Source of the DNA: Rhodoferax saidenbachensis
GTDB taxonomy: Bacteria > Pseudomonadota > Gammaproteobacteria > Burkholderiales > Burkholderiaceae_C
NCBI RefSeq assembly: GCF_001955715.1
Contig: NZ_CP019239.1
Location: forward strand, 868,001 to 932,000
Direction: 5' to 3'
Length of the DNA: 64,000 nucleotides
The position numbers and the translations under genes are program-made. Numbering within the stretch: the first letter of the stretch is position 1; every line of letters begins with the position of its first letter. The notes beneath the pieces are model-generated. The model had not been told where the DNA came from. It saw only the letters and a list, made by a program, of their open reading frames with translations, and ran no database searches. Positions 1 to 64,000 of this stretch are shown here, one piece after another.

Positions 1-2010
1 GTGGCGCATGGCCAGCACGTATTCGGCCAGCAGCTCGGCCGCATGGCTGCCGACGATGGTCACGCCCAGAATCTTGTCCTTGCCGGGCACGGTGAGCACT
101 TTCACAAACCCGTGCGCCTCGCTGTCGGCAATGGCGCGGTCCAGGTCGTCAATGCCGTATTTCGTCACCTCATAGGCAACCCCTTGTTCCTTCGCATCCT
201 GCTCATTCAGTCCCACACGTGCCACCTCGGGGTCGATGAAGGTGGCCCAGGGGATGACCGAGTAGTCGGCCTTGAACTTTTTGAAGTCGCCAAACAATGC
301 GTTCACCGCGGCATACCAGGCCTGGTGGGATGCCGTGTGGGTGAACTGGAACGGCCCGGCCACATCCCCTGCTGCATAGATGTTGGGGTAAATGGTTTGC
401 AGGTACTCGTTGGTCTGCACGGTCTTGTGGGTGGGGATGCCCAGCTCTTCCAGCCCGTAGCCGGTGAGGCGCGCGCTGCGGCCCACGGCGCACAGCAACT
501 GGTCAAACGCGATGCTTTTTTCCGCGCCACCGTGTTCCACCACCAGGACCTTCTCGCCACCAGTGCGCTCGCAACGCAAAGCCTTGTGGCCAGTGAGCAC
601 CTGTACGCCGTCTTTTTGCAGCGCCTCGGTGGCCAGTGCGGACACTTCAACGTCTTCGCGCAGCATGATGCGCGGCGCCATCTCGACTTGCGTGACCTGT
701 GCGCCCAATCGTGCAAAGGCCTGTGCCAGTTCACACCCAATCGGACCACCGCCCAGCACCACCAGCCGTTTTGGAATCTCATCCAGCTTGGCAAAGGCGT
801 CCCACAGCGTGTCGCTGGTGACATAACCCACGTCATCCAGCCCAGGAAGTGGCGGCACAAAGGGGCGGGCACCTGCAGCGATGACGATGCTGCGGGTGGT
901 CAACACCTGCTTGCCGCCGCCGTTGAGCGCAATCTCTACTGTCCACGGGTTGACGATCTTCGCGTAACCCTGCAGCACTTCCACACCCAGGCCGGTGTAG
1001 CGCTCCACACTGTCGTGCGGCTCGATGGCGGCAATGATGGCGTGGATGCGCTGCATCACCGCCTTGAAACTGAAGGTCGGCTCTGCGTTGTGCAGGCCGT
1101 AGGTCTTGCCGTTGCGCATCTGCTGCGCCAGCTTGGCGCTTTTGATCAGTGCCTTGCTCGGCACACAGCCGTAGTTCAGGCAGTCGCCGCCCATCTTGTG
1201 CGCTTCCACCAGCGTCACCTTGGCCTTGACCACGGCGGCGATGTAGGCGGACACCAGCCCGCCCGCGCCGCCGCCGATGACGATGAGATTGCGGTCAAAG
1301 GTCTTGGGGCGCACGGCGTTCCAGCGTGCATACACGCGGCGTTTTTGCACAGCATTCAGTACCCAACGCGCCAGCAGCGGAAAGAGGCCCAGCAGTACAA
1401 AAGAGCCCAGCAGCGCCGGGCTCACGACGTCCCGCAGGCTTTGGATGCTGGCCAGTTGGGTGCCCGCATTCACATACACCGCCGTGCCTGCCAGCATGCC
1501 CAACTGGCTCGCCCAGTAAAACGTCCGGGTGCGCATGGCAGTCAGCCCCATGGCCAGGTTGATCACAAAGAAGGGCACCAGCGGTACCAGCCGCAGGCTC
1601 AGCAGGTAAAACACGCCTTCGCGCTCCACGCCCTTGTTGATCTCCTCCAGCCGCGTGGAAAAGCGGGCCTGCACCACGTCACGCAATACAAAACGCGCTA
1701 TCAGGAACGACAACGTGGCCCCGATGCTGGACGCAAACGACACCAGCAGCAGCCCCCAGCCCAGGCCAAACAGGGCACCTCCCGCCAGCGTCAGGATGAC
1801 GGCGCCTGGCAACGACAGCGACGTCACCGCGACGTACAGCAGAAAGTAGGTCGCGCGCACCGTCCAGGGCGACTCTGCATAACCCTGGGCCAGGCGGTCC
1901 TGGCTGGCCTGCAGGGCGTCCAGGCTCAGGTACTGGTTCAGTCCCAGCGCAAAAAACAAGACCACGCCTGCGAGCAGCAGGCCCAGCACGCCGAGTTTTT
2001 TCAGGTTCAT
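1..2010 (-). CDS. VTT-domain / FAD-dependent oxidoreductase fusion (mercuric-reductase-like), 3' end outside window
   Basis: The gene starts with ATG at 2010 and runs off the window with no stop in 670 codons. The N-terminal ~230 residues are hydrophobic and fit a VTT (TVP38/TMEM64, SNARE-associated) membrane domain. From about residue 240 the protein is a class I pyridine nucleotide-disulfide oxidoreductase, with a dinucleotide motif GGGAGG and the redox-active disulfide motif GGDCLNYGCVPSK at about 273-285. Known relatives are mercuric reductase and dihydrolipoamide dehydrogenase. No N-terminal heavy-metal-binding domain is seen, so mercury specificity is not supported. Typical fusions of this kind are a little over 700 residues, so roughly 40-50 residues should be missing. 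The CDP-alcohol phosphatidyltransferase lies 13 bp upstream on the same strand and is probably co-transcribed. The substrate is unknown. Confidence 0.85.
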   Translation of the reverse strand, partial: MNLKKLGVLGLLLAGVVLFFALGLNQYLSLDALQASQDRLAQGYAESPWTVRATYFLLYVAVTSLSLPGAVILTLAGGALFGLGWGLLLVSFASSIGATLSFLIARFVLRDVVQARFSTRLEEINKGVEREGVFYLLSLRLVPLVPFFVINLAMGLTAMRTRTFYWASQLGMLAGTAVYVNAGTQLASIQSLRDVVSPALLGSFVLLGLFPLLARWVLNAVQKRRVYARWNAVRPKTFDRNLIVIGGGAGGLVSAYIAAVVKAKVTLVEAHKMGGDCLNYGCVPSKALIKSAKLAQQMRNGKTYGLHNAEPTFSFKAVMQRIHAIIAAIEPHDSVERYTGLGVEVLQGYAKIVNPWTVEIALNGGGKQVLTTRSIVIAAGARPFVPPLPGLDDVGYVTSDTLWDAFAKLDEIPKRLVVLGGGPIGCELAQAFARLGAQVTQVEMAPRIMLREDVEVSALATEALQKDGVQVLTGHKALRCERTGGEKVLVVEHGGAEKSIAFDQLLCAVGRSARLTGYGLEELGIPTHKTVQTNEYLQTIYPNIYAAGDVAGPFQFTHTASHQAWYAAVNALFGDFKKFKADYSVIPWATFIDPEVARVGLNEQDAKEQGVAYEVTKYGIDDLDRAIADSEAHGFVKVLTVPGKDKILGVTIVGSHAAELLAEYVLAMRH

Positions 2011-2023
2011 GGCAAACGTCCTG

Positions 2024-2629
2024 TCAGGAAAAAGCGCGCCAACCCCATACGATGCGGGTGGCGATGGTGATGCCGCACAGGCCGGCGAAGGCATAGGCGA
2101 GCAGCGCAAAGTGTTGCGGCCACAGGCACATGGCGGCAAAGAAGGCCAGCGTCTCGGTGGCCTCGGTCAGGCCACCCAAAAAGTAAAAGGACTTGTCGGG
2201 GTAATCGGTGTTGGTCAGGCCCCGCTTGGCGGCCAGCACCGCAAACGCCAGAAAGCTGCTGCTGGTGCCAATGAAGGCCGCCAGCAGTACGGCCGCGGCC
2301 AGCGCGTTGTCAGCAGGGCTGGCAAAGGCAAAGGCCAGCGGAATGCTCGCGTAAAACAGGAAGTCCAGCGCGATGTCCAGAAAGCCACCCGCATCGCTGG
2401 GGCGCGTCTCACGTGCCACCGCACCGTCCAATGCATCGCAAATTCTTGAGAGAAAAATAGCCACAGCCCCCGCCAAATATGCGTGAGCAGCTATCAAAAT
2501 TGCAGCAATCAGCCCGATGGCGAAGCCCACCAGCGTGATGCTATTGGCCCCTACCCGTGCGCGCACCAGCACCCGCGCAGTGGCGGTGACGGCGGGGCGG
2601 ATCAGGGCGGTGGCGAAGCGGTCGAGCAT
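2024..2629 (-). CDS. CDP-alcohol phosphatidyltransferase family membrane protein
   Basis: This 201-residue multi-pass membrane protein carries the family signature: D65, D68, G69, A72, R73, G81, D85 and D89, in the order DxxDGxxAR...GxxxDxxxD. Enzymes of this family transfer a phosphatidyl or related group from a CDP-alcohol to an acceptor alcohol at the membrane. The acceptor cannot be read from the sequence; known family members include PgsA and PssA. The gene is immediately upstream of the VTT/FAD oxidoreductase and on the same strand. Residues about 45-60, just before the active-site motif, are encoded by a copy of the short interspersed repeat described elsewhere (2453-2506). Confidence 0.85.
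   Translation of the reverse strand: MLDRFATALIRPAVTATARVLVRARVGANSITLVGFAIGLIAAILIAAHAYLAGAVAIFLSRICDALDGAVARETRPSDAGGFLDIALDFLFYASIPLAFAFASPADNALAAAVLLAAFIGTSSSFLAFAVLAAKRGLTNTDYPDKSFYFLGGLTEATETLAFFAAMCLWPQHFALLAYAFAGLCGITIATRIVWGWRAFS
2453..2506 (-). repeat. Short interspersed repeat, copy 1 (inside CDP-alcohol phosphatidyltransferase gene)
   Basis: Read on the minus strand it gives GATAGCTGCTCACGCATA followed by GGCGGGGGCTGTGGCTATTT, matching the family core ATAGCTGCTTGCGCA ... AGGGCTAGAGGCC. It is translated as part of a membrane helix (ILIAAHAYLAGA). Confidence 0.6.
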
Positions 2630-2725
2630 GGGGTGTGGCGGTGAGTGTTACACAAGCGGCACGCGGCATGTTGGCATGTGCGCTGCTCTGTGGAGTTGGG
2701 TTTGCTTTGTTCATTGTTTTTGCCG

Positions 2726-3213
2726 GCGGCGCACCTCGCTTTCCCCCCTATCCCCCCGCCCTTTCCACCCCGCCGGGCGGAAAGGGAGCCTTAACAGCCG
2801 ATCTTGCTTCTGCGTTCCGGCGACGGAATGATTGGGGGAGGTTGCCACCGTCTGTGTATGCCACGGCCAGAGCTTGCGGTTGTAGTGATTTCCATCGGGT
2901 GGGCTCTGAGCTGCTGGCGGCTGCGCCTGCCAGTGACGAGTCATAAGTTGGCCGCGTTCATATACCCGTTCGGGCTGAGCCTGTCGAAGCCCCACCCACC
3001 CATAAGCCCTGTCTCGCCGCTGGCGCGCAGCGGCCAGCCGGCTCCGAGCCAACCCGTTTGATACACCTACAACCGCATGCACTGGCCGTGGCGGACAGTA
3101 GCGGTGGCAACCTCACCCCGTGAACCCCTTTCCAAAACGAAACAACCAAATCGGCTGTTAAGGCTCCCTTTCCGCCCGGCGGGGTGGAAAGGGCGGGAAG
3201 CGAGGTGTGCCGC
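2726..3213. repeat. Long imperfect inverted-repeat element without genes
   Basis: The 670 bp between the phosphatidyltransferase start and the ABC ATPase stop hold no convincing gene. The two halves are diverged inverted copies of each other. The outer arms are near-identical for about 60 bp (2726-2792 against 3150-3213: GCACCTCGCTTTCC, then CCCTTTCCACCCCGCCGGGC, then GGAAAGGGAGCCTTAACAGC). Further inward, shorter blocks pair (GGTTGCCACCG, GCCACGGCC, TGCGGTTGTAG). A Comamonadaceae-type REP motif, GTTCGGGCTGAGCCTGTCGA, sits near the centre at about 2968. This could be a MITE-like or structured repeat; no transposase is present. Confidence 0.7.
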
Positions 3214-3302
3214 AGGTAAGAATAAAGTCGAAGAAAAGGGTCCCTCAGACAATCACTGTCTGGTCAAGCAGACCCAAAACCCTTCAGCTCGCGCTGCAAG
3301 CG

Positions 3303-3932
3303 CTAGGACGATGCGAGCTGCGTCAGATGCGCCGCATCAGCCACATCCCCCACATCGTGCGTCACCAGCAGCGCCGGAATATTGCGCGCCTTCACCAGCC
3401 CAAACACCAGCGCACGCATGCGGTCTTTCAGCGCGGCGTCGAGTTTGGAGAACGGTTCGTCCAACAACAACGCATGGGGCTGTGCCAGCAGCGCGCGCGC
3501 CAGTGCGATGCGGGTGCGCTGGCCGCCAGACAGGGTGGCGGGGTTGGCGTGGGTGGTGCCGGTCATTTCTACATCTGCCAATGCCTGCGCTACCTGCGCA
3601 TCGCGTGCGGCGCGCGGGCCGGCGGGCACGGCAAACAGCAGGTTCTCCCCCACGGTCATGTGGGCAAACAGCAGGTCTTCCTGAAACAGGATGCCTACGC
3701 GGCGTGCCTGTGTTGGCAGTGTGTCGATGCGCGTGCCTTCCAGTTGCACCTCGCCGTCAAACCGCAGGCCTTCGGGCAGCGTCCCGCACACTGCGGCCAG
3801 CAGGCTGGACTTGCCCGAACCGCTGGGCCCCATCAGCGTGTGTACCGTGCCGGGCGCTATCTGCAGATGCAGCCCACGGACCAGCGTCGTAGCGGGCGTG
3901 GACAGGTGGTGCACATGGATTTGCAGGCTCAT
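3303..3932 (-). CDS. ynjD: ABC transporter ATP-binding protein, YnjD-like
   Basis: This 209-residue ABC ATPase has a Walker A at 35-42 (GPSGSGKS), signature LSGGQ at 134-138, Walker B LLLDEP at 155-160 and switch histidine H192. It would power import by the permease encoded upstream at 4334-6034. Size and context match YnjD of the YnjBCD system, whose substrate is not firmly known. The start overlaps the stop of the Rieske gene by 4 bp, so translation is probably coupled. A YnjB-like binding protein is encoded about 10 kb away (14002-15198). Confidence 0.85.
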   Translation of the reverse strand: MSLQIHVHHLSTPATTLVRGLHLQIAPGTVHTLMGPSGSGKSSLLAAVCGTLPEGLRFDGEVQLEGTRIDTLPTQARRVGILFQEDLLFAHMTVGENLLFAVPAGPRAARDAQVAQALADVEMTGTTHANPATLSGGQRTRIALARALLAQPHALLLDEPFSKLDAALKDRMRALVFGLVKARNIPALLVTHDVGDVADAAHLTQLASS

Positions 3933-4321
3933 GGAGTGGGTGCGTCCTGGGCGATGCGGATATGGCCTTGCGCGTCGACCTCCAGCGGAATCGGCAGCAG
4001 CGATTCGCCCTCGCAGTCACCGGAGGTACACAGGCCATCGCTCCAGCGGTATTGGGCGTAGTGCACATTGCAGCTCACGCTGGTGTGCGGGGTGTAGATC
4101 AGGTGTTGCTGCTTTTCTGCCAGCGGCACGCCAAAGTGGGCACAGCGGTTCACATAGGCCTTGACCTCCGGGCCGCTGCGCAGCAACAGCAGTTTGAAGG
4201 TCTGCACGGTATGCATGCAGGCCGCGCCGTCCACCAGGGTGTCGCGCAGGCCCAGCAGCGTGCCGGGCGCGGGCGCGCCTGGCACGTCAAACCAGTGTTG
4301 GGGCGGTGGCAGGTCGCTCAT
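3929..4321 (-). CDS. Small Rieske [2Fe-2S] protein inside the ABC transporter operon
   Basis: This 130-residue protein has a Rieske cluster motif: C60-A-H62 and C84-xx-H87, 21 residues apart between H62 and C84. It has no signal peptide and no fused oxygenase domain, so it resembles a stand-alone ferredoxin-type Rieske protein. Two more cysteines (C98, C103) lie after the motif. It lies 12 bp after the permease stop and overlaps the ATPase start by 4 bp, so it is part of the same transcription unit. Its role next to an importer is unknown; electron transfer or redox sensing is an inference. Confidence 0.8.
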   Translation of the reverse strand: MSDLPPPQHWFDVPGAPAPGTLLGLRDTLVDGAACMHTVQTFKLLLLRSGPEVKAYVNRCAHFGVPLAEKQQHLIYTPHTSVSCNVHYAQYRWSDGLCTSGDCEGESLLPIPLEVDAQGHIRIAQDAPTP

Positions 4322-4333
4322 GGGGGCTGTGCG

Positions 4334-6034
4334 TCAAGTGGGTCCGGTGGATGCGGCATTGTGCCCAATGCCCTGTGCGGTCTGCACAAAGCGCCGCGGC
4401 TGCGCCCATGCCGCCGCCAGCGCAAACACCAGCACCGGCAGCAGCCACTGCAGCCAGGCAAACGCGGCGGTGAGCGAGCGCTGGCCACCGGCGGCCAGGT
4501 TCACGGCTTCGGTGGTCACGGTGGCAAAGCGGCCCGCGCCCACGTACAAGGTGGGCAGATACTGCGCCACGCTGACCGCAAAACCAATCGCCACACTGGC
4601 CGCCAGCGCACTGCGCAACAGCGGCCATTTCACCCGCAGCAAAAACACGGCGTGGCGGTGGCCCAGGCTGGCACTCACGTGGCGAAGGCGTGGGTCAAAC
4701 CCCTGGTAAGGCCCTTGCAGCGCAATCAGCACATACGGCAGCACGGCCAGCGTGTGCGCCAGCCACAGGCCGGTTCCCGTGGTGTCCAGGCCCCAGGCGA
4801 GGCTGAGCCGGTGCAGGCCAACGACCCACAACACCGCAGGCAGCACCAGCGGCAGCATCAGCACAGGGCGGGCGCGCAACTGCCAGCGCGCAGGCGCCCA
4901 CTCCAGCCAGGCCACGGCCCACAGCAGCGCCGCCCCGCTGCTGGCCAGGGCTAGCCACACGGTCGTCCACAGGGTGTCGCTGCTGCGCGCCACGCCTTGC
5001 CACGCCGCCCAGGTGAGGGCATCGGGCCAAAGCTGCGGAAACGGCCAGGGCCCGATGACGCTGCCCAGCAGCAATGCCAGCATCACCGCGCCGTACACCG
5101 CTACCAGCCATGCTAGCGCTGTGGGCCTGCCTACCGTCTGCGCGCGGCCTGCATGCTTGGCGGCGCCACGCGTCCAGCGCTTGCGCCACGTGGTGCCGTG
5201 CAGCAGCGCCCAGGTCAGCGCGGCGCACAAGGCCAGCACCGCCGCCAGCAGCCAGGCTGCGGCAACGCCTTGCGCGTTCATCGCCGGGTCGGCGTCTTGC
5301 AGCCACTGCCAGGCCAGCACTGCCAGCGTGGGCGGTGTGCCGGGGCCAACGAGCAGCGCCACGTCCACCACGGTGAGCCCATAGGCCAGAACTGCCAGCA
5401 AAGGCGCCGCCAGGCGCGGCAGCAGTTGCGGCCAGCCCACGCGCCACCAGGCGGCCGCTGCGCTGTAGCCCAACGTGTGCGCCAGGCGCAGCTCCTGCTG
5501 CAGGCGCTGCGCCACATCGGGCCGCTGCAGGTGGGCCAGGGACGCCCACAGCAAAAACGGAATTTCCTTGCACACCAGCACCGCGATCAGGCCCAAGCCC
5601 CAGGGGTCTTGTGTGGTGGGCCAGGGCGGGGGCGCCGTCAGCCCGGTGGCCCAGGGCGAGAACAGGCGCAGCAGCCAACCGCTGGGCGCCAGCAGCGCCA
5701 ACAGCCCAATGGCAAAAGCAGCGTGCGGCACCGCCAGCAGGGGCGAGAGCAGGCGGGTAAGCCGAGTGCTCTGAGCAGTGCTGTGCAACTGCCCCACCGT
5801 GGCCGCCAGGATCCACGCCGTGGCGGCGGTGGCCAGGAGCGTGGAGGCCACACCGGTCCACACACTGGTGCCCAGTGCCGCAGCGGTGTGCGGCGCATGC
5901 GCCAGAGCGGTCCAGCCTGCAGCATCCAGCCCGGCCGCCACGGCGCCCCACAGGCTCCAGCCCAGCGGCAGCAGCACCGCCGCCAGCAGCGCAAACGCTA
6001 CGGGGTGGCTGTGGGTGGGGTGGCTGTGTTGCAT
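4334..6034 (-). CDS. ynjC: ABC transporter permease with two fused membrane domains, YnjC-like
   Basis: This is a 566-residue, very hydrophobic protein with two consecutive binding-protein-dependent permease halves, as in the ThiP/YnjC type. I chose the ATG at 6034 (MQHSHPTHSHP). The frame stays open for 37 codons upstream, but that extension is encoded by the short interspersed repeat at 6048-6103 and is unlikely to be real. It is followed by the Rieske and ATPase genes. Together with the YnjB-like protein at 14002-15198 it would form an importer of uncertain substrate. Confidence 0.85.
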   Translation of the reverse strand: MQHSHPTHSHPVAFALLAAVLLPLGWSLWGAVAAGLDAAGWTALAHAPHTAAALGTSVWTGVASTLLATAATAWILAATVGQLHSTAQSTRLTRLLSPLLAVPHAAFAIGLLALLAPSGWLLRLFSPWATGLTAPPPWPTTQDPWGLGLIAVLVCKEIPFLLWASLAHLQRPDVAQRLQQELRLAHTLGYSAAAAWWRVGWPQLLPRLAAPLLAVLAYGLTVVDVALLVGPGTPPTLAVLAWQWLQDADPAMNAQGVAAAWLLAAVLALCAALTWALLHGTTWRKRWTRGAAKHAGRAQTVGRPTALAWLVAVYGAVMLALLLGSVIGPWPFPQLWPDALTWAAWQGVARSSDTLWTTVWLALASSGAALLWAVAWLEWAPARWQLRARPVLMLPLVLPAVLWVVGLHRLSLAWGLDTTGTGLWLAHTLAVLPYVLIALQGPYQGFDPRLRHVSASLGHRHAVFLLRVKWPLLRSALAASVAIGFAVSVAQYLPTLYVGAGRFATVTTEAVNLAAGGQRSLTAAFAWLQWLLPVLVFALAAAWAQPRRFVQTAQGIGHNAASTGPT

Positions 6035-6047
6035 CGATAAATAGTAG

Positions 6048-6103
6048 TCAAACTGGCCTCTAGCCCTCATGGAGTATGCGCAAGCAGCTATGAAATATGT
6101 AGC
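6048..6103 (-). repeat. Short interspersed repeat, copy 2 (upstream of ABC permease)
   Basis: The minus strand reads GCTACATATTTCATAGCTGC then TTGCGCATACTCCATGAGGG then CTAGAGGCCAGTTTGA. It is one of the best-preserved copies and lies between divergent genes, in the 207 bp gap upstream of the permease and SDR genes. Confidence 0.75.
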
Positions 6104-6241
6104 GTTTAGGCATCTCGTGCAGGCACTTCTTTTGCGCTGCGTCAATGCGCGGTAGCCCCCAGTTGAACACCATAGAAGCTCTCATTGTCGGATCGTTCCC
6201 ATAGATCGTGAACAGGCGCTTACACACTTCAGGAGAAAACC

Positions 6242-6994
6242 ATGCGTTTACAAGGAAAGACTATTTTGGTCACCGGGGGTGCCAGTGGCATTGGTCTGGC
6301 CACTGTGGAGCGCTGTTTGCAAGAGGGCGCCAACGTGGCAATGGCCGACCTGGCCAGTTCCAAGGGCGCCAAGCTGGCGGAGGCGCTGGCGCACCAGCAC
6401 GGCGGGCGCTGCCGCTTCCTGGCGGCCGACATGGCGTCTACCGCGCAAGTGGACCAACTCATCACCGACACCGTGGCCGCCTTTGGCCGCCTGGACGGTG
6501 TGTTCAACAACGCGGGCATTGGTGGCTTGAGCCCCGCAGATGCGTACACCGACGAAGACTTCACGCGCATCATCGACATCAATCTGGTGGGCGTGTTCCG
6601 CGTGGCGCGCGCTGCGCTGCGCCAGATGTACGCACAGGGCAGCGGCAGCATCGTCAACTGCGCGTCCATCCTCGGGGTGTTTGGCCAAAGCATGACGGCC
6701 GCCTATTCCGCTGCCAAGGGCGGCGTCGTGAACATGACGCGCACCCTGGCCCTGGAGGCGGCAGCCAAAGGCGTGCGTGTGAACTCGGTGGGCCCCGGCT
6801 ACATCGAGACGCCTTTGCTCGCTGGGCTGGAGCCCGCCATGAAACAAGGGCTGATTGCCCTGCACCCCATAGGGCGCCTGGGGCGGCCTGAAGAGGTGGC
6901 GAACCCGGTGCTGTTTTTGCTGAGCGACGAGGCCAGCTTCATCACCGGCGCCAACCTGTTGGTGGATGGCGGCTTTACGGCCGGCAAGTCCTAG
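6242..6994 (+). CDS. SDR-family NAD(P)-dependent oxidoreductase
   Basis: This 250-residue classical short-chain dehydrogenase has cofactor motif TGGASGIG at 11-18, NNAG at 89-92, catalytic S142 and the Y155-xxx-K159 pair. D36 at the end of the second strand suggests a preference for NAD. The start is supported by an AGGAG about 8 bases before the ATG. The substrate cannot be deduced. The gene is monocistronic, divergent from the ABC transporter operon and followed by REP-type repeats. Confidence 0.9.
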   Translation: MRLQGKTILVTGGASGIGLATVERCLQEGANVAMADLASSKGAKLAEALAHQHGGRCRFLAADMASTAQVDQLITDTVAAFGRLDGVFNNAGIGGLSPADAYTDEDFTRIIDINLVGVFRVARAALRQMYAQGSGSIVNCASILGVFGQSMTAAYSAAKGGVVNMTRTLALEAAAKGVRVNSVGPGYIETPLLAGLEPAMKQGLIALHPIGRLGRPEEVANPVLFLLSDEASFITGANLLVDGGFTAGKS

Positions 6995-7079
6995 GCCGCA
7001 CGCCGCCGCGCTCCCCGCCGGGCGAGCGCATTCTGGGGCTGGCGGACTGGCCTTAAAAACCATGCTGAACGACAACCTC

Positions 7080-7183
7080 CGTTCGGGCTGAGCTTGTCGA
7101 AGCCTCCAGCAAGTCCTCGGTTTGGTAAGGGCGGCGTTTCGACCCCTTCGACAGGCTCAGGACAGGCCGCTCAACGCGAACGG
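7080..7183. repeat. Pair of inverted REP-type motifs
   Basis: GTTCGGGCTGAGCTTGTCGA (7081-7100) is followed by the inverted motif CCTTCGACAGGCTCAGGACA (7145-7164) and then CGCGAACGG. The two can fold into a stem. It lies behind the SDR gene and in front of the convergent KTSC gene. The same motif occurs at about 2968 within the 2726-3213 element. Confidence 0.7.
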
Positions 7184-7201
7184 ACGCAAAGTCGGGAGCA
7201 T

Positions 7202-7477
7202 CTACGGCCCGCCACCACCAAACAGGTCATCCCATGATTTGGCGCTGCCGGCCGCTGGCGGTGCGGCCATCGGCGTCGCCTTGGGGTATTCCTCGGCGAT
7301 GCGGTCTTCCCAGTAGGTGGCGGGCGTGGGTGCATTGCACAGCCGGCGGTAGACCTCTGCCGGCACCTGTTTGTAGGCCAGCACGGTCTTGTTGTCCCAA
7401 TGCAGTTCGAGCTGCTGCGAAGCCGTGTCGTAATCGGCGCGCCGGAGGCGGCCACTGGTGAATGTTTTGCTGGGCAT
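7202..7477 (-). CDS. KTSC-domain protein
   Basis: This is a 91-residue protein. Residues ~10-66 match the KTSC domain, named after the C-terminal part of lysyl-tRNA synthetase-like proteins, with the typical pattern ADYDxxxxxLELHW, VLAYKQVP, VYRRLCNA and a YWEDRIAEEYP tail. The last ~20 residues are Ala/Gly-rich and low complexity. The molecular function of this domain is not established. The gene lies alone between the REP pair and the divergent HEPN-like gene. Confidence 0.75.
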   Translation of the reverse strand: MPSKTFTSGRLRRADYDTASQQLELHWDNKTVLAYKQVPAEVYRRLCNAPTPATYWEDRIAEEYPKATPMAAPPAAGSAKSWDDLFGGGGP

Positions 7478-7620
7478 GGTGGGGGTGGGCGGGTTGGCAG
7501 CGCAATATACTGCCCAAAAATCAAGTGAACACTATGGCTTGCTGCAAGAGTGGCCTGCACTGTGACAGCAGATCTATTCTGGTTAGCGTTTCTGCGATGT
7601 AAATCGCGTTAAGTATCAAC

Positions 7621-8127
7621 ATGTCTCACCCTACTGCCTACCACCAACTGGGCCAGTTTATTGTGGCGTTTCAACACCTTGAAGGCGCTGTGAACGATTT
7701 GTTCGAGTTGCTCGCCGGAGGCGATTGCGAAGCAACACGAATCTTGGTGAACGACTTAGAGTACGGCAAGCGTCTGAATACTGCTGACGTTCTGTTCGCG
7801 CGATTCGTGGATATTCGCACGAACACGGATCCAGCTGCGAAGACAGAATTTCACAATCTGATGGTCGAACTCCGGGCGCTAGGAGAGCGGCGGAATGACA
7901 TGGTTCACTCGCGATACCACCGCTGGATAGACGCTGGTGGTAGCGAAGGACTTCTCCGTCAGAATTCCAAGCTGCGAGGAAAGGCCGGCGAGCGCGAGGA
8001 GTCTGAAGAGGAACTGCAGCCAGCCGCTTTCGACGCTGACTTGGAACGATTGGCACAGTCAGCCGCAAAGCTTGAACGCTTTCGCTTGAAGGTTATTGAT
8101 TGGCTCTACCCGGGTGTGGACGTTTAA
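7621..8127 (+). CDS. Uncharacterised helical protein with a HEPN-like Rx4H motif
   Basis: I do not recognise a named family. The 168-residue protein is predicted from composition to be almost wholly helical and contains R91-NDMV-H96, an Rx4H arrangement typical of HEPN-superfamily proteins, which include many RNases and toxins. Local base composition is visibly lower in GC than the housekeeping genes around it, which suggests acquisition. A GNAT gene follows on the same strand after 60 bp. No obvious antitoxin partner is present, so a toxin role is speculative. Confidence 0.6.
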   Translation: MSHPTAYHQLGQFIVAFQHLEGAVNDLFELLAGGDCEATRILVNDLEYGKRLNTADVLFARFVDIRTNTDPAAKTEFHNLMVELRALGERRNDMVHSRYHRWIDAGGSEGLLRQNSKLRGKAGEREESEEELQPAAFDADLERLAQSAAKLERFRLKVIDWLYPGVDV

Positions 8128-8187
8128 CACGCCAACCAATACGGACCAGCAACAGCAGAAGGCGGCTTCGCCGCCAAGTGCTGTGGA

Positions 8188-8661
8188 ATGGTCATTTCCA
8201 CTTTAAGTCGCACGATGCAGACACGGGAAGGTTCACTGGAAGAAGCCATCGCATTGCTTTGTGATATTCCAGAACTCCAGCAGGGCGAAGCACTGAGTTA
8301 CTACGCGGCCAGAGTGGCGGACCACCCCCACATTGTTCTGATCGCCGAAATCGATGGTCAGCCAGCGGGTTTCAAGGTCGGGTACGCTTTGTCCTGCGAC
8401 CATTTCTATAGTTGGGTCGGCGGGGTGCTTCCTGCGTACCGCAAGCGGGGTATCGCGCAGTTTCTTCTTGCGGCGCAAGAAGAGTGGGTCTGGGCCAACG
8501 GCTACCAGCGGATTACCGTCAAAACATCACACCAGTTTCCGGCCATGGTCGCGATGCTGGAGAAAAATGCGTACAGCCGTCTGCCGGATCAGCGGGAGAA
8601 GCTGGTTTATTGCAAGACGAAAACTGCCTCTGGTCTCCTATCTAGCCGTATCAACGGGTAA
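8188..8661 (+). CDS. GNAT-family N-acetyltransferase
   Basis: This is a 157-residue protein with a GNAT fold. The acetyl-CoA-binding motif A is LPAYRKRGIA at 81-90 (R85-x-R87-G88-I89-A90), followed by helix and strand elements usual for the family. Another in-frame ATG at 8215 is possible. The acceptor is unknown. Its 3' end overlaps the convergent glycine-zipper gene by 24 bp. It has the same lower-GC character as the upstream HEPN-like gene. Confidence 0.8.
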   Translation: MVISTLSRTMQTREGSLEEAIALLCDIPELQQGEALSYYAARVADHPHIVLIAEIDGQPAGFKVGYALSCDHFYSWVGGVLPAYRKRGIAQFLLAAQEEWVWANGYQRITVKTSHQFPAMVAMLEKNAYSRLPDQREKLVYCKTKTASGLLSSRING

Positions 8662-9009
8662 GCGCACCGACGGGGCATCGTCCGCAGGGTCCGGGTCTTT
8701 CGGGTTCGCTGCGGCTCCCGCGGCAGCCCCACCCAGTGCGCCAGCAACGGCCCCTGCGGTGACTCCGACCACCACGCCCACCGGGCCACCCACCGCCACA
8801 CCGATGGTAGCGCCTGTGGCTGCACCGGCGACCGCGCCGCCACCGATCAAGACCGACTTGGCCTCGCGTTGTGCGTCGTGTGGATTGAGCGCCACCTGGG
8901 CCGAAGCATCTGGGTCTTGCGACGGAATGCCATGGCCGGGGAGGGCCTGGTCGGCAAGGTCTTTGTCTGTGGCCGTGGGGTTGCGCGGCTGGGCGGCGAA
9001 TCGGGTCAT
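8638..9009 (-). CDS. Glycine-zipper membrane protein
   Basis: This is a 123-residue protein. I chose the ATG at 9009 (MTRFAAQPR) because AGGAG stands 6 bases in front of it; the frame is open further upstream without such a site. The first ~60 residues are polar. Then comes a long Gly/Ala/Val segment with repeated GxxxG spacing (about 61-105), typical of glycine-zipper proteins that pack in membranes, and a short acidic tail. There is no recognisable signal peptide. Function unknown. Confidence 0.65.
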   Translation of the reverse strand: MTRFAAQPRNPTATDKDLADQALPGHGIPSQDPDASAQVALNPHDAQREAKSVLIGGGAVAGAATGATIGVAVGGPVGVVVGVTAGAVAGALGGAAAGAAANPKDPDPADDAPSVRLPVDTAR

Positions 9010-9124
9010 GGGCTTCTCCTGGCTGTGTAGGCGATGGAGTGACCGTAGTGCGCGGCGGTCGGCCTGTCTGTGGGACAGCGTACGGTCGCAGCCCCTGGTG
9101 CGCCGACGCGATAGCATCCTGACC

Positions 9125-9343
9125 ATGATCCGCTTCGAATTTGGCCTCCATATCTCCTCTCTGGAATACCTCCCGTACTACCGCGGTGAAGTGCGCAATG
9201 TGCTGGCCCGGTGTGCGGACGGGCGCAAGGTGCAGTTTCCCGCAACGCTGCTGCAACCGTTTGTGACCAGCGCAGGTATTCGCGGCAGCTTTGTGTTGAC
9301 GTGTGACGACGACGGCAAAGGGGCGCAGCTGCAACGCAGCTAA
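9125..9343 (+). CDS. DUF2835-family small protein
   Basis: This is a 72-residue protein starting MIRFEFGLHIS. It has the family pattern: an EYLPYYRGEVRNV segment, a GRKVQFPATLLQPF segment and GIRGSFVLT. Members are short, soluble and of unknown function. The frame is open far upstream, but only the part from 9125 matches the family length. It is divergent from the glycine-zipper gene with about 115 bp between the starts. Confidence 0.7.
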   Translation: MIRFEFGLHISSLEYLPYYRGEVRNVLARCADGRKVQFPATLLQPFVTSAGIRGSFVLTCDDDGKGAQLQRS

Positions 9344-9492
9344 GGCGTGGGAACCGGCGCGTGTGAGGGCCATCGCCGCCTTCACATTTGTTTACAACCC
9401 AGGCGTTCTTTTTTACGCGCCTTTTGCCCAACTGCAAACGCAGCTTTACGCGCCGCCGCGACCATGAAGGTCCCTTAACTCGGATCTTCTCC

Positions 9493-10077
9493 ATGAAAAA
9501 ATTGCTTCTGACGACTGTCGCTTTGGGCGCCTTTGCAGCCTCTTCTGCTTTTGCGGCGGGCCCGGCAGATCTCTCTGGTTTGAGCATCGGCGCCAACGCT
9601 GAATTCTCTGCGGGGTCTTCCAGTGCGACGGATGGAACGTCTGATACAGGAAAGAGCACGGCCCTCGGTTTGCAGGGCCGTTATGACTGGGCACTGGCCC
9701 CCAATTTCGCCATCGGCCTGGGTGCTTCCTACAGCTCGGGTAACCACCAGACGGGCACCTACGCCAACGGCACCGCGGCCAATATCAACAACCGGTATTC
9801 GATTGACGTCATCCCCACCATCGCGCTGTCCAATGACTTTCAGCTCTACGGCAAGCTGTCTTCCATTTACGGATCTGCCGCGTCCAATGACGGCAGCAGC
9901 TCTGCCGATGTGCAGGGCGTGGGCTACGGCATTGGTGTGCGCCAGATGCTGGACAAAAACATGTACTGGCAAGCGGGTTACGACCTGAACCAGTTCAAGG
10001 ATGTGACCTTCGGAACGGGCACCACATCGAGCCTGCGTGAGAACGTCTTCTCGCTGGGCGTTGGCTACAAGTTCTGA
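9493..10077 (+). CDS. Outer-membrane beta-barrel protein
   Basis: This is a 194-residue precursor. A signal peptide (MKKLLLTTVALGAFA... cleaved after AFA, about residue 21) is followed by alternating polar/hydrophobic strands and ends in YKF, the C-terminal aromatic signature recognised by the BAM machinery. Size and pattern fit small opacity/OmpW-like eight-stranded barrels. An upstream in-frame extension has no signal-peptide logic, so the ATG at 9493 is preferred. A strong terminator follows. Function unknown. Confidence 0.75.
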   Translation: MKKLLLTTVALGAFAASSAFAAGPADLSGLSIGANAEFSAGSSSATDGTSDTGKSTALGLQGRYDWALAPNFAIGLGASYSSGNHQTGTYANGTAANINNRYSIDVIPTIALSNDFQLYGKLSSIYGSAASNDGSSSADVQGVGYGIGVRQMLDKNMYWQAGYDLNQFKDVTFGTGTTSSLRENVFSLGVGYKF

Positions 10078-10100
10078 TGTAGTCGCCCTATGGGCCGTGC

Positions 10101-10134
10101 ACAAGCCCCCTGGAGCTCGCTTCAGGGGGCTTGT
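10101..10134 (+). terminator. Stem-loop terminator after the outer-membrane protein gene
   Basis: A perfect 12-bp stem, ACAAGCCCCCTG / CAGGGGGCTTGT, with a 10-nt loop, 23 bp behind the stop codon. It lacks a long T run, so efficiency is uncertain. Confidence 0.65.
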
Positions 10135-10192
10135 GTCTGCCTCCCGTGCTGTCTGGTAGGGCGCATACTCCCTAAAATCTTCAGGAGAGGCC

Positions 10193-10762
10193 ATGCGCCC
10201 AAAATCTTCAGGCTATTACGACCTTGCGAGTCGTGCTTTCCACTGGATCACCGCTGTTGCAGTGACTGCCGCCTTCATCCTGGGGCCCGGCGGGTTTGGC
10301 CGCCTGATGCGCAACGGCGTGGACCCGGCGACGCACAGCGACATCGTGTGGCACGAGTCTCTGGGGCTGCTGGTGTTCGCATTAACGGTGCTGCGTCTGC
10401 TGTGGGTGGCGTTGCGTCCTGCCGTGCCTCAATTTTCCATGGCACCGTGGATGCGTCTGGCATCCAAAGGGACGCATTTGGCGCTGTGGGCTCTGATGCT
10501 TGCCTTGCCGGTGACGGCGATTGTGGCTTTGGGCAGCGAAGGGCACCCTCTCACGCTGCTGGGCGGTATCCGTATCGACCAGATGCCCCTGATTGCCGAG
10601 TCCCCCATCGCCGGCCTTGCCGATTGGGGCGATGTGCACGGACTGCTGGGCGACGCCATCATGTGGATCGCCGGCCTGCACGCTGCTGCAGCCATCTTCC
10701 ACCATGTTCTCCTCCGGGACGGTGTGCTGGCCGCCATGCTGCCTTTCCTGCGTCGTCGCTAG
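10193..10762 (+). CDS. Cytochrome b561-type membrane protein
   Basis: This 189-residue protein has four hydrophobic segments and histidines placed as in bacterial di-haem cytochrome b561: H17 (FHWITA), H48/H54 region (HSDIVWHESLG), the second half H (HGLLGD) and HHV near the end. Members pass electrons from the quinol pool to partners in the periplasm or act with YceI-like proteins; neither partner is adjacent here. Start ATG at 10193 with AGGAG upstream. Confidence 0.8.
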   Translation: MRPKSSGYYDLASRAFHWITAVAVTAAFILGPGGFGRLMRNGVDPATHSDIVWHESLGLLVFALTVLRLLWVALRPAVPQFSMAPWMRLASKGTHLALWALMLALPVTAIVALGSEGHPLTLLGGIRIDQMPLIAESPIAGLADWGDVHGLLGDAIMWIAGLHAAAAIFHHVLLRDGVLAAMLPFLRRR

Positions 10763-10783
10763 CTTCTGCGCTAGATCTACGCA

Positions 10784-10840
10784 TGAAATAGGCCTCTAGC
10801 CCGCATGCAGCATGCGCAGGCAGCTACCAAAACAGTAGCA
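10784..10840 (-). repeat. Short interspersed repeat, copy 3 (3' of yegD-like gene)
   Basis: The minus strand reads TGCTACTGTTTTGGTAGCTG, CCTGCGCATG, then GGGCTAGAGGCCTATTTC. It begins immediately after the Hsp70 stop codon and fills the gap to the convergent cytochrome b561 gene. Confidence 0.75.
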
Positions 10841-10842
10841 AT

Positions 10843-12114
10843 TTAGAACTGCTGTACCGCCCCGGCCCAGGCCAGTCCTGCGGCCACACCACCAAACCGG
10901 TTGCCCTCCACCAGCGTGGCCTGGGGCATGGCCTGGCGCAGCGCGGCTATCAGGGTGCGCAGGGCAGACGAGCCGCCGGTCAAATACACGGCATCCACCG
11001 CTTGCAGGCCCGCAGCCGCCACGCAGTCTTGCGCGCACCGCACCACCTGGGCGATGGACGTGTGCAGGGCCAGCTCCATGCTTTGCGCGTCAATGTGGGG
11101 CGTGAGTGTGCGGTCCAGAAAATCCAGATCCACCACGGCGCTGTCGCCGCTGATGGAGCAGGCGATTTTGGCGGCCTCCACACCCGCCAGCATGCGGTGG
11201 CCGTGTTGGCCTTCCAGCGCATCCATCAGGCGCGTGTGCAGCGCCGGGTCGGTGTAGGCGGTCCATAACTCGCGGGCAAAGTGCATGGACTTGCGTGTGT
11301 AGGCCTGGTGGATCAGGTGCCAGGTGCTCAGGTCAAAAAACACACTGTTGGGCACAATGCGCCCGCCCGTGCCCACATGTTTGTAGCCCAAGAGTGGCAT
11401 CACGGTGGCGAGGTCCAGCAGGCGGTCAAAGTCGGTGCCGCCGATGTGTACGCCGGTGGTGGCCAGGATGTCGGCGGTGCGGTCGCTCTGCGTGCTTCGC
11501 GCCGGGTTCAGGCGGATGACGGTGAAGTCGGATGTACCGCCGCCAATGTCCACCACCAGCGCGCTGGTTTCTTGCGCCACGCGCTGCTCATAGTCCAGCG
11601 CGGCGGCAATCGGCTCCAACTGGTAGGCGATGTGGGTGAAGCCGGCTTCCTGCGCGGCTTTGCCCAGCGTTTCCTGCGCGAGCAGGTCGCGGTCGGCGTC
11701 GTCGTCTACAAAGTGCACCGGGCGGCCCAGCATGGCGTGGGTCAGCGCATGGCCTGCGTGGGCTTCGCAGCGGCGTTTGAGCTCTTTGAAGAACAACACC
11801 ACGATGTCGAAGTAGCGAATGCTTTTGTCACCCACTGCGGTGTATTCGTCCATCAGCCTGCTCCCCAGCAGGCTCTTGAGGGAGCGCAGCAGCCGCCCCT
11901 CGGTGCCCGCCAGATAGGCCTGCATGGCCTCGGAGCCAAACAACACGGTGTGGGTTTCGCTGGCGAAGAACAGCGCGGTGGGCATCTCGCTGCGTGCGCC
12001 GTCCAGTGGAACGACCTGCAGTGTGCCGTCGGCCGCGATCAGCGCGGCGGCGGAGTTGGAAGTGCCAAAGTCAATGCCCAGTACCACCGGGCGTGTGGTG
12101 GTGTCCCCGCTCAC
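10843..12114 (-). CDS. yegD: Hsp70-family protein, YegD-like
   Basis: This is a 423-residue ATPase-domain-only Hsp70 relative. The phosphate-1 motif GIDFGTSNS is at about 13-21, DIGGGTSDF at 189-197 and the adenosine motif YLTGGSSALR is near 375. There is no substrate-binding or lid domain, as in E. coli YegD. I chose the GTG at 12114, which overlaps the esterase stop as GTGA; an open upstream extension of 31 codons runs antisense to no conserved sequence. Function of YegD is not established; the esterase upstream is probably co-transcribed. Confidence 0.85.
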   Translation of the reverse strand: MSGDTTTRPVVLGIDFGTSNSAAALIAADGTLQVVPLDGARSEMPTALFFASETHTVLFGSEAMQAYLAGTEGRLLRSLKSLLGSRLMDEYTAVGDKSIRYFDIVVLFFKELKRRCEAHAGHALTHAMLGRPVHFVDDDADRDLLAQETLGKAAQEAGFTHIAYQLEPIAAALDYEQRVAQETSALVVDIGGGTSDFTVIRLNPARSTQSDRTADILATTGVHIGGTDFDRLLDLATVMPLLGYKHVGTGGRIVPNSVFFDLSTWHLIHQAYTRKSMHFARELWTAYTDPALHTRLMDALEGQHGHRMLAGVEAAKIACSISGDSAVVDLDFLDRTLTPHIDAQSMELALHTSIAQVVRCAQDCVAAAGLQAVDAVYLTGGSSALRTLIAALRQAMPQATLVEGNRFGGVAAGLAWAGAVQQF

Positions 12115-12791
12115 GCTGCGCTGGATGTCAGGACCTGTTTCAGAAAGACCGCAATGTCGGCAATCTCGCTCGGATGCACGCTGTGCTGCATGGGGTAGGT
12201 GTGCCATTGCACCGGGTGGCCCATTGCGGCCAGCGCGTCGCGCGAATCTTCACCGCGTTTCAGAATGACCACTGGGTCGGCCGTGCCGTGCGCCATGAAG
12301 ACGGGCGTCTTGGCATTGGCGGCGTGGCGCTCCGAGGGGAAGCGGTCGGCCAGCGGCAGGTAACCCGACAGCGCCATGATGCCTGCGAGTTTGTGCGGCA
12401 GGCGCAGGCCGGTGTGCAGCGCCATGGCGCAGCCCTGGCTGAAGCCGGCGAGCACGATGCGCTCGTACGGGATGCCACGCGCGACTTCGTTCTCAATCAG
12501 CGCGGTGATCGCCCATTCGGATTTCTGGATACCGCGGTCGTCCTGCCGGTCCACCAGGTTCGCACCCAGGATGTCGTACCAGGCGGGCATGACGTAACCG
12601 CCATTGATGGTGACCGGAATCTTGGGCGCGTGCGGGAACACAAAACGGATGGGCGGGCAGCCATCCAGATCCAGTTCGGGCACCAGCCCGGCAAAGTCAT
12701 TGCCATCCGCTCCCAGGCCGTGCAGCCAGATGACGGCGGCAGTGGGGTTGGGGGCGGATTCGAGTTCGATGCGGGGGAGGAGGGCAGTCAT
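12111..12791 (-). CDS. Carboxylesterase / lysophospholipase-like alpha/beta hydrolase
   Basis: This 226-residue enzyme has the fold and motifs of the phospholipase/carboxylesterase family (Pseudomonas carboxylesterase II type): oxyanion HGLGADG at 24-30, nucleophile S118 in GFSQG, D172 (HGTADPVV) and H203 (MQHSV). It hydrolyses short-chain esters in the cytoplasm; no signal peptide is seen. It overlaps the YegD-like gene by 4 bp. Confidence 0.88.
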   Translation of the reverse strand: MTALLPRIELESAPNPTAAVIWLHGLGADGNDFAGLVPELDLDGCPPIRFVFPHAPKIPVTINGGYVMPAWYDILGANLVDRQDDRGIQKSEWAITALIENEVARGIPYERIVLAGFSQGCAMALHTGLRLPHKLAGIMALSGYLPLADRFPSERHAANAKTPVFMAHGTADPVVILKRGEDSRDALAAMGHPVQWHTYPMQHSVHPSEIADIAVFLKQVLTSSAA

Positions 12792-12847
12792 GGCGGGTGC
12801 AAAAGGTCGTTGCTATTGACCCGCCATTGTCCGCGAAAGCAGGGGCG

Positions 12848-13951
12848 CTACTTATTCGGCAACCAACCCAAGCCATGCGCGTGCAGGCTTTGCACATACA
12901 GCCGGTCTTTGGTTTCGGTGATGGCCGTGGTTTCTGGGTAAGCACCCGTGGGGTCCTGCAGGTCGGCGACGACCTTGCCGTCTTCGGTGAAGGCAAACAC
13001 GTGGCCATAAGCCTTGGGGATGGGCCACAGCGCACGCGGCAGGCGCAGCGTCAGGCTGCGCATCCAGGGTTTGGCAGCGAGCTTGTCGATGGTGGGGTTG
13101 CGCGGCTTGGCCAGGCCCACCCAGATCTTGCCGTCCAGCCCGCGCATCAGGTTGTCCGGGTAGCCGGGCAGGTTGTCCAGCAGCACGCTGGCTTGCGGGT
13201 TGGGCTGGGTCACATCGAGGTTGTTGGCTGCCACAGCGATTTTCCAGACGCGGTATTTGCCGGTTTCGTTCACAAACAGGGTTTGTTCGTCCTGGCTCAG
13301 TGCCACGCCGTTGGCAAAGGCCAGGCCTTTGGCGACGATGCGGGTGGCCTGGGTGGCGGGGTCGTATTCCAGAATGCGGCCGGTAGAGGCCTGCTCCAGG
13401 ATATCGAGCACGCTGGCCTCAAAGGTGCCGCCCCAGTCCTTGGGCGCGAAGCGGGTGGAGGCTTCGCTCAAATACATCTTGCCGTTCTTCGCCACCACCA
13501 CGCCATCGGCGTAACGGATGGGGTCACTGCCCACCTTGTCGGTCAGCACGGTGATGGTTTTGCCATCGGGGTCGATAGACAGCAGACCCTTGACGGCATC
13601 GGCAGCGATCAAATTACCTTTGGCGTCAAAGTCAAAACCCAGTACACGCCCGCCGGTGTTGGCGAACACCTCCTGCCCGCCGCCATCGGCGTTCATGCGC
13701 AGGATGTTGCCGCTGGCCACTGTGGTGTAGAGCTTGCCGTCGGCACCAAACAGGATGTGTTCGGGGCCGACCTCGCCCTTGAGGTCAATGATCTGCAGGT
13801 TGGCCAACTTGGTGTTGACCGCGTGCGGGCCCACGTAACCGGGCGCCGCGGGCGCGGCCCACACCACGGGCTGGATGGGCACGGGCCATAGGAACAAATA
13901 GGCCACCAGCAGCACGACGATTCCCAGCAATCCCAAAAGCACTTTTTTCAC
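12848..13951 (-). CDS. SMP-30/gluconolactonase/strictosidine-synthase-like beta-propeller protein
   Basis: This is a 367-residue protein with an N-terminal uncleaved or signal-type hydrophobic helix (residues 4-25), then a six-bladed propeller with repeats such as GADGKLY, DAKGNLIAADAVKGL and GLDGKIWVGL. The segment PDNLMRGLDG is typical of the strictosidine-synthase-like group. Relatives hydrolyse lactones or phospho-esters; the real substrate is unknown. It is likely periplasmic and membrane-anchored. It lies between the esterase and the ABC binding-protein genes, all on the minus strand. Confidence 0.8.
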   Translation of the reverse strand: MKKVLLGLLGIVVLLVAYLFLWPVPIQPVVWAAPAAPGYVGPHAVNTKLANLQIIDLKGEVGPEHILFGADGKLYTTVASGNILRMNADGGGQEVFANTGGRVLGFDFDAKGNLIAADAVKGLLSIDPDGKTITVLTDKVGSDPIRYADGVVVAKNGKMYLSEASTRFAPKDWGGTFEASVLDILEQASTGRILEYDPATQATRIVAKGLAFANGVALSQDEQTLFVNETGKYRVWKIAVAANNLDVTQPNPQASVLLDNLPGYPDNLMRGLDGKIWVGLAKPRNPTIDKLAAKPWMRSLTLRLPRALWPIPKAYGHVFAFTEDGKVVADLQDPTGAYPETTAITETKDRLYVQSLHAHGLGWLPNK

Positions 13952-14001
13952 TGTCTCTCTCCTTGGTATTTTTATCCGTTAGATGCTGGCGCTCAGGTGT
14001 T

Positions 14002-15198
14002 TCACACCCCGTAGCGCCGCGCCCATTCTTTTTCCAGCAGGTCCACCCACGAACCGTGTGGCTCGGGGATGGCGGGGGCGCTAATATCCACCTGGCCCGG
14101 CAGGGGCTTGGCGGCAAAACGTGCGCGTTCAGCAGGCGGCAGCTTGTGCAGTGCCAGCACGGTGGGGTCGCCCCAGACCGCAATGTCAGCCTTGCGTGCC
14201 TGTGCGGCGGGGCTTAGCAGGAAGTTGGCAAACACCTGGGCGCCAGCGGCGGCGCGGGCGTTCACCGGGATCGCCAGAAAGTGTGTGTTGCCAATCGTAC
14301 CGCTACTGAATTGGTAGCTGACCACGCTGTCTGCAAGTCGCTTGGCGGCAATTTCATTGGCCGCGTCGTTGGGGTTGAAGGTGAGTGCCAGCAGCAGCTC
14401 ACCGTCGGCCATCATCTGGCGCACGGCGGCTGCGTTTTGCGGGAATTGCTTGCCTGCGCGCCACAGGTGCGGGTGCAGCGCATCCAGCGCAGTCCAGAGC
14501 GGTGCGGTGGCTTTGGCAAACGCTTCGGGTGTCACCGGCTTGTACAGCGTGGCCCGGTCTGCATTCACATCCAGCAGCACCTGCTTGACGAACGTGGTGC
14601 CGTGGAAATCGGGCGGACGTGGGTAGGTGACACGGCCCGGGTTGGCCTTGGCAAAGGCCAGCAGCTCGGTCAGGCTTTTGGGCGGGGACGGCACGCGTTT
14701 GCTGTCGGCCATGAAGGTGAGCTGTGCCATGCCCCACGGGGCTTCCATGCCGTCCACCGGCTCGGAGAAATCAAAACGTGTGGTGGGCTTGCCTTGTGTG
14801 TCTACATAGGCGTAGGACGGCAGCTTTTCAGCGAAGGGGCCGAACAGCAGGCCCTCGCGTTTCATGGCCAGAAAGTTCTCGCCATTGATCCACACCAGAT
14901 CTACCGTGCCATCCTTCTTGCCCGCGGCCTTTTCGTTGCGCACGCGTTTGACCACGTCAGCGGTGTCCGTCACCTTCACATGCTCCACCTTCACGCCATG
15001 GCTTTGCTGCACCTGGGCGGCCGCCCACTGGATGTAGGCGTTGATGTTTTCCGCGCCGCCCCAGGCGTTGAAGTACACGGTCTGCCCGCGTGCGGTGCGC
15101 TCCACCTGGCTCCATGCGGCGTTGTTCTGCGCAAAGGCGGGTGCAGTGAGGGCGGCGCCGGTCAAGGCGAGAACGTGGCGGCGTGTGGGGTGGGTCAT
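14002..15198 (-). CDS. ynjB: ABC transporter substrate-binding protein, YnjB-like
   Basis: This is a 398-residue periplasmic binding protein with a signal peptide containing TRRHVLAL and an AFA cleavage region near residue 23; the paired arginines suggest possible Tat export. The segment YFNAWGGAENINAYIQWA is characteristic of the YnjB group. Its membrane and ATPase partners (YnjC, YnjD types) are encoded at 3303-6034, about 8 kb away. The split arrangement is unusual, since the three genes are normally adjacent. It is downstream of ftsY on the same strand, with a 17 bp gap. Confidence 0.82.
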   Translation of the reverse strand: MTHPTRRHVLALTGAALTAPAFAQNNAAWSQVERTARGQTVYFNAWGGAENINAYIQWAAAQVQQSHGVKVEHVKVTDTADVVKRVRNEKAAGKKDGTVDLVWINGENFLAMKREGLLFGPFAEKLPSYAYVDTQGKPTTRFDFSEPVDGMEAPWGMAQLTFMADSKRVPSPPKSLTELLAFAKANPGRVTYPRPPDFHGTTFVKQVLLDVNADRATLYKPVTPEAFAKATAPLWTALDALHPHLWRAGKQFPQNAAAVRQMMADGELLLALTFNPNDAANEIAAKRLADSVVSYQFSSGTIGNTHFLAIPVNARAAAGAQVFANFLLSPAAQARKADIAVWGDPTVLALHKLPPAERARFAAKPLPGQVDISAPAIPEPHGSWVDLLEKEWARRYGV

Positions 15199-15215
15199 GG
15201 TGGTCTTGAGGGCTT

Positions 15216-16259
15216 TTAAGTGATCAGGGCCTGCGCAAATTCGCGCGCATTGAAGGTTTCCAGTTCGTCGAGTTGTTCACCCACACCGATGAAGTACACC
15301 GGGATGGGTCGCTCGCGTGCAATGGCGGCCAGCACACCACCCTTGGCGGTGCCGTCGAGCTTGGTGACGATCAGGCCGGTCAGGCCCAGCGCGTCGTCAA
15401 ACGCCTTCACTTGCGCTACGGCGTTTTGCCCCGTGTTGCCGTCGATGACCAGCAGCACCTCATGTGGTGCGGAGGCTTCGGCCTTCTGAATCACGCGTTT
15501 GATCTTCTTGAGCTCTTCCATCAGGTGCAGTTGCGTGGGCAGGCGTCCGGCGGTGTCGATCAGCACCACGTCTTTGCCGCGTGCGCGTCCGGCGCTCACC
15601 GCGTCAAAGCTCACGGCGGCGGGGTCGCCACCTTCCTGGCTGACGATTTCCACCGTATTGCGGTCGGCCCAGACGGTGAGCTGTTCGCGCGCCGCGGCGC
15701 GGAAGGTGTCAGCCGCGGCCAGCAAAACGCTTGCGCCGCTGTCGCTCAAGTGTTTGGTGAGTTTGCCAATCGACGTGGTCTTGCCCGCGCCATTCACGCC
15801 AGCCACCATGATGACGGTGGGCGTGTGCTGGCCGATGACCAGCGGTTTTTCCAGCGGCTTGAGCAAATCGGTCAGCGTGGCGATCAGGATGTTCTTGAGT
15901 GCTACCGGGTGCGTGACGCCGCTGGCAGCGACTTTGCGGCGCAGCTCGGCCAGCACGGTCTCCGTTGCGGCCACACCGGCGTCAGACATCAGCAGCGCGC
16001 CTTCGAGGTCTTCGTACAGCGCTTCGTCGATGACGTTGCCACCGAACACACCCGAGATGCTGGACGCCGTCTTGCCCAGGCCGGCCTTGAGCTTGTCCAG
16101 CCACTTTTGCCGCTCGGGCGGGGGGGCGGCGGGGTCGGGGATATCGATGGGGATGACCAGCGCGCTGCCGATCAGGGAGCCCCCGGCCGGTAGCGCGGGC
16201 GCATCCGCAGCAAGGGGGGCGGGAGGTGGGGGAGTTTTTTTCTTGAAAAAGCTGAACAT
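15216..16259 (-). CDS. ftsY: Signal recognition particle receptor FtsY
   Basis: This is a 347-residue SRP-receptor GTPase that docks SRP-ribosome complexes at the membrane for co-translational insertion. After the Lys/Pro-rich N terminus (MFSFFKKK, typical of betaproteobacterial FtsY) come the N domain and G domain: G1 GVNGAGKTT at 154-162, DTAGR and TKLDGTAKGG. The ATG at 16259 is chosen over an in-frame codon seven residues upstream because FtsY normally begins MFSFFKK. It is divergent from the M16 peptidase pair with a 29 bp gap, so promoters must overlap the coding starts. Confidence 0.95.
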   Translation of the reverse strand: MFSFFKKKTPPPPAPLAADAPALPAGGSLIGSALVIPIDIPDPAAPPPERQKWLDKLKAGLGKTASSISGVFGGNVIDEALYEDLEGALLMSDAGVAATETVLAELRRKVAASGVTHPVALKNILIATLTDLLKPLEKPLVIGQHTPTVIMVAGVNGAGKTTSIGKLTKHLSDSGASVLLAAADTFRAAAREQLTVWADRNTVEIVSQEGGDPAAVSFDAVSAGRARGKDVVLIDTAGRLPTQLHLMEELKKIKRVIQKAEASAPHEVLLVIDGNTGQNAVAQVKAFDDALGLTGLIVTKLDGTAKGGVLAAIARERPIPVYFIGVGEQLDELETFNAREFAQALIT

Positions 16260-16288
16260 TTGGTGCGTTCTTAGAATCACACCATTCT

Positions 16289-17731
16289 ATGAAACACCCA
16301 CCCCACCGGTTCTCTCTCCCCCTCTTGTCCCTTTGGGCCCCCACTTCCTTGGTCATAAGCTTGTGCCTGGCACCGCTGGTGGCGCAGGCGGAGGCACCTC
16401 CCAGCGTGCAGCAATTCACCCTGTCCAACGGCATGACGCTGATCGTCAAACCCGACCACCGCGCGCCCACGGCGGTGCAGATGTTGTGGGTGCGCGTGGG
16501 TTCCATGGACGAGGTGGACGGCACCAGCGGCGTGGCCCACGTGCTGGAACACATGATGTTCAAGGGCACGCCCAAGGTGCCTGCAGGTGACTTCTCGCGC
16601 CGTGTGGCGGCGCTGGGCGGGCGTGAAAACGCTTTTACCGCCAAGGACTACACGGGCTACTACCAGCAGATTCCGGCCAACCGTCTGCAGGAGGTGATGC
16701 AGCTCGAAGCCGACCGCTTTGCCAACAACCAGTGGAGCAACGAGGTGTTTGTCAAGGAGCTGGAGGTGGTGAAAGAAGAGCGCCGCCTGCGCACCGACGA
16801 CAACCCCCACGCCCGCCTGTTCGAGGCCATGACGGCGCAGGTCTACCAAGCCCACCCCTACCGCCGCCCCATCGTGGGCTGGATGAGTGATCTGGACGCG
16901 ATGACGCCCGACGATGCCCGCGCCTTTCACCAACGCTGGTACACGCCCGCCAATGCGGCGCTGGTGATTGCCGGCGATGTGGATGTGGCCCAGGTCCGAA
17001 CCTGGGCGCAGCAGTACTACGGCGGCATTGCCAGCCACGCATTGCCCGTGCGCAAGCCGCGTGAAGAGCCCGCACAAAGCGGACTGCGCCGCATGGACTT
17101 CAAGGCCCCGGCCGATCAGGCGTATGTGGCGCTGGCGTTCAAGGTGCCGGGGCTGGCTGCCAATGCACTCAATGACGGCGTGCAGGACGCCGCCAGTGAC
17201 GAAGCCTTCGCGCTCACCGTGCTGTCCGCCGTTCTCGACGGTTACGAGGGTGCACGCCTGGACCGTGCGCTGACGCAGCCTGCCGACCGCGTGGCCGACA
17301 ACGCCGGTTCGCACTATGGGTTAAGCGCGCGCGGACCGGTGCTTTTCATGCTCTCGGGTGTTCCTGCTGCTGGAAAAACGGCGGCCGAGCTGGAACAGGC
17401 CCTGCGCGCGCAGGTGGCCACAATCGCCAAGGACGGTGTCCAGGAGTCCGAGCTGGAACGCGTCAAGACCCAGTGGGTCGCGGGTGAAATCTACAAACAG
17501 GACAGCGTATTCAACCAGGCACGTACGCTGGGTGCGAACTGGGCCACCGGTTTTGCGCTGGACGCGGACCAGCGCGTGATCGCGCGCCTGCGCAAGGTGA
17601 CCGCACAGCAGGTGCAGGCCGTGGCGGCCAAATACTTCGGCGACGACGCCCTCACCGTGGCCACGCTGTGGCCACAGCCCATCGACAAAACCCGCAAGCC
17701 CCGCGCCCCCGTGGCCGGCCTGCGCGACTGA
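16289..17731 (+). CDS. M16 zinc peptidase, catalytic subunit
   Basis: This 480-residue secreted protein has a hydrophobic N terminus (signal peptide to about residue 35, ending AQA). The inverted zinc motif is H84-xx-E87-H88 (HVLEH), with the third ligand in VKEER at 161-165. It is the active member of a two-gene PqqL/mitochondrial-processing-peptidase-like pair; the neighbour at 17743 lacks the motif. Such pairs form periplasmic heterodimers that degrade peptides. The natural substrate is unknown. Confidence 0.88.
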   Translation: MKHPPHRFSLPLLSLWAPTSLVISLCLAPLVAQAEAPPSVQQFTLSNGMTLIVKPDHRAPTAVQMLWVRVGSMDEVDGTSGVAHVLEHMMFKGTPKVPAGDFSRRVAALGGRENAFTAKDYTGYYQQIPANRLQEVMQLEADRFANNQWSNEVFVKELEVVKEERRLRTDDNPHARLFEAMTAQVYQAHPYRRPIVGWMSDLDAMTPDDARAFHQRWYTPANAALVIAGDVDVAQVRTWAQQYYGGIASHALPVRKPREEPAQSGLRRMDFKAPADQAYVALAFKVPGLAANALNDGVQDAASDEAFALTVLSAVLDGYEGARLDRALTQPADRVADNAGSHYGLSARGPVLFMLSGVPAAGKTAAELEQALRAQVATIAKDGVQESELERVKTQWVAGEIYKQDSVFNQARTLGANWATGFALDADQRVIARLRKVTAQQVQAVAAKYFGDDALTVATLWPQPIDKTRKPRAPVAGLRD

Positions 17732-17742
17732 GCACCCGCTTC

Positions 17743-19095
17743 ATGATTACTATCAAAACAGGAGCTGCTCGCGCACTATTGGCGGGGGCTACAGGCCTTT
17801 TTCTTATGAATTCTGGCTGGGCGGCCATTCCTATCCAACAGTGGACCCAGCCCTCGGGCGCGAAGGTATTCCTGGTGGAAAGCCCGGGCATTCCCATGGT
17901 GGATGTGCAGATTGACCTGGACGCTGGCGGACGCCGCGACACGGCGGACAAGGTGGGTCTGGCCAGCCTCACCGCATCAGGCACCGGCAATGGCGTGCGC
18001 GCTGTGGGCAAGGAGCCCGCACTGGATGAAAACGGCCTGAGCGAAGCCTGGGCCGATCTGGGCGCTTCGTTTGGCGGTAGTGCAGGATCCGACCGTATGA
18101 GTTTTGGCCTGCGCAGCCTGACCTACCCCGACATCCTGGCCCGTGCCACCGCGCTGGCCGCGCGCCAACTGGCCGAGCCGTCCTACCCGGAATCGGTCTG
18201 GCTGCGCGACCGCGCCAAACTTATCGCGTCCATCAAGGAAGCCAACACACGTCCCGCCACGCTCGCTGGCCGCGCCTATACCCAGGCGGTGTACGGCACG
18301 CACCCTTATGGTTTTGAAACCACCGAGGCCACGCTGAACCGCATCACCGTGCAGGACATGCGCGCCCTGCACACGCGCGTGGTGCGGCCCTGTGGGGCCA
18401 AGGTCAGCATCGTGGGCGCGCTCACGCGCGTGCAGGCCGATGCGCTGGTGACGCAACTCTTCGCCCGTCTGCCCGCCGGTACCTGTGCCGCGCAGGCCGC
18501 TGTGCCCGAAGTGCAGCCCTTGCAGGCCGCTACAGACCAGCGCATCGCCTTCGCATCTGCCCAGGCCCATGTGCTGGTGGGGCAGCCCGGTTATGCGCGC
18601 AGTTCGCCCGATCACTTTGCGTTGTTTGTCGGCAACCACATCCTGGGCGGCGGTGGCTTCACCTCGCGCTTGATGACCGAAGTGCGCGAAAAACGTGGCC
18701 TGACCTACGGCGTGTCCAGCAGCTTCTCACCGGGCCTGCACGCAGGTGCGTTCAGCATTGGTTTGCAAACCCGCCCCGACCAGGCCGAACAGGCACTGCA
18801 ACTGGTGCGTGAGGTGTTGGCAAAGTTTGTGACAGAAGGCCCCACCGAAGCCGAATTACAAGCCGCCAAGGACAACCTGATCGGTGGCTTCGCGCTGCGC
18901 ATCGATAGCAACCGCAAGCTGCTCGACAACGTGGCCAACATCGCCTGGGTCGGCCTGCCGCTGGACTACCTGGACACCTGGGCCCAGCGGGTTGAGAAGC
19001 TCACCGTGGACGACATCCGCGCCGCGTTTGCGCGGGTACTGCAGCCCGGGAAGATGGTGACGGTGGTCTTGGGCGCGCAGGACGCTGCGAAGTAG
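17743..19095 (+). CDS. M16 peptidase-like, non-catalytic partner subunit
   Basis: This 450-residue M16 homologue lacks HxxEH. It keeps the C-terminal Arg/Tyr-type substrate-binding element (REKRGLTYGVSS at about 313-324). Residues 1-29 form a signal peptide. I chose ATG 17743 because the preceding gene stops at 17731; an upstream extension would overlap it. The signal-peptide core (KTGAARALLAGATGLF) is encoded by short-repeat copy 4, suggesting the repeat contributed to or was shaped into the export signal. Confidence 0.85.
   Translation: MITIKTGAARALLAGATGLFLMNSGWAAIPIQQWTQPSGAKVFLVESPGIPMVDVQIDLDAGGRRDTADKVGLASLTASGTGNGVRAVGKEPALDENGLSEAWADLGASFGGSAGSDRMSFGLRSLTYPDILARATALAARQLAEPSYPESVWLRDRAKLIASIKEANTRPATLAGRAYTQAVYGTHPYGFETTEATLNRITVQDMRALHTRVVRPCGAKVSIVGALTRVQADALVTQLFARLPAGTCAAQAAVPEVQPLQAATDQRIAFASAQAHVLVGQPGYARSSPDHFALFVGNHILGGGGFTSRLMTEVREKRGLTYGVSSSFSPGLHAGAFSIGLQTRPDQAEQALQLVREVLAKFVTEGPTEAELQAAKDNLIGGFALRIDSNRKLLDNVANIAWVGLPLDYLDTWAQRVEKLTVDDIRAAFARVLQPGKMVTVVLGAQDAAK
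17746..17804 (+). repeat. Short interspersed repeat, copy 4 (signal peptide of M16 partner)
   Basis: ACTATCAAAACAGGAGCTGC then TCGCGCACTATTGGCGGGGG then CTACAGGCCTTTTT. It is diverged but alignable along its length to the family and in the same translated frame as copies 1, 5, 6 and 10. Confidence 0.55.
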
Positions 19096-19384
19096 TTCCT
19101 TGGTGCACGCATGCAAGCCGCTGCGGGAGAGGTGACCTAGCGGTTTGCCTGAAGTTGGAGTTCCAGCGGACACGACAATTTAACCATTGCTCACCGGCTT
19201 CAGTATTGCGGCACTCACTGGAATTCAACGAGAGCTAGTTTGTTTTTGAGTTTCCAATGCGGCATATAACTTATCGAGAATTCCGCATAAAGATTTCAAG
19301 CTATTTTCAGGAGATTTCGATGGGCGGTATTTTGAGAAAATTTCGCTTTATGCGATGTACTGAATTGCGAGAGATCCAACAACG
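19096..19384. other. Intergenic region, relatively AT-rich, no gene seen
   Basis: These 289 bp between the M16 pair and the DUF3592 gene have clearly lower GC than the surroundings and no open frame of interest. No terminator with a T run and no clear promoter could be assigned. Together with the next gene this may be a small acquired segment. Confidence 0.5.
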
Positions 19385-19822
19385 ATGACGTTCGGCTTTG
19401 AACACAGTATGGCGTGGGTTGCCTTGATCCTCGGTATTGGCACGTTCGTTGTCGGCCTTAGTCGCCGCGCTAAATTCAAGAGTCAATTCAATTGGACGCT
19501 TGTGCCTGGTGTGATCGTGACTTCAGAAGTTAAATGGGAGAGTGGTCTCTATATTCCCACGGTAACTTATCGATATGAAGACGCTGGCCGGAAATTCACA
19601 GGAAATACTGTTGTATCCGGTCTGATTTCCTTTAGCTCCCGGGCAGAAGCAGACCGTGTTTGCGCAAAGTACCCAGTAAATGCCGAGGTTCCGGTGTATA
19701 TCGCTCCGAGCCAACCGTCACATGCAGTGCTGGAAGTTGGAGGGGATCGCGCCTACTTTCCTTTTATGTGCTGTCTTGGGTTCATCTCCATATCTTTTGG
19801 AATTTTGTTGCTGGCACATTGA
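19385..19822 (+). CDS. DUF3592-type membrane protein
   Basis: This is a 145-residue protein with one N-terminal and one C-terminal transmembrane helix (about 8-25 and 125-143). The periplasmic or cytosolic middle part has the DUF3592 pattern: a W-x-VPGVIVTS start, VTYRYEDAGRKFTGN, YPVNAEVPVYI and HAVLEVGG. Function is unknown. The DNA is lower in GC than the neighbours. It stands alone, with the diguanylate cyclase convergent to it. Confidence 0.7.
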   Translation: MTFGFEHSMAWVALILGIGTFVVGLSRRAKFKSQFNWTLVPGVIVTSEVKWESGLYIPTVTYRYEDAGRKFTGNTVVSGLISFSSRAEADRVCAKYPVNAEVPVYIAPSQPSHAVLEVGGDRAYFPFMCCLGFISISFGILLLAH

Positions 19823-19894
19823 CTGGGCTTCATTAACCAACAATACATTGCACGATGGTTGATGCTGTTTGAATGCGCTTTCGGTAATGAATGA

Positions 19895-20677
19895 CTAACG
19901 TAACTCCATCAACCCGGAGGCCTTGCAGTCGTACATGCCCTGGTCTGCGACGTGCAGCAGGTCGTCCAGGTTGGTCCCATGGTGCGGGAATAGCCCGAAG
20001 CCCACGCTAGCACCCACGTTCACGGTGTTATCACCCGGTAGCGCGATGTCTTCCGAGATGGTGGCTATCAGCTTGCGGCCTATATACACCAGTTCGTCGG
20101 GGTCTTCAAACAACTCGATGAGCAAAACAAACTCATCCCCTCCGATGCGGGCCACGGTGTCCGAAGCGCGCACCGCTGCCAGCAGGCGCACGGCCACGGT
20201 GCGCAGCACCAGATCGCCAGCCGCATGGCCATGTTGGTCGTTGATGGCCTTGAAACCATTGAGGTCCACCATCAACAGCGCAAACTCCAGCCGGTTGCGC
20301 TTGGAGCGTTCCAGCGCGAGCTGAAAACGGTCGGCCAGCAGCAAGCGGTTCGCCAGGCCGGTCAAGCTGTCCGTGAAAGCCTGGTTCCTGAGACGCTGCG
20401 CGTTGCGCTCCAGCGTGGCAATTTCATGGCGCAACACGGACTGCTGGCGCAGCGCAAGGCGCAACCGCATGCCCAGACGACCTAACGCCAGGGCCAGAGG
20501 CAGCAGGGCGAGATAGGGAGAGACCAGCAGACACAACCCCGCCGCCAGCAGGGCCAGCGCCTCAAAACGGAAGTGGGCGAGCAGGGACTTCATCTGCTGC
20601 CCATTCTGCGGGGCGGCTCCGGCTTGTGTCCCGGGTAATTTGTTACCAAGTATGTCGATCGGCGCGTCCGTAGCCAT
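19895..20677 (-). CDS. Diguanylate cyclase with N-terminal membrane segment
   Basis: This is a 260-residue protein. I place the start at ATG 20677 (MATDAPIDIL), because the open frame further upstream runs antisense through rsmD. Two hydrophobic stretches (about 38-68) are followed by a short coiled linker and a GGDEF domain with intact GGDEF at 179-183. The autoinhibitory I-site RASD stands exactly five residues before it. It makes c-di-GMP from two GTP, subject to product inhibition. It is divergent from rsmD with only 16 bp between the starts. Confidence 0.85.
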   Translation of the reverse strand: MATDAPIDILGNKLPGTQAGAAPQNGQQMKSLLAHFRFEALALLAAGLCLLVSPYLALLPLALALGRLGMRLRLALRQQSVLRHEIATLERNAQRLRNQAFTDSLTGLANRLLLADRFQLALERSKRNRLEFALLMVDLNGFKAINDQHGHAAGDLVLRTVAVRLLAAVRASDTVARIGGDEFVLLIELFEDPDELVYIGRKLIATISEDIALPGDNTVNVGASVGFGLFPHHGTNLDDLLHVADQGMYDCKASGLMELR

Positions 20678-20693
20678 GCGGTAAGCTGCTTGC

Positions 20694-21317
20694 ATGAAAG
20701 CCAAAGCCCCGACCCCAAACGCCGCCAAGCGTCCACCCCGCCCCCGCGCCCCCCAGTCCCATGAAATCCGCATCATCGGCGGGCAGTGGAAACGCACCAA
20801 ACTCAAGGTGGCCGACAAACCCGGGCTACGCCCTACGCCGGACCGCGTTCGCGAGACGCTGTTCAACTGGCTCGGCCAGGACCTGAGCGGCTGGCGCTGC
20901 ATGGACGTGTTTGCGGGCACGGGCGTGTTGGGTTTTGAAGCCGCTTCGCGGGGCGCTACCGAGGTGTTGCTCGTAGAGCAGGACGGCGCACTGGTGGCCC
21001 AGCTCAAGCAGACGCAAATCGCCTTGCAGGCCGATGCCATCCAGATCACACGCGGTGACGGTGTGGCGGCCTTGCGTACCGTGGCGCCAGCCAGCCGCGA
21101 TCTGATTTTTCTGGACCCGCCATTTGATGCGCCGCTGTTTGAACCCGCGGTGACCGCGGCGGCTCGTGCCGTGTCTGCGCAGGGGTTTATTTATCTGGAA
21201 GCGCCGGTGGCGTGGACGGCCGAACAACTGGAGCCATTGGGGCTGGTGCTGTACCGCCATCTCAAGGCGGGTGCGGTGCACGCACACCTGTTGCGCCTGG
21301 CTACCGCCGCTGCATAA
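20694..21317 (+). CDS. rsmD: 16S rRNA (guanine(966)-N(2))-methyltransferase RsmD
   Basis: This 207-residue SAM-dependent methyltransferase has an N-terminal basic extension rich in Pro/Arg, then the usual RIIGGQWKRTKL start, SAM motif DVFAGTGVLG at 71-80 and the N2-guanine motif DPPF at 141-144. It modifies G966 of 16S rRNA in the small subunit. The neighbouring coaD gene (24 bp downstream) is the conserved partner in many proteobacteria. Confidence 0.93.
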   Translation: MKAKAPTPNAAKRPPRPRAPQSHEIRIIGGQWKRTKLKVADKPGLRPTPDRVRETLFNWLGQDLSGWRCMDVFAGTGVLGFEAASRGATEVLLVEQDGALVAQLKQTQIALQADAIQITRGDGVAALRTVAPASRDLIFLDPPFDAPLFEPAVTAAARAVSAQGFIYLEAPVAWTAEQLEPLGLVLYRHLKAGAVHAHLLRLATAAA

Positions 21318-21341
21318 TGGTTTGAGCCAAGGAAGTCCTCC

Positions 21342-21833
21342 ATGTCCAACCCTGTAATTGCCGTCTACCCCGGCACCTTCGATCCCATCACCCTGGGTCA
21401 TCTCGACATCATTCGCCGCGGTGCGCGCCTGTTTGGCACGGTGGTCGTGGCCGTGGCTGCCGCCCACCACAAGAAGACCATGTTCAGCCTGGATGAGCGT
21501 CTGGATGCGGTGCGCGAAGCGGTCCAGCTACTGGGCAATGTGCGTGTGGAAAGCTTCAGCGGTCTGGTGCGTGACTTTGCGGTGGCGCAGGGCGCCGGTG
21601 CCATGTTGCGCGGCGTGCGCTCGGTGACGGACTTTGATTACGAGACCCAGCTCGCCGGCATGAACCGCGCGCTGGCACCCGATGTGGACACTGTGTTCCT
21701 CACGCCCGATTCGCGTTACCAGTACATCTCCAGCACCCTGGTGCGTGAGATTGCCACGCTCAAGGGGGATGTGGCCCAGTTTGTAACGCCCGAGGTCCAT
21801 GCCCGCCTGCTGGCGAAGCTACAAACCCCTTAG
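21342..21833 (+). CDS. coaD: Phosphopantetheine adenylyltransferase
   Basis: This is a 163-residue CoA-biosynthesis enzyme that transfers AMP from ATP to 4'-phosphopantetheine. The nucleotidyltransferase motif TLGH (H19) follows YPGTFDP, and the second motif YQYISSTLVREIA is near residue 126. Length matches the family. It lies after rsmD and just before a universal stress gene, all in the same direction. Confidence 0.95.
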   Translation: MSNPVIAVYPGTFDPITLGHLDIIRRGARLFGTVVVAVAAAHHKKTMFSLDERLDAVREAVQLLGNVRVESFSGLVRDFAVAQGAGAMLRGVRSVTDFDYETQLAGMNRALAPDVDTVFLTPDSRYQYISSTLVREIATLKGDVAQFVTPEVHARLLAKLQTP

Positions 21834-21845
21834 AAGGAGAGCAGC

Positions 21846-22292
21846 ATGAAGATTCTCTTGCCCGTGGACGGTTCGGAGCTGTCACTGGAGGCAGTGCGTT
21901 TTGTGCTGCGCATGGCCCAGGACGGCCTGCAGATCAACGTGGTTCTGGCCAATGTGCAGGAGCCGGCCAATCTGTATGAAGTGCTGGTGGCCCACGATCC
22001 GGAGCTGATCAACCGGGTCAGTGCGCAGGCCGGCCTGCACGCGCTGACGGCAGCCAAGGAATTGCTGGATGCGGCCAAGATCAGCTATGAGCGTGAAGTG
22101 GCCAAGGGCGACCCGGCGCACACCATCGTCGACATTGCAGAGCGCTTTGAATGCGAGTTGATCGTGATGGGTGCACGCGGCGCGAGCGCGCTGCGCAGCG
22201 CCATGTTGGGTTCGGTATCCAACGAGGTGCTGCACGCATCCGGTGTGCCGGTGATCATCGTCAAACCACCGGAAGAAGTCCTCGCCGAATAG
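21846..22292 (+). CDS. Universal stress protein, ATP-binding type
   Basis: This 148-residue UspA-fold protein has the ATP-binding signature G109-xx-G112-x9-G122-S123 (GARGAS...GS), the N-terminal DGS and the strand VIIVKPP. GGAGAG lies before the ATG. Members respond to growth arrest and stress; the specific role is not known. It follows coaD by 12 bp and may be read from the same promoter. Confidence 0.9.
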   Translation: MKILLPVDGSELSLEAVRFVLRMAQDGLQINVVLANVQEPANLYEVLVAHDPELINRVSAQAGLHALTAAKELLDAAKISYEREVAKGDPAHTIVDIAERFECELIVMGARGASALRSAMLGSVSNEVLHASGVPVIIVKPPEEVLAE

Positions 22293-22303
22293 GCGATCTC
22301 GGT

Positions 22304-23728
22304 TCAGGCAACAGGCGGCTCCGGCCACGGGCGTTGCGCTTCGCGCAGCCGTTCAAACGCGCGGCTGACCTGCAACACCCCCAGATCATCAAACCGTTTA
22401 CCTGCAATTTGTAGGCCGATAGGCAGACCGGCCTCACTGTAGCCACAGTTGATGCTGGCGGCCGGTTGCTCCGACATGTTGTAAGGCACGGTGAACGCAA
22501 TGTGCTCTAGCGGGCGCAATGGGTCGTGGGTGGGGGAGGGCAGTGCAGCATCAAACGCAACGATGGGTGCCGTGGGCGAGATCACATAGTCAAACGCATT
22601 GCAGGCGTTCACCGTGGCCACGCGCGTGGCGTGGAACTGGCTGAACGCTGCAAAGGCCTCGGGCCCCGACATTCCTTGCGCGCTGTCGGCCCAGTCGCGG
22701 ATGTAGGGCAACACGGCGTTGCGTTTGTCGGGCGGCAGCGCGGCCAGGTCCACATGCGAGCGCAGGCGCCAACTGTGGTCCATGCCGTCCAGCATCTGGC
22801 GCGTGAAGAAGGGCAACATGGGCTCGACCATAGCGCCCGCGTCTTCAAAAATCTGGGCTGCGCGCAGTATGGCGTCGCGCACCTCCGGCTCCACGTCCAG
22901 ACCACAGCCCGCATCCATCAACAGGCCGATGCGCAGGCCGCGCAGCTTCTCGGCCGGTGCGTCCCATTCACTCCACGCAATCGCCTGTGCAGGCAGGCTC
23001 ATGCTGTCGCGTGCATCGGGCTGGCTCAGCACCTGCATCATGAGCGCGGCGTCGGCCACGCTGCGGGTCATGGGGCCGGCGGCGCGCCCGGTGTATGCCG
23101 GGTCAATCGGCACACGGCCCAGGCTGGGTTTCAAGCTGTAGATGCCGCACCAACTGGCGGGCAGACGCAGCGAACCTCCAATGTCGGTGCCGATGTGCAG
23201 TGGGCCGTAGCCCGCTGCGGCAGCGGCCCCGCCACCAGCGCTGGAGCCGCCCGGTGTTTTGCGCAGGTCCCACGGGTTGCGCGTGAGCGGGTGGAAGGTG
23301 GAAACACCCGAGGACAACATGCCGTAGTCGGGCATGGTGGTTTTGCAGACCATCACGGCCCCGGCCTCACGCAGGCGCGCTGCAGGGGGCGCATCACGCT
23401 GGGCGGGCGTGGCGTCAGTAGCCAGCGTGCCCAGAGGCACGGGGTCGCCCTGGGTGGCTATGTTTTCCTTGATGGTGACCGGCACGCCGTCCAGCGGACC
23501 GCAGGGCGTGCCCTGGTGCCAGCGCGCTTCCGACGCCTGGGCCTGTGCCAGGGCCAGCTCGGGGCGCAACAGGTAGCTGGCAGAAATATGCCGTTCCCAG
23601 CGGGCCATATGGTCCAGCACGGCGTAGGTCACCTCCACCGGGCTGAGCGTACGCGCCCGGTAGGCCTGCAGCAGGGCCTGCGCGCTCCAGGCGTGCAGCG
23701 GCAGCGTAGGTGTGGCGGGTGTGGACAT
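22304..23728 (-). CDS. Amidase-signature family hydrolase
   Basis: This 474-residue enzyme has the complete Ser-cisSer-Lys triad: K87 (PVTIKEN), S162 (GGSSAGGG) and nucleophile S186 (TDIGGS). It hydrolyses amides in the cytoplasm; no signal peptide is seen. It lacks the context of gatB/gatA, so it is a stand-alone amidase and not the GatCAB subunit. The substrate is unknown. It is convergent with the usp gene. Confidence 0.9.
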   Translation of the reverse strand: MSTPATPTLPLHAWSAQALLQAYRARTLSPVEVTYAVLDHMARWERHISASYLLRPELALAQAQASEARWHQGTPCGPLDGVPVTIKENIATQGDPVPLGTLATDATPAQRDAPPAARLREAGAVMVCKTTMPDYGMLSSGVSTFHPLTRNPWDLRKTPGGSSAGGGAAAAAGYGPLHIGTDIGGSLRLPASWCGIYSLKPSLGRVPIDPAYTGRAAGPMTRSVADAALMMQVLSQPDARDSMSLPAQAIAWSEWDAPAEKLRGLRIGLLMDAGCGLDVEPEVRDAILRAAQIFEDAGAMVEPMLPFFTRQMLDGMDHSWRLRSHVDLAALPPDKRNAVLPYIRDWADSAQGMSGPEAFAAFSQFHATRVATVNACNAFDYVISPTAPIVAFDAALPSPTHDPLRPLEHIAFTVPYNMSEQPAASINCGYSEAGLPIGLQIAGKRFDDLGVLQVSRAFERLREAQRPWPEPPVA

Positions 23729-23809
23729 GGCGGCAGTAGTGGTATGGCAGCGGGGAGGCGGCCATTATGGGGCGGGCAGCGATAATCGGGGCATGGAGTT
23801 TCTACCGCC

Positions 23810-24082
23810 ATGGCGCTGATCATTACCGACGAGTGCATCAACTGCGATGTGTGCGAGCCCGAGTGCCCGAACGAGGCGATTTACCTGGGTGAGCAGATCT
23901 ACGAGATTGACTCGCACAAGTGCACCGAGTGTGTGGGCCATTTTGACGAACCGCAGTGTGTGCAGGTGTGCCCGGTGGCGTGTATCCCGGTGAACCCGCA
24001 GTTCATCGAGGACAAGGAAACCCTGTGGCAAAAATACCGCCGCCTGCAACTGGTGGCCGCCAAGCCTGACGCGGCAACCTGA
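23810..24082 (+). CDS. YfhL-type 2[4Fe-4S] ferredoxin
   Basis: This 90-residue ferredoxin has cluster ligands C9-xx-C12-xx-C15-xxx-C19 and C38-xx-C41-x8-C50-xxx-C54. The eight-residue insertion between C41 and C50 is typical of the Alvin/YfhL group of low-potential ferredoxins. The redox partner is not evident. In many betaproteobacteria this gene lies near coaD and rsmD, as it does here. Confidence 0.93.
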   Translation: MALIITDECINCDVCEPECPNEAIYLGEQIYEIDSHKCTECVGHFDEPQCVQVCPVACIPVNPQFIEDKETLWQKYRRLQLVAAKPDAAT

Positions 24083-24103
24083 GACCGGGCGAGCCCGGCC
24101 TGG

Positions 24104-24532
24104 TTACTTCTTGGTGCCGTCGGCCTTGGGGTCTGGGGCCGATTTGGCGGTGAAGAACTCGGGTTCTTTGCTCTTGGCCTTTTTCTTCTTCAATTCATCT
24201 TCTGTCTTGGTGTCGGCCTTGGCGCTGCTTTTGGCGCCCTTGGTTTTGTCAGCCGTCTTGCCCGCAATCTTGTTCTGGGCCAGGGCCTGCGCTTCTTCCT
24301 TTAGTCGGGCCTTTTCCATCGCGTCCGCTGCCTTGGCGTCCTGTTTGGTTTGCTTGTCCGCCTCGACCTTCTGCGCCTTGCTGCGCGCATCACCGGTATC
24401 TACGGTGACCGCGTCTGCGCAGGGGATCTGGCTGTAGCTGCTCCCGCATTTATAGACTTTTTGGCTCCAGGCCCCCGTAGGTATTGCGCAAGCAGCTATA
24501 AAAAGAGTAGCAAATGCGAGAGAATTCTTCAT
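24104..24532 (-). CDS. DUF4124-domain secreted protein
   Basis: This is a 142-residue protein with a signal peptide (residues ~1-23, [13 protein letters not shown]), then a DUF4124 start ([14 protein letters not shown]) and a Lys/Ala-rich, probably disordered tail. Function unknown; periplasmic location is inferred. The core of its signal peptide is encoded by short-repeat copy 5. The start overlaps the pth stop by 4 bp (ATGA), so it is translationally coupled to pth. Confidence 0.75.
24456..24511 (-). repeat. Short interspersed repeat, copy 5 (signal peptide of DUF4124 protein)
   Basis: The minus strand reads GCTACTCTTTTTATAGCTGC then TTGCGCAATACCTACGGGGG. The first half is an excellent match to the family. 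It is translated as [12 protein letters not shown]. Confidence 0.75.
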
Positions 24533-25191
24533 GGTTCCACCTTGGACTCTGTGGTTGCGGGGGCCAGGACTGGGGACTCGGGAGGCGTTGCGACGGGCTT
24601 GGGTGGCTTGGGGCGTGGCGGTTTGCTGGTGTGTACCAGCATGGTGGCCTTGTCCATTTCGCCCGTCAGGAAGTGGGGCACCGCCTTGAGGCAGCGGTCT
24701 ATGCTTTGCTCAATGGCAATGCGGTGGTCGGGCGAAGGCTTTTTAAGGACCCAGTTCACCACTTCGGATTTCACACCGGGGTGACCGACCCCCAGGCGCA
24801 GGCGCCAGTAGTCACCGGTGCCCAGTTGGGCGTGGATGTCGCGCAACCCGTTGTGGCCGGCGTGGCCACCGCTCAGTTTGAGTTTGACCTCGCCAGGCAC
24901 GATGTCCATCTCGTCGTGCGCCACCAGAATTTCCTGTGGCGCAATTTTGAAGAAACGGGCCAGCGCGGCCACCGATTTGCCCGACACGTTCATGTAGGTC
25001 TGCGGTTCCAGCAGCCACACGTTCTGGCCGTTGATGCTGGTGCGTGCCACCAGGCCGTGGTAACCCTTGTCCATCTGCAGCGGTGCCTTTAATTGGCGTG
25101 ACAAGGCATCAATCCACCAAAAACCGGCGTTGTGGCGTGTCCCCTCGTATTCGGGGCCGGGGTTGCCCAGGCCCACAAAAAGCTTGATCAT
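24529..25191 (-). CDS. pth: Peptidyl-tRNA hydrolase
   Basis: This 220-residue enzyme releases peptides from prematurely dissociated peptidyl-tRNA. N10 and catalytic H20 lie in [18 protein letters not shown], and D95 lies in the VAHDEMD segment. The last ~30 residues are a Pro/Lys-rich extension not needed by the fold. It is in the conserved prs-rplY-pth order. Confidence 0.95.
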
Positions 25192-25221
25192 TTTTGGAGT
25201 TTAACGGTAGACGCAGAAATG

Positions 25222-25249
25222 AAAACGGCCCACCGAAGTGGGCCGTTTT
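25222..25249 (-). terminator. Intrinsic terminator between rplY and pth
   Basis: AAAACGGCCCAC / GTGGGCCGTTTT, a 12-bp stem with a short loop and flanking A/T runs, so it can act in both directions. It lies 20 bp behind the rplY stop and probably limits read-through into pth. Confidence 0.75.
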
Positions 25250-25268
25250 AGCAGTCAGCAGACGCTGA

Positions 25269-25949
25269 TTACTTCTTGGCGGCTGGTGCCTTGGCAGCAG
25301 CAGGTGCCTTGGCAGCGGGAGCGGCCTTGCCACCCTTGGCGGGCGCAGCAGGTGCGGCAGCCGCGTCGGCAGCAGGTGCTGGCTCAGCGCTGGCAATTTG
25401 CACGACCGAAACGATCACGGGGTTGTTCTTGCCGTGGGTCACAGCGCTCACGCCCTTGGGCAGAACGAGGTCAGCCAGGTGCAGGGACTTGCCCTTCTTC
25501 AGGCCGGACAGGTCCACAGCGATGAACTCGGGCAGGTCCTTGGGCAGGCACAGCACTTCGATTTCAGTCACAACGTGGTTGGCGATGCAACCATCGGTCT
25601 TGACGGCTGGGGACAGCTCGTCGCCGCTGAAGTGCAGTGGCACCTTCATGTGCAGCTTGGTGTTTTCGTCCACGCGCTGAAAGTCAATGTGCAGGATCAA
25701 TTGCTTGAAGGGGTGCATTTGCACGTCGCGCAACAGAACCTTGTGTTCCTTGCCAGCGAGTTCCATGTCGAGCACGGAAGCGTGGAAAGCTTCCTTCTTG
25801 ATGGCGTGCCACAGCGCGTTGTGATCGATTTCGATCAGTGTGGTGTCTGTGCTGCCACCGTAGACGATGCCAGGTGTACGACCGGTATTGCGGAGACGGC
25901 GGCTCGCACCCGTGCCCTGCTTAGCGCGCTCAAAAGCGACAAATTTCAT
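25269..25949 (-). CDS. rplY: 50S ribosomal protein L25/general stress protein Ctc
   Basis: This is a 226-residue long-form L25 that binds 5S rRNA. The N-terminal L25 domain (to ~95) is followed by the Ctc-type C-terminal domain (to ~190). A final ~35-residue tail of Ala/Pro/Lys repeats ([20 protein letters not shown]) is a low-complexity extension found in Burkholderiales L25. It lies downstream of prs and is separated from it by a terminator. Confidence 0.95.
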
Positions 25950-25994
25950 AACTTACTCCAGTAAGAGTCCACCGCGACCAGTGTGACTCCGATT

Positions 25995-26037
25995 AAAAAA
26001 GACGCCTCAAACCCGTATTGGCAAGGCGCCTGCTTTT
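25995..26037 (-). terminator. Intrinsic terminator behind prs
   Basis: On the minus strand AGGCGCC... pairs as GGCGCCT / AGGCGTC (one G-U pair) around a 16-nt loop, followed by TTTTTT. It is 40 bp after the prs stop, before rplY. Confidence 0.65.
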
Positions 26038-26076
26038 TGTCCCGTCCCCAACCTCCGCAGAGGTTGTACAGACACC

Positions 26077-27054
26077 TCAGAAGAGGTTGTCCTGGTCCGA
26101 GAACAAACTCATGACCGACTCGCCCTTGGCAATGCGCTGTATCGTTTCGGCGATCAGCGGTGCCACGGTGAGTTGGCGAATTTTCTGGCACTGCGAAGCC
26201 GCAGCGCTCAGAGGGATGGTGTTGGTCACCACCACTTCATCGAGCGCGCCGCCATTGGCAATACGCTCGATCGCGGGACCCGAGAAAATCGGGTGTGTGC
26301 AATAGGCATACACCTTCTTGGCACCGCGCTCTTTCAATACTTCTGCGGCCTTGACCAGCGTGCCGGCTGTGTCAATCATGTCGTCCATGATCACACAGTT
26401 GCGGCCTTCGATCTCGCCGATGACGTGCATCACTTCGGACACATTGGCCTTGGGGCGGCGTTTGTCGATGATGGCCAGATCGCAGCCCAGTTGTTTGGCC
26501 AGCGCACGGGCACGCACCACACCACCCACGTCGGGCGAGACCACGATCAGGTCTTCGTAATTCTTTTGGCGCAAATCGCCCAGCAACACGGGGGACGCAT
26601 AAATGTTGTCCACCGGGATGTCGAAAAAGCCCTGGATCTGGTCAGCATGCAGATCCATGGTCAGCACGCGGTTCACGCCCACGGCTTGCAACATGTTGGC
26701 CACCACCTTGGCCGTGATCGGCACGCGGCTGGAGCGGGGGCGGCGGTCTTGCCGCGCATAACCAAAATAGGGGATCACGGCGCTGATGCGTTCGGCCGAT
26801 GCACGCTTGAGCGCATCCACCATGATCAGCAATTCCATCAAATTCTCGTTAGTGGGTGCACAGGTGCTTTGCACCACGAACACGTCACGCGCACGCACGT
26901 TCTGGTTGATTTCGACGGTGACTTCACCATCCGAGAAACGCCCCACGGTCGCGGCACCCAGAGAAATGCCCAGGTGCTTGGCGATATCCGCAGCCATGCC
27001 AGGATTGGCATTGCCGGTAAAAACCATGAAATCAGGGGTATTGGGTGCCTGCAT
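26077..27054 (-). CDS. prs: Ribose-phosphate pyrophosphokinase
   Basis: This 325-residue enzyme makes PRPP from ribose 5-phosphate and ATP, for nucleotide, His and Trp synthesis. Key elements are FSDGE, the [11 protein letters not shown] catalytic loop, VSPDVGG, and the PRPP loop [10 protein letters not shown] chose ATG 27054 ([16 protein letters not shown]), which agrees with family length; the upstream extension would overlap the tRNA-Gln gene. The conserved order tRNA-Gln-prs-rplY-pth supports the assignment. Confidence 0.96.
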
Positions 27055-27131
27055 GTGGGTTCCAGCGAAGAATTTGGTGTGATGCCTGTACGCCGTGAGA
27101 TCCGCTTCCGGACCACTCCGGGTAGCATATT

Positions 27132-27208
27132 TGGCAGGGGAAGAAGGATTCGAACCTTCGCATGCTGGAATCAAAATCCAGTGCCTTAACCAACTTGGCG
27201 ACTCCCCT
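27132..27208 (-). tRNA. tRNA-Gln(TTG)
   Basis: It folds as a full cloverleaf. Acceptor AGGGGAG/TTCCCCT, D arm GCCAAG...GGC, anticodon stem CTGGA/TCCAG with loop TTTTGAT (anticodon TTG), T arm GAAGG-TTCGAAT-CCTTC, discriminator G and encoded CCA at 27132-27134. It lies between ispE and prs, as in many Burkholderiales. Confidence 0.95.
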
Positions 27209-27229
27209 ACACAGGTTGGCAGCTAAAAG

Positions 27230-28141
27230 CTACCCACCGCTAAAACCGTCGTTTTGCGACATTTTGCCGTCGCTGGATGCCCATCCCAATAAGGGGTGAA
27301 CTTCCAAACCGCTGCATAACCGGACTTGAAGCGATTCCGGTGGTGTCACCAGATTCAGATCCAACCCACTATCTTGCAGCAAGTGCGCAAACACCGCGCT
27401 TCCAGAGCCTGTCATCCGACCCCTCAAACCTTGGTCCGCAAGCCAGTCGAGGGCTTGGGTTACACCAGAGCAGAGCTTTTGGGCAACGGCTTGCAAGTCG
27501 TTCCGGCCGAAATTGAATATGCGACCGTCTGTATTTGCAGCGAAGCCTGAGATTATAGCAGTCTCTGAGTCGCGTTTTAAAGTCGGGTCAGAGAAAATTT
27601 GTCTGGTTTCCAGTCCGGCCTCGGGTTTCACCACGACGAGACGTGTGGCGGGCAGTTCCAGCGGGGTGATTTTCTCACCTATGCCTTCAACCCAGGCATT
27701 GCGCCCGCCCAAAAAGAAAGGCACATCGGCACCCAGCGCCAGGCCGATACGCGACAAGGCTTCCACCGACAAATTCAGTTTCCACAAGCGGTTGAGCGCG
27801 AGCAACGTAGATGCGGCATCCGACGATCCGCCGCCCATGCCGGCCTGTGCTGGCACCGATTTGGCGACACCTATATGCGCACCCAGCGGGCATTGCGTGG
27901 CCTGCTGCAGTGCGCGGGCCGCGCGCACGCTCAGGTCATCCTCTGGCAATGCCCAGGTCAGGTCTTCACGCGTGATCTTGCCGTCATTGCGCAGCTCGAA
28001 ATGCAGGGTGTCGCACCAGTCGATCAGCATGAAGACCGACTGCAACAGGTGGTAACCGTCCGCTCGGCGGCCGGTGATGTGCAAAAACAGGTTGAGTTTT
28101 GCGGGAGCTGAGATGTCGTAGAGCGACTGCATGGGCGGCAT
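27230..28141 (-). CDS. ispE: 4-diphosphocytidyl-2-C-methyl-D-erythritol kinase
   Basis: This 303-residue GHMP kinase of the MEP isoprenoid pathway phosphorylates the 2-OH of CDP-ME. Motifs are APAKLNLFLHI near the start, the ATP-binding PAQAGMGGGSSDAAS, and the C-terminal GSGSAVFA. The start could also be the second methionine (MQSLYD). It is downstream of lolB in the usual lolB-ispE-tRNA-Gln-prs order. Confidence 0.95.
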   Translation of the reverse strand: MPPMQSLYDISAPAKLNLFLHITGRRADGYHLLQSVFMLIDWCDTLHFELRNDGKITREDLTWALPEDDLSVRAARALQQATQCPLGAHIGVAKSVPAQAGMGGGSSDAASTLLALNRLWKLNLSVEALSRIGLALGADVPFFLGGRNAWVEGIGEKITPLELPATRLVVVKPEAGLETRQIFSDPTLKRDSETAIISGFAANTDGRIFNFGRNDLQAVAQKLCSGVTQALDWLADQGLRGRMTGSGSAVFAHLLQDSGLDLNLVTPPESLQVRLCSGLEVHPLLGWASSDGKMSQNDGFSGG

Positions 28142-28208
28142 TATCTCTGTGGTGTGAAGGGCAACCCGCCGCCGGGCTACCCCAGGTAGGGTCAGCCACT
28201 GCTGGGTA

Positions 28209-28709
28209 TTACTTGTCCAGGATGATTTTCAGCTCGGCAGGTACTTCTGGCGCCAGTCGACGGGCGTTCAGGCGACCTTCCGGCAAAGCACTGAGGTCCG
28301 CCTCCCAGCCGGCTGCGTTGGCGGGTTCGCCCTGTAGCCAGGCGAACAGGGCGACCACTGGCAATTCCGCGCCGGTGGCGTGGCGGGTCAGTGCGTCCAG
28401 CGATTCAAAATTCTGCGGCGCACCGGTGGTGACCAGTTGGGCCGAACGTGCATCCCATTGCAGGCGCGCCAGTGTGTTGCCCAGAGGCGAGGTAAAAGAC
28501 AGCACGCCGGCTTGCGCATCCCCCAGCAATTCAAAACTGGCCGCGAAAGACTGCACGGGCGTGGTCTGCACTTTCAGGGACAGACGCCCTTGCCAGGATC
28601 TTTCAGGAGGAAATTCGGCTCTATCCCTTATGGGAGTTGCGCAACCAGCTATAAAAATAATAGCTAAAGAGGCGGCCAGCCAGGCGCACAGGCGTTGCAC
28701 CACATTCAC
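28209..28709 (-). CDS. lolB: Outer-membrane lipoprotein LolB
   Basis: This 166-residue lipoprotein receives lipoproteins from LolA at the inner face of the outer membrane. The lipobox FIAGC places the lipidated cysteine at C23, followed by A. The mature part is a short LolB domain (WQGRLSLKV ... WLQGEP). The segment IFIAGCATPIRDRAEF, which includes the lipobox, is encoded by short-repeat copy 6. It overlaps the TPR gene stop by 4 bp and lies before ispE. Confidence 0.9.
   Translation of the reverse strand: MNVVQRLCAWLAASLAIIFIAGCATPIRDRAEFPPERSWQGRLSLKVQTTPVQSFAASFELLGDAQAGVLSFTSPLGNTLARLQWDARSAQLVTTGAPQNFESLDALTRHATGAELPVVALFAWLQGEPANAAGWEADLSALPEGRLNARRLAPEVPAELKIILDK
28611..28664 (-). repeat. 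Short interspersed repeat, copy 6 (lipobox of LolB)
   Basis: The minus strand reads GCTATTATTTTTATAGCTGG then TTGCGCAACTCCCATAAGGG then ATAGAGCCGAATTT. It is close to the intergenic copies, yet translated, and it contains the lipobox codons. Confidence 0.8.
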
Positions 28710-30436
28710 GGTTTGGGGCCGTAGCGGCGCAGGGTTTCGAGCAGGGTTTCGTTTTCAGGGTTCAGGCCTTTGCCTTCGTTCCATATGGCGCGCGCCTGGT
28801 CCTGCCGGCCCATGCTCCACAACACTTCACCCATATGGGCGGCGATTTCTGCATCGGGGCGTGCCTGGTAGGCGCTTTGCAGCAGGCGCAAAGCTTCCTC
28901 TGCATTACCGCTACGGAATTCCAGCCAGCCCATGCTGTCCACGATATAGGGGTCGTTGGGCGCAAACTGCAGCGCTTTACTGATGAGTTGGCGCGCCTCA
29001 GGCAGACGCTGGTTGCGGTCTGCCAGCGAATAACCCAGCGCGTTGTACGCGTGGTGGTAGTCCGGTTTGGCCGCAATCACGCGGCGCAGGAGCTGTTCCA
29101 TGTCGTCAATTTTCTGCACCTTCTCCGCCACCATGGCCTGGTCGTACACCAGATCGATGTCCTGCGGGAAACGCTGGACGGCGGTACCGAGCAGTTCATA
29201 GGCGGCCGCGTACTGCTTGTTGTCGCGCAGCAGTTGCACTTCGGCGCTGACCTTGGCGCGTGCGTCTTCTTCCTTGATCTCTGGTGTGTTGCGTATCAGC
29301 GCGCGGCCTTCTTCGATCTTGCCCTGGCGGGCCAGGATCATGGCGCGGTGGCTTTGTACGCGCAGCGCGTCCTGCGGGCTGTTGATGCGCTGCAGGTAGG
29401 CCTGTGCCTCGTCAAACTTCTGGTTTTGCTCGGCAATCTGCGCCAGCAGCAAATAGGCCTGCACCAGGCCGCGGTCCATCTCTGCGTCATCCGCGGCAGG
29501 CGGGATCAGCTTGGCATAGGTTTTCAGGGAAGCCTCGGCCGCCGTGAATTGTTTTTCCTGAAACTCCAGTGAGCCACGCACCAGCCAGGCTTCTGCATAG
29601 TCTTTCTTCTCGGTGGTCAGCACCTGCATTTGCACCAGCGCTTCGGGGTAGCGCTGGGCGTCCAGCAGCTTGCGCGCATACGCCATGCGCAGCTCTGGCA
29701 GCGGCTTGCCGTCCAGATACTTGCGCAAAATGGCTTCGGCGGCGGGGTTTTTGGTATCCATCAGCCCCAGCGCCAGCAGGATGGGCTCTTCGGCTTTGGC
29801 GTTCAGGGCGGCTCCGCGGCGTGTGGCCTCGATAGCACCGTCGATGTCGCTTGCCAGATAGCGCAGCGTGCCGATGGCGGACCAGGCGACGGGGCCGGTT
29901 GCGGTGCTGGCCAGTTCGCCGGCCAGTGCCTGTTCCACGACAGTGGCCGCCAGCTTCCTGTCCGTGGCGCGTGCAAAGTAGCGGGGCAGCAACGCAATGG
30001 CAGAAGGCCGGTCTTTGGGCGCCATGCCAGCCAGGTCGCGGCGGATGGGCTCCAGCGTCTCGGGGATTTTGTTCAGGCCAATGAGGATCTGCAGCAAATA
30101 GCGGTTGGCATCTTGTGACGCCGGATACGCCCTGACCCAGGCCTGTGCTGCCAGCAGGGCGGAATCGCCACTGCGCGCTTGCAGGGCGACTTCCACCGTG
30201 CGTTCGTACAAACGCTCCGAACCGGTTTTGCGGGCGGCGTCCAGCAGCAGGCCGTATGCGCTGGCGGCGTCGCCATTGCGTGCGCTCATTTCGCCTACCA
30301 GCAACTGGTAAAAGAGCTCGCTGTTCAGGCCTGAGTTGGCTGGCTCCGCAGCGTCGGCAGGCGGCGCAGCCCAAACGCCACTACAGGCAAGGACGGTGAG
30401 CAGGGTCAGGGCAATGCGGCGCTTGGGTCGTGTCAT
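28706..30436 (-). CDS. Tetratricopeptide-repeat protein, exported
   Basis: This is a 576-residue protein with a signal peptide (MTRPKRRIALTLLTVLACSGVWA) followed by helical TPR-type repeats throughout. The clearest are near the C terminus (AYNALGYSLADRNQRLPEA; YIVDSMGWLEFRSGNAEEA). Start ATG 30436 is chosen, since the 16 codons further upstream hold no signal. It is conserved next to lolB and mutM in this group. It may act as a scaffold in envelope lipoprotein or outer-membrane processes, which is an inference from its coupling to lolB. Confidence 0.8.
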   Translation of the reverse strand: MTRPKRRIALTLLTVLACSGVWAAPPADAAEPANSGLNSELFYQLLVGEMSARNGDAASAYGLLLDAARKTGSERLYERTVEVALQARSGDSALLAAQAWVRAYPASQDANRYLLQILIGLNKIPETLEPIRRDLAGMAPKDRPSAIALLPRYFARATDRKLAATVVEQALAGELASTATGPVAWSAIGTLRYLASDIDGAIEATRRGAALNAKAEEPILLALGLMDTKNPAAEAILRKYLDGKPLPELRMAYARKLLDAQRYPEALVQMQVLTTEKKDYAEAWLVRGSLEFQEKQFTAAEASLKTYAKLIPPAADDAEMDRGLVQAYLLLAQIAEQNQKFDEAQAYLQRINSPQDALRVQSHRAMILARQGKIEEGRALIRNTPEIKEEDARAKVSAEVQLLRDNKQYAAAYELLGTAVQRFPQDIDLVYDQAMVAEKVQKIDDMEQLLRRVIAAKPDYHHAYNALGYSLADRNQRLPEARQLISKALQFAPNDPYIVDSMGWLEFRSGNAEEALRLLQSAYQARPDAEIAAHMGEVLWSMGRQDQARAIWNEGKGLNPENETLLETLRRYGPKP

Positions 30437-30486
30437 CAGACCATAATAATCCAAGCTGAAGAAGCTTGTACCCCACTTGGACACCC

Positions 30487-31299
30487 ATGCCTGAATTGCC
30501 CGAAGTTGAAGTCACGCGCCTGAGCTTTGCCGACCGCATTGCCGGGGCGCAAATCCGCGATGTACAGATGGGCAAGGCCTTGCGTTGGCCGCTGGGGATT
30601 GAACCGAAAATCTTGATTGACCGGCGCGTGCGGGGTGTGCGCCGCCGTGGCAAATACCTGCTGCTGGACCTGGACGACGGCTTGTTGCTGCTGCACCTGG
30701 GTATGTCGGGCAGTGTGGCGTTTGACCGCCAATTGCCGGCGCCGGGTGTGCACGACCATTTCGACATGCAAACCACCCACGGCACGTTGCGCCTGAACGA
30801 TCCGCGGCGTTTTGGCGCCGTGGTCTATGCCGCCAGTGAGCAAGACCCGGTGGCCGTCAAACTGCTGGGCCGCCTGGGTGTGGAGCCGCTGGGCGATGGG
30901 TTTGACCTGAAGCAATTCCAGCAGGGCCTGAAGCTGCGCAAGGGGCCCATCAAACAGGTGCTGCTGGCCGGTGAGGTGGTAGTGGGCGTGGGCAATATTT
31001 ATGCGTCTGAAGCGTTGTTTCTGGCCGGCATACGCCCCACCACCAAGGCCAACAAGATCAGCGGCCCCCGCGCGGCCCGCTTGCACGCAGCCGTGCGCGA
31101 TGTGCTGGCGCGTGCCGTGGAGAAGGGCGGTAGCACGTTGCGGGACTTTTCCAATGCGCAGGGCGAGAGTGGTTATTTCCAACTGGAGGCCATGGTCTAT
31201 GGGCGCGAGGGCGAGGCCTGCCGGGTTTGCTCTACTCCGATTAAGTCAATCCGCCAGGGCCAGCGCTCGACGTTTTTCTGCCCCATTTGCCAGAAATGA
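30487..31299 (+). CDS. mutM: Formamidopyrimidine-DNA glycosylase
   Basis: This 270-residue bifunctional glycosylase/AP lyase removes 8-oxoguanine. The mature N terminus PELPEVE gives catalytic P2 and E3. The C-terminal zinc finger [24 protein letters not shown] is complete. I chose ATG 30487 because P2 must follow the initiator methionine. It is divergent from the TPR gene and upstream of the dynamin-like gene and mutY. Confidence 0.96.
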
Positions 31300-31300
31300 A

Positions 31301-31371
31301 CCCCACGCTCCACCACTTCGCGGGTCGCTGCCCCCCCGAGGGGGCCTTCGCGCCTTGGGGCGGCCCGGCGG
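31301..31371 (+). repeat. GC-rich hairpin repeat behind mutM
   Basis: It contains GCGGGTCGCTGCCCCCC, GAGGGGGC and CCTTGGGGCGGCCCGGCGGC, starting 2 bp after the mutM stop. Nested stems (CCCCC/GGGGG and CCGCC.../...GGCGG) may terminate transcription. Related copies are at 33408, 62576 and a weak one at 58910. Confidence 0.7.
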
Positions 31372-31440
31372 CGCTCAAAGCTGCTTTTCCTGCGTGTCGA
31401 GCTGCGCGCGGTGCTATATTGAAAGATTCACGGGGGACTC

Positions 31441-33399
31441 TTGGCTACTTCATTCAACGAACAATTTGACCAGCACGGTACCTGGCGGCGCGAATTTGCG
31501 CTGCGCCTGAAGCTGCTGGGCGAGTGGATGAAGGACCACGAGCTGCTGGACGCCGCCGTCGAAGAACGCCTGCGCCGCCTGGAGACCCAGGTGCGCTCCG
31601 ACAAGGTCATGGTCGCCTTCGTTGCCGAGTTCTCGCGCGGCAAGTCCGAAATGATCAACGCGGTGTTCTTCGCCGGTTACGGTCGCCGCATCATGCCCGC
31701 CAGCGCCGGCCGCACCACCATGTGCCCCACAGAGATGGGGTATGACGCCGACGTGCCGCCTTGCCTGCGCCTGCTGCCCATCGAGACACGCCTGCAACCC
31801 CAGGCCCTGATGGAATGGCGCATGGCGCCCGAGAAGTGGACACGCATCGACCTCGATGTGAACAACCCCCAGCAACTGGCCGCCGCGCTCGAAAAAGTGG
31901 CCGAAACCCGCAAGGTCACGCAAGACGAAGCCCGGGCCTTGGGCTTTTGGCACAACCAGGCACCCGAAGACAACCCCATGGTCGACGCGCAAGGCATGGT
32001 CGAAGTGCCCAAGTGGCGCCACGCGCTGATCAATATCGCCCACCCTTTGCTCAAGCAGGGGCTGGTGATTCTGGACACCCCGGGCCTTAACGCCATTGGC
32101 GCCGAGCCTGAGTTGACCGTGAGCCTGATTCCGCAGGCGCATGCGGTGGTGTTTATCTTGGGTGCCGACACTGGTGTCACCAAGTCTGACTTGTCCATCT
32201 GGCGCGAACACCTGATCACTGAATCCAGCGATACCGATGCGCGCCTGGTGGTGCTCAACAAGATCGACACGCTGTGGGATGCGCTGAGCACGCCCGCCCA
32301 GATCCAGGCCCAGATTGACCGCCAGAAGGCCAGCACCGCGGAAATCCTGGGCATCCCCAAAGACCAGGTGATTGCGGTCTCCGCACAAAAAGGCCTGGTC
32401 GCCAAGGTCACTGACGACGACGCGCTGCTCAAACAAAGCTGCCTGCCCGTGCTCGAAGACGCGTTGGGCCGCGGCATGATGGGAAAACGCCAAAAAATTC
32501 TCGCGTCGGCCATGAACGGCGGTATTTCCGAGCTGCGGCTGGAAACCGGCCGTGTCATCAATATCCGCAAGCGCGACCTGACCGAGCAGATGATGGAGCT
32601 CAAGGGCCTGCAGGGCAAAAACGCCTCCGTCATCAAACACATGCGCTCGCGCATTTCGCAAGAGCAGGCCGAGTTTGATGTGGGCGGCGCCAAGATCCAC
32701 GCCGTGCGTTCGGTGCACCTCAAGCTGTTGCGCGAAGTGTTCAGCATTCTGGGCTCCAAGGCACTCAAGGCCGAGATGGCCCAGCTGACCGGCGCGCTGA
32801 TGCAAAAGGGCCTCAAGCTGGGTGTCAAGAAAGCCTATGGCGAGACTTTTGACCGCCTGCGCGGCAACCTGCAAAAAGTGCAGTCGCTCACCGGCGAAAT
32901 CCACACCATGCTGGCCGCCACCTTTCGCCAACTCAACGGCGAATATGGCTTCTCGCTGCAGGCCCCGACCGAGCCGCAGTTTGCTGGTTTTGTGAATGAC
33001 CTGAACCTGGTGGAGCGCAGCCATCTGCAGTACCTTGGCATTGGCAACGCCTTCAAGCTGGCGCAACCCGAGTTCTCCGACCGCCTGGTGCGCGCGCTGT
33101 CCACGCGCCTGCGTGGCATCCATGAGCACGCGCTGGCCGACGTGGAGCTGTGGAGCAAATCCGCCGCGGCCCAGTTGGACGCACAACTGCGCGAGCGCCG
33201 CCGCAACTTTGCCCGCCGCATCGAAGCGATTGACCGCATCCAGCAGGCTGCCGGTGGACTGGAAGACCGGATCCAGGAAATCGAACAACAAGGCACGGCG
33301 CTGAATCAGCTGGACGTGAAGCTGTCCGAGCTCACCAACTACCTCATCACCGCCAACGAACCCGCTGCGCTGACCGAAGTGGACGTGGAGCTCGCCTGA
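31441..33399 (+). CDS. Bacterial dynamin-like GTPase
   Basis: This is a 652-residue protein starting at TTG 31441, preceded by GGGGGA 4 bases upstream; no better ATG is near. The P-loop is FSRGKSEMINAVF (about 61-73), where the usual first glycine is A. A second GTPase motif DTPGLNA lies near 212-218, and the N/TKxD equivalent is LNKIDTLWD near 274-282. The rest is helical and coiled-coil-like, as in dynamin-family membrane-remodelling GTPases. It sits between mutM and mutY. The cellular role is unknown. Confidence 0.8.
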   Translation: MATSFNEQFDQHGTWRREFALRLKLLGEWMKDHELLDAAVEERLRRLETQVRSDKVMVAFVAEFSRGKSEMINAVFFAGYGRRIMPASAGRTTMCPTEMGYDADVPPCLRLLPIETRLQPQALMEWRMAPEKWTRIDLDVNNPQQLAAALEKVAETRKVTQDEARALGFWHNQAPEDNPMVDAQGMVEVPKWRHALINIAHPLLKQGLVILDTPGLNAIGAEPELTVSLIPQAHAVVFILGADTGVTKSDLSIWREHLITESSDTDARLVVLNKIDTLWDALSTPAQIQAQIDRQKASTAEILGIPKDQVIAVSAQKGLVAKVTDDDALLKQSCLPVLEDALGRGMMGKRQKILASAMNGGISELRLETGRVINIRKRDLTEQMMELKGLQGKNASVIKHMRSRISQEQAEFDVGGAKIHAVRSVHLKLLREVFSILGSKALKAEMAQLTGALMQKGLKLGVKKAYGETFDRLRGNLQKVQSLTGEIHTMLAATFRQLNGEYGFSLQAPTEPQFAGFVNDLNLVERSHLQYLGIGNAFKLAQPEFSDRLVRALSTRLRGIHEHALADVELWSKSAAAQLDAQLRERRRNFARRIEAIDRIQQAAGGLEDRIQEIEQQGTALNQLDVKLSELTNYLITANEPAALTEVDVELA

Positions 33400-33407
33400 A
33401 AATGTGG

Positions 33408-33484
33408 CCCCCACGTTCCGCCGCTACGCGGGTCGCTGCCCCCCGAGGGGGCGCGGCCTTGCTTGGGGCGGCCCGGCGCGGCGG
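33408..33484 (+). repeat. GC-rich hairpin repeat between the dynamin-like gene and mutY
   Basis: ACGCGGGTCGCTGCCCCCC, GAGGGGGC and CTTGGGGCGGCCCGGCG, a second copy of the element behind mutM. It ends just before the likely mutY start codon, so it may fold over the ribosome entry region. Confidence 0.7.
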
Positions 33485-33493
33485 CCATTGCAT

Positions 33494-34537
33494 GTGAAGC
33501 GTCCCGGAGGTGACTTCGCCACCCAGGTGGTGAAGTGGCAAAAGCAGCACGGTCGCAACGACCTCCCCTGGCAGAACACCCAGGACCCGTACCGGGTCTG
33601 GCTGTCTGAAATCATGCTGCAGCAAACCCAGGTGGTCACCGTGCGTGGCTACTTCGCACGTTTTCTCGACAAATTCCCTGACGTTGCTTCCTTGGCCGCT
33701 GCTTCACAAGATGAGGTCATGGGCCTGTGGAGTGGTCTGGGCTATTACAGCCGCGCACGCAACCTGCACCGCTGCGCGCAGGATGTGGTGGCGTTGCATG
33801 GCGGCCAGTTCCCACGCGACGCGGCCACACTGACCACACTGACCGGTATTGGCCGTTCCACCGCGTCAGCCATCAGCTCGCTGTGTTTTGGCGAGCGCGT
33901 GGCGATTCTCGATGCCAATGTGAAACGGGTGGTGACACGTGTGCTGGGCTTTGATGCGGATCTGGCGCAGTCCGCCAACGAACGCGCCTTGTGGGACGCC
34001 GCGACGACGTTGATACCCAAGCGCAGCCAGGACATGGCGCGGTATACCCAGGGCATGATGGATCTGGGCGCCACGGTGTGTCTGCCCAAGAAACCGAACT
34101 GTGCGGCGTGTCCGGTGCAGGCTTCATGTGTTGCCAGGAAGGCGGGTAACCCGGAGCGCTTTCCGGTGCGCACACGCAAGCTCAAGCGTTCGAGCCAGTC
34201 GATTTGGTTGTTGTGGTTGCAGCGCGAGGATGGTGCGGTGTGGTTGTCGAAGCGGCCTACGCCGGGGGTGTGGGCTGGATTGCAGTGTTTCCCGCTGTTT
34301 GACAGTGAGGATGCCTTGCGTGCGGCACTGTCTGCTCGCTTGCTGCGGGGGCTGGAGATGTTGCCGGTGTTTACCCATGTACTTACGCACAAAGACCTTT
34401 TTCTGCATCCAGCCCGCGTGGAGGTTGCGCAGGAAGCTATGGATTTAGGAGCGGGGGAGTGGTTTTCTCCGGCGCAGTGGGAGGCTGCGGGGTTGCCGGC
34501 GCCTATTCGGAAGTTGTTGGTTTCCGCTGGGGCTTAG
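33494..34537 (+). CDS. mutY: A/G-specific adenine glycosylase
   Basis: This 347-residue protein removes adenine paired with 8-oxoguanine. It has catalytic E in SEIMLQQTQV, helix-hairpin-helix LTTLTGIGRSTASAI, catalytic D in LDANVKRV, the [4Fe-4S] ligands C-x6-C-xx-C-x5-C and a C-terminal NUDIX-like domain. The start is uncertain: the frame is open through the GC-rich repeat, and GTG 33494 or TTG 33488 are the nearest codons after it. No clear ribosome site is seen. With mutM it forms the GO repair system. Confidence 0.9.
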   Translation: MKRPGGDFATQVVKWQKQHGRNDLPWQNTQDPYRVWLSEIMLQQTQVVTVRGYFARFLDKFPDVASLAAASQDEVMGLWSGLGYYSRARNLHRCAQDVVALHGGQFPRDAATLTTLTGIGRSTASAISSLCFGERVAILDANVKRVVTRVLGFDADLAQSANERALWDAATTLIPKRSQDMARYTQGMMDLGATVCLPKKPNCAACPVQASCVARKAGNPERFPVRTRKLKRSSQSIWLLWLQREDGAVWLSKRPTPGVWAGLQCFPLFDSEDALRAALSARLLRGLEMLPVFTHVLTHKDLFLHPARVEVAQEAMDLGAGEWFSPAQWEAAGLPAPIRKLLVSAGA

Positions 34538-34556
34538 CTTTTTTCTACTGAGAAGG

Positions 34557-35132
34557 TTTGATTGTTTGGCATGTCGGGATGTGCGCCCGACAGCGCACTT
34601 ACTTTCTTTGCTTCGCCAAAGAAAGTAAGCAAAGAAAGGCGAGCCGGATTCGTCGGCCCTTCGCTTCGCTACGGGCACGCTGCGTTGCTCGGTTTGGGCG
34701 GGGTCTGGCTCGAACTCGCTGCGCTCAAACAATCGCCAGCCCTGATCCGCCCAAACCTGCGCTACTCGCCTCCTCATTACGGCGTGGAGTCCAAATACAG
34801 ACAGCCGGATACCAAAGTCCGAACTTCGTCCGCGCTGCGCGCGGACGGGTATTCATCTCTCTTGGCCGAGCGCAGCGATGGCCTGTGCTCCCCCAATCCC
34901 TTCTGTATGCGCCGAGGAGCGCAGGGGGCGACGGATCAGGACTGGCGATTGTTTGAGCCGAAGGCGAGTTCGAGCCAGGCCCCGTCGACACCGAGCACCG
35001 CAGGTTGCCCCGAAGCGCAGCGTAGGGGACGCAGACAGCAGGGTCGCCTTTCTTTTGGTGACTTTTCTTTGGCGAAGCAAAGAAAAGTTACTGCGCTGTC
35101 GGGCGCACAACCCGACATGCCAAAACATCAAA
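34557..35132. repeat. Large palindromic element (576 bp) with long terminal inverted repeats
   Basis: The ~700 bp between mutY and rapZ hold this element and short-repeat copy 7. The terminal repeats are about 80 bp, nearly perfect: TTTGGCATGTCGGG, TGTGCGCCCGACAGCGCA, CTTTGCTTCGCCAAAGAAA, AAAGAAAGGCGA. Further inward, shared blocks (TGGCTCGAACTCGC, CTCAAACAATCGCCAG, CCTGATCCG) continue to about 200 bp from each end. The arms contain small open frames on both strands that mirror each other; I regard them as by-products of the palindrome. No transposase. Similar structured repeats are known from Burkholderiales genomes in general recollection. Confidence 0.8.
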
Positions 35133-35175
35133 TCATCCCGCCGAAGCGAATTTAGCTGGCAAGAAACCGAAAAAT

Positions 35176-35233
35176 GCTATGAAATAAATAGCTACCTGCG
35201 CACATTCCAAAAGGGCTAGGGCCACTTTTGGCA
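35176..35233 (+). repeat. Short interspersed repeat, copy 7 (3' of rapZ)
   Basis: GCTATGAAATAAATAGCTAC then CTGCGCACATTCCAAAAGGG then CTAGGGCCACTTTTGGCA. It lies between the large palindrome and the rapZ stop codon. Confidence 0.75.
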
Positions 35234-35241
35234 CATAAAAC

Positions 35242-36126
35242 TCACCGCGCGTCCATCTCCCGATGCCGCTTCAGCGTGATCCACTCCGGCCCAAACCGCT
35301 GCGCCAGTTTCTCCACCAGATAAACCGACCGGTGCTGCCCCCCGGTGCAACCAATCGCCACCGTCACATAACTGCGGTGATCCCGCGCCAGTGCGTCCAG
35401 CCAGTTCTCCAGGAAATGGATGATGTGGTGCAGCATCAAGTCCACATCGGGCTGTGCCTGCAAAAAGTCGATCACCGGCTGGTCACGCCCGGTCAGGTGT
35501 TTGAGTTCGGGGTCGTAGTGCGGGTTGGGCAGCATGCGCACGTCGAATACGTAGTCTGCGTCTGACGGCACACCGCGCTTGAAGGCGAAGGACTCGAATA
35601 CCAGTGTGAGTTGCCCGCCTGGTGCGGCAATCAGTGTCTTCACGTAGCCCTGCAGTTGCGCGGGGCGGATGATGCTGGAGTCGATGACGTGGGCCTGCTC
35701 GCGCAGTGCGGCCAGCAGCTCGCGTTCCAGCTCAATCGCGTCCACCAGCGCGCGGCGTTCGTCCTGGACGCCGTGGTCCGAGCTGTTTTGCGACAGCGGG
35801 TGTTTGCGCCGGGTTTCGGAATAACGGCGCACCAGCGTGTCGGTGGTGGCGTCCAAGAAAAGTGACTTGACGACGATGCCTTGGGCGCGCAAAGCCTGGA
35901 GTTGCTGCGGCACCTGTGGCAGCGAAGTGGCGCTGCGCACGTCCATGGCGATGGCCAGGCGGTGGGCTTGGTGCTTTTGCTCCAGCTCGACAAAGGGCAA
36001 CAGCAGCTCGGGCGGCAGGTTGTCCACGCAGTAGTAGCCGGCGTCTTCCAGTGCGTGCAGCGCCACTGATTTGCCGGAACCTGACATGCCGGTGATGAGC
36101 ACGATTTCCATGGTGGTGTCTGCCAT
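35242..36126 (-). CDS. rapZ: RNase adapter protein RapZ (YvcJ-type P-loop protein)
   Basis: This 294-residue protein has an N-terminal P-loop GMSGSGKS (about 13-20) and the family motif [15 protein letters not shown] near 210-224. The C-terminal domain includes [15 protein letters not shown]. In E. coli RapZ binds GlcN-6-P and guides RNase E to the small RNA GlmZ; whether that holds here is unknown. I used ATG 36126, right after the recN stop; MEIVLITG at 36111 is an alternative. It is downstream of recN. Confidence 0.92.
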
Positions 36127-36128
36127 GG

Positions 36129-37778
36129 TCAAGCGCCGGTTTGCAGCATTTCCTTGGCGTGTGCCAGGGTGGTGCTCGATAGTTTTTCGCCGCCCAACAT
36201 GCGGGCGATCTCGCCTACGCGCTGTTCGCCAAACACGGCGGCCACGGTGCTGAGTGTTTGCTTGCCTGCCATGTGTTTGGCCACCACCAGATGGTGGTTG
36301 GCGCAGGCGGCTACTTGCGGCAGGTGCGTGACGGCCAGCACCTGGCGATCCGCGCCCAGTTGCTGCATGAGGCGGCCCACGGTTTCGGCCACGGCACCGC
36401 CCACGCCGGAATCCACTTCGTCAAATATCAAGGTCTGCGCGGTGCCGAGCTGGCTGGTGGTGACCGCAATGGCCAGCGCCATGCGTGACAGCTCACCACC
36501 CGATGCGACCTTGCCTACTGGGCGCGGCGTGCTGCCCGCGTGGCCGGCCACCAGGAAAGACACGTCTTCCAGCCCGCTTTGCATGGGCTGGGCTGCGGCT
36601 TCCAGCGCCACCTGAAACTGCCCGCCCTGCATGCCCAGGCCCTGCATGGCCTGCGTGATGCTTTGCGCCAGCAGCGGCGCGGCCTTGGTACGTTGTTTGG
36701 AAACGGCTTTGGCCTCGGCCAGATACGCGGCATGTGCTTTCTTCTCGCGTATTTGCAGTCCGTCCAGATCGGCCGCCGCATCCAGTTGCGTCAGCTCGGT
36801 CTTCCACGTATCCAGCAGCGCGGGCAGGTCTTCGGGCGCACGTTTGTAGCGCCGCGCCAGGCTCACCCACAGCGCCATGCGTTCGTCCAGCTCGGCCAGG
36901 CGTTGCGGGTCCAGCTCGGTGCGGCGGGCATAGCCGCGCAGGGTGTGTACCGCGTCTTCGATCTGTGCCACGCTGGAGGTCAGGGCATCCAGCGGGTCCT
37001 TGAAATCGGTCTCCAGATGCGCCTGGGCCTGTAGCAGTTGCAAGGCGGCTTGCAGCGGCTTGAGCGCGTTGAGTTCGCCGTCTTCCAGCAAGGTCACCGC
37101 ACCCTCGGCCGCGTCCAGCAGGGCCTGGCCGTTGGAGAGGCGGCTGTGGCTGGTGTTGAGTTCGTCCCATTCGTCGGCCTGGGGTGCAAGTTTGTCGACC
37201 TCGCCAATCTGCCAGGCCAGGCGCTCCCGCTCGCGTTGCAGCGAGTCCTGCGCTGCCACGGCCTGGGCCAGCGCGGCTTGCGCCTGGCGCCATTCGGTCC
37301 ACAGGTTGGACAGGGTGGTTGTTGACACTTTGGCGTAGGCGTCCAGCAGGCCGCGCACGGCGTCGGGCCGGGTCAGGCTTTGCCAGGCGTGCTGGCCGTG
37401 GATGTCGAGCAACTGTTCGCCCAGCGTGCGCAACTGCTGCGCCGTGGCCGGGCTGCCATTGACCCAGGCGCGGCTCTTGCCTTGTGTGTCCACTGTACGG
37501 CGCAACAGCAGCGTGTCGCTGTCTTCAAAGCCCGCTTCTTCCAGCAGGGCCTGCAGGCCGGGTGCGGTGTCGAACTCGGCGCTCACGTCGGTGCGTGCCG
37601 CGCCCTCGCGGATCACGCCCACATCGGCACGCGCGCCGGTCACCAGTTGCAGCGCGTCAATCAGGATGGATTTGCCCGCGCCGGTTTCGCCGGTCAGTAC
37701 GCTGAAGCCGGACTCCAGGTCCAGCTCCAGTTCGCTGACGATCACAAAGTCTCTGAGAACAATCCGTTTGAGTGCCAT
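36129..37778 (-). CDS. recN: DNA repair protein RecN
   Basis: This 549-residue SMC-like ATPase acts in double-strand-break repair. Walker A is GETGAGKS at about 29-36, a long coiled-coil middle runs to ~400, and the C-terminal signature [14 protein letters not shown] is followed by Walker [14 protein letters not shown]. It lies between nadK and rapZ on the same strand. The 24 bp gap to nadK suggests one operon: nadK-recN-rapZ. Confidence 0.96.
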
Positions 37779-37802
37779 ATCTCGCTTGTCTCGCTAGGGC
37801 CT

Positions 37803-38699
37803 TCAGGCCACGCCTTCATTCCAGTGCATTTTTTGCCGCAAGGTGTCAAAGTAAGTCCAGCCCTTGGGGTGCAAGAAGCGCACCCGGTGCTCTGACAGCG
37901 TGACTTCGATGCGGTCACCGTGCATCAGGCTGGCCAGGGATTGCATGTCAAAGTTGGCGCTGGCGTCACGGCCTGCTACTATTTCTATAGCTATCTGCGC
38001 AGTGTTGGAGAGGGCTATAGGCCGATTTGACAATGTATGGGGGGCGATGGGCACCATCACCCAGGCCGGAATGGAAGGGTGTAACAGCGGTCCGCCGGCG
38101 GACAGTGAATAGGCCGTAGAGCCTGTGGGGCTGGCGATGATCAGGCCGTCGGCCCGCTGGTTGGACACAAAACGCCCGTCCACCTCCACGCGCAACTCCA
38201 CCATGCCCGAGGTGGCGCCGCGGTTGACCACCACGTCGTTCATGGCCAGCGCGCTGAACACGCAGTGCCCGTCGCGCATCACGCGGGCCTGCATCAGGCT
38301 GCGGTCGTCCTGCTCGTAGTCGCCCGCCAGCATGGGCCCCAGCGTGACCTTGTACTGGTCAAACGGAATGTCGGTGATAAAGCCCAGGCGCCCCTGGTTG
38401 ATGCCGATCAGCGGCACGCCGTACTGCGCCAGCTGGCGGCCAATGCCCAGCATGGTGCCGTCGCCACCCACCACCAGGCCCAGGTCGCATTGCGCACCAA
38501 TGTTGGCCACGTCCATCGCGGTGTAGCTGGTCAGGCCCATGTTGGCGGCGGTGTCGGCCTCCAGCACCACGTCGCAGCCCTGGTCCATCAGGAAGTGGGC
38601 AATGTCGTCCAGCGCCTTGCGCGTGGAGGCCCCGGCGCAGCCCGCGGCGGTAGCGTGGTATTTGCCTATGAGCGCAACCTGGCGGAATTTGGACTTCAT
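37803..38699 (-). CDS. nadK: NAD kinase
   Basis: This 298-residue enzyme phosphorylates NAD to NADP. It has the GGDGT motif at 78-82, the NQGRLGF segment and the [14 protein letters not shown] loop. I chose ATG 38699 ([12 protein letters not shown]), since the open frame upstream lies in the 38729-38995 element. A family repeat (copy 8) overlaps the codons for [20 protein letters not shown] near residue 240, in the opposite orientation to the other in-gene copies. Confidence 0.95.
37975..38032 (+). repeat. Short interspersed repeat, copy 8 (antisense inside nadK)
   Basis: GCTACTATTTCTATAGCTAT then CTGCGCAGTGTTGGAGAGGG then CTATAGGCCGATTTGACA. It matches both halves of the consensus, although it lies in a conserved enzyme. 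Confidence 0.7.
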
Positions 38700-38728
38700 T
38701 CGCAAATTAGACACTAAATAGATCACCC

Positions 38729-38995
38729 AGGGCCTGCTCACACTATTTTTGCCAGATGCGTTGTGCGTCAAAAAAGCCATGCGCAAGGCGCAAAACGCAG
38801 CCGGGGTCGTCCCCGGTAAGGCTTTGCAACGCCGCGCGTGGCTTTTTTGGCCACAACCCGAAGGGAACGGCATGAGAAAAGCGCCACTCGTCGTTGCAGT
38901 CCTAGCCAAGGCGGCCAGCCTTGCCGTCGTCCCGCGCCTAGATTGGCGCTTTTCTCATGCTGTTCGCACTGGCAAAAATAGTGTGAGCAGGCCCT
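38729..38995. repeat. 267-bp structured element with perfect 27-bp terminal inverted repeats
   Basis: The whole nadK-hrcA gap (307 bp) is taken up by this element. Ends 38729-38755 and 38969-38995 are exact inverted copies (AGGGCCTGCTCACACTATTT...). Inside are two more hairpins. The first is GTTGTG...AAAAAAGCCA against TGGCTTTTTT...CACAAC, capped by CCGGGG-TCGT-CCCCGG. The second is GGCATGAGAAAAGCGCCA against TGGCGCTTTTCTCATGC. The result would be a multi-branched fold. No coding capacity and no transposase. Confidence 0.85.
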
Positions 38996-39006
38996 AGAAT
39001 GGCCCG

Positions 39007-40011
39007 ATGCTCGATGATCGTTCCAAGTTGTTGTTGAAAGCGCTGGTAGAGCGCTACATCGCTGATGGACAGCCGGTGGGTAGCCGCACCTTGTCCAAGG
39101 CCTCGGGCCTGGATTTGTCACCCGCGACCATCCGCAATGTGATGTCGGATCTGGAAGAGCTGGGCCTCATCGTCAGCCCCCATACCTCTGCGGGGCGCGT
39201 TCCCACGGCGCGCGGCTACCGCCTGTTTGTGGACACCATGCTGACCGTGCAGCCCGCGCAATACCAGTCGCACAGCCTGGCGCCCGACCAGCCGCAAAAA
39301 GTCATCTCCAACGCGGCCAACCTGTTGTCCAACCTGTCGCAGTTTGTCGGTGTGGTGATTGCACCGCGCCGCACTTCGGCGTTCAGGCACATGGAATTCT
39401 TGCGCCTGTCGGAGAAGCGCCTGCTGGTCATCATCGTCTCGCCCGACGGCGACGTGCAAAACCGCGTCATCTACACCGAGCAGGATTACACCCAGTCGCA
39501 ACTGGTGGAAGCAGCCAACTTTCTCAACACCCATTACGTGGGGCTGGAGATCGAACAGGTGCGCACCCGTCTGCAGGGTGAGGTGGAATCACTGCGCAGC
39601 GAAATTGCCGCCCTCATGCAGGCCGCGGTCACCGTCAGCTCCGAAGCCATGACCGAGACACAGGACGAAGTGGTCATCTCGGGCGAACGCAACCTGTTGT
39701 CGGTGTCTGACTTTTCCAGCGACATGGGCCACCTGCGCCGCGCGTTTGATTTGTTTGAGCAAAAAGCGCAGCTCATGCGCCTGATGGACATTGCCGGCCA
39801 GGCCGAAGGCGTGCGCATTTTTATTGGTGGTGAGAGCCAGGTCGTGCCCTTTGAAGACCTGTCCATCGTCAGCAGCCCGTACGAGGTGGACGGCAAGGTG
39901 GTCGGCACGCTGGGTGTCATCGGTCCCACGCGCATGGCCTATGACCGCATGATCCAGATCGTAGACATCACCTCCAAGCTGGTCAGCAACGCGCTGAGCC
40001 ACCACAAGTAG
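39007..40011 (+). CDS. hrcA: Heat-inducible transcription repressor HrcA
   Basis: This is a 334-residue repressor. The N-terminal winged helix ([21 protein letters not shown]) binds CIRCE operators in front of chaperone genes, and a GAF-like domain follows. Family length is right. No CIRCE-like inverted repeat (TTAGCACTC-N9-GAGTGCTAA) is visible upstream in this window. The start codon lies only 11 bp from the end of the 267-bp element, so the promoter must lie in or be supplied by that element. Confidence 0.94.
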
Positions 40012-40046
40012 GCCCGCTGTAGCCCGCTACAATCTTGGATTGGTCT

Positions 40047-40123
40047 GGGGCGTTAGCTCAGTTGGTTAGAGCAGAGGACTCATAATCCTTTGGTCGAGTG
40101 TTCAAGTCACTCACGCCCTACCA
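40047..40123 (+). tRNA. tRNA with CAT anticodon (probably Ile2, otherwise elongator Met)
   Basis: Full cloverleaf: acceptor GGGGCGT/ACGCCCT, anticodon arm GAGGA-CTCATAA-TCCTT (CAT), T arm GAGTG-TTCAAGT-CACTC, A discriminator, encoded CCA. The variable-region string TTGGTCG and TTCAAGTC recall bacterial tRNA-Ile2, whose C34 is changed to lysidine by TilS; elongator Met cannot be excluded by eye. A TACAAT at 40028-40033 may be its -10 box. Confidence 0.92.
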
Positions 40124-40138
40124 TTTACTTTCAATCCG

Positions 40139-40165
40139 TGGCTGCCTATCAGGCAGCCATTTTTA
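40139..40165 (+). terminator. Intrinsic terminator behind the CAT tRNA
   Basis: TGGCTGCC-TATCA-GGCAGCCA followed by TTTTTATTT, 15 bp after the tRNA. Confidence 0.85.
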
Positions 40166-40257
40166 TTTGGCGTGCTGTGTATTACTACCGCGATTACGTT
40201 TGGCGTTCATTCGTCTAGTGTCTCTAGAGCAGTTTGATGCGATATAAGTGGCGCGAC

Positions 40258-41067
40258 ATGTTTCGTCCTTTAATTCTCCTACGTACAGCCGTCTGCCTTC
40301 TCGGCGTGCTGACCGCATGCGCGTTGCAGGCCAAAGAAGTTTTGGTTGTGGGAACCACCTTCGCGCGGATATTTGAGCAAACCGAGCAAGGTGAATTCGT
40401 CGGTCTGGGTGTAGAACTGGTCCGCACGATTGCACGGCAGCAGGGTCTGAGTATCAAGTTCGGTATCTATCCGTGGGCCAGGGCGCAGGACATGGTTGCC
40501 AACGGTGGTGCGGACGTATTGGTGGGGCCGTACAAAACGCCTGCACGGGAGCAGCGTTTTCTGTTTGCCGATCAGCCCTTCTACCAGGACAACATGGTGT
40601 TTTACAAGCTGGCAGGGTCCAAAGCCGGTTGGGACGGTAGTTACGAATCGCTCAAGGGCAAACGTCTGGTGGCCGTACTCGGCTGGGCCTACGGCCAGCC
40701 TTTTGACCAGGAGCGTGTGAATCTGGGGGTGACCAATGCCCACACGGTGGAAAGCGGGTTATCCATGTTGCTCAATGACCGAATGGACTTCTTCGTGGCC
40801 AACGAGCGCAACACCACGGCGGGCATGGCTGCGTTAGGCAAGCAGGAAAACTTTGCGGTTGTTGCGCCCATCATTGGAACGGAGGTGGGCTATTTCGCGT
40901 TTACCAAGGATGCGGACCATGAAACGCTTCGCCAGGCCTTCAATGCAGGAATGAGCAAGTTGATTGCCTCTGGCGAATACGCTGTCATGGCGCGGCGTTA
41001 CAGCATCAGCATGCCTGTCGTATCAACCGGCAAGTCGGCTGCGCCGAAGCCCGTGGCGGTGAAGTAG
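40258..41067 (+). CDS. Periplasmic solute-binding protein, family 3 type
   Basis: This is a 269-residue precursor with a signal peptide (MFRPLILLRTAVCLLGVLTACALQA) and an amino-acid-type binding fold (GVELVRTIARQQG, YPWARAQDMVANGGADVL, RFLFADQPFYQ). No permease or ATPase gene is adjacent; orphan binding proteins of this type also act as sensors. ATG 40258 is preferred because the signal peptide begins there; an in-frame ATG lies eight codons upstream. The ligand is unknown. Confidence 0.8.
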   Translation: MFRPLILLRTAVCLLGVLTACALQAKEVLVVGTTFARIFEQTEQGEFVGLGVELVRTIARQQGLSIKFGIYPWARAQDMVANGGADVLVGPYKTPAREQRFLFADQPFYQDNMVFYKLAGSKAGWDGSYESLKGKRLVAVLGWAYGQPFDQERVNLGVTNAHTVESGLSMLLNDRMDFFVANERNTTAGMAALGKQENFAVVAPIIGTEVGYFAFTKDADHETLRQAFNAGMSKLIASGEYAVMARRYSISMPVVSTGKSAAPKPVAVK

Positions 41068-41145
41068 CGCTGGTCCACCAGCTTTCGGTAGTACCAGTAG
41101 TTCCTCATCGCCATGGCCTGGGCATGACTGTCCACATCTGAATGG

Positions 41146-41829
41146 TCAGCCGACGTCCTCTGCGGTATTGGAATGCGACAACGCATAAACCCCGCGCAAT
41201 GCACCCGCGCAAGCCCCGGCCGCTTCCAGCGCGGCGTCTGACAGCTCGGATGTGACAAGCGCCTGAAGTGCCTTCAGGTCGTATCCACACACAATAAAAA
41301 TCCAGTCGGCCGCCGGATCGGGGCCGCCGCGAATCTTCTGCTCGGTGGTGGGGGCTATCTTCGGTGTCTGGTTCTGCAGCAAATGGCCTGCGGTGGTGCC
41401 AGGCCGTGTCGACAGGGTCTGGGCCAGTTCGCGCAAATGGCTTTGCAGCCGGTCTGCGGCGCCCTCGGCGGGGGAGATACGCACTGTCAGCGCGTGGCGC
41501 GACAGGGCGCCGCCACTGCTCTCCAGCACGCGGCATTGGCTGCGCACCATATTTCGATGGTGGGGCATCATCTTGGACGACCAGGGCGTGGGTGCATTGA
41601 GCCGCGCCAGGTAGCCGGGGGAGACCAGGGTCTCGTACGCTTCCAGCTCGTACATCACGAAGAAGCCTTCGCCACCGTCTGCGGCAGCCCAGCGCGAGCC
41701 GCGATGAAACCCCGGAATGCCCATGCGCTCCGGGAAGTGTTCATGGGTGTGCCAGTCCTCGAATTCGGCCCTGTGGTCGGACGCGATGTCCCACCACATG
41801 GCGATAGCCCCTTTGCCCAAAAGTGCCAT
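41146..41829 (-). CDS. Uncharacterised protein with an EthD/dimeric-barrel-like N-terminal region
   Basis: I do not recognise a named family for all 227 residues. The first ~100 residues (DWHTHEHFPERMGIPGFHRGSRW, then MYELEAYETLVSPGYL) resemble EthD-like ferredoxin-fold proteins, where this WHxxEH...PGF pattern is typical. A second ferredoxin-like half may follow (WIFIVCGYDL). There is no signal peptide. It lies between the binding-protein gene and a diguanylate cyclase, on the same strand as the latter. Confidence 0.6.
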   Translation of the reverse strand: MALLGKGAIAMWWDIASDHRAEFEDWHTHEHFPERMGIPGFHRGSRWAAADGGEGFFVMYELEAYETLVSPGYLARLNAPTPWSSKMMPHHRNMVRSQCRVLESSGGALSRHALTVRISPAEGAADRLQSHLRELAQTLSTRPGTTAGHLLQNQTPKIAPTTEQKIRGGPDPAADWIFIVCGYDLKALQALVTSELSDAALEAAGACAGALRGVYALSHSNTAEDVG

Positions 41830-41882
41830 GGTCTCTCCTTATTTGTCAGTGTAGATGGGGTCTATGCGGGAATAGCGCATTG

Positions 41883-43556
41883 CTAAATTCCCGCCACCCG
41901 ATTGCGGCCGCTTTCCTTGGCCCGGTAAAGCGCCGCATCCGCCGCGCTGACAGACATGTCCTCATTGGCATCGTCCGGGTGCGCGGGTGCCACACCAATG
42001 CTGATGGTGACCTGACCCACCGGGGGCTGGGGTGTGGCGGCTACGGCGGTGCGAATTTTTTCGGCGACCAGCAAGGCCTCTTCCAGGCTGGTGGCGGGCA
42101 GTAGCACCAAAAATTCTTCACCACCGGTGCGGCCGACAAAGTCGGTGTCGCGCACCGTGGCGCGTATCGTTTGGGACACTTCGCGCAGCACGGCGTCGCC
42201 CGTGGCGTGGCCGTGGGTGTCGTTGACGCGTTTGAAGTGGTCTATGTCCAGCATCAGAGTGGCGTAGGGTTTGTCGGCGCGCTTCATGCGCAGGAATTCT
42301 TCGTGCAGCCGCTCCATGCTGGCCAGGCGGTTGCCCATGCCGGTGAGGGCGTCGCGGCGGGCCAGAAACTGCAGTTCTTCGTTGGCACGGGCGAGCTCGG
42401 CGGTGCGTTCCTCCACCTTCTTTTCGAGGTGTGCATTGGCGTCTTCCAGTGCCCGTCTGCGGCTGATCAAAGTGGCGGCCGTGCTGCGCAGGGCGTCCAC
42501 CAGGTGTTCCACCTCGATGCTGCGTTGGGGGATGACCCATTGTAGGTCTTCGTTGCCCTGCTCGATCTGCCGGGCGCGTGCAGCCAGTTGCTCCAGTGGC
42601 TCGCCGAATCGCCGTGCAATCCAGTAGGCCATGAACAGCAAGATGACGGACATGGCCAGCGTGCCCAACAAGACGGCGCGCTGCAGGGTGCGCACCGGCG
42701 CCAGCGCCACGCTGGTGGGCTGGCGCACCACCACCTGCCAGCCCAGCGTTTGTGTGGGGCTGCGTTCGCGCACCGCGGCCTGCGCCGTCATGTATTCCTC
42801 CGCGCCGCCCCAGCGGTCAAAACCAACGGGCTGGCTGGTGTCCACCTTGCTGGGGGGCTGCACGCCCTCGGCGACTTTTTCGGGATAGATGATTTCCCGG
42901 TCTTTGGTGATGATGAAAATTTCTATGCCCTCGGCCTTGGCGTTGCCCGGCGTGGTGTTGCGTACGATGTCGGTCGCCCAGCGCCAGTGGGCATGGGCGC
43001 CCAGAACACCACGTACACGGCCTGCGGTGTCCAGCACGGGAGAGGCAAAGTCGATAAATCGCACAGGGCCTGCGTCACCACTTTCCGGCGGCAGCAGTTT
43101 GGCCAGCAGCACGGCGGAATGCAGGTCGCCCACATAGCTGCCTTTGAGGCCCGCGCCGAACCAGGGGCGGGCCGACACGTTGGCGTTGAGCAGTAGGTTT
43201 TGGGTGGAAACGCGTACCTGGCCTTGCGGGTCGGCAAAGCCGATCCACGAGTAGTGCGGGTAGGACTGTTGCAGGCGCTCTATGCTGCGCGTGAGTTCAG
43301 GGTCGGCATAGTCGGCGCGGCGAAACAGGGATGTTTGCGCCAGTAGGTCCACCTCACGCTGGCGTTCGCGCAGGTTTTCGGTCAGCGCATTGGCGGTGCT
43401 TGTGGCCAGGCCATGCAGCGCCTGGCCGCGGTCTGCCACCAGTTGCCGGGCATAGATATGGTCCAGGTACAGATAGCCTGGCAGGCCCACGCACAGCGCT
43501 AGCACACCCAAAATCAGGGTCAGACGGTATTTAAAGCTGCCAGGCAGAAAGTTCAT
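41883..43556 (-). CDS. Membrane diguanylate cyclase with Cache sensor and HAMP
   Basis: This is a 557-residue protein. TM1 is about 10-30, a periplasmic double-Cache sensor runs about 31-290, TM2 about 293-315, a HAMP linker and coiled coil follow to ~390, then a GGDEF domain with GGEEF at 478-482. The I-site RDTD stands five residues before it. It would make c-di-GMP in response to a small periplasmic ligand. The ligand is unknown. Confidence 0.92.
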   Translation of the reverse strand: MNFLPGSFKYRLTLILGVLALCVGLPGYLYLDHIYARQLVADRGQALHGLATSTANALTENLRERQREVDLLAQTSLFRRADYADPELTRSIERLQQSYPHYSWIGFADPQGQVRVSTQNLLLNANVSARPWFGAGLKGSYVGDLHSAVLLAKLLPPESGDAGPVRFIDFASPVLDTAGRVRGVLGAHAHWRWATDIVRNTTPGNAKAEGIEIFIITKDREIIYPEKVAEGVQPPSKVDTSQPVGFDRWGGAEEYMTAQAAVRERSPTQTLGWQVVVRQPTSVALAPVRTLQRAVLLGTLAMSVILLFMAYWIARRFGEPLEQLAARARQIEQGNEDLQWVIPQRSIEVEHLVDALRSTAATLISRRRALEDANAHLEKKVEERTAELARANEELQFLARRDALTGMGNRLASMERLHEEFLRMKRADKPYATLMLDIDHFKRVNDTHGHATGDAVLREVSQTIRATVRDTDFVGRTGGEEFLVLLPATSLEEALLVAEKIRTAVAATPQPPVGQVTISIGVAPAHPDDANEDMSVSAADAALYRAKESGRNRVAGI

Positions 43557-43651
43557 CGGCTACGGTGTCGTGCCGGGATGTGTGCGGCACGGAGGGATTT
43601 TCAATGCCACCGATTCTGGATTCAATGCCCCCCGCTGGCAAGCCGATTAAC

Positions 43652-43668
43652 GCCTGTTCACACTATTT
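43652..43668. repeat. Solo fragment resembling the end of the 267-bp element
   Basis: GCCTGTTCACACTATTT matches 16 of 17 bases of the terminal inverted repeat at 38729-38755 (GCCTGCTCACACTATTT). It spans the stop codon of the PIG-L gene. It may be a remnant of an element or chance. Confidence 0.4.
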
Positions 43669-44493
43669 CAGCGTTTCCACGTAATAGTGCTCGGAGTTCC
43701 AGATGCGGTGCACAAACCAGGCCGGGAAACCATAGTCGGCCTGCACATAGTCGCGTTGCGTGGCGTGGATCTCCCAGCCGCGTAGTTTGACCGCCGGGTT
43801 GCTGTAGATGCTGTATTGGGCCGGCGGCTGGTGGTCTGCCACCCACTTGCCGCGTTCGCCACCGACCAGGCGCATGGCTTTGCTGGGCGCCAGCGGGTAG
43901 GCGATGTGCTTGGGACCGGCGTAGCCGTCCACCGGCTTGGCACGCAGGCGCTCAGCAGCAATCTTGGCAACCTTGCCCATGCGCATGTGGTCATTGTGTT
44001 TGGAAAAACCGCTCTCGGGCCAGAAGGTGGCCAGCGTGTCGGGCTTCCACAGCACCATGCGCGCCTGCACGGCGGCGATGAGCTCTTCCTCGGGCACGGT
44101 GATGACGCCGCTGTCGGGGTAGTTCAGCACGTCATGGGCTTCCACGCCCAGCGCGTAGCTGTTGACCAGCGTTTCCGCCATGCGCACGGCGCCCAGGTCT
44201 TTTTGCCGGGCGATCTGCGGGTGCTGCTGGCCGGCTTCGCCACGGGTGGCGGTGAGCATGTAGGTCTTGGCACCTTCGGCGCGGGCCTGCACCAGCAGGC
44301 CGGCCACCAGTTGCTCGTCGTCCGGGTGGGCGCCGACAAACAGGATGCTGTGGTCGCCAAACTCGGCGGGCCGGGACGCTACGGTTTTGGCGCTGGCTTC
44401 GTCAAACTGGGTCTTGAACCAGTACAGGCCGCCCGCGGCCACCAGGACCAACACGCCGGCCAGACCAAGTACACCGATCAGAACTTTTTTCAT
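43663..44493 (-). CDS. PIG-L family deacetylase, membrane-anchored
   Basis: This 276-residue protein has an N-terminal hydrophobic anchor (MKKVLIGVLGLAGVLVLVAA) and a LmbE/PIG-L deacetylase domain with HPDDE at 56-60. The distal zinc ligand lies in KHNDHMRMG near 164-172. Members remove acetyl groups from N-acetylglucosamine-type substrates. ATG 44493 is chosen so that the anchor starts the protein. Substrate unknown; periplasmic location is inferred from the anchor. Confidence 0.85.
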   Translation of the reverse strand: MKKVLIGVLGLAGVLVLVAAGGLYWFKTQFDEASAKTVASRPAEFGDHSILFVGAHPDDEQLVAGLLVQARAEGAKTYMLTATRGEAGQQHPQIARQKDLGAVRMAETLVNSYALGVEAHDVLNYPDSGVITVPEEELIAAVQARMVLWKPDTLATFWPESGFSKHNDHMRMGKVAKIAAERLRAKPVDGYAGPKHIAYPLAPSKAMRLVGGERGKWVADHQPPAQYSIYSNPAVKLRGWEIHATQRDYVQADYGFPAWFVHRIWNSEHYYVETLK

Positions 44494-44546
44494 AGGAGAG
44501 GCGTGTGGCACTGACGGGCACAGCATGGTTGCGCCAAGAGTGCTTC

Positions 44547-44599
44547 ACTATTGATAGCTGATTGCGCAATACCCATGAGGGCTAGGGCCCGATTTTGCC
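44547..44599 (+). repeat. Short interspersed repeat, copy 9 (3' of merR-type gene)
   Basis: ACTATTGATAGCTGATTGCG then CAATACCCATGAGGGCTAGG then GCCCGATTTTGCC. It lies between the PIG-L gene start and the MerR regulator stop. Confidence 0.75.
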
Positions 44600-45045
44600 T
44601 AAATTTTCTTGCTGCGCTTGCGCTCGTCCAGGTGTTTGCGGCAGGTGGTGTTGATCACGCGCAGCTCGGCCAGGGTGGCGTCGATGTGGGCGCGCTTTTT
44701 CTCCAGCTCGGCAATTTCCTGGTCGGTGCGCTCAATGACGTAGGTGAGCTGCTGCGCCCGGCCTTCGCCCTGGTCGCCATACAGGTCCAGGTAACGCTTG
44801 ATCTCGGACAGCGGCGAACCAATCGCCTTGGCGCGCAGGATGAGTGACAGGCGGGCGCGGTCACGCCGCGTGTAGACACGGGCACCGTTGATGCGCCGTG
44901 GCGCCAACAGGCCCTTGTCTTCGTAAAAACGCAAGGCGCGCAGGGTGATGCCGAACTCGCGGCACAGCTCGGTGATGCCGAACAGCTCGGAGGTGCCTTC
45001 GTCGCGGTGCGAGTCGACGAAGGCCTGCGCGTCTGATTTGCCCAT
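44599..45045 (-). CDS. MerR-family regulator, LiuR-like
   Basis: This 148-residue regulator has the MerR winged helix (FGITELCREFGITLRALRFYEDKGLLAP) at about 22-49, then a dimerisation coiled coil rich in Arg/Glu. There is no metal-binding cysteine cluster. LiuR-type MerR repressors control branched-chain acyl-CoA catabolism in proteobacteria. The adjacent SCP2 gene and the divergent acyl-CoA operon, with an ACGT-TA-ACGT dyad between them, support that role here. Confidence 0.82.
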   Translation of the reverse strand: MGKSDAQAFVDSHRDEGTSELFGITELCREFGITLRALRFYEDKGLLAPRRINGARVYTRRDRARLSLILRAKAIGSPLSEIKRYLDLYGDQGEGRAQQLTYVIERTDQEIAELEKKRAHIDATLAELRVINTTCRKHLDERKRSKKI

Positions 45046-45058
45046 TTCAGTGCACGCT

Positions 45059-45355
45059 TTAGATGACGCGCTGCAGGCGCATGGCCACGCTCATGTCGCC
45101 AGACACCTTGAGCTTGCCAGCCATGAAGCCAGTGGCAGGGTCCAGGTCGCCGTCCAGCATGGCTTGCAGGTTGTCCATGGTGATGCCCACGGTGCAATCT
45201 GCGTCGGTGTTGTCGTTGGTCACGGTGTTGGGGGTGGACTTGCCATCCACAAACACCACACCGTCTGCGCCGCAGTCGAACTTGACGCTGGCGTTCAGGC
45301 CGCTGTCTGCACCGACTTTGGTGCGGATGGCTTGGGTAATGGTATCGAGGGACAT
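45059..45355 (-). CDS. SCP2 sterol-binding domain protein
   Basis: This 98-residue single-domain SCP2 protein is a small lipid/acyl-CoA-binding fold. GKLKVSGDMSVAMRLQRVI at the C terminus and TVGITMDNLQAMLDGDLDPATGF are typical. There is no signal peptide. It lies directly upstream of the MerR regulator (13 bp) and divergent from the acyl-CoA carboxylase operon, so it may deliver or protect hydrophobic acyl-CoA intermediates. That is inference from context. Confidence 0.85.
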   Translation of the reverse strand: MSLDTITQAIRTKVGADSGLNASVKFDCGADGVVFVDGKSTPNTVTNDNTDADCTVGITMDNLQAMLDGDLDPATGFMAGKLKVSGDMSVAMRLQRVI

Positions 45356-45461
45356 GGTGTTTTTCCTTGGGGTTCAGTTAGTGGGTAGTCAAAGCTACGT
45401 GCCGGATGCTAGCAGCCTTACGTCACGTTAAGACTAGTATAAACACCTATAGGGTAACTAG

Positions 45462-45476
45462 TTGACGTTAACGTAA
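45462..45476. promoter_or_regulatory. LiuR-type operator dyad
   Basis: TTGACGTTAACGTAA, a near-perfect dyad with ACGT-TA-ACGT at its centre, matches my recollection of the LiuR consensus. A looser relative, TTACGTCACGTTAA, lies at 45418-45431. Both stand between the divergent SCP2/MerR pair and the acyl-CoA operon. The first also overlaps a possible -35 (TTGACG, 45462-45467) of the operon promoter, so a bound regulator could block it. Confidence 0.65.
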
Positions 45477-45490
45477 CCGTAGCATCTAAT
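45462..45490 (+). promoter_or_regulatory. Putative sigma-70 promoter of the acyl-CoA operon
   Basis: TTGACG (45462-45467), 17 bp spacer, TCTAAT (45485-45490). Transcription would start near 45497, which favours the operon's first gene starting at ATG 45522, not at an upstream ATG at 45489. Confidence 0.45.
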
Positions 45491-45521
45491 GCGTCATATT
45501 CTGCAGAGGACCCGTATCGCC

Positions 45522-47132
45522 ATGCCTGCCATCCGTTCCAAGATCAATCCCCGCTCCGACGCGTTCGCCGCCAATGCCCAGCGCATGGAAGGCCTGCTGG
45601 CCGAGGTGCAGCGCCTGGAGGGACTGGTAATTGCCGAGTCCGAATCCAAACGCGACAAGTTCGAAAAGCGCAAACAACTGTTGCCACGGGAACGTGTGGC
45701 GCGCCTGTTGGACCGCGGCACACCGTTCCTCGAAATCAGCCGCCTGGCCGGCCTGAATATGCACGACGACGACGGCAAGAAGTCGGTGCTGGGCGGCGGT
45801 TCCATCGTTGGCATTGGCGTGGTGGCGGGCAAGCGTTGCGTGGTGTCGGTGAACGACAGCGCGGTCAAGGGCGGCACCGTGGCGCCCATGGGCCTGAAGA
45901 AGGGCTTGCGTATTCAGCAGATCGCGCAAGAGAACAAGTTGCCCATCATTTCCCTGGTGGAAAGCGGTGGCGCCAACCTGATGTACCAGAGCGAAATTTT
46001 TATCGAAGGCGGGCGCAGCTTTGCCAACCAGGCGCGCATGTCGGCCTCAGGCATTCCGCAGATTGCCGTGGTGCATGGCTCCAGCACGGCGGGCGGTGCC
46101 TATCTGCCAGGCCTGTCGGACTATGTGATTTTGGTGCGCGGGCGTTCCAGCATTTACCTGGCCGGCCCGCCGCTGGTGAAAGCCGCGATTGGCGAAGACT
46201 GCACCGACGATGAACTGGGCGGCGCCGAAACGCATGCGCAGGTCACCGGCCTGGGCGAGTACCTGACCGAAGACGACGCCCACGCGATTGCCATGGCGCG
46301 CGAGGTCATGGACAAACTCAAGTGGGACGCTGCACCGGCCGTAACCCCCTTTGCCGAGCCGCTGTTTGACGAACAGGAACTGATGGGCATAGTCCCCGCC
46401 GACGAGCGCGAGCCGTATGACGTGCGTGAAGTGATTGCACGGCTGGTGGATGGCTCGGACTTTTTGGAGTTCAAGGCCAGCTACGCACCTGAGATGATGT
46501 GTGGCCATGCGCGTGTGCAGGGCCAACTGGTCGGCATTCTGGGCAACAACGGCCCCATCCAGCCCAGCGGCTCCACCAAAGCGGCGCAGTTCATCCAGTT
46601 GTGCGACCAGAGCGGCACGCCGCTGGTCTTCTTGCAAAACACCACGGGCTATATGGTGGGCTCTGCGGCCGAGCGCGGTGGCGCCATCAAACACGGCTCC
46701 AAGATGATCCAAGCGGTGGCCAATGCACGTGTGCCCAAGTTCACCTTCATCCTGGGCGGTTCTTACGGTGCGGGCAACTACGGCATGTGCGGTCGCGGTT
46801 TTGATCCGCGCTTCATCTTCGCCTGGCCCAGCGCACGCACGGCCGTGATGGGCGGCGCGCAAGCGGCCAAGGTGATGGACATTGTCAATCGCGCCAAACT
46901 GGAACGCATGGGGCAAGTGGCCAATGACGAAGCATTGCAAGCCATGTCCGACGGCCTGCGCCAGCGGCTGGACAAGGAATCGGCCGCGCTGTTTGGCACG
47001 GCCCGCCTGTGGGACGACGGCATCATCGATCCGCGCGATACGCGCCGCATTCTGGGCCTGTGCCTGGCCCTGGCCGATGAAGCCGAGAAACGCACTTTGC
47101 GCCCCAACACCTTTGGTGTGGCCCGCATGTAA
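45522..47132 (+). CDS. atuC: Acyl-CoA carboxylase carboxyltransferase subunit, AtuC/geranyl-CoA-carboxylase-like
   Basis: This is a 536-residue biotin-dependent carboxyltransferase (beta) subunit. The MPAIRSKINPRS start equals that of AtuC. The segments NLMYQSEIF and VHGSSTAGGAYLPGLSDYVILVRGRS, and LGGAETHAQVTGLGEYLTEDD, agree better with geranyl-CoA carboxylase than with methylcrotonyl-CoA carboxylase (LPRQDEVFPD is absent). It would carboxylate the methyl-branched enoyl-CoA on carboxybiotin supplied by the subunit encoded at 49150. The exact substrate is inferred from memory of the family. Confidence 0.75.
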   Translation: MPAIRSKINPRSDAFAANAQRMEGLLAEVQRLEGLVIAESESKRDKFEKRKQLLPRERVARLLDRGTPFLEISRLAGLNMHDDDGKKSVLGGGSIVGIGVVAGKRCVVSVNDSAVKGGTVAPMGLKKGLRIQQIAQENKLPIISLVESGGANLMYQSEIFIEGGRSFANQARMSASGIPQIAVVHGSSTAGGAYLPGLSDYVILVRGRSSIYLAGPPLVKAAIGEDCTDDELGGAETHAQVTGLGEYLTEDDAHAIAMAREVMDKLKWDAAPAVTPFAEPLFDEQELMGIVPADEREPYDVREVIARLVDGSDFLEFKASYAPEMMCGHARVQGQLVGILGNNGPIQPSGSTKAAQFIQLCDQSGTPLVFLQNTTGYMVGSAAERGGAIKHGSKMIQAVANARVPKFTFILGGSYGAGNYGMCGRGFDPRFIFAWPSARTAVMGGAQAAKVMDIVNRAKLERMGQVANDEALQAMSDGLRQRLDKESAALFGTARLWDDGIIDPRDTRRILGLCLALADEAEKRTLRPNTFGVARM

Positions 47133-47171
47133 ATCACACCCTCCAAAAAACATTAACCCGAGCAGACAAAA

Positions 47172-48326
47172 ATGAAATTCACCCCTGAGCACACGCAGAT
47201 ATCCGACACGGTGCGCAAGTTCGTCGCCAACGAGATCAACCCCTTCACCGCCGAGTGGGAAAAGGCCGGCCAGTTCCCCGCACACAAGCTGTTCAAGAAG
47301 ATGGGCGACCTGGGCCTGTTGGGCATCAAGTACCCCACCGAGTTTGGCGGCATGGGGCTGGACTTCAGCTACTCCATGGTGGCGGCAGAAGCGCTGGGTG
47401 ACTGCAACGTGGGCGGTGTACCTATGGCCATTGGCGTGCAGACCGATATGTGCACCCCGGCGCTGGCACGCTTTGGCTCCGATGAGCTGCGCCACGAATT
47501 CCTGGCACCAGCCATTGCAGGTGACATGGTGGGCTGTATTGGTGTGAGCGAAGTGGGTGGAGGCTCTGACGTGGCTGCGCTCAAGACCACCGCCACCAAA
47601 GACGGCGGCGACTACCTGATCAACGGCTCCAAGATGTGGATCACCAACGGCATGCAAGCCGACTGGTGCTGCCTGCTGGTCAACACCAGCGAAGGCGCCG
47701 TGCACAAGAACAAGTCGCTGATCATGGTGCGGCTGGACAGCCCCGGCGTCACGCGCCAAAAGATCGAAAAAATCGGCATGCACAGCAGCGACACCGCCCA
47801 ACTGTTCTTTGACAACGTGCGTGTGCCGCAGAAAAATCTGATTGGGCAAGAGGGCGCGGGCTTCATGTTCCAGATGCTGCAGTTCCAGGAAGAGCGCCTG
47901 TACGGTGCCGCCGGTTCGCTGCGTTCGCTGGACAATCTGATCGACCAGACCATTGATTACACGCGCCAGCGCAAGACTTTTGGCCAGCCCATCCTCAACA
48001 ACCAGGTCGTGCACTTCCGCCTGGCAGAGCTGCGCACCGAAGTGGAAGCGCTGCGCGCGCTGACCTACCGTGCGGTGGAGCAATACGTGGGCGGCAAAGA
48101 TGTGACCAAGCTGGCGTCCATGGCCAAGCTCAAAGCCGGGCGCCTCTCCCGCGAAGTGGCCGATACCTGCCTGCAGTACTGGGGTGGCATGGGTTACACG
48201 GCCGACAACCCGATCTCGCAAGCCTTTCGCGATGGCAGGTTGATTTCCATTGGCGGCGGCGCCGACGAGATCATGCTGGGCATCATCTGCAAGCTCGAAG
48301 GCACTTTGCCCGGAAAACAGCAATGA
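47172..48326 (+). CDS. atuD: Acyl-CoA dehydrogenase, AtuD/citronellyl-CoA-dehydrogenase-like
   Basis: This 384-residue FAD flavoenzyme introduces the alpha-beta double bond in a branched acyl-CoA. It has the VSEVGGGSD-type FAD/substrate segment, WITNG and the C-terminal QYWGGMGYTADNPISQAFRDGRL. The catalytic base is expected in GGGADEIM. The start KFTPEHTQISDTVRKFV and the motif GVQTDMCTPALARFG resemble AtuD. It overlaps the hydratase start by 4 bp. Confidence 0.8.
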   Translation: MKFTPEHTQISDTVRKFVANEINPFTAEWEKAGQFPAHKLFKKMGDLGLLGIKYPTEFGGMGLDFSYSMVAAEALGDCNVGGVPMAIGVQTDMCTPALARFGSDELRHEFLAPAIAGDMVGCIGVSEVGGGSDVAALKTTATKDGGDYLINGSKMWITNGMQADWCCLLVNTSEGAVHKNKSLIMVRLDSPGVTRQKIEKIGMHSSDTAQLFFDNVRVPQKNLIGQEGAGFMFQMLQFQEERLYGAAGSLRSLDNLIDQTIDYTRQRKTFGQPILNNQVVHFRLAELRTEVEALRALTYRAVEQYVGGKDVTKLASMAKLKAGRLSREVADTCLQYWGGMGYTADNPISQAFRDGRLISIGGGADEIMLGIICKLEGTLPGKQQ

Positions 48327-49153
48327 CTATTGCTATGAATTTAGTAGCTGTCTGCGCAGAACAGACGGGGGATACGCTGCAAATTACCTTGAATCGTCCT
48401 GAAGCGCGCAATGCTATGTCGTTGCAGATGGTGGGGGAGTTGTGCCAGGTGCTGCAGGCGGCGGAAGCCACTGCGGGTCAACCGGATGCCGTGCGCGTGG
48501 TGGTGTTGCGCGGTGCGGGCGGGCACTTCTGCGCTGGCGGTGATCTGAAAGACATGGCTGCGGCGCGTATGCAAACCATGCAGAAGGCGGATGGCGCCGA
48601 AGACCCGATTGCGAAGGTAAACGCTGAGTTCGGCGCGCTGTGTGTGGCCTATGCGAACACACCGCTGGCTGTTGTCGCCGTACTCGAAGGCACAGTCATG
48701 GGCGGTGGTTTTGGCCTGGCCTGTGTGGCTGATGTGGCAATTGCCACGGAGACCGCAAGCTTCCGTTTGCCCGAGACCTCTTTGGGCGTGGTGCCCGCAC
48801 AGATTGCGCCGTTCCTCGTCGAACGCCTGGGCTATTCGCAGGCGAAGCGCCTGGCGGTCACCGGTGGTCGTCTTGACGCTGCTGCAGCTTTGCACCTTGG
48901 CTTGGTGCATGAAGTCACCGGCACTGCTACCGTGCAAACCGTGCTGGACCGCGTGCTGGCCGACATCCTGGCCTGCGCACCCGGCGCATTGGCTGCGACC
49001 AAGGCCTTGATGGCACGTGCACGGCTGGAGACACCACAGAGTCTGGTACAGGACGCCGCCGCCATTTTCTCCCGCGCTGCCATGGGCCCCGAAGGTCTGG
49101 AAGGCATGACCGCATTTATTCAGAAACGCAAACCACAGTGGGCTTTGCCATGA
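48323..49153 (+). CDS. atuE: Enoyl-CoA hydratase/isomerase, AtuE/LiuC-like
   Basis: This 276-residue crotonase-fold protein would hydrate the carboxylated glutaconyl-CoA intermediate. It has the oxyanion segment GAGGHFCAGGDLKDM and the second EGTVMGGGFGLACVADVAIA. The catalytic glutamate position is in LPETSLGVVP. The N-terminal residues (MTIAMNLVAVCAEQTGD) come from short-repeat copy 10, replacing the usual strand sequence. ATGA overlaps on both sides show tight coupling. Confidence 0.82.
   Translation: MTIAMNLVAVCAEQTGDTLQITLNRPEARNAMSLQMVGELCQVLQAAEATAGQPDAVRVVVLRGAGGHFCAGGDLKDMAAARMQTMQKADGAEDPIAKVNAEFGALCVAYANTPLAVVAVLEGTVMGGGFGLACVADVAIATETASFRLPETSLGVVPAQIAPFLVERLGYSQAKRLAVTGGRLDAAAALHLGLVHEVTGTATVQTVLDRVLADILACAPGALAATKALMARARLETPQSLVQDAAAIFSRAAMGPEGLEGMTAFIQKRKPQWALP
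48332..48371 (+). repeat. Short interspersed repeat, copy 10 (first half only; N terminus of hydratase)
   Basis: GCTATGAATTTAGTAGCTGT then CTGCGCAGA. Only the 5' half is recognisable. It is translated in the same frame as copies 1, 4, 5 and 6. Confidence 0.55.
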
Positions 49154-51114
49154 CATTCTCAAAAATCCTGATCGCCAACCGCGGAGAAATCGCCTGCAGG
49201 GTGATTCGTACTGCACGCAAGCTCGGTTACCAAACCGTGGCCGTCTACAGCGACGCCGACCGCGATGCGCCGCACGTCGCGCTGGCCGATGAAGCCGTGC
49301 ACATTGGCGCCTCGCCTGCATCCGAGTCGTACCTGAAGTTCGGCGCCATCCTCGACGCTGCGCGCAAGACCGGCGCCGACGCACTGCACCCTGGCTACGG
49401 TTTCTTGAGCGAGAACGCCGCCTTTGCACAAGCCTGTGTGGACGCCGGTGTCGTCTTTATCGGGCCACCTCCCAGCGCCATTACCGCCATGGGCGACAAG
49501 GCGCTGGCCAAGAAGCGCATGCTGGAAGCGGGCGTGCCCTGCGCGCCCGGTTATCTGGGTGCGGACCAAAGCGATGCAGCCTTGACGGCCGAGGCCAAGA
49601 AGCTCGGCTATCCGCTGCTGGTGAAAGCCGTGGCCGGTGGCGGCGGCCGTGGCATGCGACTGGTACGCAGCGATGCTGAACTGCAGCAAGGCATCGAAGG
49701 CGCACGCCGCGAGGCGACCAGCGCGTTTGGCGACGGCACGTTGATGCTGGAGCGCCTGATCGACAACGGCCGCCATATCGAGATGCAGGTATTCGCCGAC
49801 GCACATGGCAACGCGGTGTATCTTGGCGAGCGCGACTGCACCGCCCAGCGTCGCCGCCAGAAGGTGATTGAAGAGGCGCCTTCCCCCGTGGTGAGCCCCG
49901 CGATGCGCGAAGCGATGGGCAAAGACGCCGTCGCTGCCGCACTGGCCGTGGGCTACCGTGGTGCGGGCACGGTGGAGTTCATCGTCGATGACAAGCTCAA
50001 CCATTACTTCCTGGAGATGAATACGCGTTTGCAGGTCGAGCATCCGGTGACCGAATGCATCACGGGTTACGACCTTGTGGAGTGGCAGTTGCAAGTGGCT
50101 GCGGGTGATCCCTTGCCTGCGAAGCAGAGTGACATCACGTTGACCGGCCACGCGATTGAAGCGCGCCTGTATGTGGAAGACCCCTACAGCAGCTTTGCAC
50201 CACAGACCGGCACGGTTGTTTGGTGGAAACCAGAGAACGCATTGCATGGTGGAGTTCGTGTGGACGACGGCATTCGCCAGGGCAGTGTGGTGTCTCCGTT
50301 TTACGACCCCATGGTTGCCAAAATCATCGTGCATGGCCGTGACCGCGACGACGCGATCCGCCGCCTGCGTGCAGCGCTGGCGAACACGCCACTACTGGGC
50401 TTGAAGAACAATGGCCGTTTCCTGAGTGACCTGGTGGATCACCCGGCCTTCCGCAAGGCCGAGATGACGACGACGCTGATCGACCACTGGCTGGAGCAAG
50501 GCGAGCCTTTGTTGCAAACACCAGTAGCCAGCGATGCCGCATGGCAAGTTGCTGCCGTCGCATTGGCGATGCAGCAAGGCAACAGCTGGCGTTCCAACAG
50601 CGTGGCCGCCTACGGTTTCAAACTGCAGTGCGCAGATACCGTGCGCGCGGTGCGCGTGCAGCCCGACCGCCATGGCAACGTGGCAGTGACGGTGGACAGT
50701 GCCAGCGTGCAGGCCAAGGTCGTTCACTTCGAAGATGGCGTGTTGCGCCTGGAGCTGGATGGCGTGGCGCAAACGGCTATCGCGGTGTTTGCAGGTGCTA
50801 ATTTGCATCTTGCCTACGCAGGCCATGCACATGTCTTCACGGAAGTCTCGGCATTCCCCAATGCCGATGCGCTGAAGGACGCCAGTCGTGCCCGTTCGCC
50901 GGTGGCCGGCAAGGTCACGCAGGTGCTGGTGACACCAGGGGCTGCGGTAGAAAACGGCCAGCAACTCGTGTGTGTGGAAGCCATGAAGATGGAAATGTGG
51001 CTGTGCGCCGAAAGCGCGGGTACGGTCAAGGCCGTTCACGCCAAGGCCGGCGACCAAGTGGAGTCCGGCGCACTGCTGGTCGAGCTCGAAATCAATACCA
51101 AGAAGGAAGCATGA
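49150..51114 (+). CDS. atuF: Acyl-CoA carboxylase biotin-carboxylase/biotin-carrier subunit, AtuF-like
   Basis: This 654-residue subunit has a biotin carboxylase domain (ATP-grasp, VKAVAGGGGRGMR loop) and a C-terminal biotinyl domain with VEAMKMEMW. Biotin-accepting lysine is K613. It makes carboxybiotin for the carboxyltransferase encoded at 45522. The length is like that of geranyl- or methylcrotonyl-CoA carboxylase alpha. The ATG at 49150 overlaps the hydratase stop as ATGA. Confidence 0.85.
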   Translation: MTFSKILIANRGEIACRVIRTARKLGYQTVAVYSDADRDAPHVALADEAVHIGASPASESYLKFGAILDAARKTGADALHPGYGFLSENAAFAQACVDAGVVFIGPPPSAITAMGDKALAKKRMLEAGVPCAPGYLGADQSDAALTAEAKKLGYPLLVKAVAGGGGRGMRLVRSDAELQQGIEGARREATSAFGDGTLMLERLIDNGRHIEMQVFADAHGNAVYLGERDCTAQRRRQKVIEEAPSPVVSPAMREAMGKDAVAAALAVGYRGAGTVEFIVDDKLNHYFLEMNTRLQVEHPVTECITGYDLVEWQLQVAAGDPLPAKQSDITLTGHAIEARLYVEDPYSSFAPQTGTVVWWKPENALHGGVRVDDGIRQGSVVSPFYDPMVAKIIVHGRDRDDAIRRLRAALANTPLLGLKNNGRFLSDLVDHPAFRKAEMTTTLIDHWLEQGEPLLQTPVASDAAWQVAAVALAMQQGNSWRSNSVAAYGFKLQCADTVRAVRVQPDRHGNVAVTVDSASVQAKVVHFEDGVLRLELDGVAQTAIAVFAGANLHLAYAGHAHVFTEVSAFPNADALKDASRARSPVAGKVTQVLVTPGAAVENGQQLVCVEAMKMEMWLCAESAGTVKAVHAKAGDQVESGALLVELEINTKKEA

Positions 51115-51986
51115 TGGAAAAAGCAATTCTGACCTGCGCGCTCACCGGCGTGCTCACCAACCCCAAGCAACACCCCGTTCCGGTCACGCCTGCACAAATG
51201 GCGGCCGAAGCGCGTGATGCGTTCAACGCCGGCGCGTCCATCATGCACGTGCATGTACGCAGCCAGGAAGAAGGCATGGGTCACATGCCCTCGTGGGACC
51301 CGGAAGTCATGGCTTCGGTGGTGGATGCGATTCGCGCCGCCTGCCCGGGTGTCATCATCAACCTGACCACCGGTGTGGTGGGCAAAGACGTGTCGGGCCC
51401 GCTGGCCTGCATCCGCCGGGTCAAGCCGGAGATTGCTGCCTGCAATGCCGGTAGTCTGAATTACCTGAAGATCAAGGAAGACGGCAACTGGGCCTGGCCG
51501 CCCATGGTGTTCGACAACCCCGTATCCAAGGTGCAGCAGTTCCTGGACGTAATGGCCGAGTGCGGTACCCACCCAGAATTTGAATGCTTCGACGTGGGCA
51601 TCGTGCGCGCTGTGGGCATGTTCGTGAAGAACGGCATGCTCAAGCCCGAGATGGGCCGTCCCGAATACAACCTGGTGATGGGCGTGGCCTCGGGCATGCC
51701 TTGCGACGCTGACCTGCTGGCACTGTTGCCACAGTGGATGGTGCCCAACAGCGTGTGGCAAGCCACGCTGATTGGCCGCCAGGAAATCTGGCCCGTGCAC
51801 CAAAAGACTGCCGATCTGGGCGGCATGTTGCGCACCGGTCTGGAAGACACCTTCTATTTGCCCAATGGCGAACGTGCGGCCGGCAATGGTGCCTTGATCA
51901 CCGAACTGGCTGCCTGCGCCCAGCGCGCGGGGCGGTCTATCGCCAGCCCGCAGGAAGCGCGCGCCCTGCTCGGCCTTCGTCACTAG
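51111..51986 (+). CDS. BKACE-family beta-keto acid cleavage enzyme (3-keto-5-aminohexanoate cleavage type)
   Basis: This 291-residue TIM-barrel enzyme has the zinc-binding HVHVR at 46-50 and the NLTTGVVG segment. BKACEs cleave a beta-keto acid with acetyl-CoA into acetoacetate and an acyl-CoA. Here it ends the atu-like operon in the place where an HMG-CoA-lyase-type enzyme is expected. It starts at ATG 51111 with an ATGA overlap and AAGGAAG just upstream; MEKA at 51114 is an alternative. The substrate is unknown. Confidence 0.8.
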   Translation: MMEKAILTCALTGVLTNPKQHPVPVTPAQMAAEARDAFNAGASIMHVHVRSQEEGMGHMPSWDPEVMASVVDAIRAACPGVIINLTTGVVGKDVSGPLACIRRVKPEIAACNAGSLNYLKIKEDGNWAWPPMVFDNPVSKVQQFLDVMAECGTHPEFECFDVGIVRAVGMFVKNGMLKPEMGRPEYNLVMGVASGMPCDADLLALLPQWMVPNSVWQATLIGRQEIWPVHQKTADLGGMLRTGLEDTFYLPNGERAAGNGALITELAACAQRAGRSIASPQEARALLGLRH

Positions 51987-52013
51987 ACTGACCCTAAAAT
52001 CCTGTGGTATACT
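51984..52013 (+). promoter_or_regulatory. Putative promoter of tRNA-Arg
   Basis: TAGACT (-35), 18 bp, TATACT (-10, 52008-52013), ending 10 bp before the tRNA. Confidence 0.5.
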
Positions 52014-52023
52014 TCGAGGCTTA

Positions 52024-52100
52024 GCGGCTGTAGCTCAGTTGGATAGAGTACTTGGCTACGAACCAAGGGGTCGTGGGTTCAATTCCTGCCAGCCGCACCA
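52024..52100 (+). tRNA. tRNA-Arg(ACG)
   Basis: Cloverleaf with acceptor GCGGCTG/CAGCCGC, anticodon stem CTTGG/CCAAG around CTACGAA (ACG), T loop GTTCAATTC, A discriminator and encoded CCA. The A34 would be deaminated to inosine by TadA. Confidence 0.95.
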
Positions 52101-52106
52101 AACGTG

Positions 52107-52139
52107 AAACCCTGGAACAGCAATGTTCCAGGGTTTTTT
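52107..52139 (+). terminator. Intrinsic terminator behind tRNA-Arg
   Basis: AACCCTGGAAC / GTTCCAGGGTT with a 6-nt loop and a TTTTTT tail, 7 bp after the tRNA. Confidence 0.9.
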
Positions 52140-52271
52140 CGTTTCTGCGCCCAGCGCGCCGCGTGCGACCTTCCGCACGGGTGGGTTTCCGTGAAGGACG
52201 GTGCGTCAACGCACAGATGGATGGTCTCGCGCAAGCTAGTCTGTGGGTACTTCCCACCACATACCATCCTC

Positions 52272-53102
52272 ATGAACAATCCCCCCATACAACCGTCGCC
52301 CAGCCTGGCTCCCAGCGAGTCTCTCAGCAGTGTCTTGGGGCAAGCGGAGCATGTTCAGGTGTTGGTGGAACAAAGCGCGCTGGAGTTGTCCACCGTCAAT
52401 TCTGTGCTGGAGCAGGAAGTAGGTGTGCAGGCAAATTCACCCGAGGTACAGCAGGCGCTGGTGCAAAGCCAGGCTGTGGAGGAAAAGGTTCAAGACGCAT
52501 CCGACAAGCTGGCGTTGGTGACACAAGCGCTGGAAGAGGAAATCCGCGAGCGCCATGCCATGGGGGCGGAGCTTGCGTTGGTCACCCAGCAGGAGCAGTT
52601 GGCGCGCCATGCCGCCTTGCACGATGCGCTGACCGGCTTGCCAAACCGGACCCTGTTCCATGACCGTCTGGAGCATGGCTTGGCACAGGCCCGTCGACAC
52701 GAGCTGGCGCTGGCCGTGATGTTTCTGGATCTGGATGGTTTCAAGCAGGTCAATGACACCTACGGCCACGACGTGGGCGACGCGGTGCTGCAGACGGTTG
52801 CAGAACGGCTGACGGAAAACACGCGCGACGACGATACCGTCAGTCGCCTTGGTGGGGACGAATTCTTGTACTTGTTAATGGGGGCGACTGACGAGCAGTC
52901 CGTTGCCAACCTGGCCCAGAAGATCGTTAATCGGATTCAGGTACCGTGCCAACTCAGTGTGGGTGAGATCCGTGTGCAACTGAGCATAGGCGTTGCACTG
53001 TTTCCCAAACACGGAGAAACTGCCGAGGCCCTGATCAAAGCGGCGGACACTGCCATGTATCTGGCCAAACGTGACCGCAGTGGCTACACATTCGCAAAAT
53101 AG
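52272..53102 (+). CDS. Soluble diguanylate cyclase with N-terminal coiled coil
   Basis: This is a 276-residue protein with no transmembrane segment. Residues ~20-105 form a Gln/Glu/Val-rich coiled coil. The GGDEF domain has GGDEF at 194-198 and the I-site RDDD five residues before it. I chose ATG 52272 (MNNPPIQPS), since the open frame upstream begins in the tRNA-Arg terminator. Coiled-coil dimerisation probably controls activity; no sensor is seen. Confidence 0.85.
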   Translation: MNNPPIQPSPSLAPSESLSSVLGQAEHVQVLVEQSALELSTVNSVLEQEVGVQANSPEVQQALVQSQAVEEKVQDASDKLALVTQALEEEIRERHAMGAELALVTQQEQLARHAALHDALTGLPNRTLFHDRLEHGLAQARRHELALAVMFLDLDGFKQVNDTYGHDVGDAVLQTVAERLTENTRDDDTVSRLGGDEFLYLLMGATDEQSVANLAQKIVNRIQVPCQLSVGEIRVQLSIGVALFPKHGETAEALIKAADTAMYLAKRDRSGYTFAK

Positions 53103-53173
53103 CCAAGCCGGAATCAGGCCACCGATACAATGAAATCAGCCACGGAGTGCCGTGGACTGCATTGAACGGAATC

Positions 53174-53731
53174 ATGAGCAAGGCCTTTACCAAAGAGTCT
53201 GACAACGGCACTGACGACGATGAGTTGCAGTTGCCCGCGCTTCCCGCAGGCGGCAAAAATTACATCACCCCGCTGGGCTATGCCACGTTGCGCGACGAGC
53301 TGCTGGACCTGATCGACAACGAACGGCCCAAGGTGGTGGAAGTGGTGCACTGGGCGGCCAGCAATGGCGACCGCTCGGAGAACGGCGATTACCTCTACGG
53401 CAAGAAGCGCTTGCGCGAGATTGACAGGCGCATCCGTTTTTTGACCAAACGCCTGGAAATTGCCGAAATCACCGACCCTGCCATTCATTACGGAAACGAG
53501 CAGATTTTCTTCGGGGCGACCGTGACCTATGTGGATGAAACGGGGCTGGAGCGTACGGTCACCATCAAGGGAATCGACGAAGCCAATAGCGCGCAGGGGG
53601 AAGTGAGCTGGATTTCGCCCATTGCCAGAACCTTGCTTAAGGCCCGCGAGGGGGACGAACTCAAACTGGTGATGCCAGATCGCGTGGGCGATATCGAGGT
53701 GCTGAAAGTCAGCTACCCCAAGCCCGCTTAG
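53174..53731 (+). CDS. greB: Transcription elongation factor GreB
   Basis: This 185-residue factor stimulates transcript cleavage in backtracked RNA polymerase. The conserved NGDRSENGDYLYGKKRLREIDRRIRFL segment includes the acidic tip residues of the coiled coil. The first ~22 residues are an acidic extension (SDNGTDDDELQ). Start ATG 53174. It ends 4 bp into the convergent spoT stop region. Confidence 0.93.
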   Translation: MSKAFTKESDNGTDDDELQLPALPAGGKNYITPLGYATLRDELLDLIDNERPKVVEVVHWAASNGDRSENGDYLYGKKRLREIDRRIRFLTKRLEIAEITDPAIHYGNEQIFFGATVTYVDETGLERTVTIKGIDEANSAQGEVSWISPIARTLLKAREGDELKLVMPDRVGDIEVLKVSYPKPA

Positions 53732-55965
53732 CCGGGGCTAGCGCCCTTGTTGCGCTCGGCGCGCAGTACCGATGCTGTACGCCGCAGGTTGCGCAGGGCC
53801 ACTTCCATGTGTGCCGTATCGCGGACTGCAACGATAAAACGCAAATCGGTGGCGTCCTGTGCCGCCTCCTGGCCCATGTCGATGTGGATGATGTCGGCCT
53901 CTGCGGCCGCCAGCGCCGCCGCCACTTTGGCCAGCACGCCCTTGCCGTTGTTGACGGTCGCAATCAGATTGACCTCAAAGGCCCGCACTGGTTCGTCCGC
54001 CCAGTCCACACCAATGAAACGCTCACTGTCCTTGTGTTGCAGTTTTTTGGCAATCGCGCAGTCATGCACGTGCACCACCAGACCTTCGCCGCGGCCTAAG
54101 TAGCCCACGATCTCGTCGCCTGGAATCGGGCGACAGCATTGGGCAAACTGCACCGAAGCGTTCTCGCTGCCATCCAGCGTAATGGAGCCCAAAGAAGGCG
54201 ACTCGTGTGCCGTGAAGCGCTCGCGGGTCAGCAGTAGTGCGTCAGGGCGCTCGCCAGCTTCTGTCAGCAGGTTGACTAAGCGCTTGGCCACAATGTTGGC
54301 GATGCGTTTGCCCAGGCCAATGTCGGTGAGCAGTTCCTGCCGGTTTTTATTGCCGGTAAAGCGCAACAGCTTGTCCCAGATAGGGGCGTAGGCGGGATCG
54401 TCGTCCGGAAAGCGTTCAATACCTTCGGAGCGCAGGGCCTGCGTCAACAGCTTGCCGCCCAGCCCTTCGGATTCGGTTTGCGCCAGTGTCTTGAGGTGGT
54501 GGCGGATCTTGGAGCGGGCCCGGCCCGTGCGCACAAAGCCCAGCCATGCAGGGTTGGGGGTCGATACCGGTGCGGTGACCACTTCCACCACATCGCCATT
54601 TTTAAGCTCGGTACGCAGCGGGACCTGCTCGCCATTGATGCGGGCCGCCATGGTGCGATCGCCCACGTTGCTGTGAATGGCGTAGGCAAAGTCGACCACG
54701 GTGGCGCCGCGCGGCAGCGCCATGATCTGGCTCTTGGGCGTGAACACATAGACGGCATCGGGAAACAGGTCGACCTTGACGTGGTCCCAGAATTCGGCGG
54801 CGTCGCGGGTTTCGTCCTGGATGTCCAGCAGGGATTGCAGCCATTTGGTCCCCAGGCGGTCGCTTCCCGCATCGCCGGGGTTATTGACCTTGTACAGCCA
54901 GTGCGCGGCCACACCCGACTCCGCCACGATGTGCATGGCTTCAGTGCGCATCTGGAATTCCACATTCACGCCCGACGGGCCGACCAGCGTGGTGTGCAGC
55001 GACTGGTAGCCGTTGAGCTTGGCGATGGCAATATGGTCCTTGAACTTGCCCGGTACCGGCTTGTAGAGTTGGTGCAGCATGCCCAGCGCGGTATAACAAT
55101 CCACGACAGTAGGCACTAACACCCGAAATCCGTAAATATCGGTCACCTGGGCAAAACTCAGGTGTTTGCTGGTCATCTTCTTGTAGATGGAATACAGCGT
55201 CTTCTCGCGCCCGGCAATACGCACCGGCATCTTTGCGTCCGCAAACGTGGCTTCGACTTCCTTTTGCACCTTCTGGATCAGGTCGCGGCGGCGGCTGCGG
55301 GCCTTGGCTACGGCCTTGGACAGGATGGCATAGCGCCAGGGGCGCAGATGCTGGAATGACAGGTCCTGCAGTTCGCGGTAAGTCTGGTTCAGGCCCAAGC
55401 GGTGGGCAATGGGGGCATAGATTTCCAGCGTCTCAGAGGCGATGCGGCTCCACTTGCTGCGTGGCACGTCTGACAGCGTGCGCATGTTGTGCGAGCGGTC
55501 GGCCAGCTTGATCAGGATGACGCGTACATCGCGTGCCATGGCCAGCAGCATCTTGCGGAAGGACTCGGCCTGATTTTCCTCACGCGTGTTGAACTGCAGC
55601 TTGTCCAGTTTGGTCAGGCCGTCGACCAACTCTGCCACGGGGGAGCCAAACTTTTCGATGAGCTCGGTTTTTGTGACACCGCAGTCTTCCAGTGCGTCGT
55701 GCAGCAGGGCGGCCATCAGGGCCTGCGCGTCGAGTTTCCATTCAGCGCATTGACTGGCAACGGCGATCGGGTGGGTGATATAGGGCTCGCCGTTGTTGCG
55801 CAACTGGCCCAAATGGGCTTCGTCGGCAAACCGATACGCCAGGCGGACTTGTTCTGCGTCGGTGGGGGACAAATAGTCCAGTTTGGCTGTCAAACCCGCA
55901 AAGCTGGCAGCCGCAGCATTCAGGGCGGCGGTGTCTGGTAGTGTGAGTGGAAGCGGGGTACCCAT
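53728..55965 (-). CDS. spoT: Bifunctional (p)ppGpp synthetase/hydrolase (SpoT/RelA family)
   Basis: This 745-residue protein has an HD hydrolase domain (MAALLHDALED), synthetase domain (YKPVPGKFKDHIAIAKLNGYQSLHT), TGS (VDFAYAIHSNVGDRT) and a C-terminal ACT domain. The complete HD motif indicates hydrolase activity; the synthetase residues are also intact, so it is bifunctional. It is downstream of rpoZ in the conserved gmk-rpoZ-spoT order and separated from it by a terminator. Confidence 0.95.
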   Translation of the reverse strand: MGTPLPLTLPDTAALNAAAASFAGLTAKLDYLSPTDAEQVRLAYRFADEAHLGQLRNNGEPYITHPIAVASQCAEWKLDAQALMAALLHDALEDCGVTKTELIEKFGSPVAELVDGLTKLDKLQFNTREENQAESFRKMLLAMARDVRVILIKLADRSHNMRTLSDVPRSKWSRIASETLEIYAPIAHRLGLNQTYRELQDLSFQHLRPWRYAILSKAVAKARSRRRDLIQKVQKEVEATFADAKMPVRIAGREKTLYSIYKKMTSKHLSFAQVTDIYGFRVLVPTVVDCYTALGMLHQLYKPVPGKFKDHIAIAKLNGYQSLHTTLVGPSGVNVEFQMRTEAMHIVAESGVAAHWLYKVNNPGDAGSDRLGTKWLQSLLDIQDETRDAAEFWDHVKVDLFPDAVYVFTPKSQIMALPRGATVVDFAYAIHSNVGDRTMAARINGEQVPLRTELKNGDVVEVVTAPVSTPNPAWLGFVRTGRARSKIRHHLKTLAQTESEGLGGKLLTQALRSEGIERFPDDDPAYAPIWDKLLRFTGNKNRQELLTDIGLGKRIANIVAKRLVNLLTEAGERPDALLLTRERFTAHESPSLGSITLDGSENASVQFAQCCRPIPGDEIVGYLGRGEGLVVHVHDCAIAKKLQHKDSERFIGVDWADEPVRAFEVNLIATVNNGKGVLAKVAAALAAAEADIIHIDMGQEAAQDATDLRFIVAVRDTAHMEVALRNLRRTASVLRAERNKGASPG

Positions 55966-56012
55966 GCCGTAAATGTAGCGCGCGGCAGAAACCTTGGTTG
56001 CCGGGGCGAAAA

Positions 56013-56036
56013 AAAAGCACCGCTTGCGGTGCTTTT
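56013..56036 (-). terminator. Intrinsic terminator between rpoZ and spoT
   Basis: AAAAGCACCGC-TT-GCGGTGCTTTT with flanking A/T runs, usable in both directions. It may leave spoT dependent on read-through or its own promoter. Confidence 0.75.
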
Positions 56037-56053
56037 ATCGGAAGTCCCGTTGC

Positions 56054-56257
56054 TTAGAGCGGGACCTTCTTAAGCATTTCAATGCCGATTTTTCCTGCGG
56101 CGATTTCGCGCAGCGCGGTCACGCCAGGCTTGTTTTTGCTTTCGATCTTGGGGGTGTGACCCTGGCTCAGCATGCGTGCACGGTAGGTGGCGGCAAGCAC
56201 CAGTTGGAAACGGTTGGGGATCTGCACCAGGCAGTCTTCTACAGTGATACGGGCCAT
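56054..56257 (-). CDS. rpoZ: DNA-directed RNA polymerase omega subunit
   Basis: This is a 67-residue omega subunit beginning [10 protein letters not shown], with family motif [16 protein letters not shown]. It helps assemble the beta-prime subunit and takes part in ppGpp binding. The gene is between gmk and spoT, as usual. Confidence 0.96.
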
Positions 56258-56273
56258 GGGATTCTCCGAAAGA

Positions 56274-56900
56274 CTAGGGGATGTTCAAGGCTTTGAACGT
56301 TTCGGCTCGGGCGCGGCGTTGCGCCGAAAACTTGAGCCGTTGGGAGTGAACAATGGCCTTCAGGTCGAAAAGCGCACGGTCAAACAACTCATTGATTATA
56401 ACGAAGTCGAATTTATCGGCGTGGGATACCTCGGCTTGGGCATTTTTCATGCGCATGTCGATGACGTCGGGAGCGTCTTCACCACGGCGCTCCAGGCGAG
56501 ACCGCAGCTCTTCCCAGCTAGGGGGCAAGATGAAGATGCAGATGGCGTTGGAGAAAATGTTCTTGATCTGAATGGCACCCTGGAAGTCGATTTCCAGAAT
56601 CACGTCCGCGCCTTGGGCCATGCGTTCTTCGATGGCTTTTTTGGAGGTGCCGTAGCGCTGGCTGTGCACATGGGCCCATTCGACAAAGGCGTCGGCAGCC
56701 ACCATGGCGTCAAACTCTTGCTGGGAGGTGAAAAAGTACTCGCGGCCGTGTTTTTCCTGGCCGCGTGGTGCGCGTGTGGTGTGGGATACCGAGGGCTGGA
56801 CCCGCGAGTCCAGCTCCAGCAGGGCCTTGACCAGACTGGACTTGCCGGCTCCGCTGGGGGCCGCAACGACGAAGAGGTTTCCGGGATAGTCCATAGACAT
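56274..56900 (-). CDS. gmk: Guanylate kinase
   Basis: This 208-residue enzyme phosphorylates GMP to GDP. P-loop APSGAGKSS (about 14-22), the GMP-binding region [13 protein letters not shown] and GREYFF, and EIDFQGA are present. It is between yicC and rpoZ. Start could be M1 or MDYPGN two codons later. Confidence 0.95.
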
Positions 56901-56906
56901 GGGGCC

Positions 56907-57824
56907 TTATTCTATGTTCTGAACCTGTTCGCGCATTTGCTCGATCAGCACCTTCATGTCGACCGAGATATGGGTCAACTCCAGCGCCGCGGACTTCGAT
57001 CCCATGGTGTTGGCCTCGCGGTGCAGTTCCTGGATCAGGAAATCCAGGCGTTTGCCGATCTCTCCGCCTTTTTTGATCAGGCGCTCGATTTCGTCCAGGT
57101 GGGAGTTCAGACGTGTGATTTCTTCGGCCACATCAATGCGGATGGCAAACGCGGTGGCTTCGGTGAGTGCCCGGTCCTGCGCTGCCTCAGGCAGGGTGCT
57201 GCCATCGGTCAGGGCCATGGCCTCTTTCCATCGGTCCAGAAAGCGCTGGCGCTGCTGTGCCACCAGTTGCGGCACCAGCGGCACGGCCTGCAGGGCCAGC
57301 GTGCGCAATTGGCTCAGGCGTTCCAGCAGCATGGTGGATAACTTGCCGCCTTCGCGCTGGCGGGCTGCCATCAGTTCCTTGAGGGCTTTCTCCGCCAGTG
57401 GCATGACGCTGGCGCTCCAGTCGCGGGTGCCGGTTTGTTCGGCGGCGGCAAAACGCAATACGTCGGCTACGCTCAGAGCGCTGGCCTGGGGCAGCCAGGC
57501 CTTGACGTTGTCCTGCACCGCATTGAGCCGCTGTAGCAGTTTGGGGCTGGGGTCTTGCACACTGGTATTGCTGGCCACCTCGATGGAGGCGCGTACTTCC
57601 ACCTTGCCGCGTTTGAGCTTGGCCGACACCAGCTCGCGCAGTGTGGGTTCGAACTGGCGCAGGTCTTCGGGCAGGCGGAACGACAGGTCCAGGAAGCGGC
57701 TGTTGACCGAGCGGATTTCCAGCCCCAACTGGCCGGGAGGCTGGTTTTTGGCGTCGCTGTCGGGGGCGTTGCTGGCTGTGCTGTGCTGTGCACTGGCATA
57801 GCCAGTCATGCTGTAAACTGGCAT
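56907..57824 (-). CDS. yicC: YicC-family endoribonuclease
   Basis: This is a 305-residue protein beginning MPVYSMTGYASAQ, the normal start for the family. The C-terminal region ends in the typical ...KVLIEQMREQVQNIE. YicC has been reported as an RNase acting on RNA such as RyhB in E. coli; here the role is by homology. It forms an operon with gmk, rpoZ and spoT. Confidence 0.92.
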   Translation of the reverse strand: MPVYSMTGYASAQHSTASNAPDSDAKNQPPGQLGLEIRSVNSRFLDLSFRLPEDLRQFEPTLRELVSAKLKRGKVEVRASIEVASNTSVQDPSPKLLQRLNAVQDNVKAWLPQASALSVADVLRFAAAEQTGTRDWSASVMPLAEKALKELMAARQREGGKLSTMLLERLSQLRTLALQAVPLVPQLVAQQRQRFLDRWKEAMALTDGSTLPEAAQDRALTEATAFAIRIDVAEEITRLNSHLDEIERLIKKGGEIGKRLDFLIQELHREANTMGSKSAALELTHISVDMKVLIEQMREQVQNIE

Positions 57825-57903
57825 TGCGGTTTCTCGCATCATGGGAACGGCCCCGAGAATAACCCGGTTCAGACGCACCAGACGAGCTTAAAACCCCAAA
57901 TTT

Positions 57904-58908
57904 ATGTCAAAGGTCAAGCCAGCCCCCCTGCCTCCGGACACCACCATTGGTGGCTACCGCATCATTCGCAAGGTCGCGGCAGGAGGCTTCGGACTGGTCT
58001 ATCTGGCGCTGGACCCCGACGGGCAGCAGGTTGCGGTCAAGGAATACTTGCCATCCTCTCTGGCCACCCGTGCACCGGGTGAATTGCTGCCCCAGGTGCA
58101 AGCCGAAAAGCTGTCGCTGTACCGACTGGGCCTCAAGAGCTTCTTTGAAGAAGGCCGTTCGCTGGCGCAAATCTCCCATCCCTCGGTGGTGAGCGTGTTG
58201 AACTTCTTCCGTGAAAACGAGACCGTTTATATGGTGATGAACTACCTGGAGGGCGCCGCCCTGCAGGACTTCATCGTCACCGCGCGTGACCTGAAGCAAA
58301 GCAAGGTATTCCGCGAGTCCACCATCCGTTCGCTGTTTGACGAAATCCTGCGCGGCTTGCGCATCGTGCACCAGCACAAGATGCTGCACCTGGACATCAA
58401 GCCGGCCAACATCTTCATTACCGACGACAACAAATCGGTATTGATCGACTTTGGTGCCGCGCGTGAAGTGCTGAGCAAGGAAGGCAACTTCATCCGCCCG
58501 ATGTACACGCCCGGTTTTGCCGCGCCCGAGATGTACCGGCGTGATGCGTCCATGGGCCCGTGGACCGATATCTACGCGATTGGCGCCTGTATTTACGCCT
58601 GCATGCAGGGCTATCCGCCAAATGAAGCACCGCAGCGCCTGGAAAAAGACCGTATTGCGATTGCCCTAGCGCGCTTGCGTGGTGTGTACTCCGACAACCT
58701 GATCGAGGTGGTGGAGTGGTGCATGTCGCTGGATCCGCTGTCGCGCCCGCAATCGGTGTTTGCATTGCAGAAGGAACTGAGCCGCGAAGGTGAGCGTCGC
58801 TATACCAAGCTCAGCGTGACCGAGAAGGTGCGCATGCAGTTCGAGAACATGGTGACCGACAAGAAGGCGGCCACCACGCCCGCCAACATGGCTGCCAAAC
58901 CCAAATGA
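57904..58908 (+). CDS. Serine/threonine protein kinase
   Basis: This is a 334-residue Hanks-type kinase without transmembrane or PASTA domains. The Gly-rich loop VAAGGFG is at 24-30, ATP-binding K46, catalytic loop HLDIKPAN at 162-169 (D164), DFG at 182-184 and APEMY further on. The usual HRD arginine is leucine, so it is a non-RD kinase. A PP2C phosphatase gene follows, and the pair probably acts on the same target. The pair lies next to the conserved yicC-gmk block, which suggests a role in growth or translation control, by inference. Confidence 0.9.
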   Translation: MSKVKPAPLPPDTTIGGYRIIRKVAAGGFGLVYLALDPDGQQVAVKEYLPSSLATRAPGELLPQVQAEKLSLYRLGLKSFFEEGRSLAQISHPSVVSVLNFFRENETVYMVMNYLEGAALQDFIVTARDLKQSKVFRESTIRSLFDEILRGLRIVHQHKMLHLDIKPANIFITDDNKSVLIDFGAAREVLSKEGNFIRPMYTPGFAAPEMYRRDASMGPWTDIYAIGACIYACMQGYPPNEAPQRLEKDRIAIALARLRGVYSDNLIEVVEWCMSLDPLSRPQSVFALQKELSREGERRYTKLSVTEKVRMQFENMVTDKKAATTPANMAAKPK

Positions 58909-58909
58909 A

Positions 58910-58978
58910 GACCCCCACGGCCGCGGTGCTCCCTGCGCCCCACCGGGGTGCTGGCCTCCTTGAGGTAGCCCGGCGGAG
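58910..58978 (+). repeat. Weak copy of the GC-rich hairpin repeat behind the kinase gene
   Basis: CCCCCACGGCCGCGG, CCCCACCGGGG and TAGCCCGGCGG follow the kinase stop by 1 bp. The order of motifs agrees with the copies behind mutM and hemW, but the sequence is diverged. Confidence 0.45.
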
Positions 58979-58984
58979 GTCTGC

Positions 58985-59898
58985 ATGAAGTTTTCTGTTT
59001 TCCAAATCAGCCGCAAAGGCGGGCGTGAGAAAAACGAAGACCGCATGGGGTATTGCTATACCAAGAGTTCGGGCCTGTTTCTGCTGGCGGATGGAATGGG
59101 TGGGCACCCCGAAGGGGAGGTTGCCGCGCAGATGGTGCTGCAGGTCATCTCCGCCCTGTACCAGAAGGAAGCCACGCCGGAGATTGCCGACGTCAAGGCA
59201 TTCTTCAACATGGCCATCATGGCGGCCCATCGCCAGATCCTGAAATACGCCGCTGAAAAAAATCTGGGCGACACCCCGCGCACTACACTGGTTGCCGCCA
59301 TTGTGCAGGGCGGCACAGCCACCTGGGTGCATTGCGGCGATTCCCGCCTGTACACATGGTGCGCCACGGCGAGATGCTGGCGCGTACGCGTGACCACTCT
59401 TACCTGGAGCAGCGCCAGAGCGTGCATCCAGAAGCACTGCCCGCCAATTTCAACCGCAATGTGCTCTACACCTGCCTGGGCTCACCCACCAAGCCGGTGT
59501 TTGATGTGACCGGCCCGGTCTTGCTGCAGCAGGGCGACCGCATCATGCTCTGTTCGGATGGCCTGTGGGGCAGTCTGGATGACGAGGACATCGTGTTCCA
59601 CCTGGCGCAGAAGTCGGTGGCCACGGCGGCCCCTGATCTGGTGGAGCGCGCGCTCATGAAGGGAGGCCCCCAGAGCGACAACGTGACGCTGATTGCCATG
59701 GAGTGGGAGACGCCCGACCATTTCGAATCCACGCGGGGCAGCATTTCCACCGACAGTATTGAGGACGGCGTGTTTGCGTCCACTGTACAGGGTGGTTGGC
59801 TGGACTCGGATGTGGAGGATATGGACGATGCGGCCATTGAACGCTCCATCGCCGAAATCAACGAAGCCATTCGCCGCTCTGCGGCCCGCAAATCCTGA
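58985..59898 (+). pseudogene. PP2C-type protein phosphatase, frameshifted
   Basis: The first frame (58985 to about 59353) carries SRKGGREKNEDRMG and the metal-binding DGMGGHPEGE, and ends in HCGDSRLY. The second frame (from 59356) continues MVRHGEMLARTRDHSYLEQ, then LCSDGLWG and QSDNVT. The two join exactly if two bases (AC, within TACACATG at 59351-59358) are removed, giving a ~303-residue enzyme. The change may be a sequencing error, a real inactivating mutation or a recoding site. If read as is, the product stops at 59509 without the second metal site. Confidence 0.8.
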
Positions 59899-59953
59899 GT
59901 CCACCAACCTGAGTCCGTTGTCGGGCTCTGTCTGTCCATTTCCAAGGATTCCC

Positions 59954-60682
59954 ATGACTGAGTTTGTTCGCAGCGGTGCCCGTGCCGCCCATTCCCTGCG
60001 CCCGGTGCGCATCACCCGCAACTACACCATCCACGCCGAAGGCTCGGTGCTGATCGAGTTTGGCGCTACCCGCGTGCTGTGCACCGCATCGGTGGAAGAA
60101 CGCGTGCCGCCGCACAAGCGCGGTAGCGGCGAAGGCTGGGTGACCGCCGAGTACGGCATGCTGCCGCGCGCCACCCACACCCGCAGCGACCGCGAGGCCG
60201 CGCGTGGCAAACAAAGCGGGCGTACGCAGGAGATCCAGCGCCTGATTGGCCGCTCGCTGCGTGCTGTGTTTGACTTGAAGAAACTGGGCGAACGCACCAT
60301 CCAGCTCGACTGCGATGTGATCCAGGCCGACGGTGGCACCCGCACCGCCGCCATCACGGGCGCCTTTGTCGCGGCACAAGACGCGGTCAACGGCTTGCTC
60401 AAAGCCGGCAAAATCACCGAGACGCCCATCACGGCTGCCGTGGCAGCCATCAGCGTCGGGCTGGTGCAGGGCACGCCGCTGCTGGACCTGGAATACACCG
60501 AAGACTCGGCCTGCGACACCGACATGAATGTGGTGATGACAGGCGCCGGCCACTTTGTTGAAGTGCAGGGTACGGCCGAGGGAGTGGCCTTCACGCGTGC
60601 CGAGATGGACCAGTTGCTGGGATTGGCCGAAAAAGGCATCTCCGAGTTGATGGTTTTGCAGCAGCAATCGCTATCAAAGTAA
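59954..60682 (+). CDS. rph: Ribonuclease PH
   Basis: This 242-residue phosphorolytic 3'-5' exoribonuclease trims tRNA 3' ends. [24 protein letters not shown] binds phosphate and RNA, and [19 protein letters not shown] and DMNVVMTG are the other family blocks. The stop codon lies inside short-repeat copy 11, so the last residues (SLSK) are repeat-derived. ATG 59954 follows AAGGAT. Confidence 0.95.
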
Positions 60683-60727
60683 TAGCTGGTTGCGCACAAT
60701 CCATAAGGGCTAGAGGCCAATTTGACA
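60670..60727 (+). repeat. Short interspersed repeat, copy 11 (rph stop to rdgB start)
   Basis: GCTATCAAAGTAATAGCTGG then TTGCGCACAATCCATAAGGG then CTAGAGGCCAATTTGACA. This is the best full-length copy. It contains the rph stop codon and ends on the first base of the rdgB start. Confidence 0.85.
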
Positions 60728-61335
60728 TGAAAATCGTACTCGCATCGAACAACCAGGGCAAACTCGCCGAGCTGCAGGCCATGTTCGCCCCGCTGGGCTG
60801 CACGCTGGTGCGCCAGGGCGATTTGGGCGTACCCGAGGCGCCGGAGCCCTACCGCACCTTTGTGGAAAACGCGCTGACCAAGGCGCGCAACGCCGCGCAA
60901 CACACCGGCCTGCCCGCGCTGGCCGACGACGCCGGTTTGTGTGTGGACGCCTTTGGTGGTCTGCCCGGTGTGGACACCGCCTACTACGCCACCCAACACG
61001 GTTACCCCAAGGGCGATGACAACAACGTCACTGCGCTGCTGGAGCAGATGCAAGGCATGGACAACCGCCGCGCCGCCATGGTCAGCACACTGGTGGCGGT
61101 GCGCTCACCGGAAGACCCGGAGCCGCTGATTGCGGTGGGCCGGGTGGTGGGCGAGATTGCGCGTGAACGCCTGGGGAGCAATGGTTTTGGGTTTGATCCG
61201 GTGATCTGGATACCCGAGTTTGGTCAGACCTTCGCCCAATTGCCAGTGGAAGTGAAGAATGCCCACAGCCACCGGGGCCGTGCGGCGCAGGCCATGGCCG
61301 CGCTGATCCGCGAGCGCTGGCTGGCTGTCGCTTGA
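60727..61335 (+). CDS. rdgB: XTP/dITP diphosphatase (RdgB/HAM1)
   Basis: This 202-residue house-cleaning enzyme removes non-canonical purine NTPs. Motifs are the substrate-binding ASNNQGK (6-12), TFVENALTKARNAA and LADDAGLCVDAFGG (catalytic D), and GFGFDPVIWIPE. It lies between rph and hemW, the normal order. Its ribosome-binding region has been replaced by the short repeat. Confidence 0.95.
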   Translation: MKIVLASNNQGKLAELQAMFAPLGCTLVRQGDLGVPEAPEPYRTFVENALTKARNAAQHTGLPALADDAGLCVDAFGGLPGVDTAYYATQHGYPKGDDNNVTALLEQMQGMDNRRAAMVSTLVAVRSPEDPEPLIAVGRVVGEIARERLGSNGFGFDPVIWIPEFGQTFAQLPVEVKNAHSHRGRAAQAMAALIRERWLAVA

Positions 61336-61342
61336 GCCTGTC

Positions 61343-62575
61343 GTGATACCTATTCTTCCCTCCAGCGGTGCCACAGAGACCGTGGTGCAGCGCGATGTGC
61401 AGCACTACATGCGCCCCGGCACGCTGCAACTGAGCAGCCTGCCGCCGCTGTCGCTGTACGTGCACTTGCCCTGGTGTTTGAAGAAGTGCCCGTACTGTGA
61501 CTTCAATTCCCACGAACAAGCGGCAGGAGGCGTACCCGAACAGCGTTATGTCGACGCAGTCATCGCTGACCTGGAAGCCGCGTTGCCCCTGATCTGGGGC
61601 CGCAGCATCCACAGCATCTTTATCGGCGGCGGCACGCCCAGCCTGTTTGCACCAGCCACCATCGACCGTTTGCTAGGCGACATCCGTGCGCGCCTGCGGC
61701 TGGAGGCGGACTGCGAAATCACCATGGAGGCCAACCCCGGCACCTTCGAGAAAGACCGCTTCCGTGCATTTGCACAAGCGGGGGTCACGCGGCTGTCGAT
61801 TGGCGTGCAAAGTTTCAACGACGACCACTTGAAAGCGTTGGGCCGCGTGCACGACCGCGCGCAGGCGCTGGCAGCGGTGGAAGAAGCAGCGCAGTCCTTC
61901 AAGACCTTCAACCTGGACATCATGTATGCGCTGCCGGGCCAGACGCTGGAGCAGGTGGGGGAAGACATTGCCCAGGCGCTGCAGTTTGCACCACCGCACA
62001 TCTCCATCTACCACCTGACCATCGAGCCCAACACCTACTTCGCCAAGTTCCCGCCGCAGATTCCCGAAGACGATACGGCCTACGCCATGCTGGACCACAT
62101 CACCGAGTTGACCGGTGTGGCCGGGCTGGAGCGTTACGAGGTGTCGGCCTATGCCAAGGCGGGGCACCGCTGCAAACACAACCTCAACTACTGGCAGTTT
62201 GGTGACTATCTGGGTATTGGCGCTGGCGCCCACAGCAAGCTGAGCTTTGCGCACCGTGTGGTGCGCCAGGTGCGCTTTCGCGATCCGCGCCTGTACATGG
62301 ATAAAGCGCTGGGCGGCAACGCGCTGGCGCAAGAGGAAGAAGTAGCGCGGGCAGATTTACCGTTTGAATACATGCTCAACGCACTGCGCCTGCGCAACGG
62401 CTTTGGCCTGCGCGATTTCACCGAACGCACGGGTCTGGCCATCACCGCCATTGAGGCGGCGCTGCAGGAGGCCGAGCGCAAGGGCCTGATCGAGCGTGAC
62501 TTTGCCCGCGTGCGCCCCACCGTGCGCGGCTTTGATTTTCTGAGTGACTTGCAGGCGCTTTTCCTGTCAAACTAG
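61343..62575 (+). CDS. hemW: Radical SAM heme chaperone HemW
   Basis: This 410-residue radical SAM protein has C-xxx-C-xx-C in CLKKCPYC (about 47-54), followed by IGGGTPSLF and the HemW-specific tail. It was earlier called a coproporphyrinogen III oxidase; HemW transfers heme in the cell. The GTG at 61343 is chosen because close relatives have an N-terminal extension; ATG 61409 (MRPGTLQLS) is an alternative. It is 7 bp behind rdgB. Confidence 0.93.
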   Translation: MIPILPSSGATETVVQRDVQHYMRPGTLQLSSLPPLSLYVHLPWCLKKCPYCDFNSHEQAAGGVPEQRYVDAVIADLEAALPLIWGRSIHSIFIGGGTPSLFAPATIDRLLGDIRARLRLEADCEITMEANPGTFEKDRFRAFAQAGVTRLSIGVQSFNDDHLKALGRVHDRAQALAAVEEAAQSFKTFNLDIMYALPGQTLEQVGEDIAQALQFAPPHISIYHLTIEPNTYFAKFPPQIPEDDTAYAMLDHITELTGVAGLERYEVSAYAKAGHRCKHNLNYWQFGDYLGIGAGAHSKLSFAHRVVRQVRFRDPRLYMDKALGGNALAQEEEVARADLPFEYMLNALRLRNGFGLRDFTERTGLAITAIEAALQEAERKGLIERDFARVRPTVRGFDFLSDLQALFLSN

Positions 62576-62680
62576 CCCCCACGCTCCGCCGCTGCGCGGG
62601 TCGCTGCCCCCCAAGGGGGCTAATTTCCCTGCGGGGCTGACCGCCAAGCGGTTCAGACGCCTTGGGGCGGCCCGGCGGCA
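62576..62680 (+). repeat. GC-rich hairpin repeat behind hemW
   Basis: CCGCCGCTGCGCGGGTCGCT, GCCCCCC/AGGGGGC and CCTTGGGGCGGCCCGGCGGC, beginning directly after the hemW stop codon. It is the longest copy, with an extra inner hairpin (CCGCCAAGCGGTT). Confidence 0.7.
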
Positions 62681-62720
62681 AATTGCGATCACGCGACGGC
62701 GAGCAAATAGGAGGATCATC

Positions 62721-63398
62721 ATGTTCTCGGTCTATGGCACAGCAGGGCGCATGTTTCGTGGCTCCTTGGAGGAGCTGCGCAAGGTAGGTCCCGCATCGGC
62801 CTTGATGCGCACCCAGCGCGTGGGGGCTGCGGGGCAGGACGGGCAAGAGCGGCCGCCGTCGCAGTTCTCGGACTTGTTGCCTGACCCGCCCACTCCCGTG
62901 GACGTGGTCCACCGCAGCGCGGTGGCTGCTTATGCCCAGACCACCAAACCCGACGGACCACGCCAGCCCCTGACCCGGGTGGACGCCATCATGAGCACCG
63001 CTGTGGTGACGATTGCCGACACCTCCACGGTGGAAGAAGCCTGGGCGCTACTGGCCCGGCATGGGATGGGGCAAGCACCTGTGGTGACCGAAGCCGGTGT
63101 TCTCGTGGGTCTTTTGTCACGCGCCGATCTGATGCGCCCGGACCGGTTGCCCGGCCCCGAAAGCCACGCATTGGTGTGGCGCGCGCTGTTGGCGCAAAGC
63201 GTGGTGGAAGTGATGTGGACGCCGGTACCCAGCGTGGCGCCCGACACCGACATTCGCCGCCTGGCCCGCGTGCTGCTGGATACGGGGCTGCCCGGTTTGC
63301 CGGTGGTGGACGAAGGTGGCCAAGTGATTGGTTTTGTCTCGCGCTCCGACATCCTGCGCGCGGTGGTGGCCGACCCGCCGCTGGATTTGTGGACCTGA
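62721..63398 (+). CDS. CBS-domain protein
   Basis: This is a 225-residue protein with an ~80-residue N-terminal part of unknown fold and two CBS domains (about 85-145 and 155-220). Motifs are IMSTAVVTIADTSTVEEAWALL, HGMGQAPVVTEAGVLVGLLSRADLM and LPGLPVVDEGGQVIGFVSRSDILRA. CBS pairs bind adenosine-type ligands and regulate partners. AGGAGG lies ten bases before the ATG. The partner is unknown. Confidence 0.85.
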   Translation: MFSVYGTAGRMFRGSLEELRKVGPASALMRTQRVGAAGQDGQERPPSQFSDLLPDPPTPVDVVHRSAVAAYAQTTKPDGPRQPLTRVDAIMSTAVVTIADTSTVEEAWALLARHGMGQAPVVTEAGVLVGLLSRADLMRPDRLPGPESHALVWRALLAQSVVEVMWTPVPSVAPDTDIRRLARVLLDTGLPGLPVVDEGGQVIGFVSRSDILRAVVADPPLDLWT

Positions 63399-63481
63399 CC
63401 GTCAAAGTAGCGGGCGCATATATCCACCAGACACGATCCAGATAGAAAGTTATCTGTTGAGCTCGAGGCAACGGTCCGTGC

Positions 63482-64000
63482 TTACGGGTGAGTGCTGGTG
63501 TTGGATTGCATCCGGTCGCGCTGGGCCAGGGCAGGGAAGAACCTGAACCACAGGCCGGCCACGAGCATGGTGCCCACGCCACCCACCACCACCGAACCCA
63601 CCGGTCCCCACAAGGCCGCCGTGGCGCCCGATTCAAACTCACCCAACTGGTTGGATGCCCCGATAAAGATGGAGTTGACGGCGGAAACCCGGCCTCGCAT
63701 GGCATCGGGCGTTTCCAGCTGGACCAGCGTATTGCGCGTCACCACGCTGATGCAATCGGTGGCACCGGTCACCACAAGAGCCAGCAGCGAAAGCCAGAAG
63801 TATTCCGACAGACCAAACACCACCGTGGCGAGGCCAAACAGCCCCACCGCCATCAGTAACTTTTTGCCAACCCGCCGACGCATGGGCCACCGCGCCAGTA
63901 CCAGTGACATGGTCAACGCCCCAACTGCAGGGGCAGCGCGCAGAAATCCCAGGCCCACAGGCCCCGTGTGCAAGATGTCACGTGCATAAATGGGTAACAG
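63482..64000 (-). CDS. MFS transporter, C-terminal part (5' end outside window)
   Basis: The open frame runs from the window end (LLPIYARDILHTGPVGLGFLRA) to a stop at 63482. It contains the second half of an MFS exporter with several membrane helices and the motif RGRVSAVNSIFIGASNQLGEFESG, typical of the EntS/enterobactin-exporter-like group. About 173 residues are visible; whole proteins are ~420. The substrate cannot be told. It is convergent with the CBS gene. Confidence 0.85.
   Translation of the reverse strand: MLPIYARDILHTGPVGLGFLRAAPAVGALTMSLVLARWPMRRRVGKKLLMAVGLFGLATVVFGLSEYFWLSLLALVVTGATDCISVVTRNTLVQLETPDAMRGRVSAVNSIFIGASNQLGEFESGATAALWGPVGSVVVGGVGTMLVAGLWFRFFPALAQRDRMQSNTSTHP

Follow-up and report, generated by a model that had tools for sequence, protein, structure and literature searches.

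The window, by which we mean the whole 64,000-nucleotide stretch of Rhodoferax saidenbachensis DNA that was analyzed (NZ_CP019239.1, positions 868,001 to 932,000), carries twelve copies of a short repeat on both strands, among and within genes. Eleven had been listed in a preliminary description made from the letters alone. When the window was searched at E<1e-3 with a profile iterated from those eleven and scored by nhmmer, all were recovered, six on the plus and five on the minus strand, together with a twelfth at 34403-34452 (-) that is absent from the earlier list. The copies are the following.

2462..2506, minus strand: copy inside a CDP-alcohol phosphatidyltransferase family frame (2024-2629, minus strand, PF01066), encoding part of a hydrophobic segment; lowest score in the window, 30.1 bits, E 4.5e-7
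6051..6103, minus strand: intergenic copy, the window's best; 53.0 bits, E 3.3e-14
10786..10840, minus strand: copy between converging genes (10262-10762, plus; 10843-12114, minus); 48.2 bits
17750..17802, plus strand: copy immediately 5′ of the start called at 17806 for a peptidase M16-like gene, whose frame 17743-19095 matches PF05193; 44.9 bits
24462..24512, minus strand: copy in a small open frame (24104-24532, minus strand), over its N-terminus, encoding a stretch that looks signal-peptide-like by eye; 39.8 bits
28611..28664, minus strand: intergenic copy; 42.0 bits
34403..34452, minus strand: copy inside mutY (A/G-specific adenine glycosylase, TIGR01084), in the NUDIX domain (PF14815); 34.0 bits, E 2.8e-8
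35175..35229, plus strand: copy between converging genes (33494-34537, plus; 35242-36126, minus); 43.9 bits
37974..38028, plus strand: copy inside the NAD kinase gene (37803-38699, minus strand, NF002561); 35.9 bits
44542..44595, plus strand: intergenic copy; 46.1 bits
48331..48374, plus strand: copy covering model columns 1-44, at the N-terminus of, or just 5′ to, an enoyl-CoA hydratase gene (start 48323 or 48416, PF00378); 30.2 bits
60670..60723, plus strand: copy spanning the RNase PH gene 3′ end (TIGR01966) to the ATG (60727) of an rdgB/HAM1-type gene (TIGR00042); 52.7 bits

By our own gene calls, four of the twelve copies lie fully in genes, one lies over a gene 3′ end and seven are intergenic. 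The preliminary tally of six coding copies among eleven is reached if upstream starts make 17750 and 48331, two of the seven, N-terminal coding sequence. If the upstream start of the peptidase gene were used, copy 17750..17802 would, judged by eye, encode a signal-peptide-like N-terminus. Family profile searches matched no protein family to the small open frame at 24104-24532 (-).

Whether a profile would find more than chance matches across the genome had been named as a check on the family. We ran it on a sample of 1.26 Mb of the 4.26-Mb genome (the window plus 60 tiles) and found 181 copies at E<1e-3, which extrapolates to ∼610 genome-wide. Neither control gave a match at that threshold, the top scores being 13.7 bits in an order-1 Markov shuffle and 11.2 bits in reversed sequence, and all twelve window copies are real. 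Exact matches to the 15-base core ATAGCTGNTTGCGCA number 164 over the whole genome, split 62 and 102 between the two strands, and the reversed pattern has none. The repeat is therefore strongly over-represented genome-wide on both strands, as an uptake sequence would be. Across the class, a strict form of the pattern matched one of 369 genomes, the host itself, a result of little weight because just two further genomes in the sample belong to the host's family.

The repeat model spans 55 columns and about 64 bits. Columns 3-4, 16-18 and 25-28 are 98-100% fixed, columns 7, 13, 29, 31 and 51 carry merely 0.07-0.26 bits, and the 27 of 55 columns with at least 1.2 bits are scattered across columns 1-55 rather than gathered in a short core of 9-12 bp. 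The repeat is thus a set of separated conserved blocks at rigid spacing, with AT-rich columns. RNAalifold placed no consensus pairs in 150 copies, so that neither conserved base pairing nor a palindrome was found, in keeping with the earlier remark that no long palindrome accompanies the repeat; a search of Rfam gave no match at the copies. We also considered a protein family built of translated copies and rejected it, as seven translations across intergenic copies gave no Pfam family above the cut-off.

Among the 181 sampled copies, 102 are intergenic and 63 lie fully inside genes, 33 of these antisense. Intergenic copies favor 3′ ends (49 of 114 distances are within 20 bp) and converging gene pairs, with 25 copies for 67 such regions; diverging pairs hold only 8 copies although 130 such regions are at least 55 bp long, and a promoter function is thus disfavored. 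Such placement, and the complementary blocks GCGCTtg and aAGCGC of the Acidovorax dialect described below, would suit an RNA-level signal at gene ends, be it a terminator, a 3′ UTR element or a processing site. Against this stand the missing consensus pairs and Rfam matches, the occurrence of both orientations relative to genes (between codirectional genes, 25 copies have the same orientation and 39 the opposite) and the 63 in-gene copies with their antisense share, and we regard an RNA signal as very improbable. In-gene hosts include mutS, mutY, a uvrD-like gene, xseA, dinB and dprA, which we count in favor of the uptake reading set out below. Family names were assigned for a chosen subset of the 60 host genes, and on that basis DNA-repair genes seemed enriched.

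Neighboring copies less than 1 kb apart numbered 7, where two gene-aware nulls gave 16.8 or 14.1 (P 0.004 or 0.013), hence the copies are more evenly spaced than expected; the effect is weaker at other cut-offs (P 0.08 and 0.20 below 500 bp, 0.02 and 0.05 below 2 kb). Copy orientation showed no replichore effect either in the 181-copy sample (45/61 vs 37/38, P 0.37) or among copies of at least 40 bits (27/41 vs 19/24, P 0.69). Among the exact cores listed, those below ∼1.9 Mb seemed to be mostly on the minus strand, but a replication-linked orientation was rejected on the 181-copy sample.

The preliminary description had offered two explanations for a repeat that keeps its sequence inside essential genes: either it is copied very actively, or it has a function at the DNA or RNA level. 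Short dispersed repeats such as REP elements with RAYT transposases and Rickettsia palindromic elements are palindromic and inserting, and the latter also sit in frame inside genes. A repeat of this kind, like a MITE, could have been mobilized in trans by a transposase and then become partly domesticated where it lies in genes. Its high copy number, its two orientations and its intergenic preference (102/181) would fit. The earlier statement that no transposase accompanies the copies holds for the copies themselves; a Y1_Tnp search of the genome did find one RAYT-like gene, outside the window, whose 3′ end abuts a single weak copy (24.6 bits), a further point for this view. However, the highest pairwise identity between sampled copies is 89% and none is nearly identical to another, the repeat is non-palindromic, and 63 copies are fully within genes, which is unlike the palindromic, extragenic REP.

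To compare orthologous sites, as had been proposed, we placed copies in related genomes. The host shares 15 of 18 placeable sites with a sister Rhodoferax species (16 of 16 in the reverse direction), whereas two congeners free of copies have one at 0 of 8 and 0 of 6 orthologous sites. For instance, copy 60670..60723 has an orthologue in the sister species (L177 13407) within a gap of equal length (60 and 60 bp). Within genes, 7 of 11 comparisons with copy-free congeners were gapless in the copy and the other gaps were of 3-13 residues, none of 18; these comparisons cover 10 different copies of 63 queried, with putative orthologues taken at tblastn identity of at least 45%. The dapF copy occupies the same codons in six genera, and its segment is 27 residues long in all 25 orthologues scoring at least 10 bits and in 34 of the 56 others (81 orthologues, truncated row L199 left out). 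In a MutS alignment read for 17 of 30 loci, the other 13 being in the wrong frame, three of seven copy-free loci were gapless in the copy, one was longer by 3 residues and three were longer by 13. An 18-residue insertion was absent from the 11 copy-free comparisons, the 81 dapF orthologues and 5 solved-structure comparisons alike. Copies in genes thus persist at fixed, permissive core sites and change by substitution in place. Between genes, copies may have been gained or lost by indel, the length differences being mixed: at three sites the copy-free genomes are shorter by 77, 130 and 138 bp, and where genome G572 lacks a copy the gap differs by -3, +68 and +218 bp. That some intergenic sites differ by more than a copy length is a point for the mobile repeat. 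Identity, shared sites, the lack of an in-gene insertion or a palindrome and the in-gene copies nonetheless led us to reject RAYT/REP as the driver, and together with the single-base change described next, which orthologous copies underwent in place, they largely refute a mobile repeat for the copies studied; we consider this view highly doubtful. The repeat is not a recent copying element, and the suggestion of very active copying is not supported.

At column 40, 94% of the 181 host-species copies have G and 89% of 54 sister-species copies have C, and at 13 of 15 orthologous pairs the switch occurred in place. Other lineages likewise have their own spellings, so that the repeat comes in lineage dialects as uptake sequences do. 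The dialect groups were derived from the dapF neighborhood, with a single stretch no longer than 21 kb for each named contig, and the column-40 comparison, which also covered 29 copies from the Acidovorax group and 17 from Polaromonas, used the copies found by the Rhodoferax profile; a Variovorax group of 16 matches, mostly the dapF site itself, was left out as a dialect. A 2017 study listed spaced motif pairs, GCTTAT(N)5AAGCG in Acidovorax ebreus and ATAGCT(N)22CAAAAG in Polaromonas naphthalenivorans, counted 114 and 125 times, mostly intergenic, with 44 and 34 between converging genes; Rhodoferax ferrireducens T118 had the most pairs (140) of its genomes, and in the accessible passages the pairs are unexplained, called potential novel motifs and given no function and no dialect or uptake reading (PMC5217627). 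The A. ebreus pair falls on model columns 26-31 and 37-41 (Acidovorax consensus GCTtgc and aAGCG) and the P. naphthalenivorans pair on columns 14-19 and 42-47 (ATAGCT exact, CTAGAG vs CAAAAG), with equal spacing in both cases. By this alignment, the 2017 motif pairs are probably fragments of the Rhodoferax repeat family.

Presence of the repeat in the genus is nearly all-or-none: of 61 Rhodoferax genomes including the host, 25 have at least 88-89 matches, 4 have 12-41, 8 have 1-5 and 24 have none. An alternative dialect in the copy-free congeners was rejected when five dialect profiles gave 0 matches in the G600 and G597 stretches searched. The commonest 11-mer of G600 has 24 of its 26 occurrences in one repetitive stretch, L130. 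Competence genes were also tried as a discriminator and rejected, the families being present in copy-free congeners too. ComEC (TIGR00361) was found in 56 of the 61 genomes, the ComP_DUS pilin (PF16732) in 49, copy-rich and copy-free alike, and GspH/FimT (PF12019) in 56; matches to ComEA (TIGR00426) in 46 were never above the cut-off, lie mostly in long frames and are probably not ComEA. None of the four separates copy-rich from copy-free genomes, and in a pilin alignment of 30 loci no residue divided them by eye.

Taken together, block conservation, species dialects and nearly all-or-none presence support a DNA-level function read in trans. Of the function at the DNA or RNA level proposed at the outset, the DNA part is therefore supported and the RNA part, with no pairs and no Rfam match, is not. 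We think it probable that the repeat is a 55-bp uptake-type DNA sequence kept by a trans-acting reader, since it shows the hallmarks of one in its number, its fixed shared sites, its dialect switch in place and its all-or-none presence. The tag would be a double-stranded element of ∼55 bp with rigid spacing, favored by some component of the natural-transformation machinery at the cell surface or in the periplasm. DNA released by dead relatives would be taken up and recombined more often when a fragment bears a good copy, and good spellings would thus displace bad ones at homologous places by molecular drive. Such drive could build and keep copies by substitution where they are tolerated: beside a stop codon, in the gap of a converging gene pair or in a coding segment that is permissive. 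A change in the reader would shift the copies jointly toward another spelling, giving a dialect, and loss of the reader would let them decay. That a reader exists, that it belongs to DNA uptake, that drive and not individual selection keeps each copy, and the origin of the intergenic copies are what we infer here.

Uptake sequences are described from only two bacterial families, Neisseriaceae and Pasteurellaceae, with DUS and USS of about 9-12 nt (PMC12616744), and in the open-access PMC literature we found no published report of one in Comamonadaceae. The Neisseriaceae DUS, read by the minor pilin ComP, resembles the repeat in its hundreds to thousands of copies and in its dialects, two of which are described as one base apart (PMC3630211). 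It differs in having 10-12 bp instead of 55 columns in several spaced blocks, and an uptake preference and a receptor are putative for the Rhodoferax repeat. The DUS is also described as rare in accessory DNA (PMC2397512), while 4 of our 60 tiles lack any copy of the repeat and 3.6 are expected under a Poisson distribution, a match that does not show depletion in accessory DNA. In R. antarcticus, a linear record of 31.9 kb labeled 'plasmid' is copy-rich, with 7 matches at E<1e-3 over 23.3 kb. DUS on mobile DNA behave otherwise, and this counts against uptake, although the record is possibly a chromosomal piece. The Pasteurellaceae USS is like the repeat in its core with AT-rich flank, its even spacing and its non-coding and unconstrained coding sites, and a gradual build-up by point mutation has been argued for it (PMC1939737); with a 9-bp core, extended to 17 bp (PMC12616744), it is another sequence in another class of bacteria.

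At 55 columns and ∼64 bits, the repeat would be hard for a single minor pilin to read, and this too counts against uptake, as do the competence families found in copy-free congeners, the mixed lengths at intergenic sites and the weaker spacing values at other cut-offs. The main rival is a binding site of a chromosomal system serving nucleoid organization, segregation, recombination or repair, with a wide multi-block footprint at hundreds of sites, each kept by selection. A 55-bp footprint in which conserved blocks lie apart and some columns are AT-rich is easier to picture under a protein that is multimeric or wraps DNA than under the tip of a pilin, the spacing, dialects and all-or-none presence fit any trans-acting reader, and the competence families searched do not account for presence and absence. 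But such a system demands strong selection on ∼600 largely redundant sites, some in what we take to be genes essential elsewhere, and the sample shows no replichore bias of the kind that marks KOPS- or Chi-type signals. We therefore consider a chromosomal binding site unlikely.

Returning to uptake, the 55-bp tag is several-fold longer than any uptake sequence we found described. More tentatively, large parts of the Comamonadaceae (Rhodoferax, Acidovorax, Simplicispira, Giesbergeria, Extensimonas and Polaromonas) may form a third lineage with sequence-addressed DNA exchange, their genomes tagged with a 55-bp uptake sequence that has several blocks and varies in dialect from lineage to lineage. 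Because of the length of the tag, the reader would then have to be a receptor of a new kind, one that is a multimer or wraps DNA, and not a single ComP-like pilin. Acidovorax temperans is described as transformed solely by DNA of its own species and Verminephrobacter eiseniae as binding DNA selectively, no sequence being named in the available text (PMC4212676); we count both in favor of uptake. The origin of uptake sequences is disputed, with drive set against selection and point mutation against recombination (PMC1939737, PMC2397512).

Were the repeat not an uptake sequence, it would still be a 55-bp address on conserved genes, read in trans at ∼600 places by extrapolation, and equally unexplained. 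If it is one, this third case would offer a natural experiment on how uptake sequences originate, in which lineages have dialects, two sister species are one base apart and other members of the genus lack the repeat completely. It could explain the self-preference reported for transformation in Acidovorax and Verminephrobacter, A. temperans and V. eiseniae presumably being of the same family as the host, and environmental Comamonadaceae could become easier to transform.

We built a profile of the 55-bp element by aligning the eleven copies in the window listed in the preliminary description, which had proposed active copying or a function at the DNA or RNA level. We iterated this profile on a 1.26-Mb sample made up of the window (868001-932000 of the single 4,264,855-base contig) and 60 tiles from around the chromosome. 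By its DapF protein, searched against a genome collection, the host lies nearest to Rhodoferax, the closest named entry being Rhodoferax sp. TS-BS-61-7 at 84% identity. The profile search that this description had suggested as a check returned 181 copies at E<1e-3 versus none in either an order-1 shuffle or the reversed sequence, and all eleven reported copies proved to be real. We also found a twelfth copy in the window, at 34403-34452 within mutY. By extrapolation, there are about 610 copies per host genome.

The consensus of the element, read 5′ to 3′, is TGCTAtnaatTtnaTAGCTGCTTGCGCAnnntccAcgnGGGCTagAGgCcnaTTT, with an information content of ∼64 bits in total. Upon analysis of 184 aligned copies (E<1e-2), we found three blocks that are 98-100% fixed, CT (columns 3-4), AGC (16-18), and CGCA (25-28), and that GGGCT at columns 39-43 is 86-94% conserved, while columns 7, 13, 29, 31, and 51 hold merely 0.07-0.26 bits. 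Since columns 1-2 and 52-55 are frequently absent from local alignments, conservation of the end columns is overstated. Pairwise identity among these copies has a mean of 65% and a maximum of 89%. This pattern does not fit neutral decay of a once-spread element, which would not keep fixed blocks while erasing the columns between them. No conserved base pairs were found across 150 copies, and no Rfam family matched at element copies.

When assigned to gene classes by our own gene finder rather than curated annotation, 102 of the 181 copies were intergenic, 63 lay wholly in genes, 11 crossed a 3′ end, and 5 crossed a 5′ end, versus random expectations of 27.5, 143, 5.4, and 4.9, respectively. 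Among the 97 of 102 intergenic copies with both neighbor genes in the stretch, 25 lie between converging, 64 between codirectional, and 8 between diverging genes; the sample contains 67, 339, and 130 such regions of at least 55 bp. The distance to a gene 3′ end was below 20 bp in 49 of 114 cases. Intergenic copies score a mean of 43.6 bits versus 35.9 bits for in-gene copies, and one codon phase dominates the latter (0/4/29 antisense, 2/7/21 sense). Close neighbors are also fewer than expected: under two variants of a null that respects gene structure, we observed 7 pairs less than 1 kb apart where 16.8 (SD 3.5) or 14.1 (SD 3.3) were expected (p = 0.004 or 0.013), with p values of 0.08 or 0.20 at 500 bp and 0.02 or 0.05 at 2 kb. 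Element strand showed no replichore bias in the 181-copy sample (p = 0.37). Below ∼2.1 Mb, exact core matches among those listed favor the minus strand ∼3 to 1 by eye.

In-gene copies occur in mutS (two matches), a uvrD-like gene, xseA, dinB, dprA, truB, lpxK, lolD, folP, nadE, coaBC, dapF, fabD, and the transketolase gene, and hosts in the window include mutY and the NAD kinase gene. DNA-repair and recombination genes (mutS, mutY, uvrD-like, xseA, dinB, and dprA) recur in this list. In Neisseria, the uptake sequences known as DUS are biased to genome-maintenance genes.

Comparison with two copy-free congeners, G600 and G597, gave 11 tblastn alignments that span a copy, representing 10 different copies out of 63 queried. 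Seven of the 11 were ungapped across the copy (5/8 in G600, 2/3 in G597), and the other four had gaps of 3, 4-5, 6, and 13 residues within it, and for the gaps of 3 and 13 it is the copy-free protein that has the additional residues. When solved structures served for comparison, LolD, dihydropteroate synthase, and CoaBC were ungapped across the copy, and the comparisons for TruB and FabD showed 4 and 6 additional residues there. A 55-bp insertion would add 18 residues. As no 18-residue insertion was found in the 11 tblastn and five solved-structure comparisons, the in-gene copies are no simple insertions. At 26.4 bits the copy in the transketolase gene is a weak one, and copy-free G600 encodes its peptide with 94% identity, so that some of the weaker matches within genes may be coincidental, or else incipient copies.

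The dapF copy lies at identical codons in named records of Rhodoferax, Acidovorax, Simplicispira, Giesbergeria, Extensimonas, and Polaromonas. The corresponding protein segment is 27 residues long in 59 of 81 orthologues, including all 25 that score at least 10 bits, 34 of the 56 others, and 20 of the 41 without any element score; the remaining segments are 23 to 29 residues, plus one of 39. The same stretch of protein is encoded by repeat-matching AT-rich codons in some genera and by non-matching GC-rich codons in others. This amounts to long-term substitution in place.

Sites are largely shared with G572, a copy-rich sister Rhodoferax whose MutS is 87% identical to that of the window's species. 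Starting from the 181 copies, 15 of the 18 orthologous sites placed in G572 carry a copy; in the reverse direction, drawing on 57 G572 copies at E<1e-2, all 16 do, one pair being weak (18 bits). None of the sites placed in G600 (0/8) or G597 (0/6) has one. The copy-free genomes are shorter by 77, 130, and 138 bp at three intergenic sites, and the three sites lacking a copy in G572 show gap differences of -3, +68, and +218 bp. Given these differences, gain or loss of intergenic copies by indel is possible.

The element also has lineage-specific spellings, or dialects. At column 40, G stands in 94% of the 181 copies and C in 89% of the 54 from G572, with G opposite C in 13 of 15 orthologous pairs, both C in one, and both G in one. 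Identity within these pairs is 86-88% at high-information columns and 52-62% at low-information ones. Around dapF, where the following groups were sampled, the Acidovorax group changes column 28 from A (98%) to T (78%) and column 40 from G (94%) to C (81%), giving the dialect GCTAtnaAAtnaatAGCTgCTnGCGCTtgcngnnnaAGCGCtaGAGGCcnTTTT (46 copies in 257 kb); Polaromonas has a separate form (28 copies in 215 kb), and the Hydrogenophaga-Hylemonella-Comamonas-Diaphorobacter-Malikia group has no copies in 191 kb. The switch of a single base at many unlinked sites that have not themselves moved points to a trans-acting reader of the element. Across 61 genomes of the genus, including the host and many incomplete assemblies, 25 have at least 88 copies, 4 have 12-41, 8 have 1-5, and 24 have none. 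In the stretches examined, G572 carries 13.8 copies per 100 kb, and G600 and G597 carry none in 291 and 347 kb, respectively. In the wider family, under the search tool's definition, matches occur in 74 of 200 genomes, with top counts of at least 27.

Copies on plasmid records, a transposase gene, and other repeats in the window are as follows.
L288:593-638, Citrobacter freundii plasmid pCTX-M3: element copy in a DUF1010 (PF06231) gene
L079:4575-5319, host genome: the sole Y1_Tnp (RAYT-like) gene found there
L289 (NZ_CP019241.1), Rhodoferax antarcticus: linear 31.9-kb record labelled plasmid
Window 34552-35137: nested inverted repeats on one centre, arms of 54, 47, and 46 nt, 85-87% complementary
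Window 31301-31370, 33409-33478, and 62577-62646: second repeat family, three copies of ∼70 nt
Window 2755-2911 and 3041-3197: inverted repeat, 157-nt arms, 79% complementary, spacing 129 nt

The pCTX-M3 gene, known as the gcuF or orfF cassette of class 1 integrons, sits between the resistance cassettes dfrA12 and aadA2. Its single copy scores highest with the Acidovorax dialect (37.5 bits, E 4e-11), and the same 37-base match occurs in 17 of 20 plasmid records among the matches listed (1,749 records have some match). This suggests that the cassette derived from a Comamonadaceae-like genome. In L289, 23.3 kb contain 7 copies (E<1e-3), of which six share a strand; this density exceeds that of the chromosome sample, and the record may be a chromosomal fragment rather than a plasmid. 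A weak copy (24.6 bits) abuts the 3′ end of the Y1_Tnp gene. The hairpin-like region of ∼585 bp directly follows mutY, and the ∼70-nt family has CCCCCC and GGGG blocks and 71-79% identity to its first copy.

Probable parts of the element have been seen before. A 2017 motif survey (PMC5217627) gives one motif pair with no assigned function for each of Acidovorax ebreus and Polaromonas naphthalenivorans, and finds the most pairs among its genomes in R. ferrireducens T118; by sequence and spacing, the two pairs map to columns 26-31/37-41 and 14-19/42-47 of the element, respectively. Our searches of the open-access literature returned no description of the element as a whole, of how it evolves within genes, of its dialects or pattern of absence, or of an uptake reading.

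Preferential uptake followed by homologous recombination has been argued for DUS and USS, the uptake sequences of Neisseriaceae and Pasteurellaceae (PMC1939737 and PMC2397512); against this reading, the present element is several times longer. The available text of PMC4212676, on relatives, reports A. temperans and A. facilis as transformable, the former by own-species DNA only, describes DNA uptake via type IV pili in Verminephrobacter eiseniae, where binding shows signs of being selective, and names no sequence for either A. temperans or V. eiseniae. The main rival explanation, that a chromosomal DNA-binding system reads the element, gains from the failure of the competence families searched to separate copy-rich from copy-free congeners, as they are also present in the latter. 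In an alignment of 30 pilin loci, no residue set the groups apart by eye, and no receptor was singled out. Also weighing against uptake, the sample gave no clear sign of copy depletion in mobile DNA, and intergenic copies may have arisen by indel. Preferential uptake with homologous recombination is the simplest mechanism to fit copies that change in place by substitution, their permissive positions within conserved genes, their spacing and dialects, and their complete lack in some genomes. A putative trans-acting reader would prefer DNA carrying the element during uptake, this DNA would then enter the genome through homologous recombination, and the resulting drive would maintain the copies.
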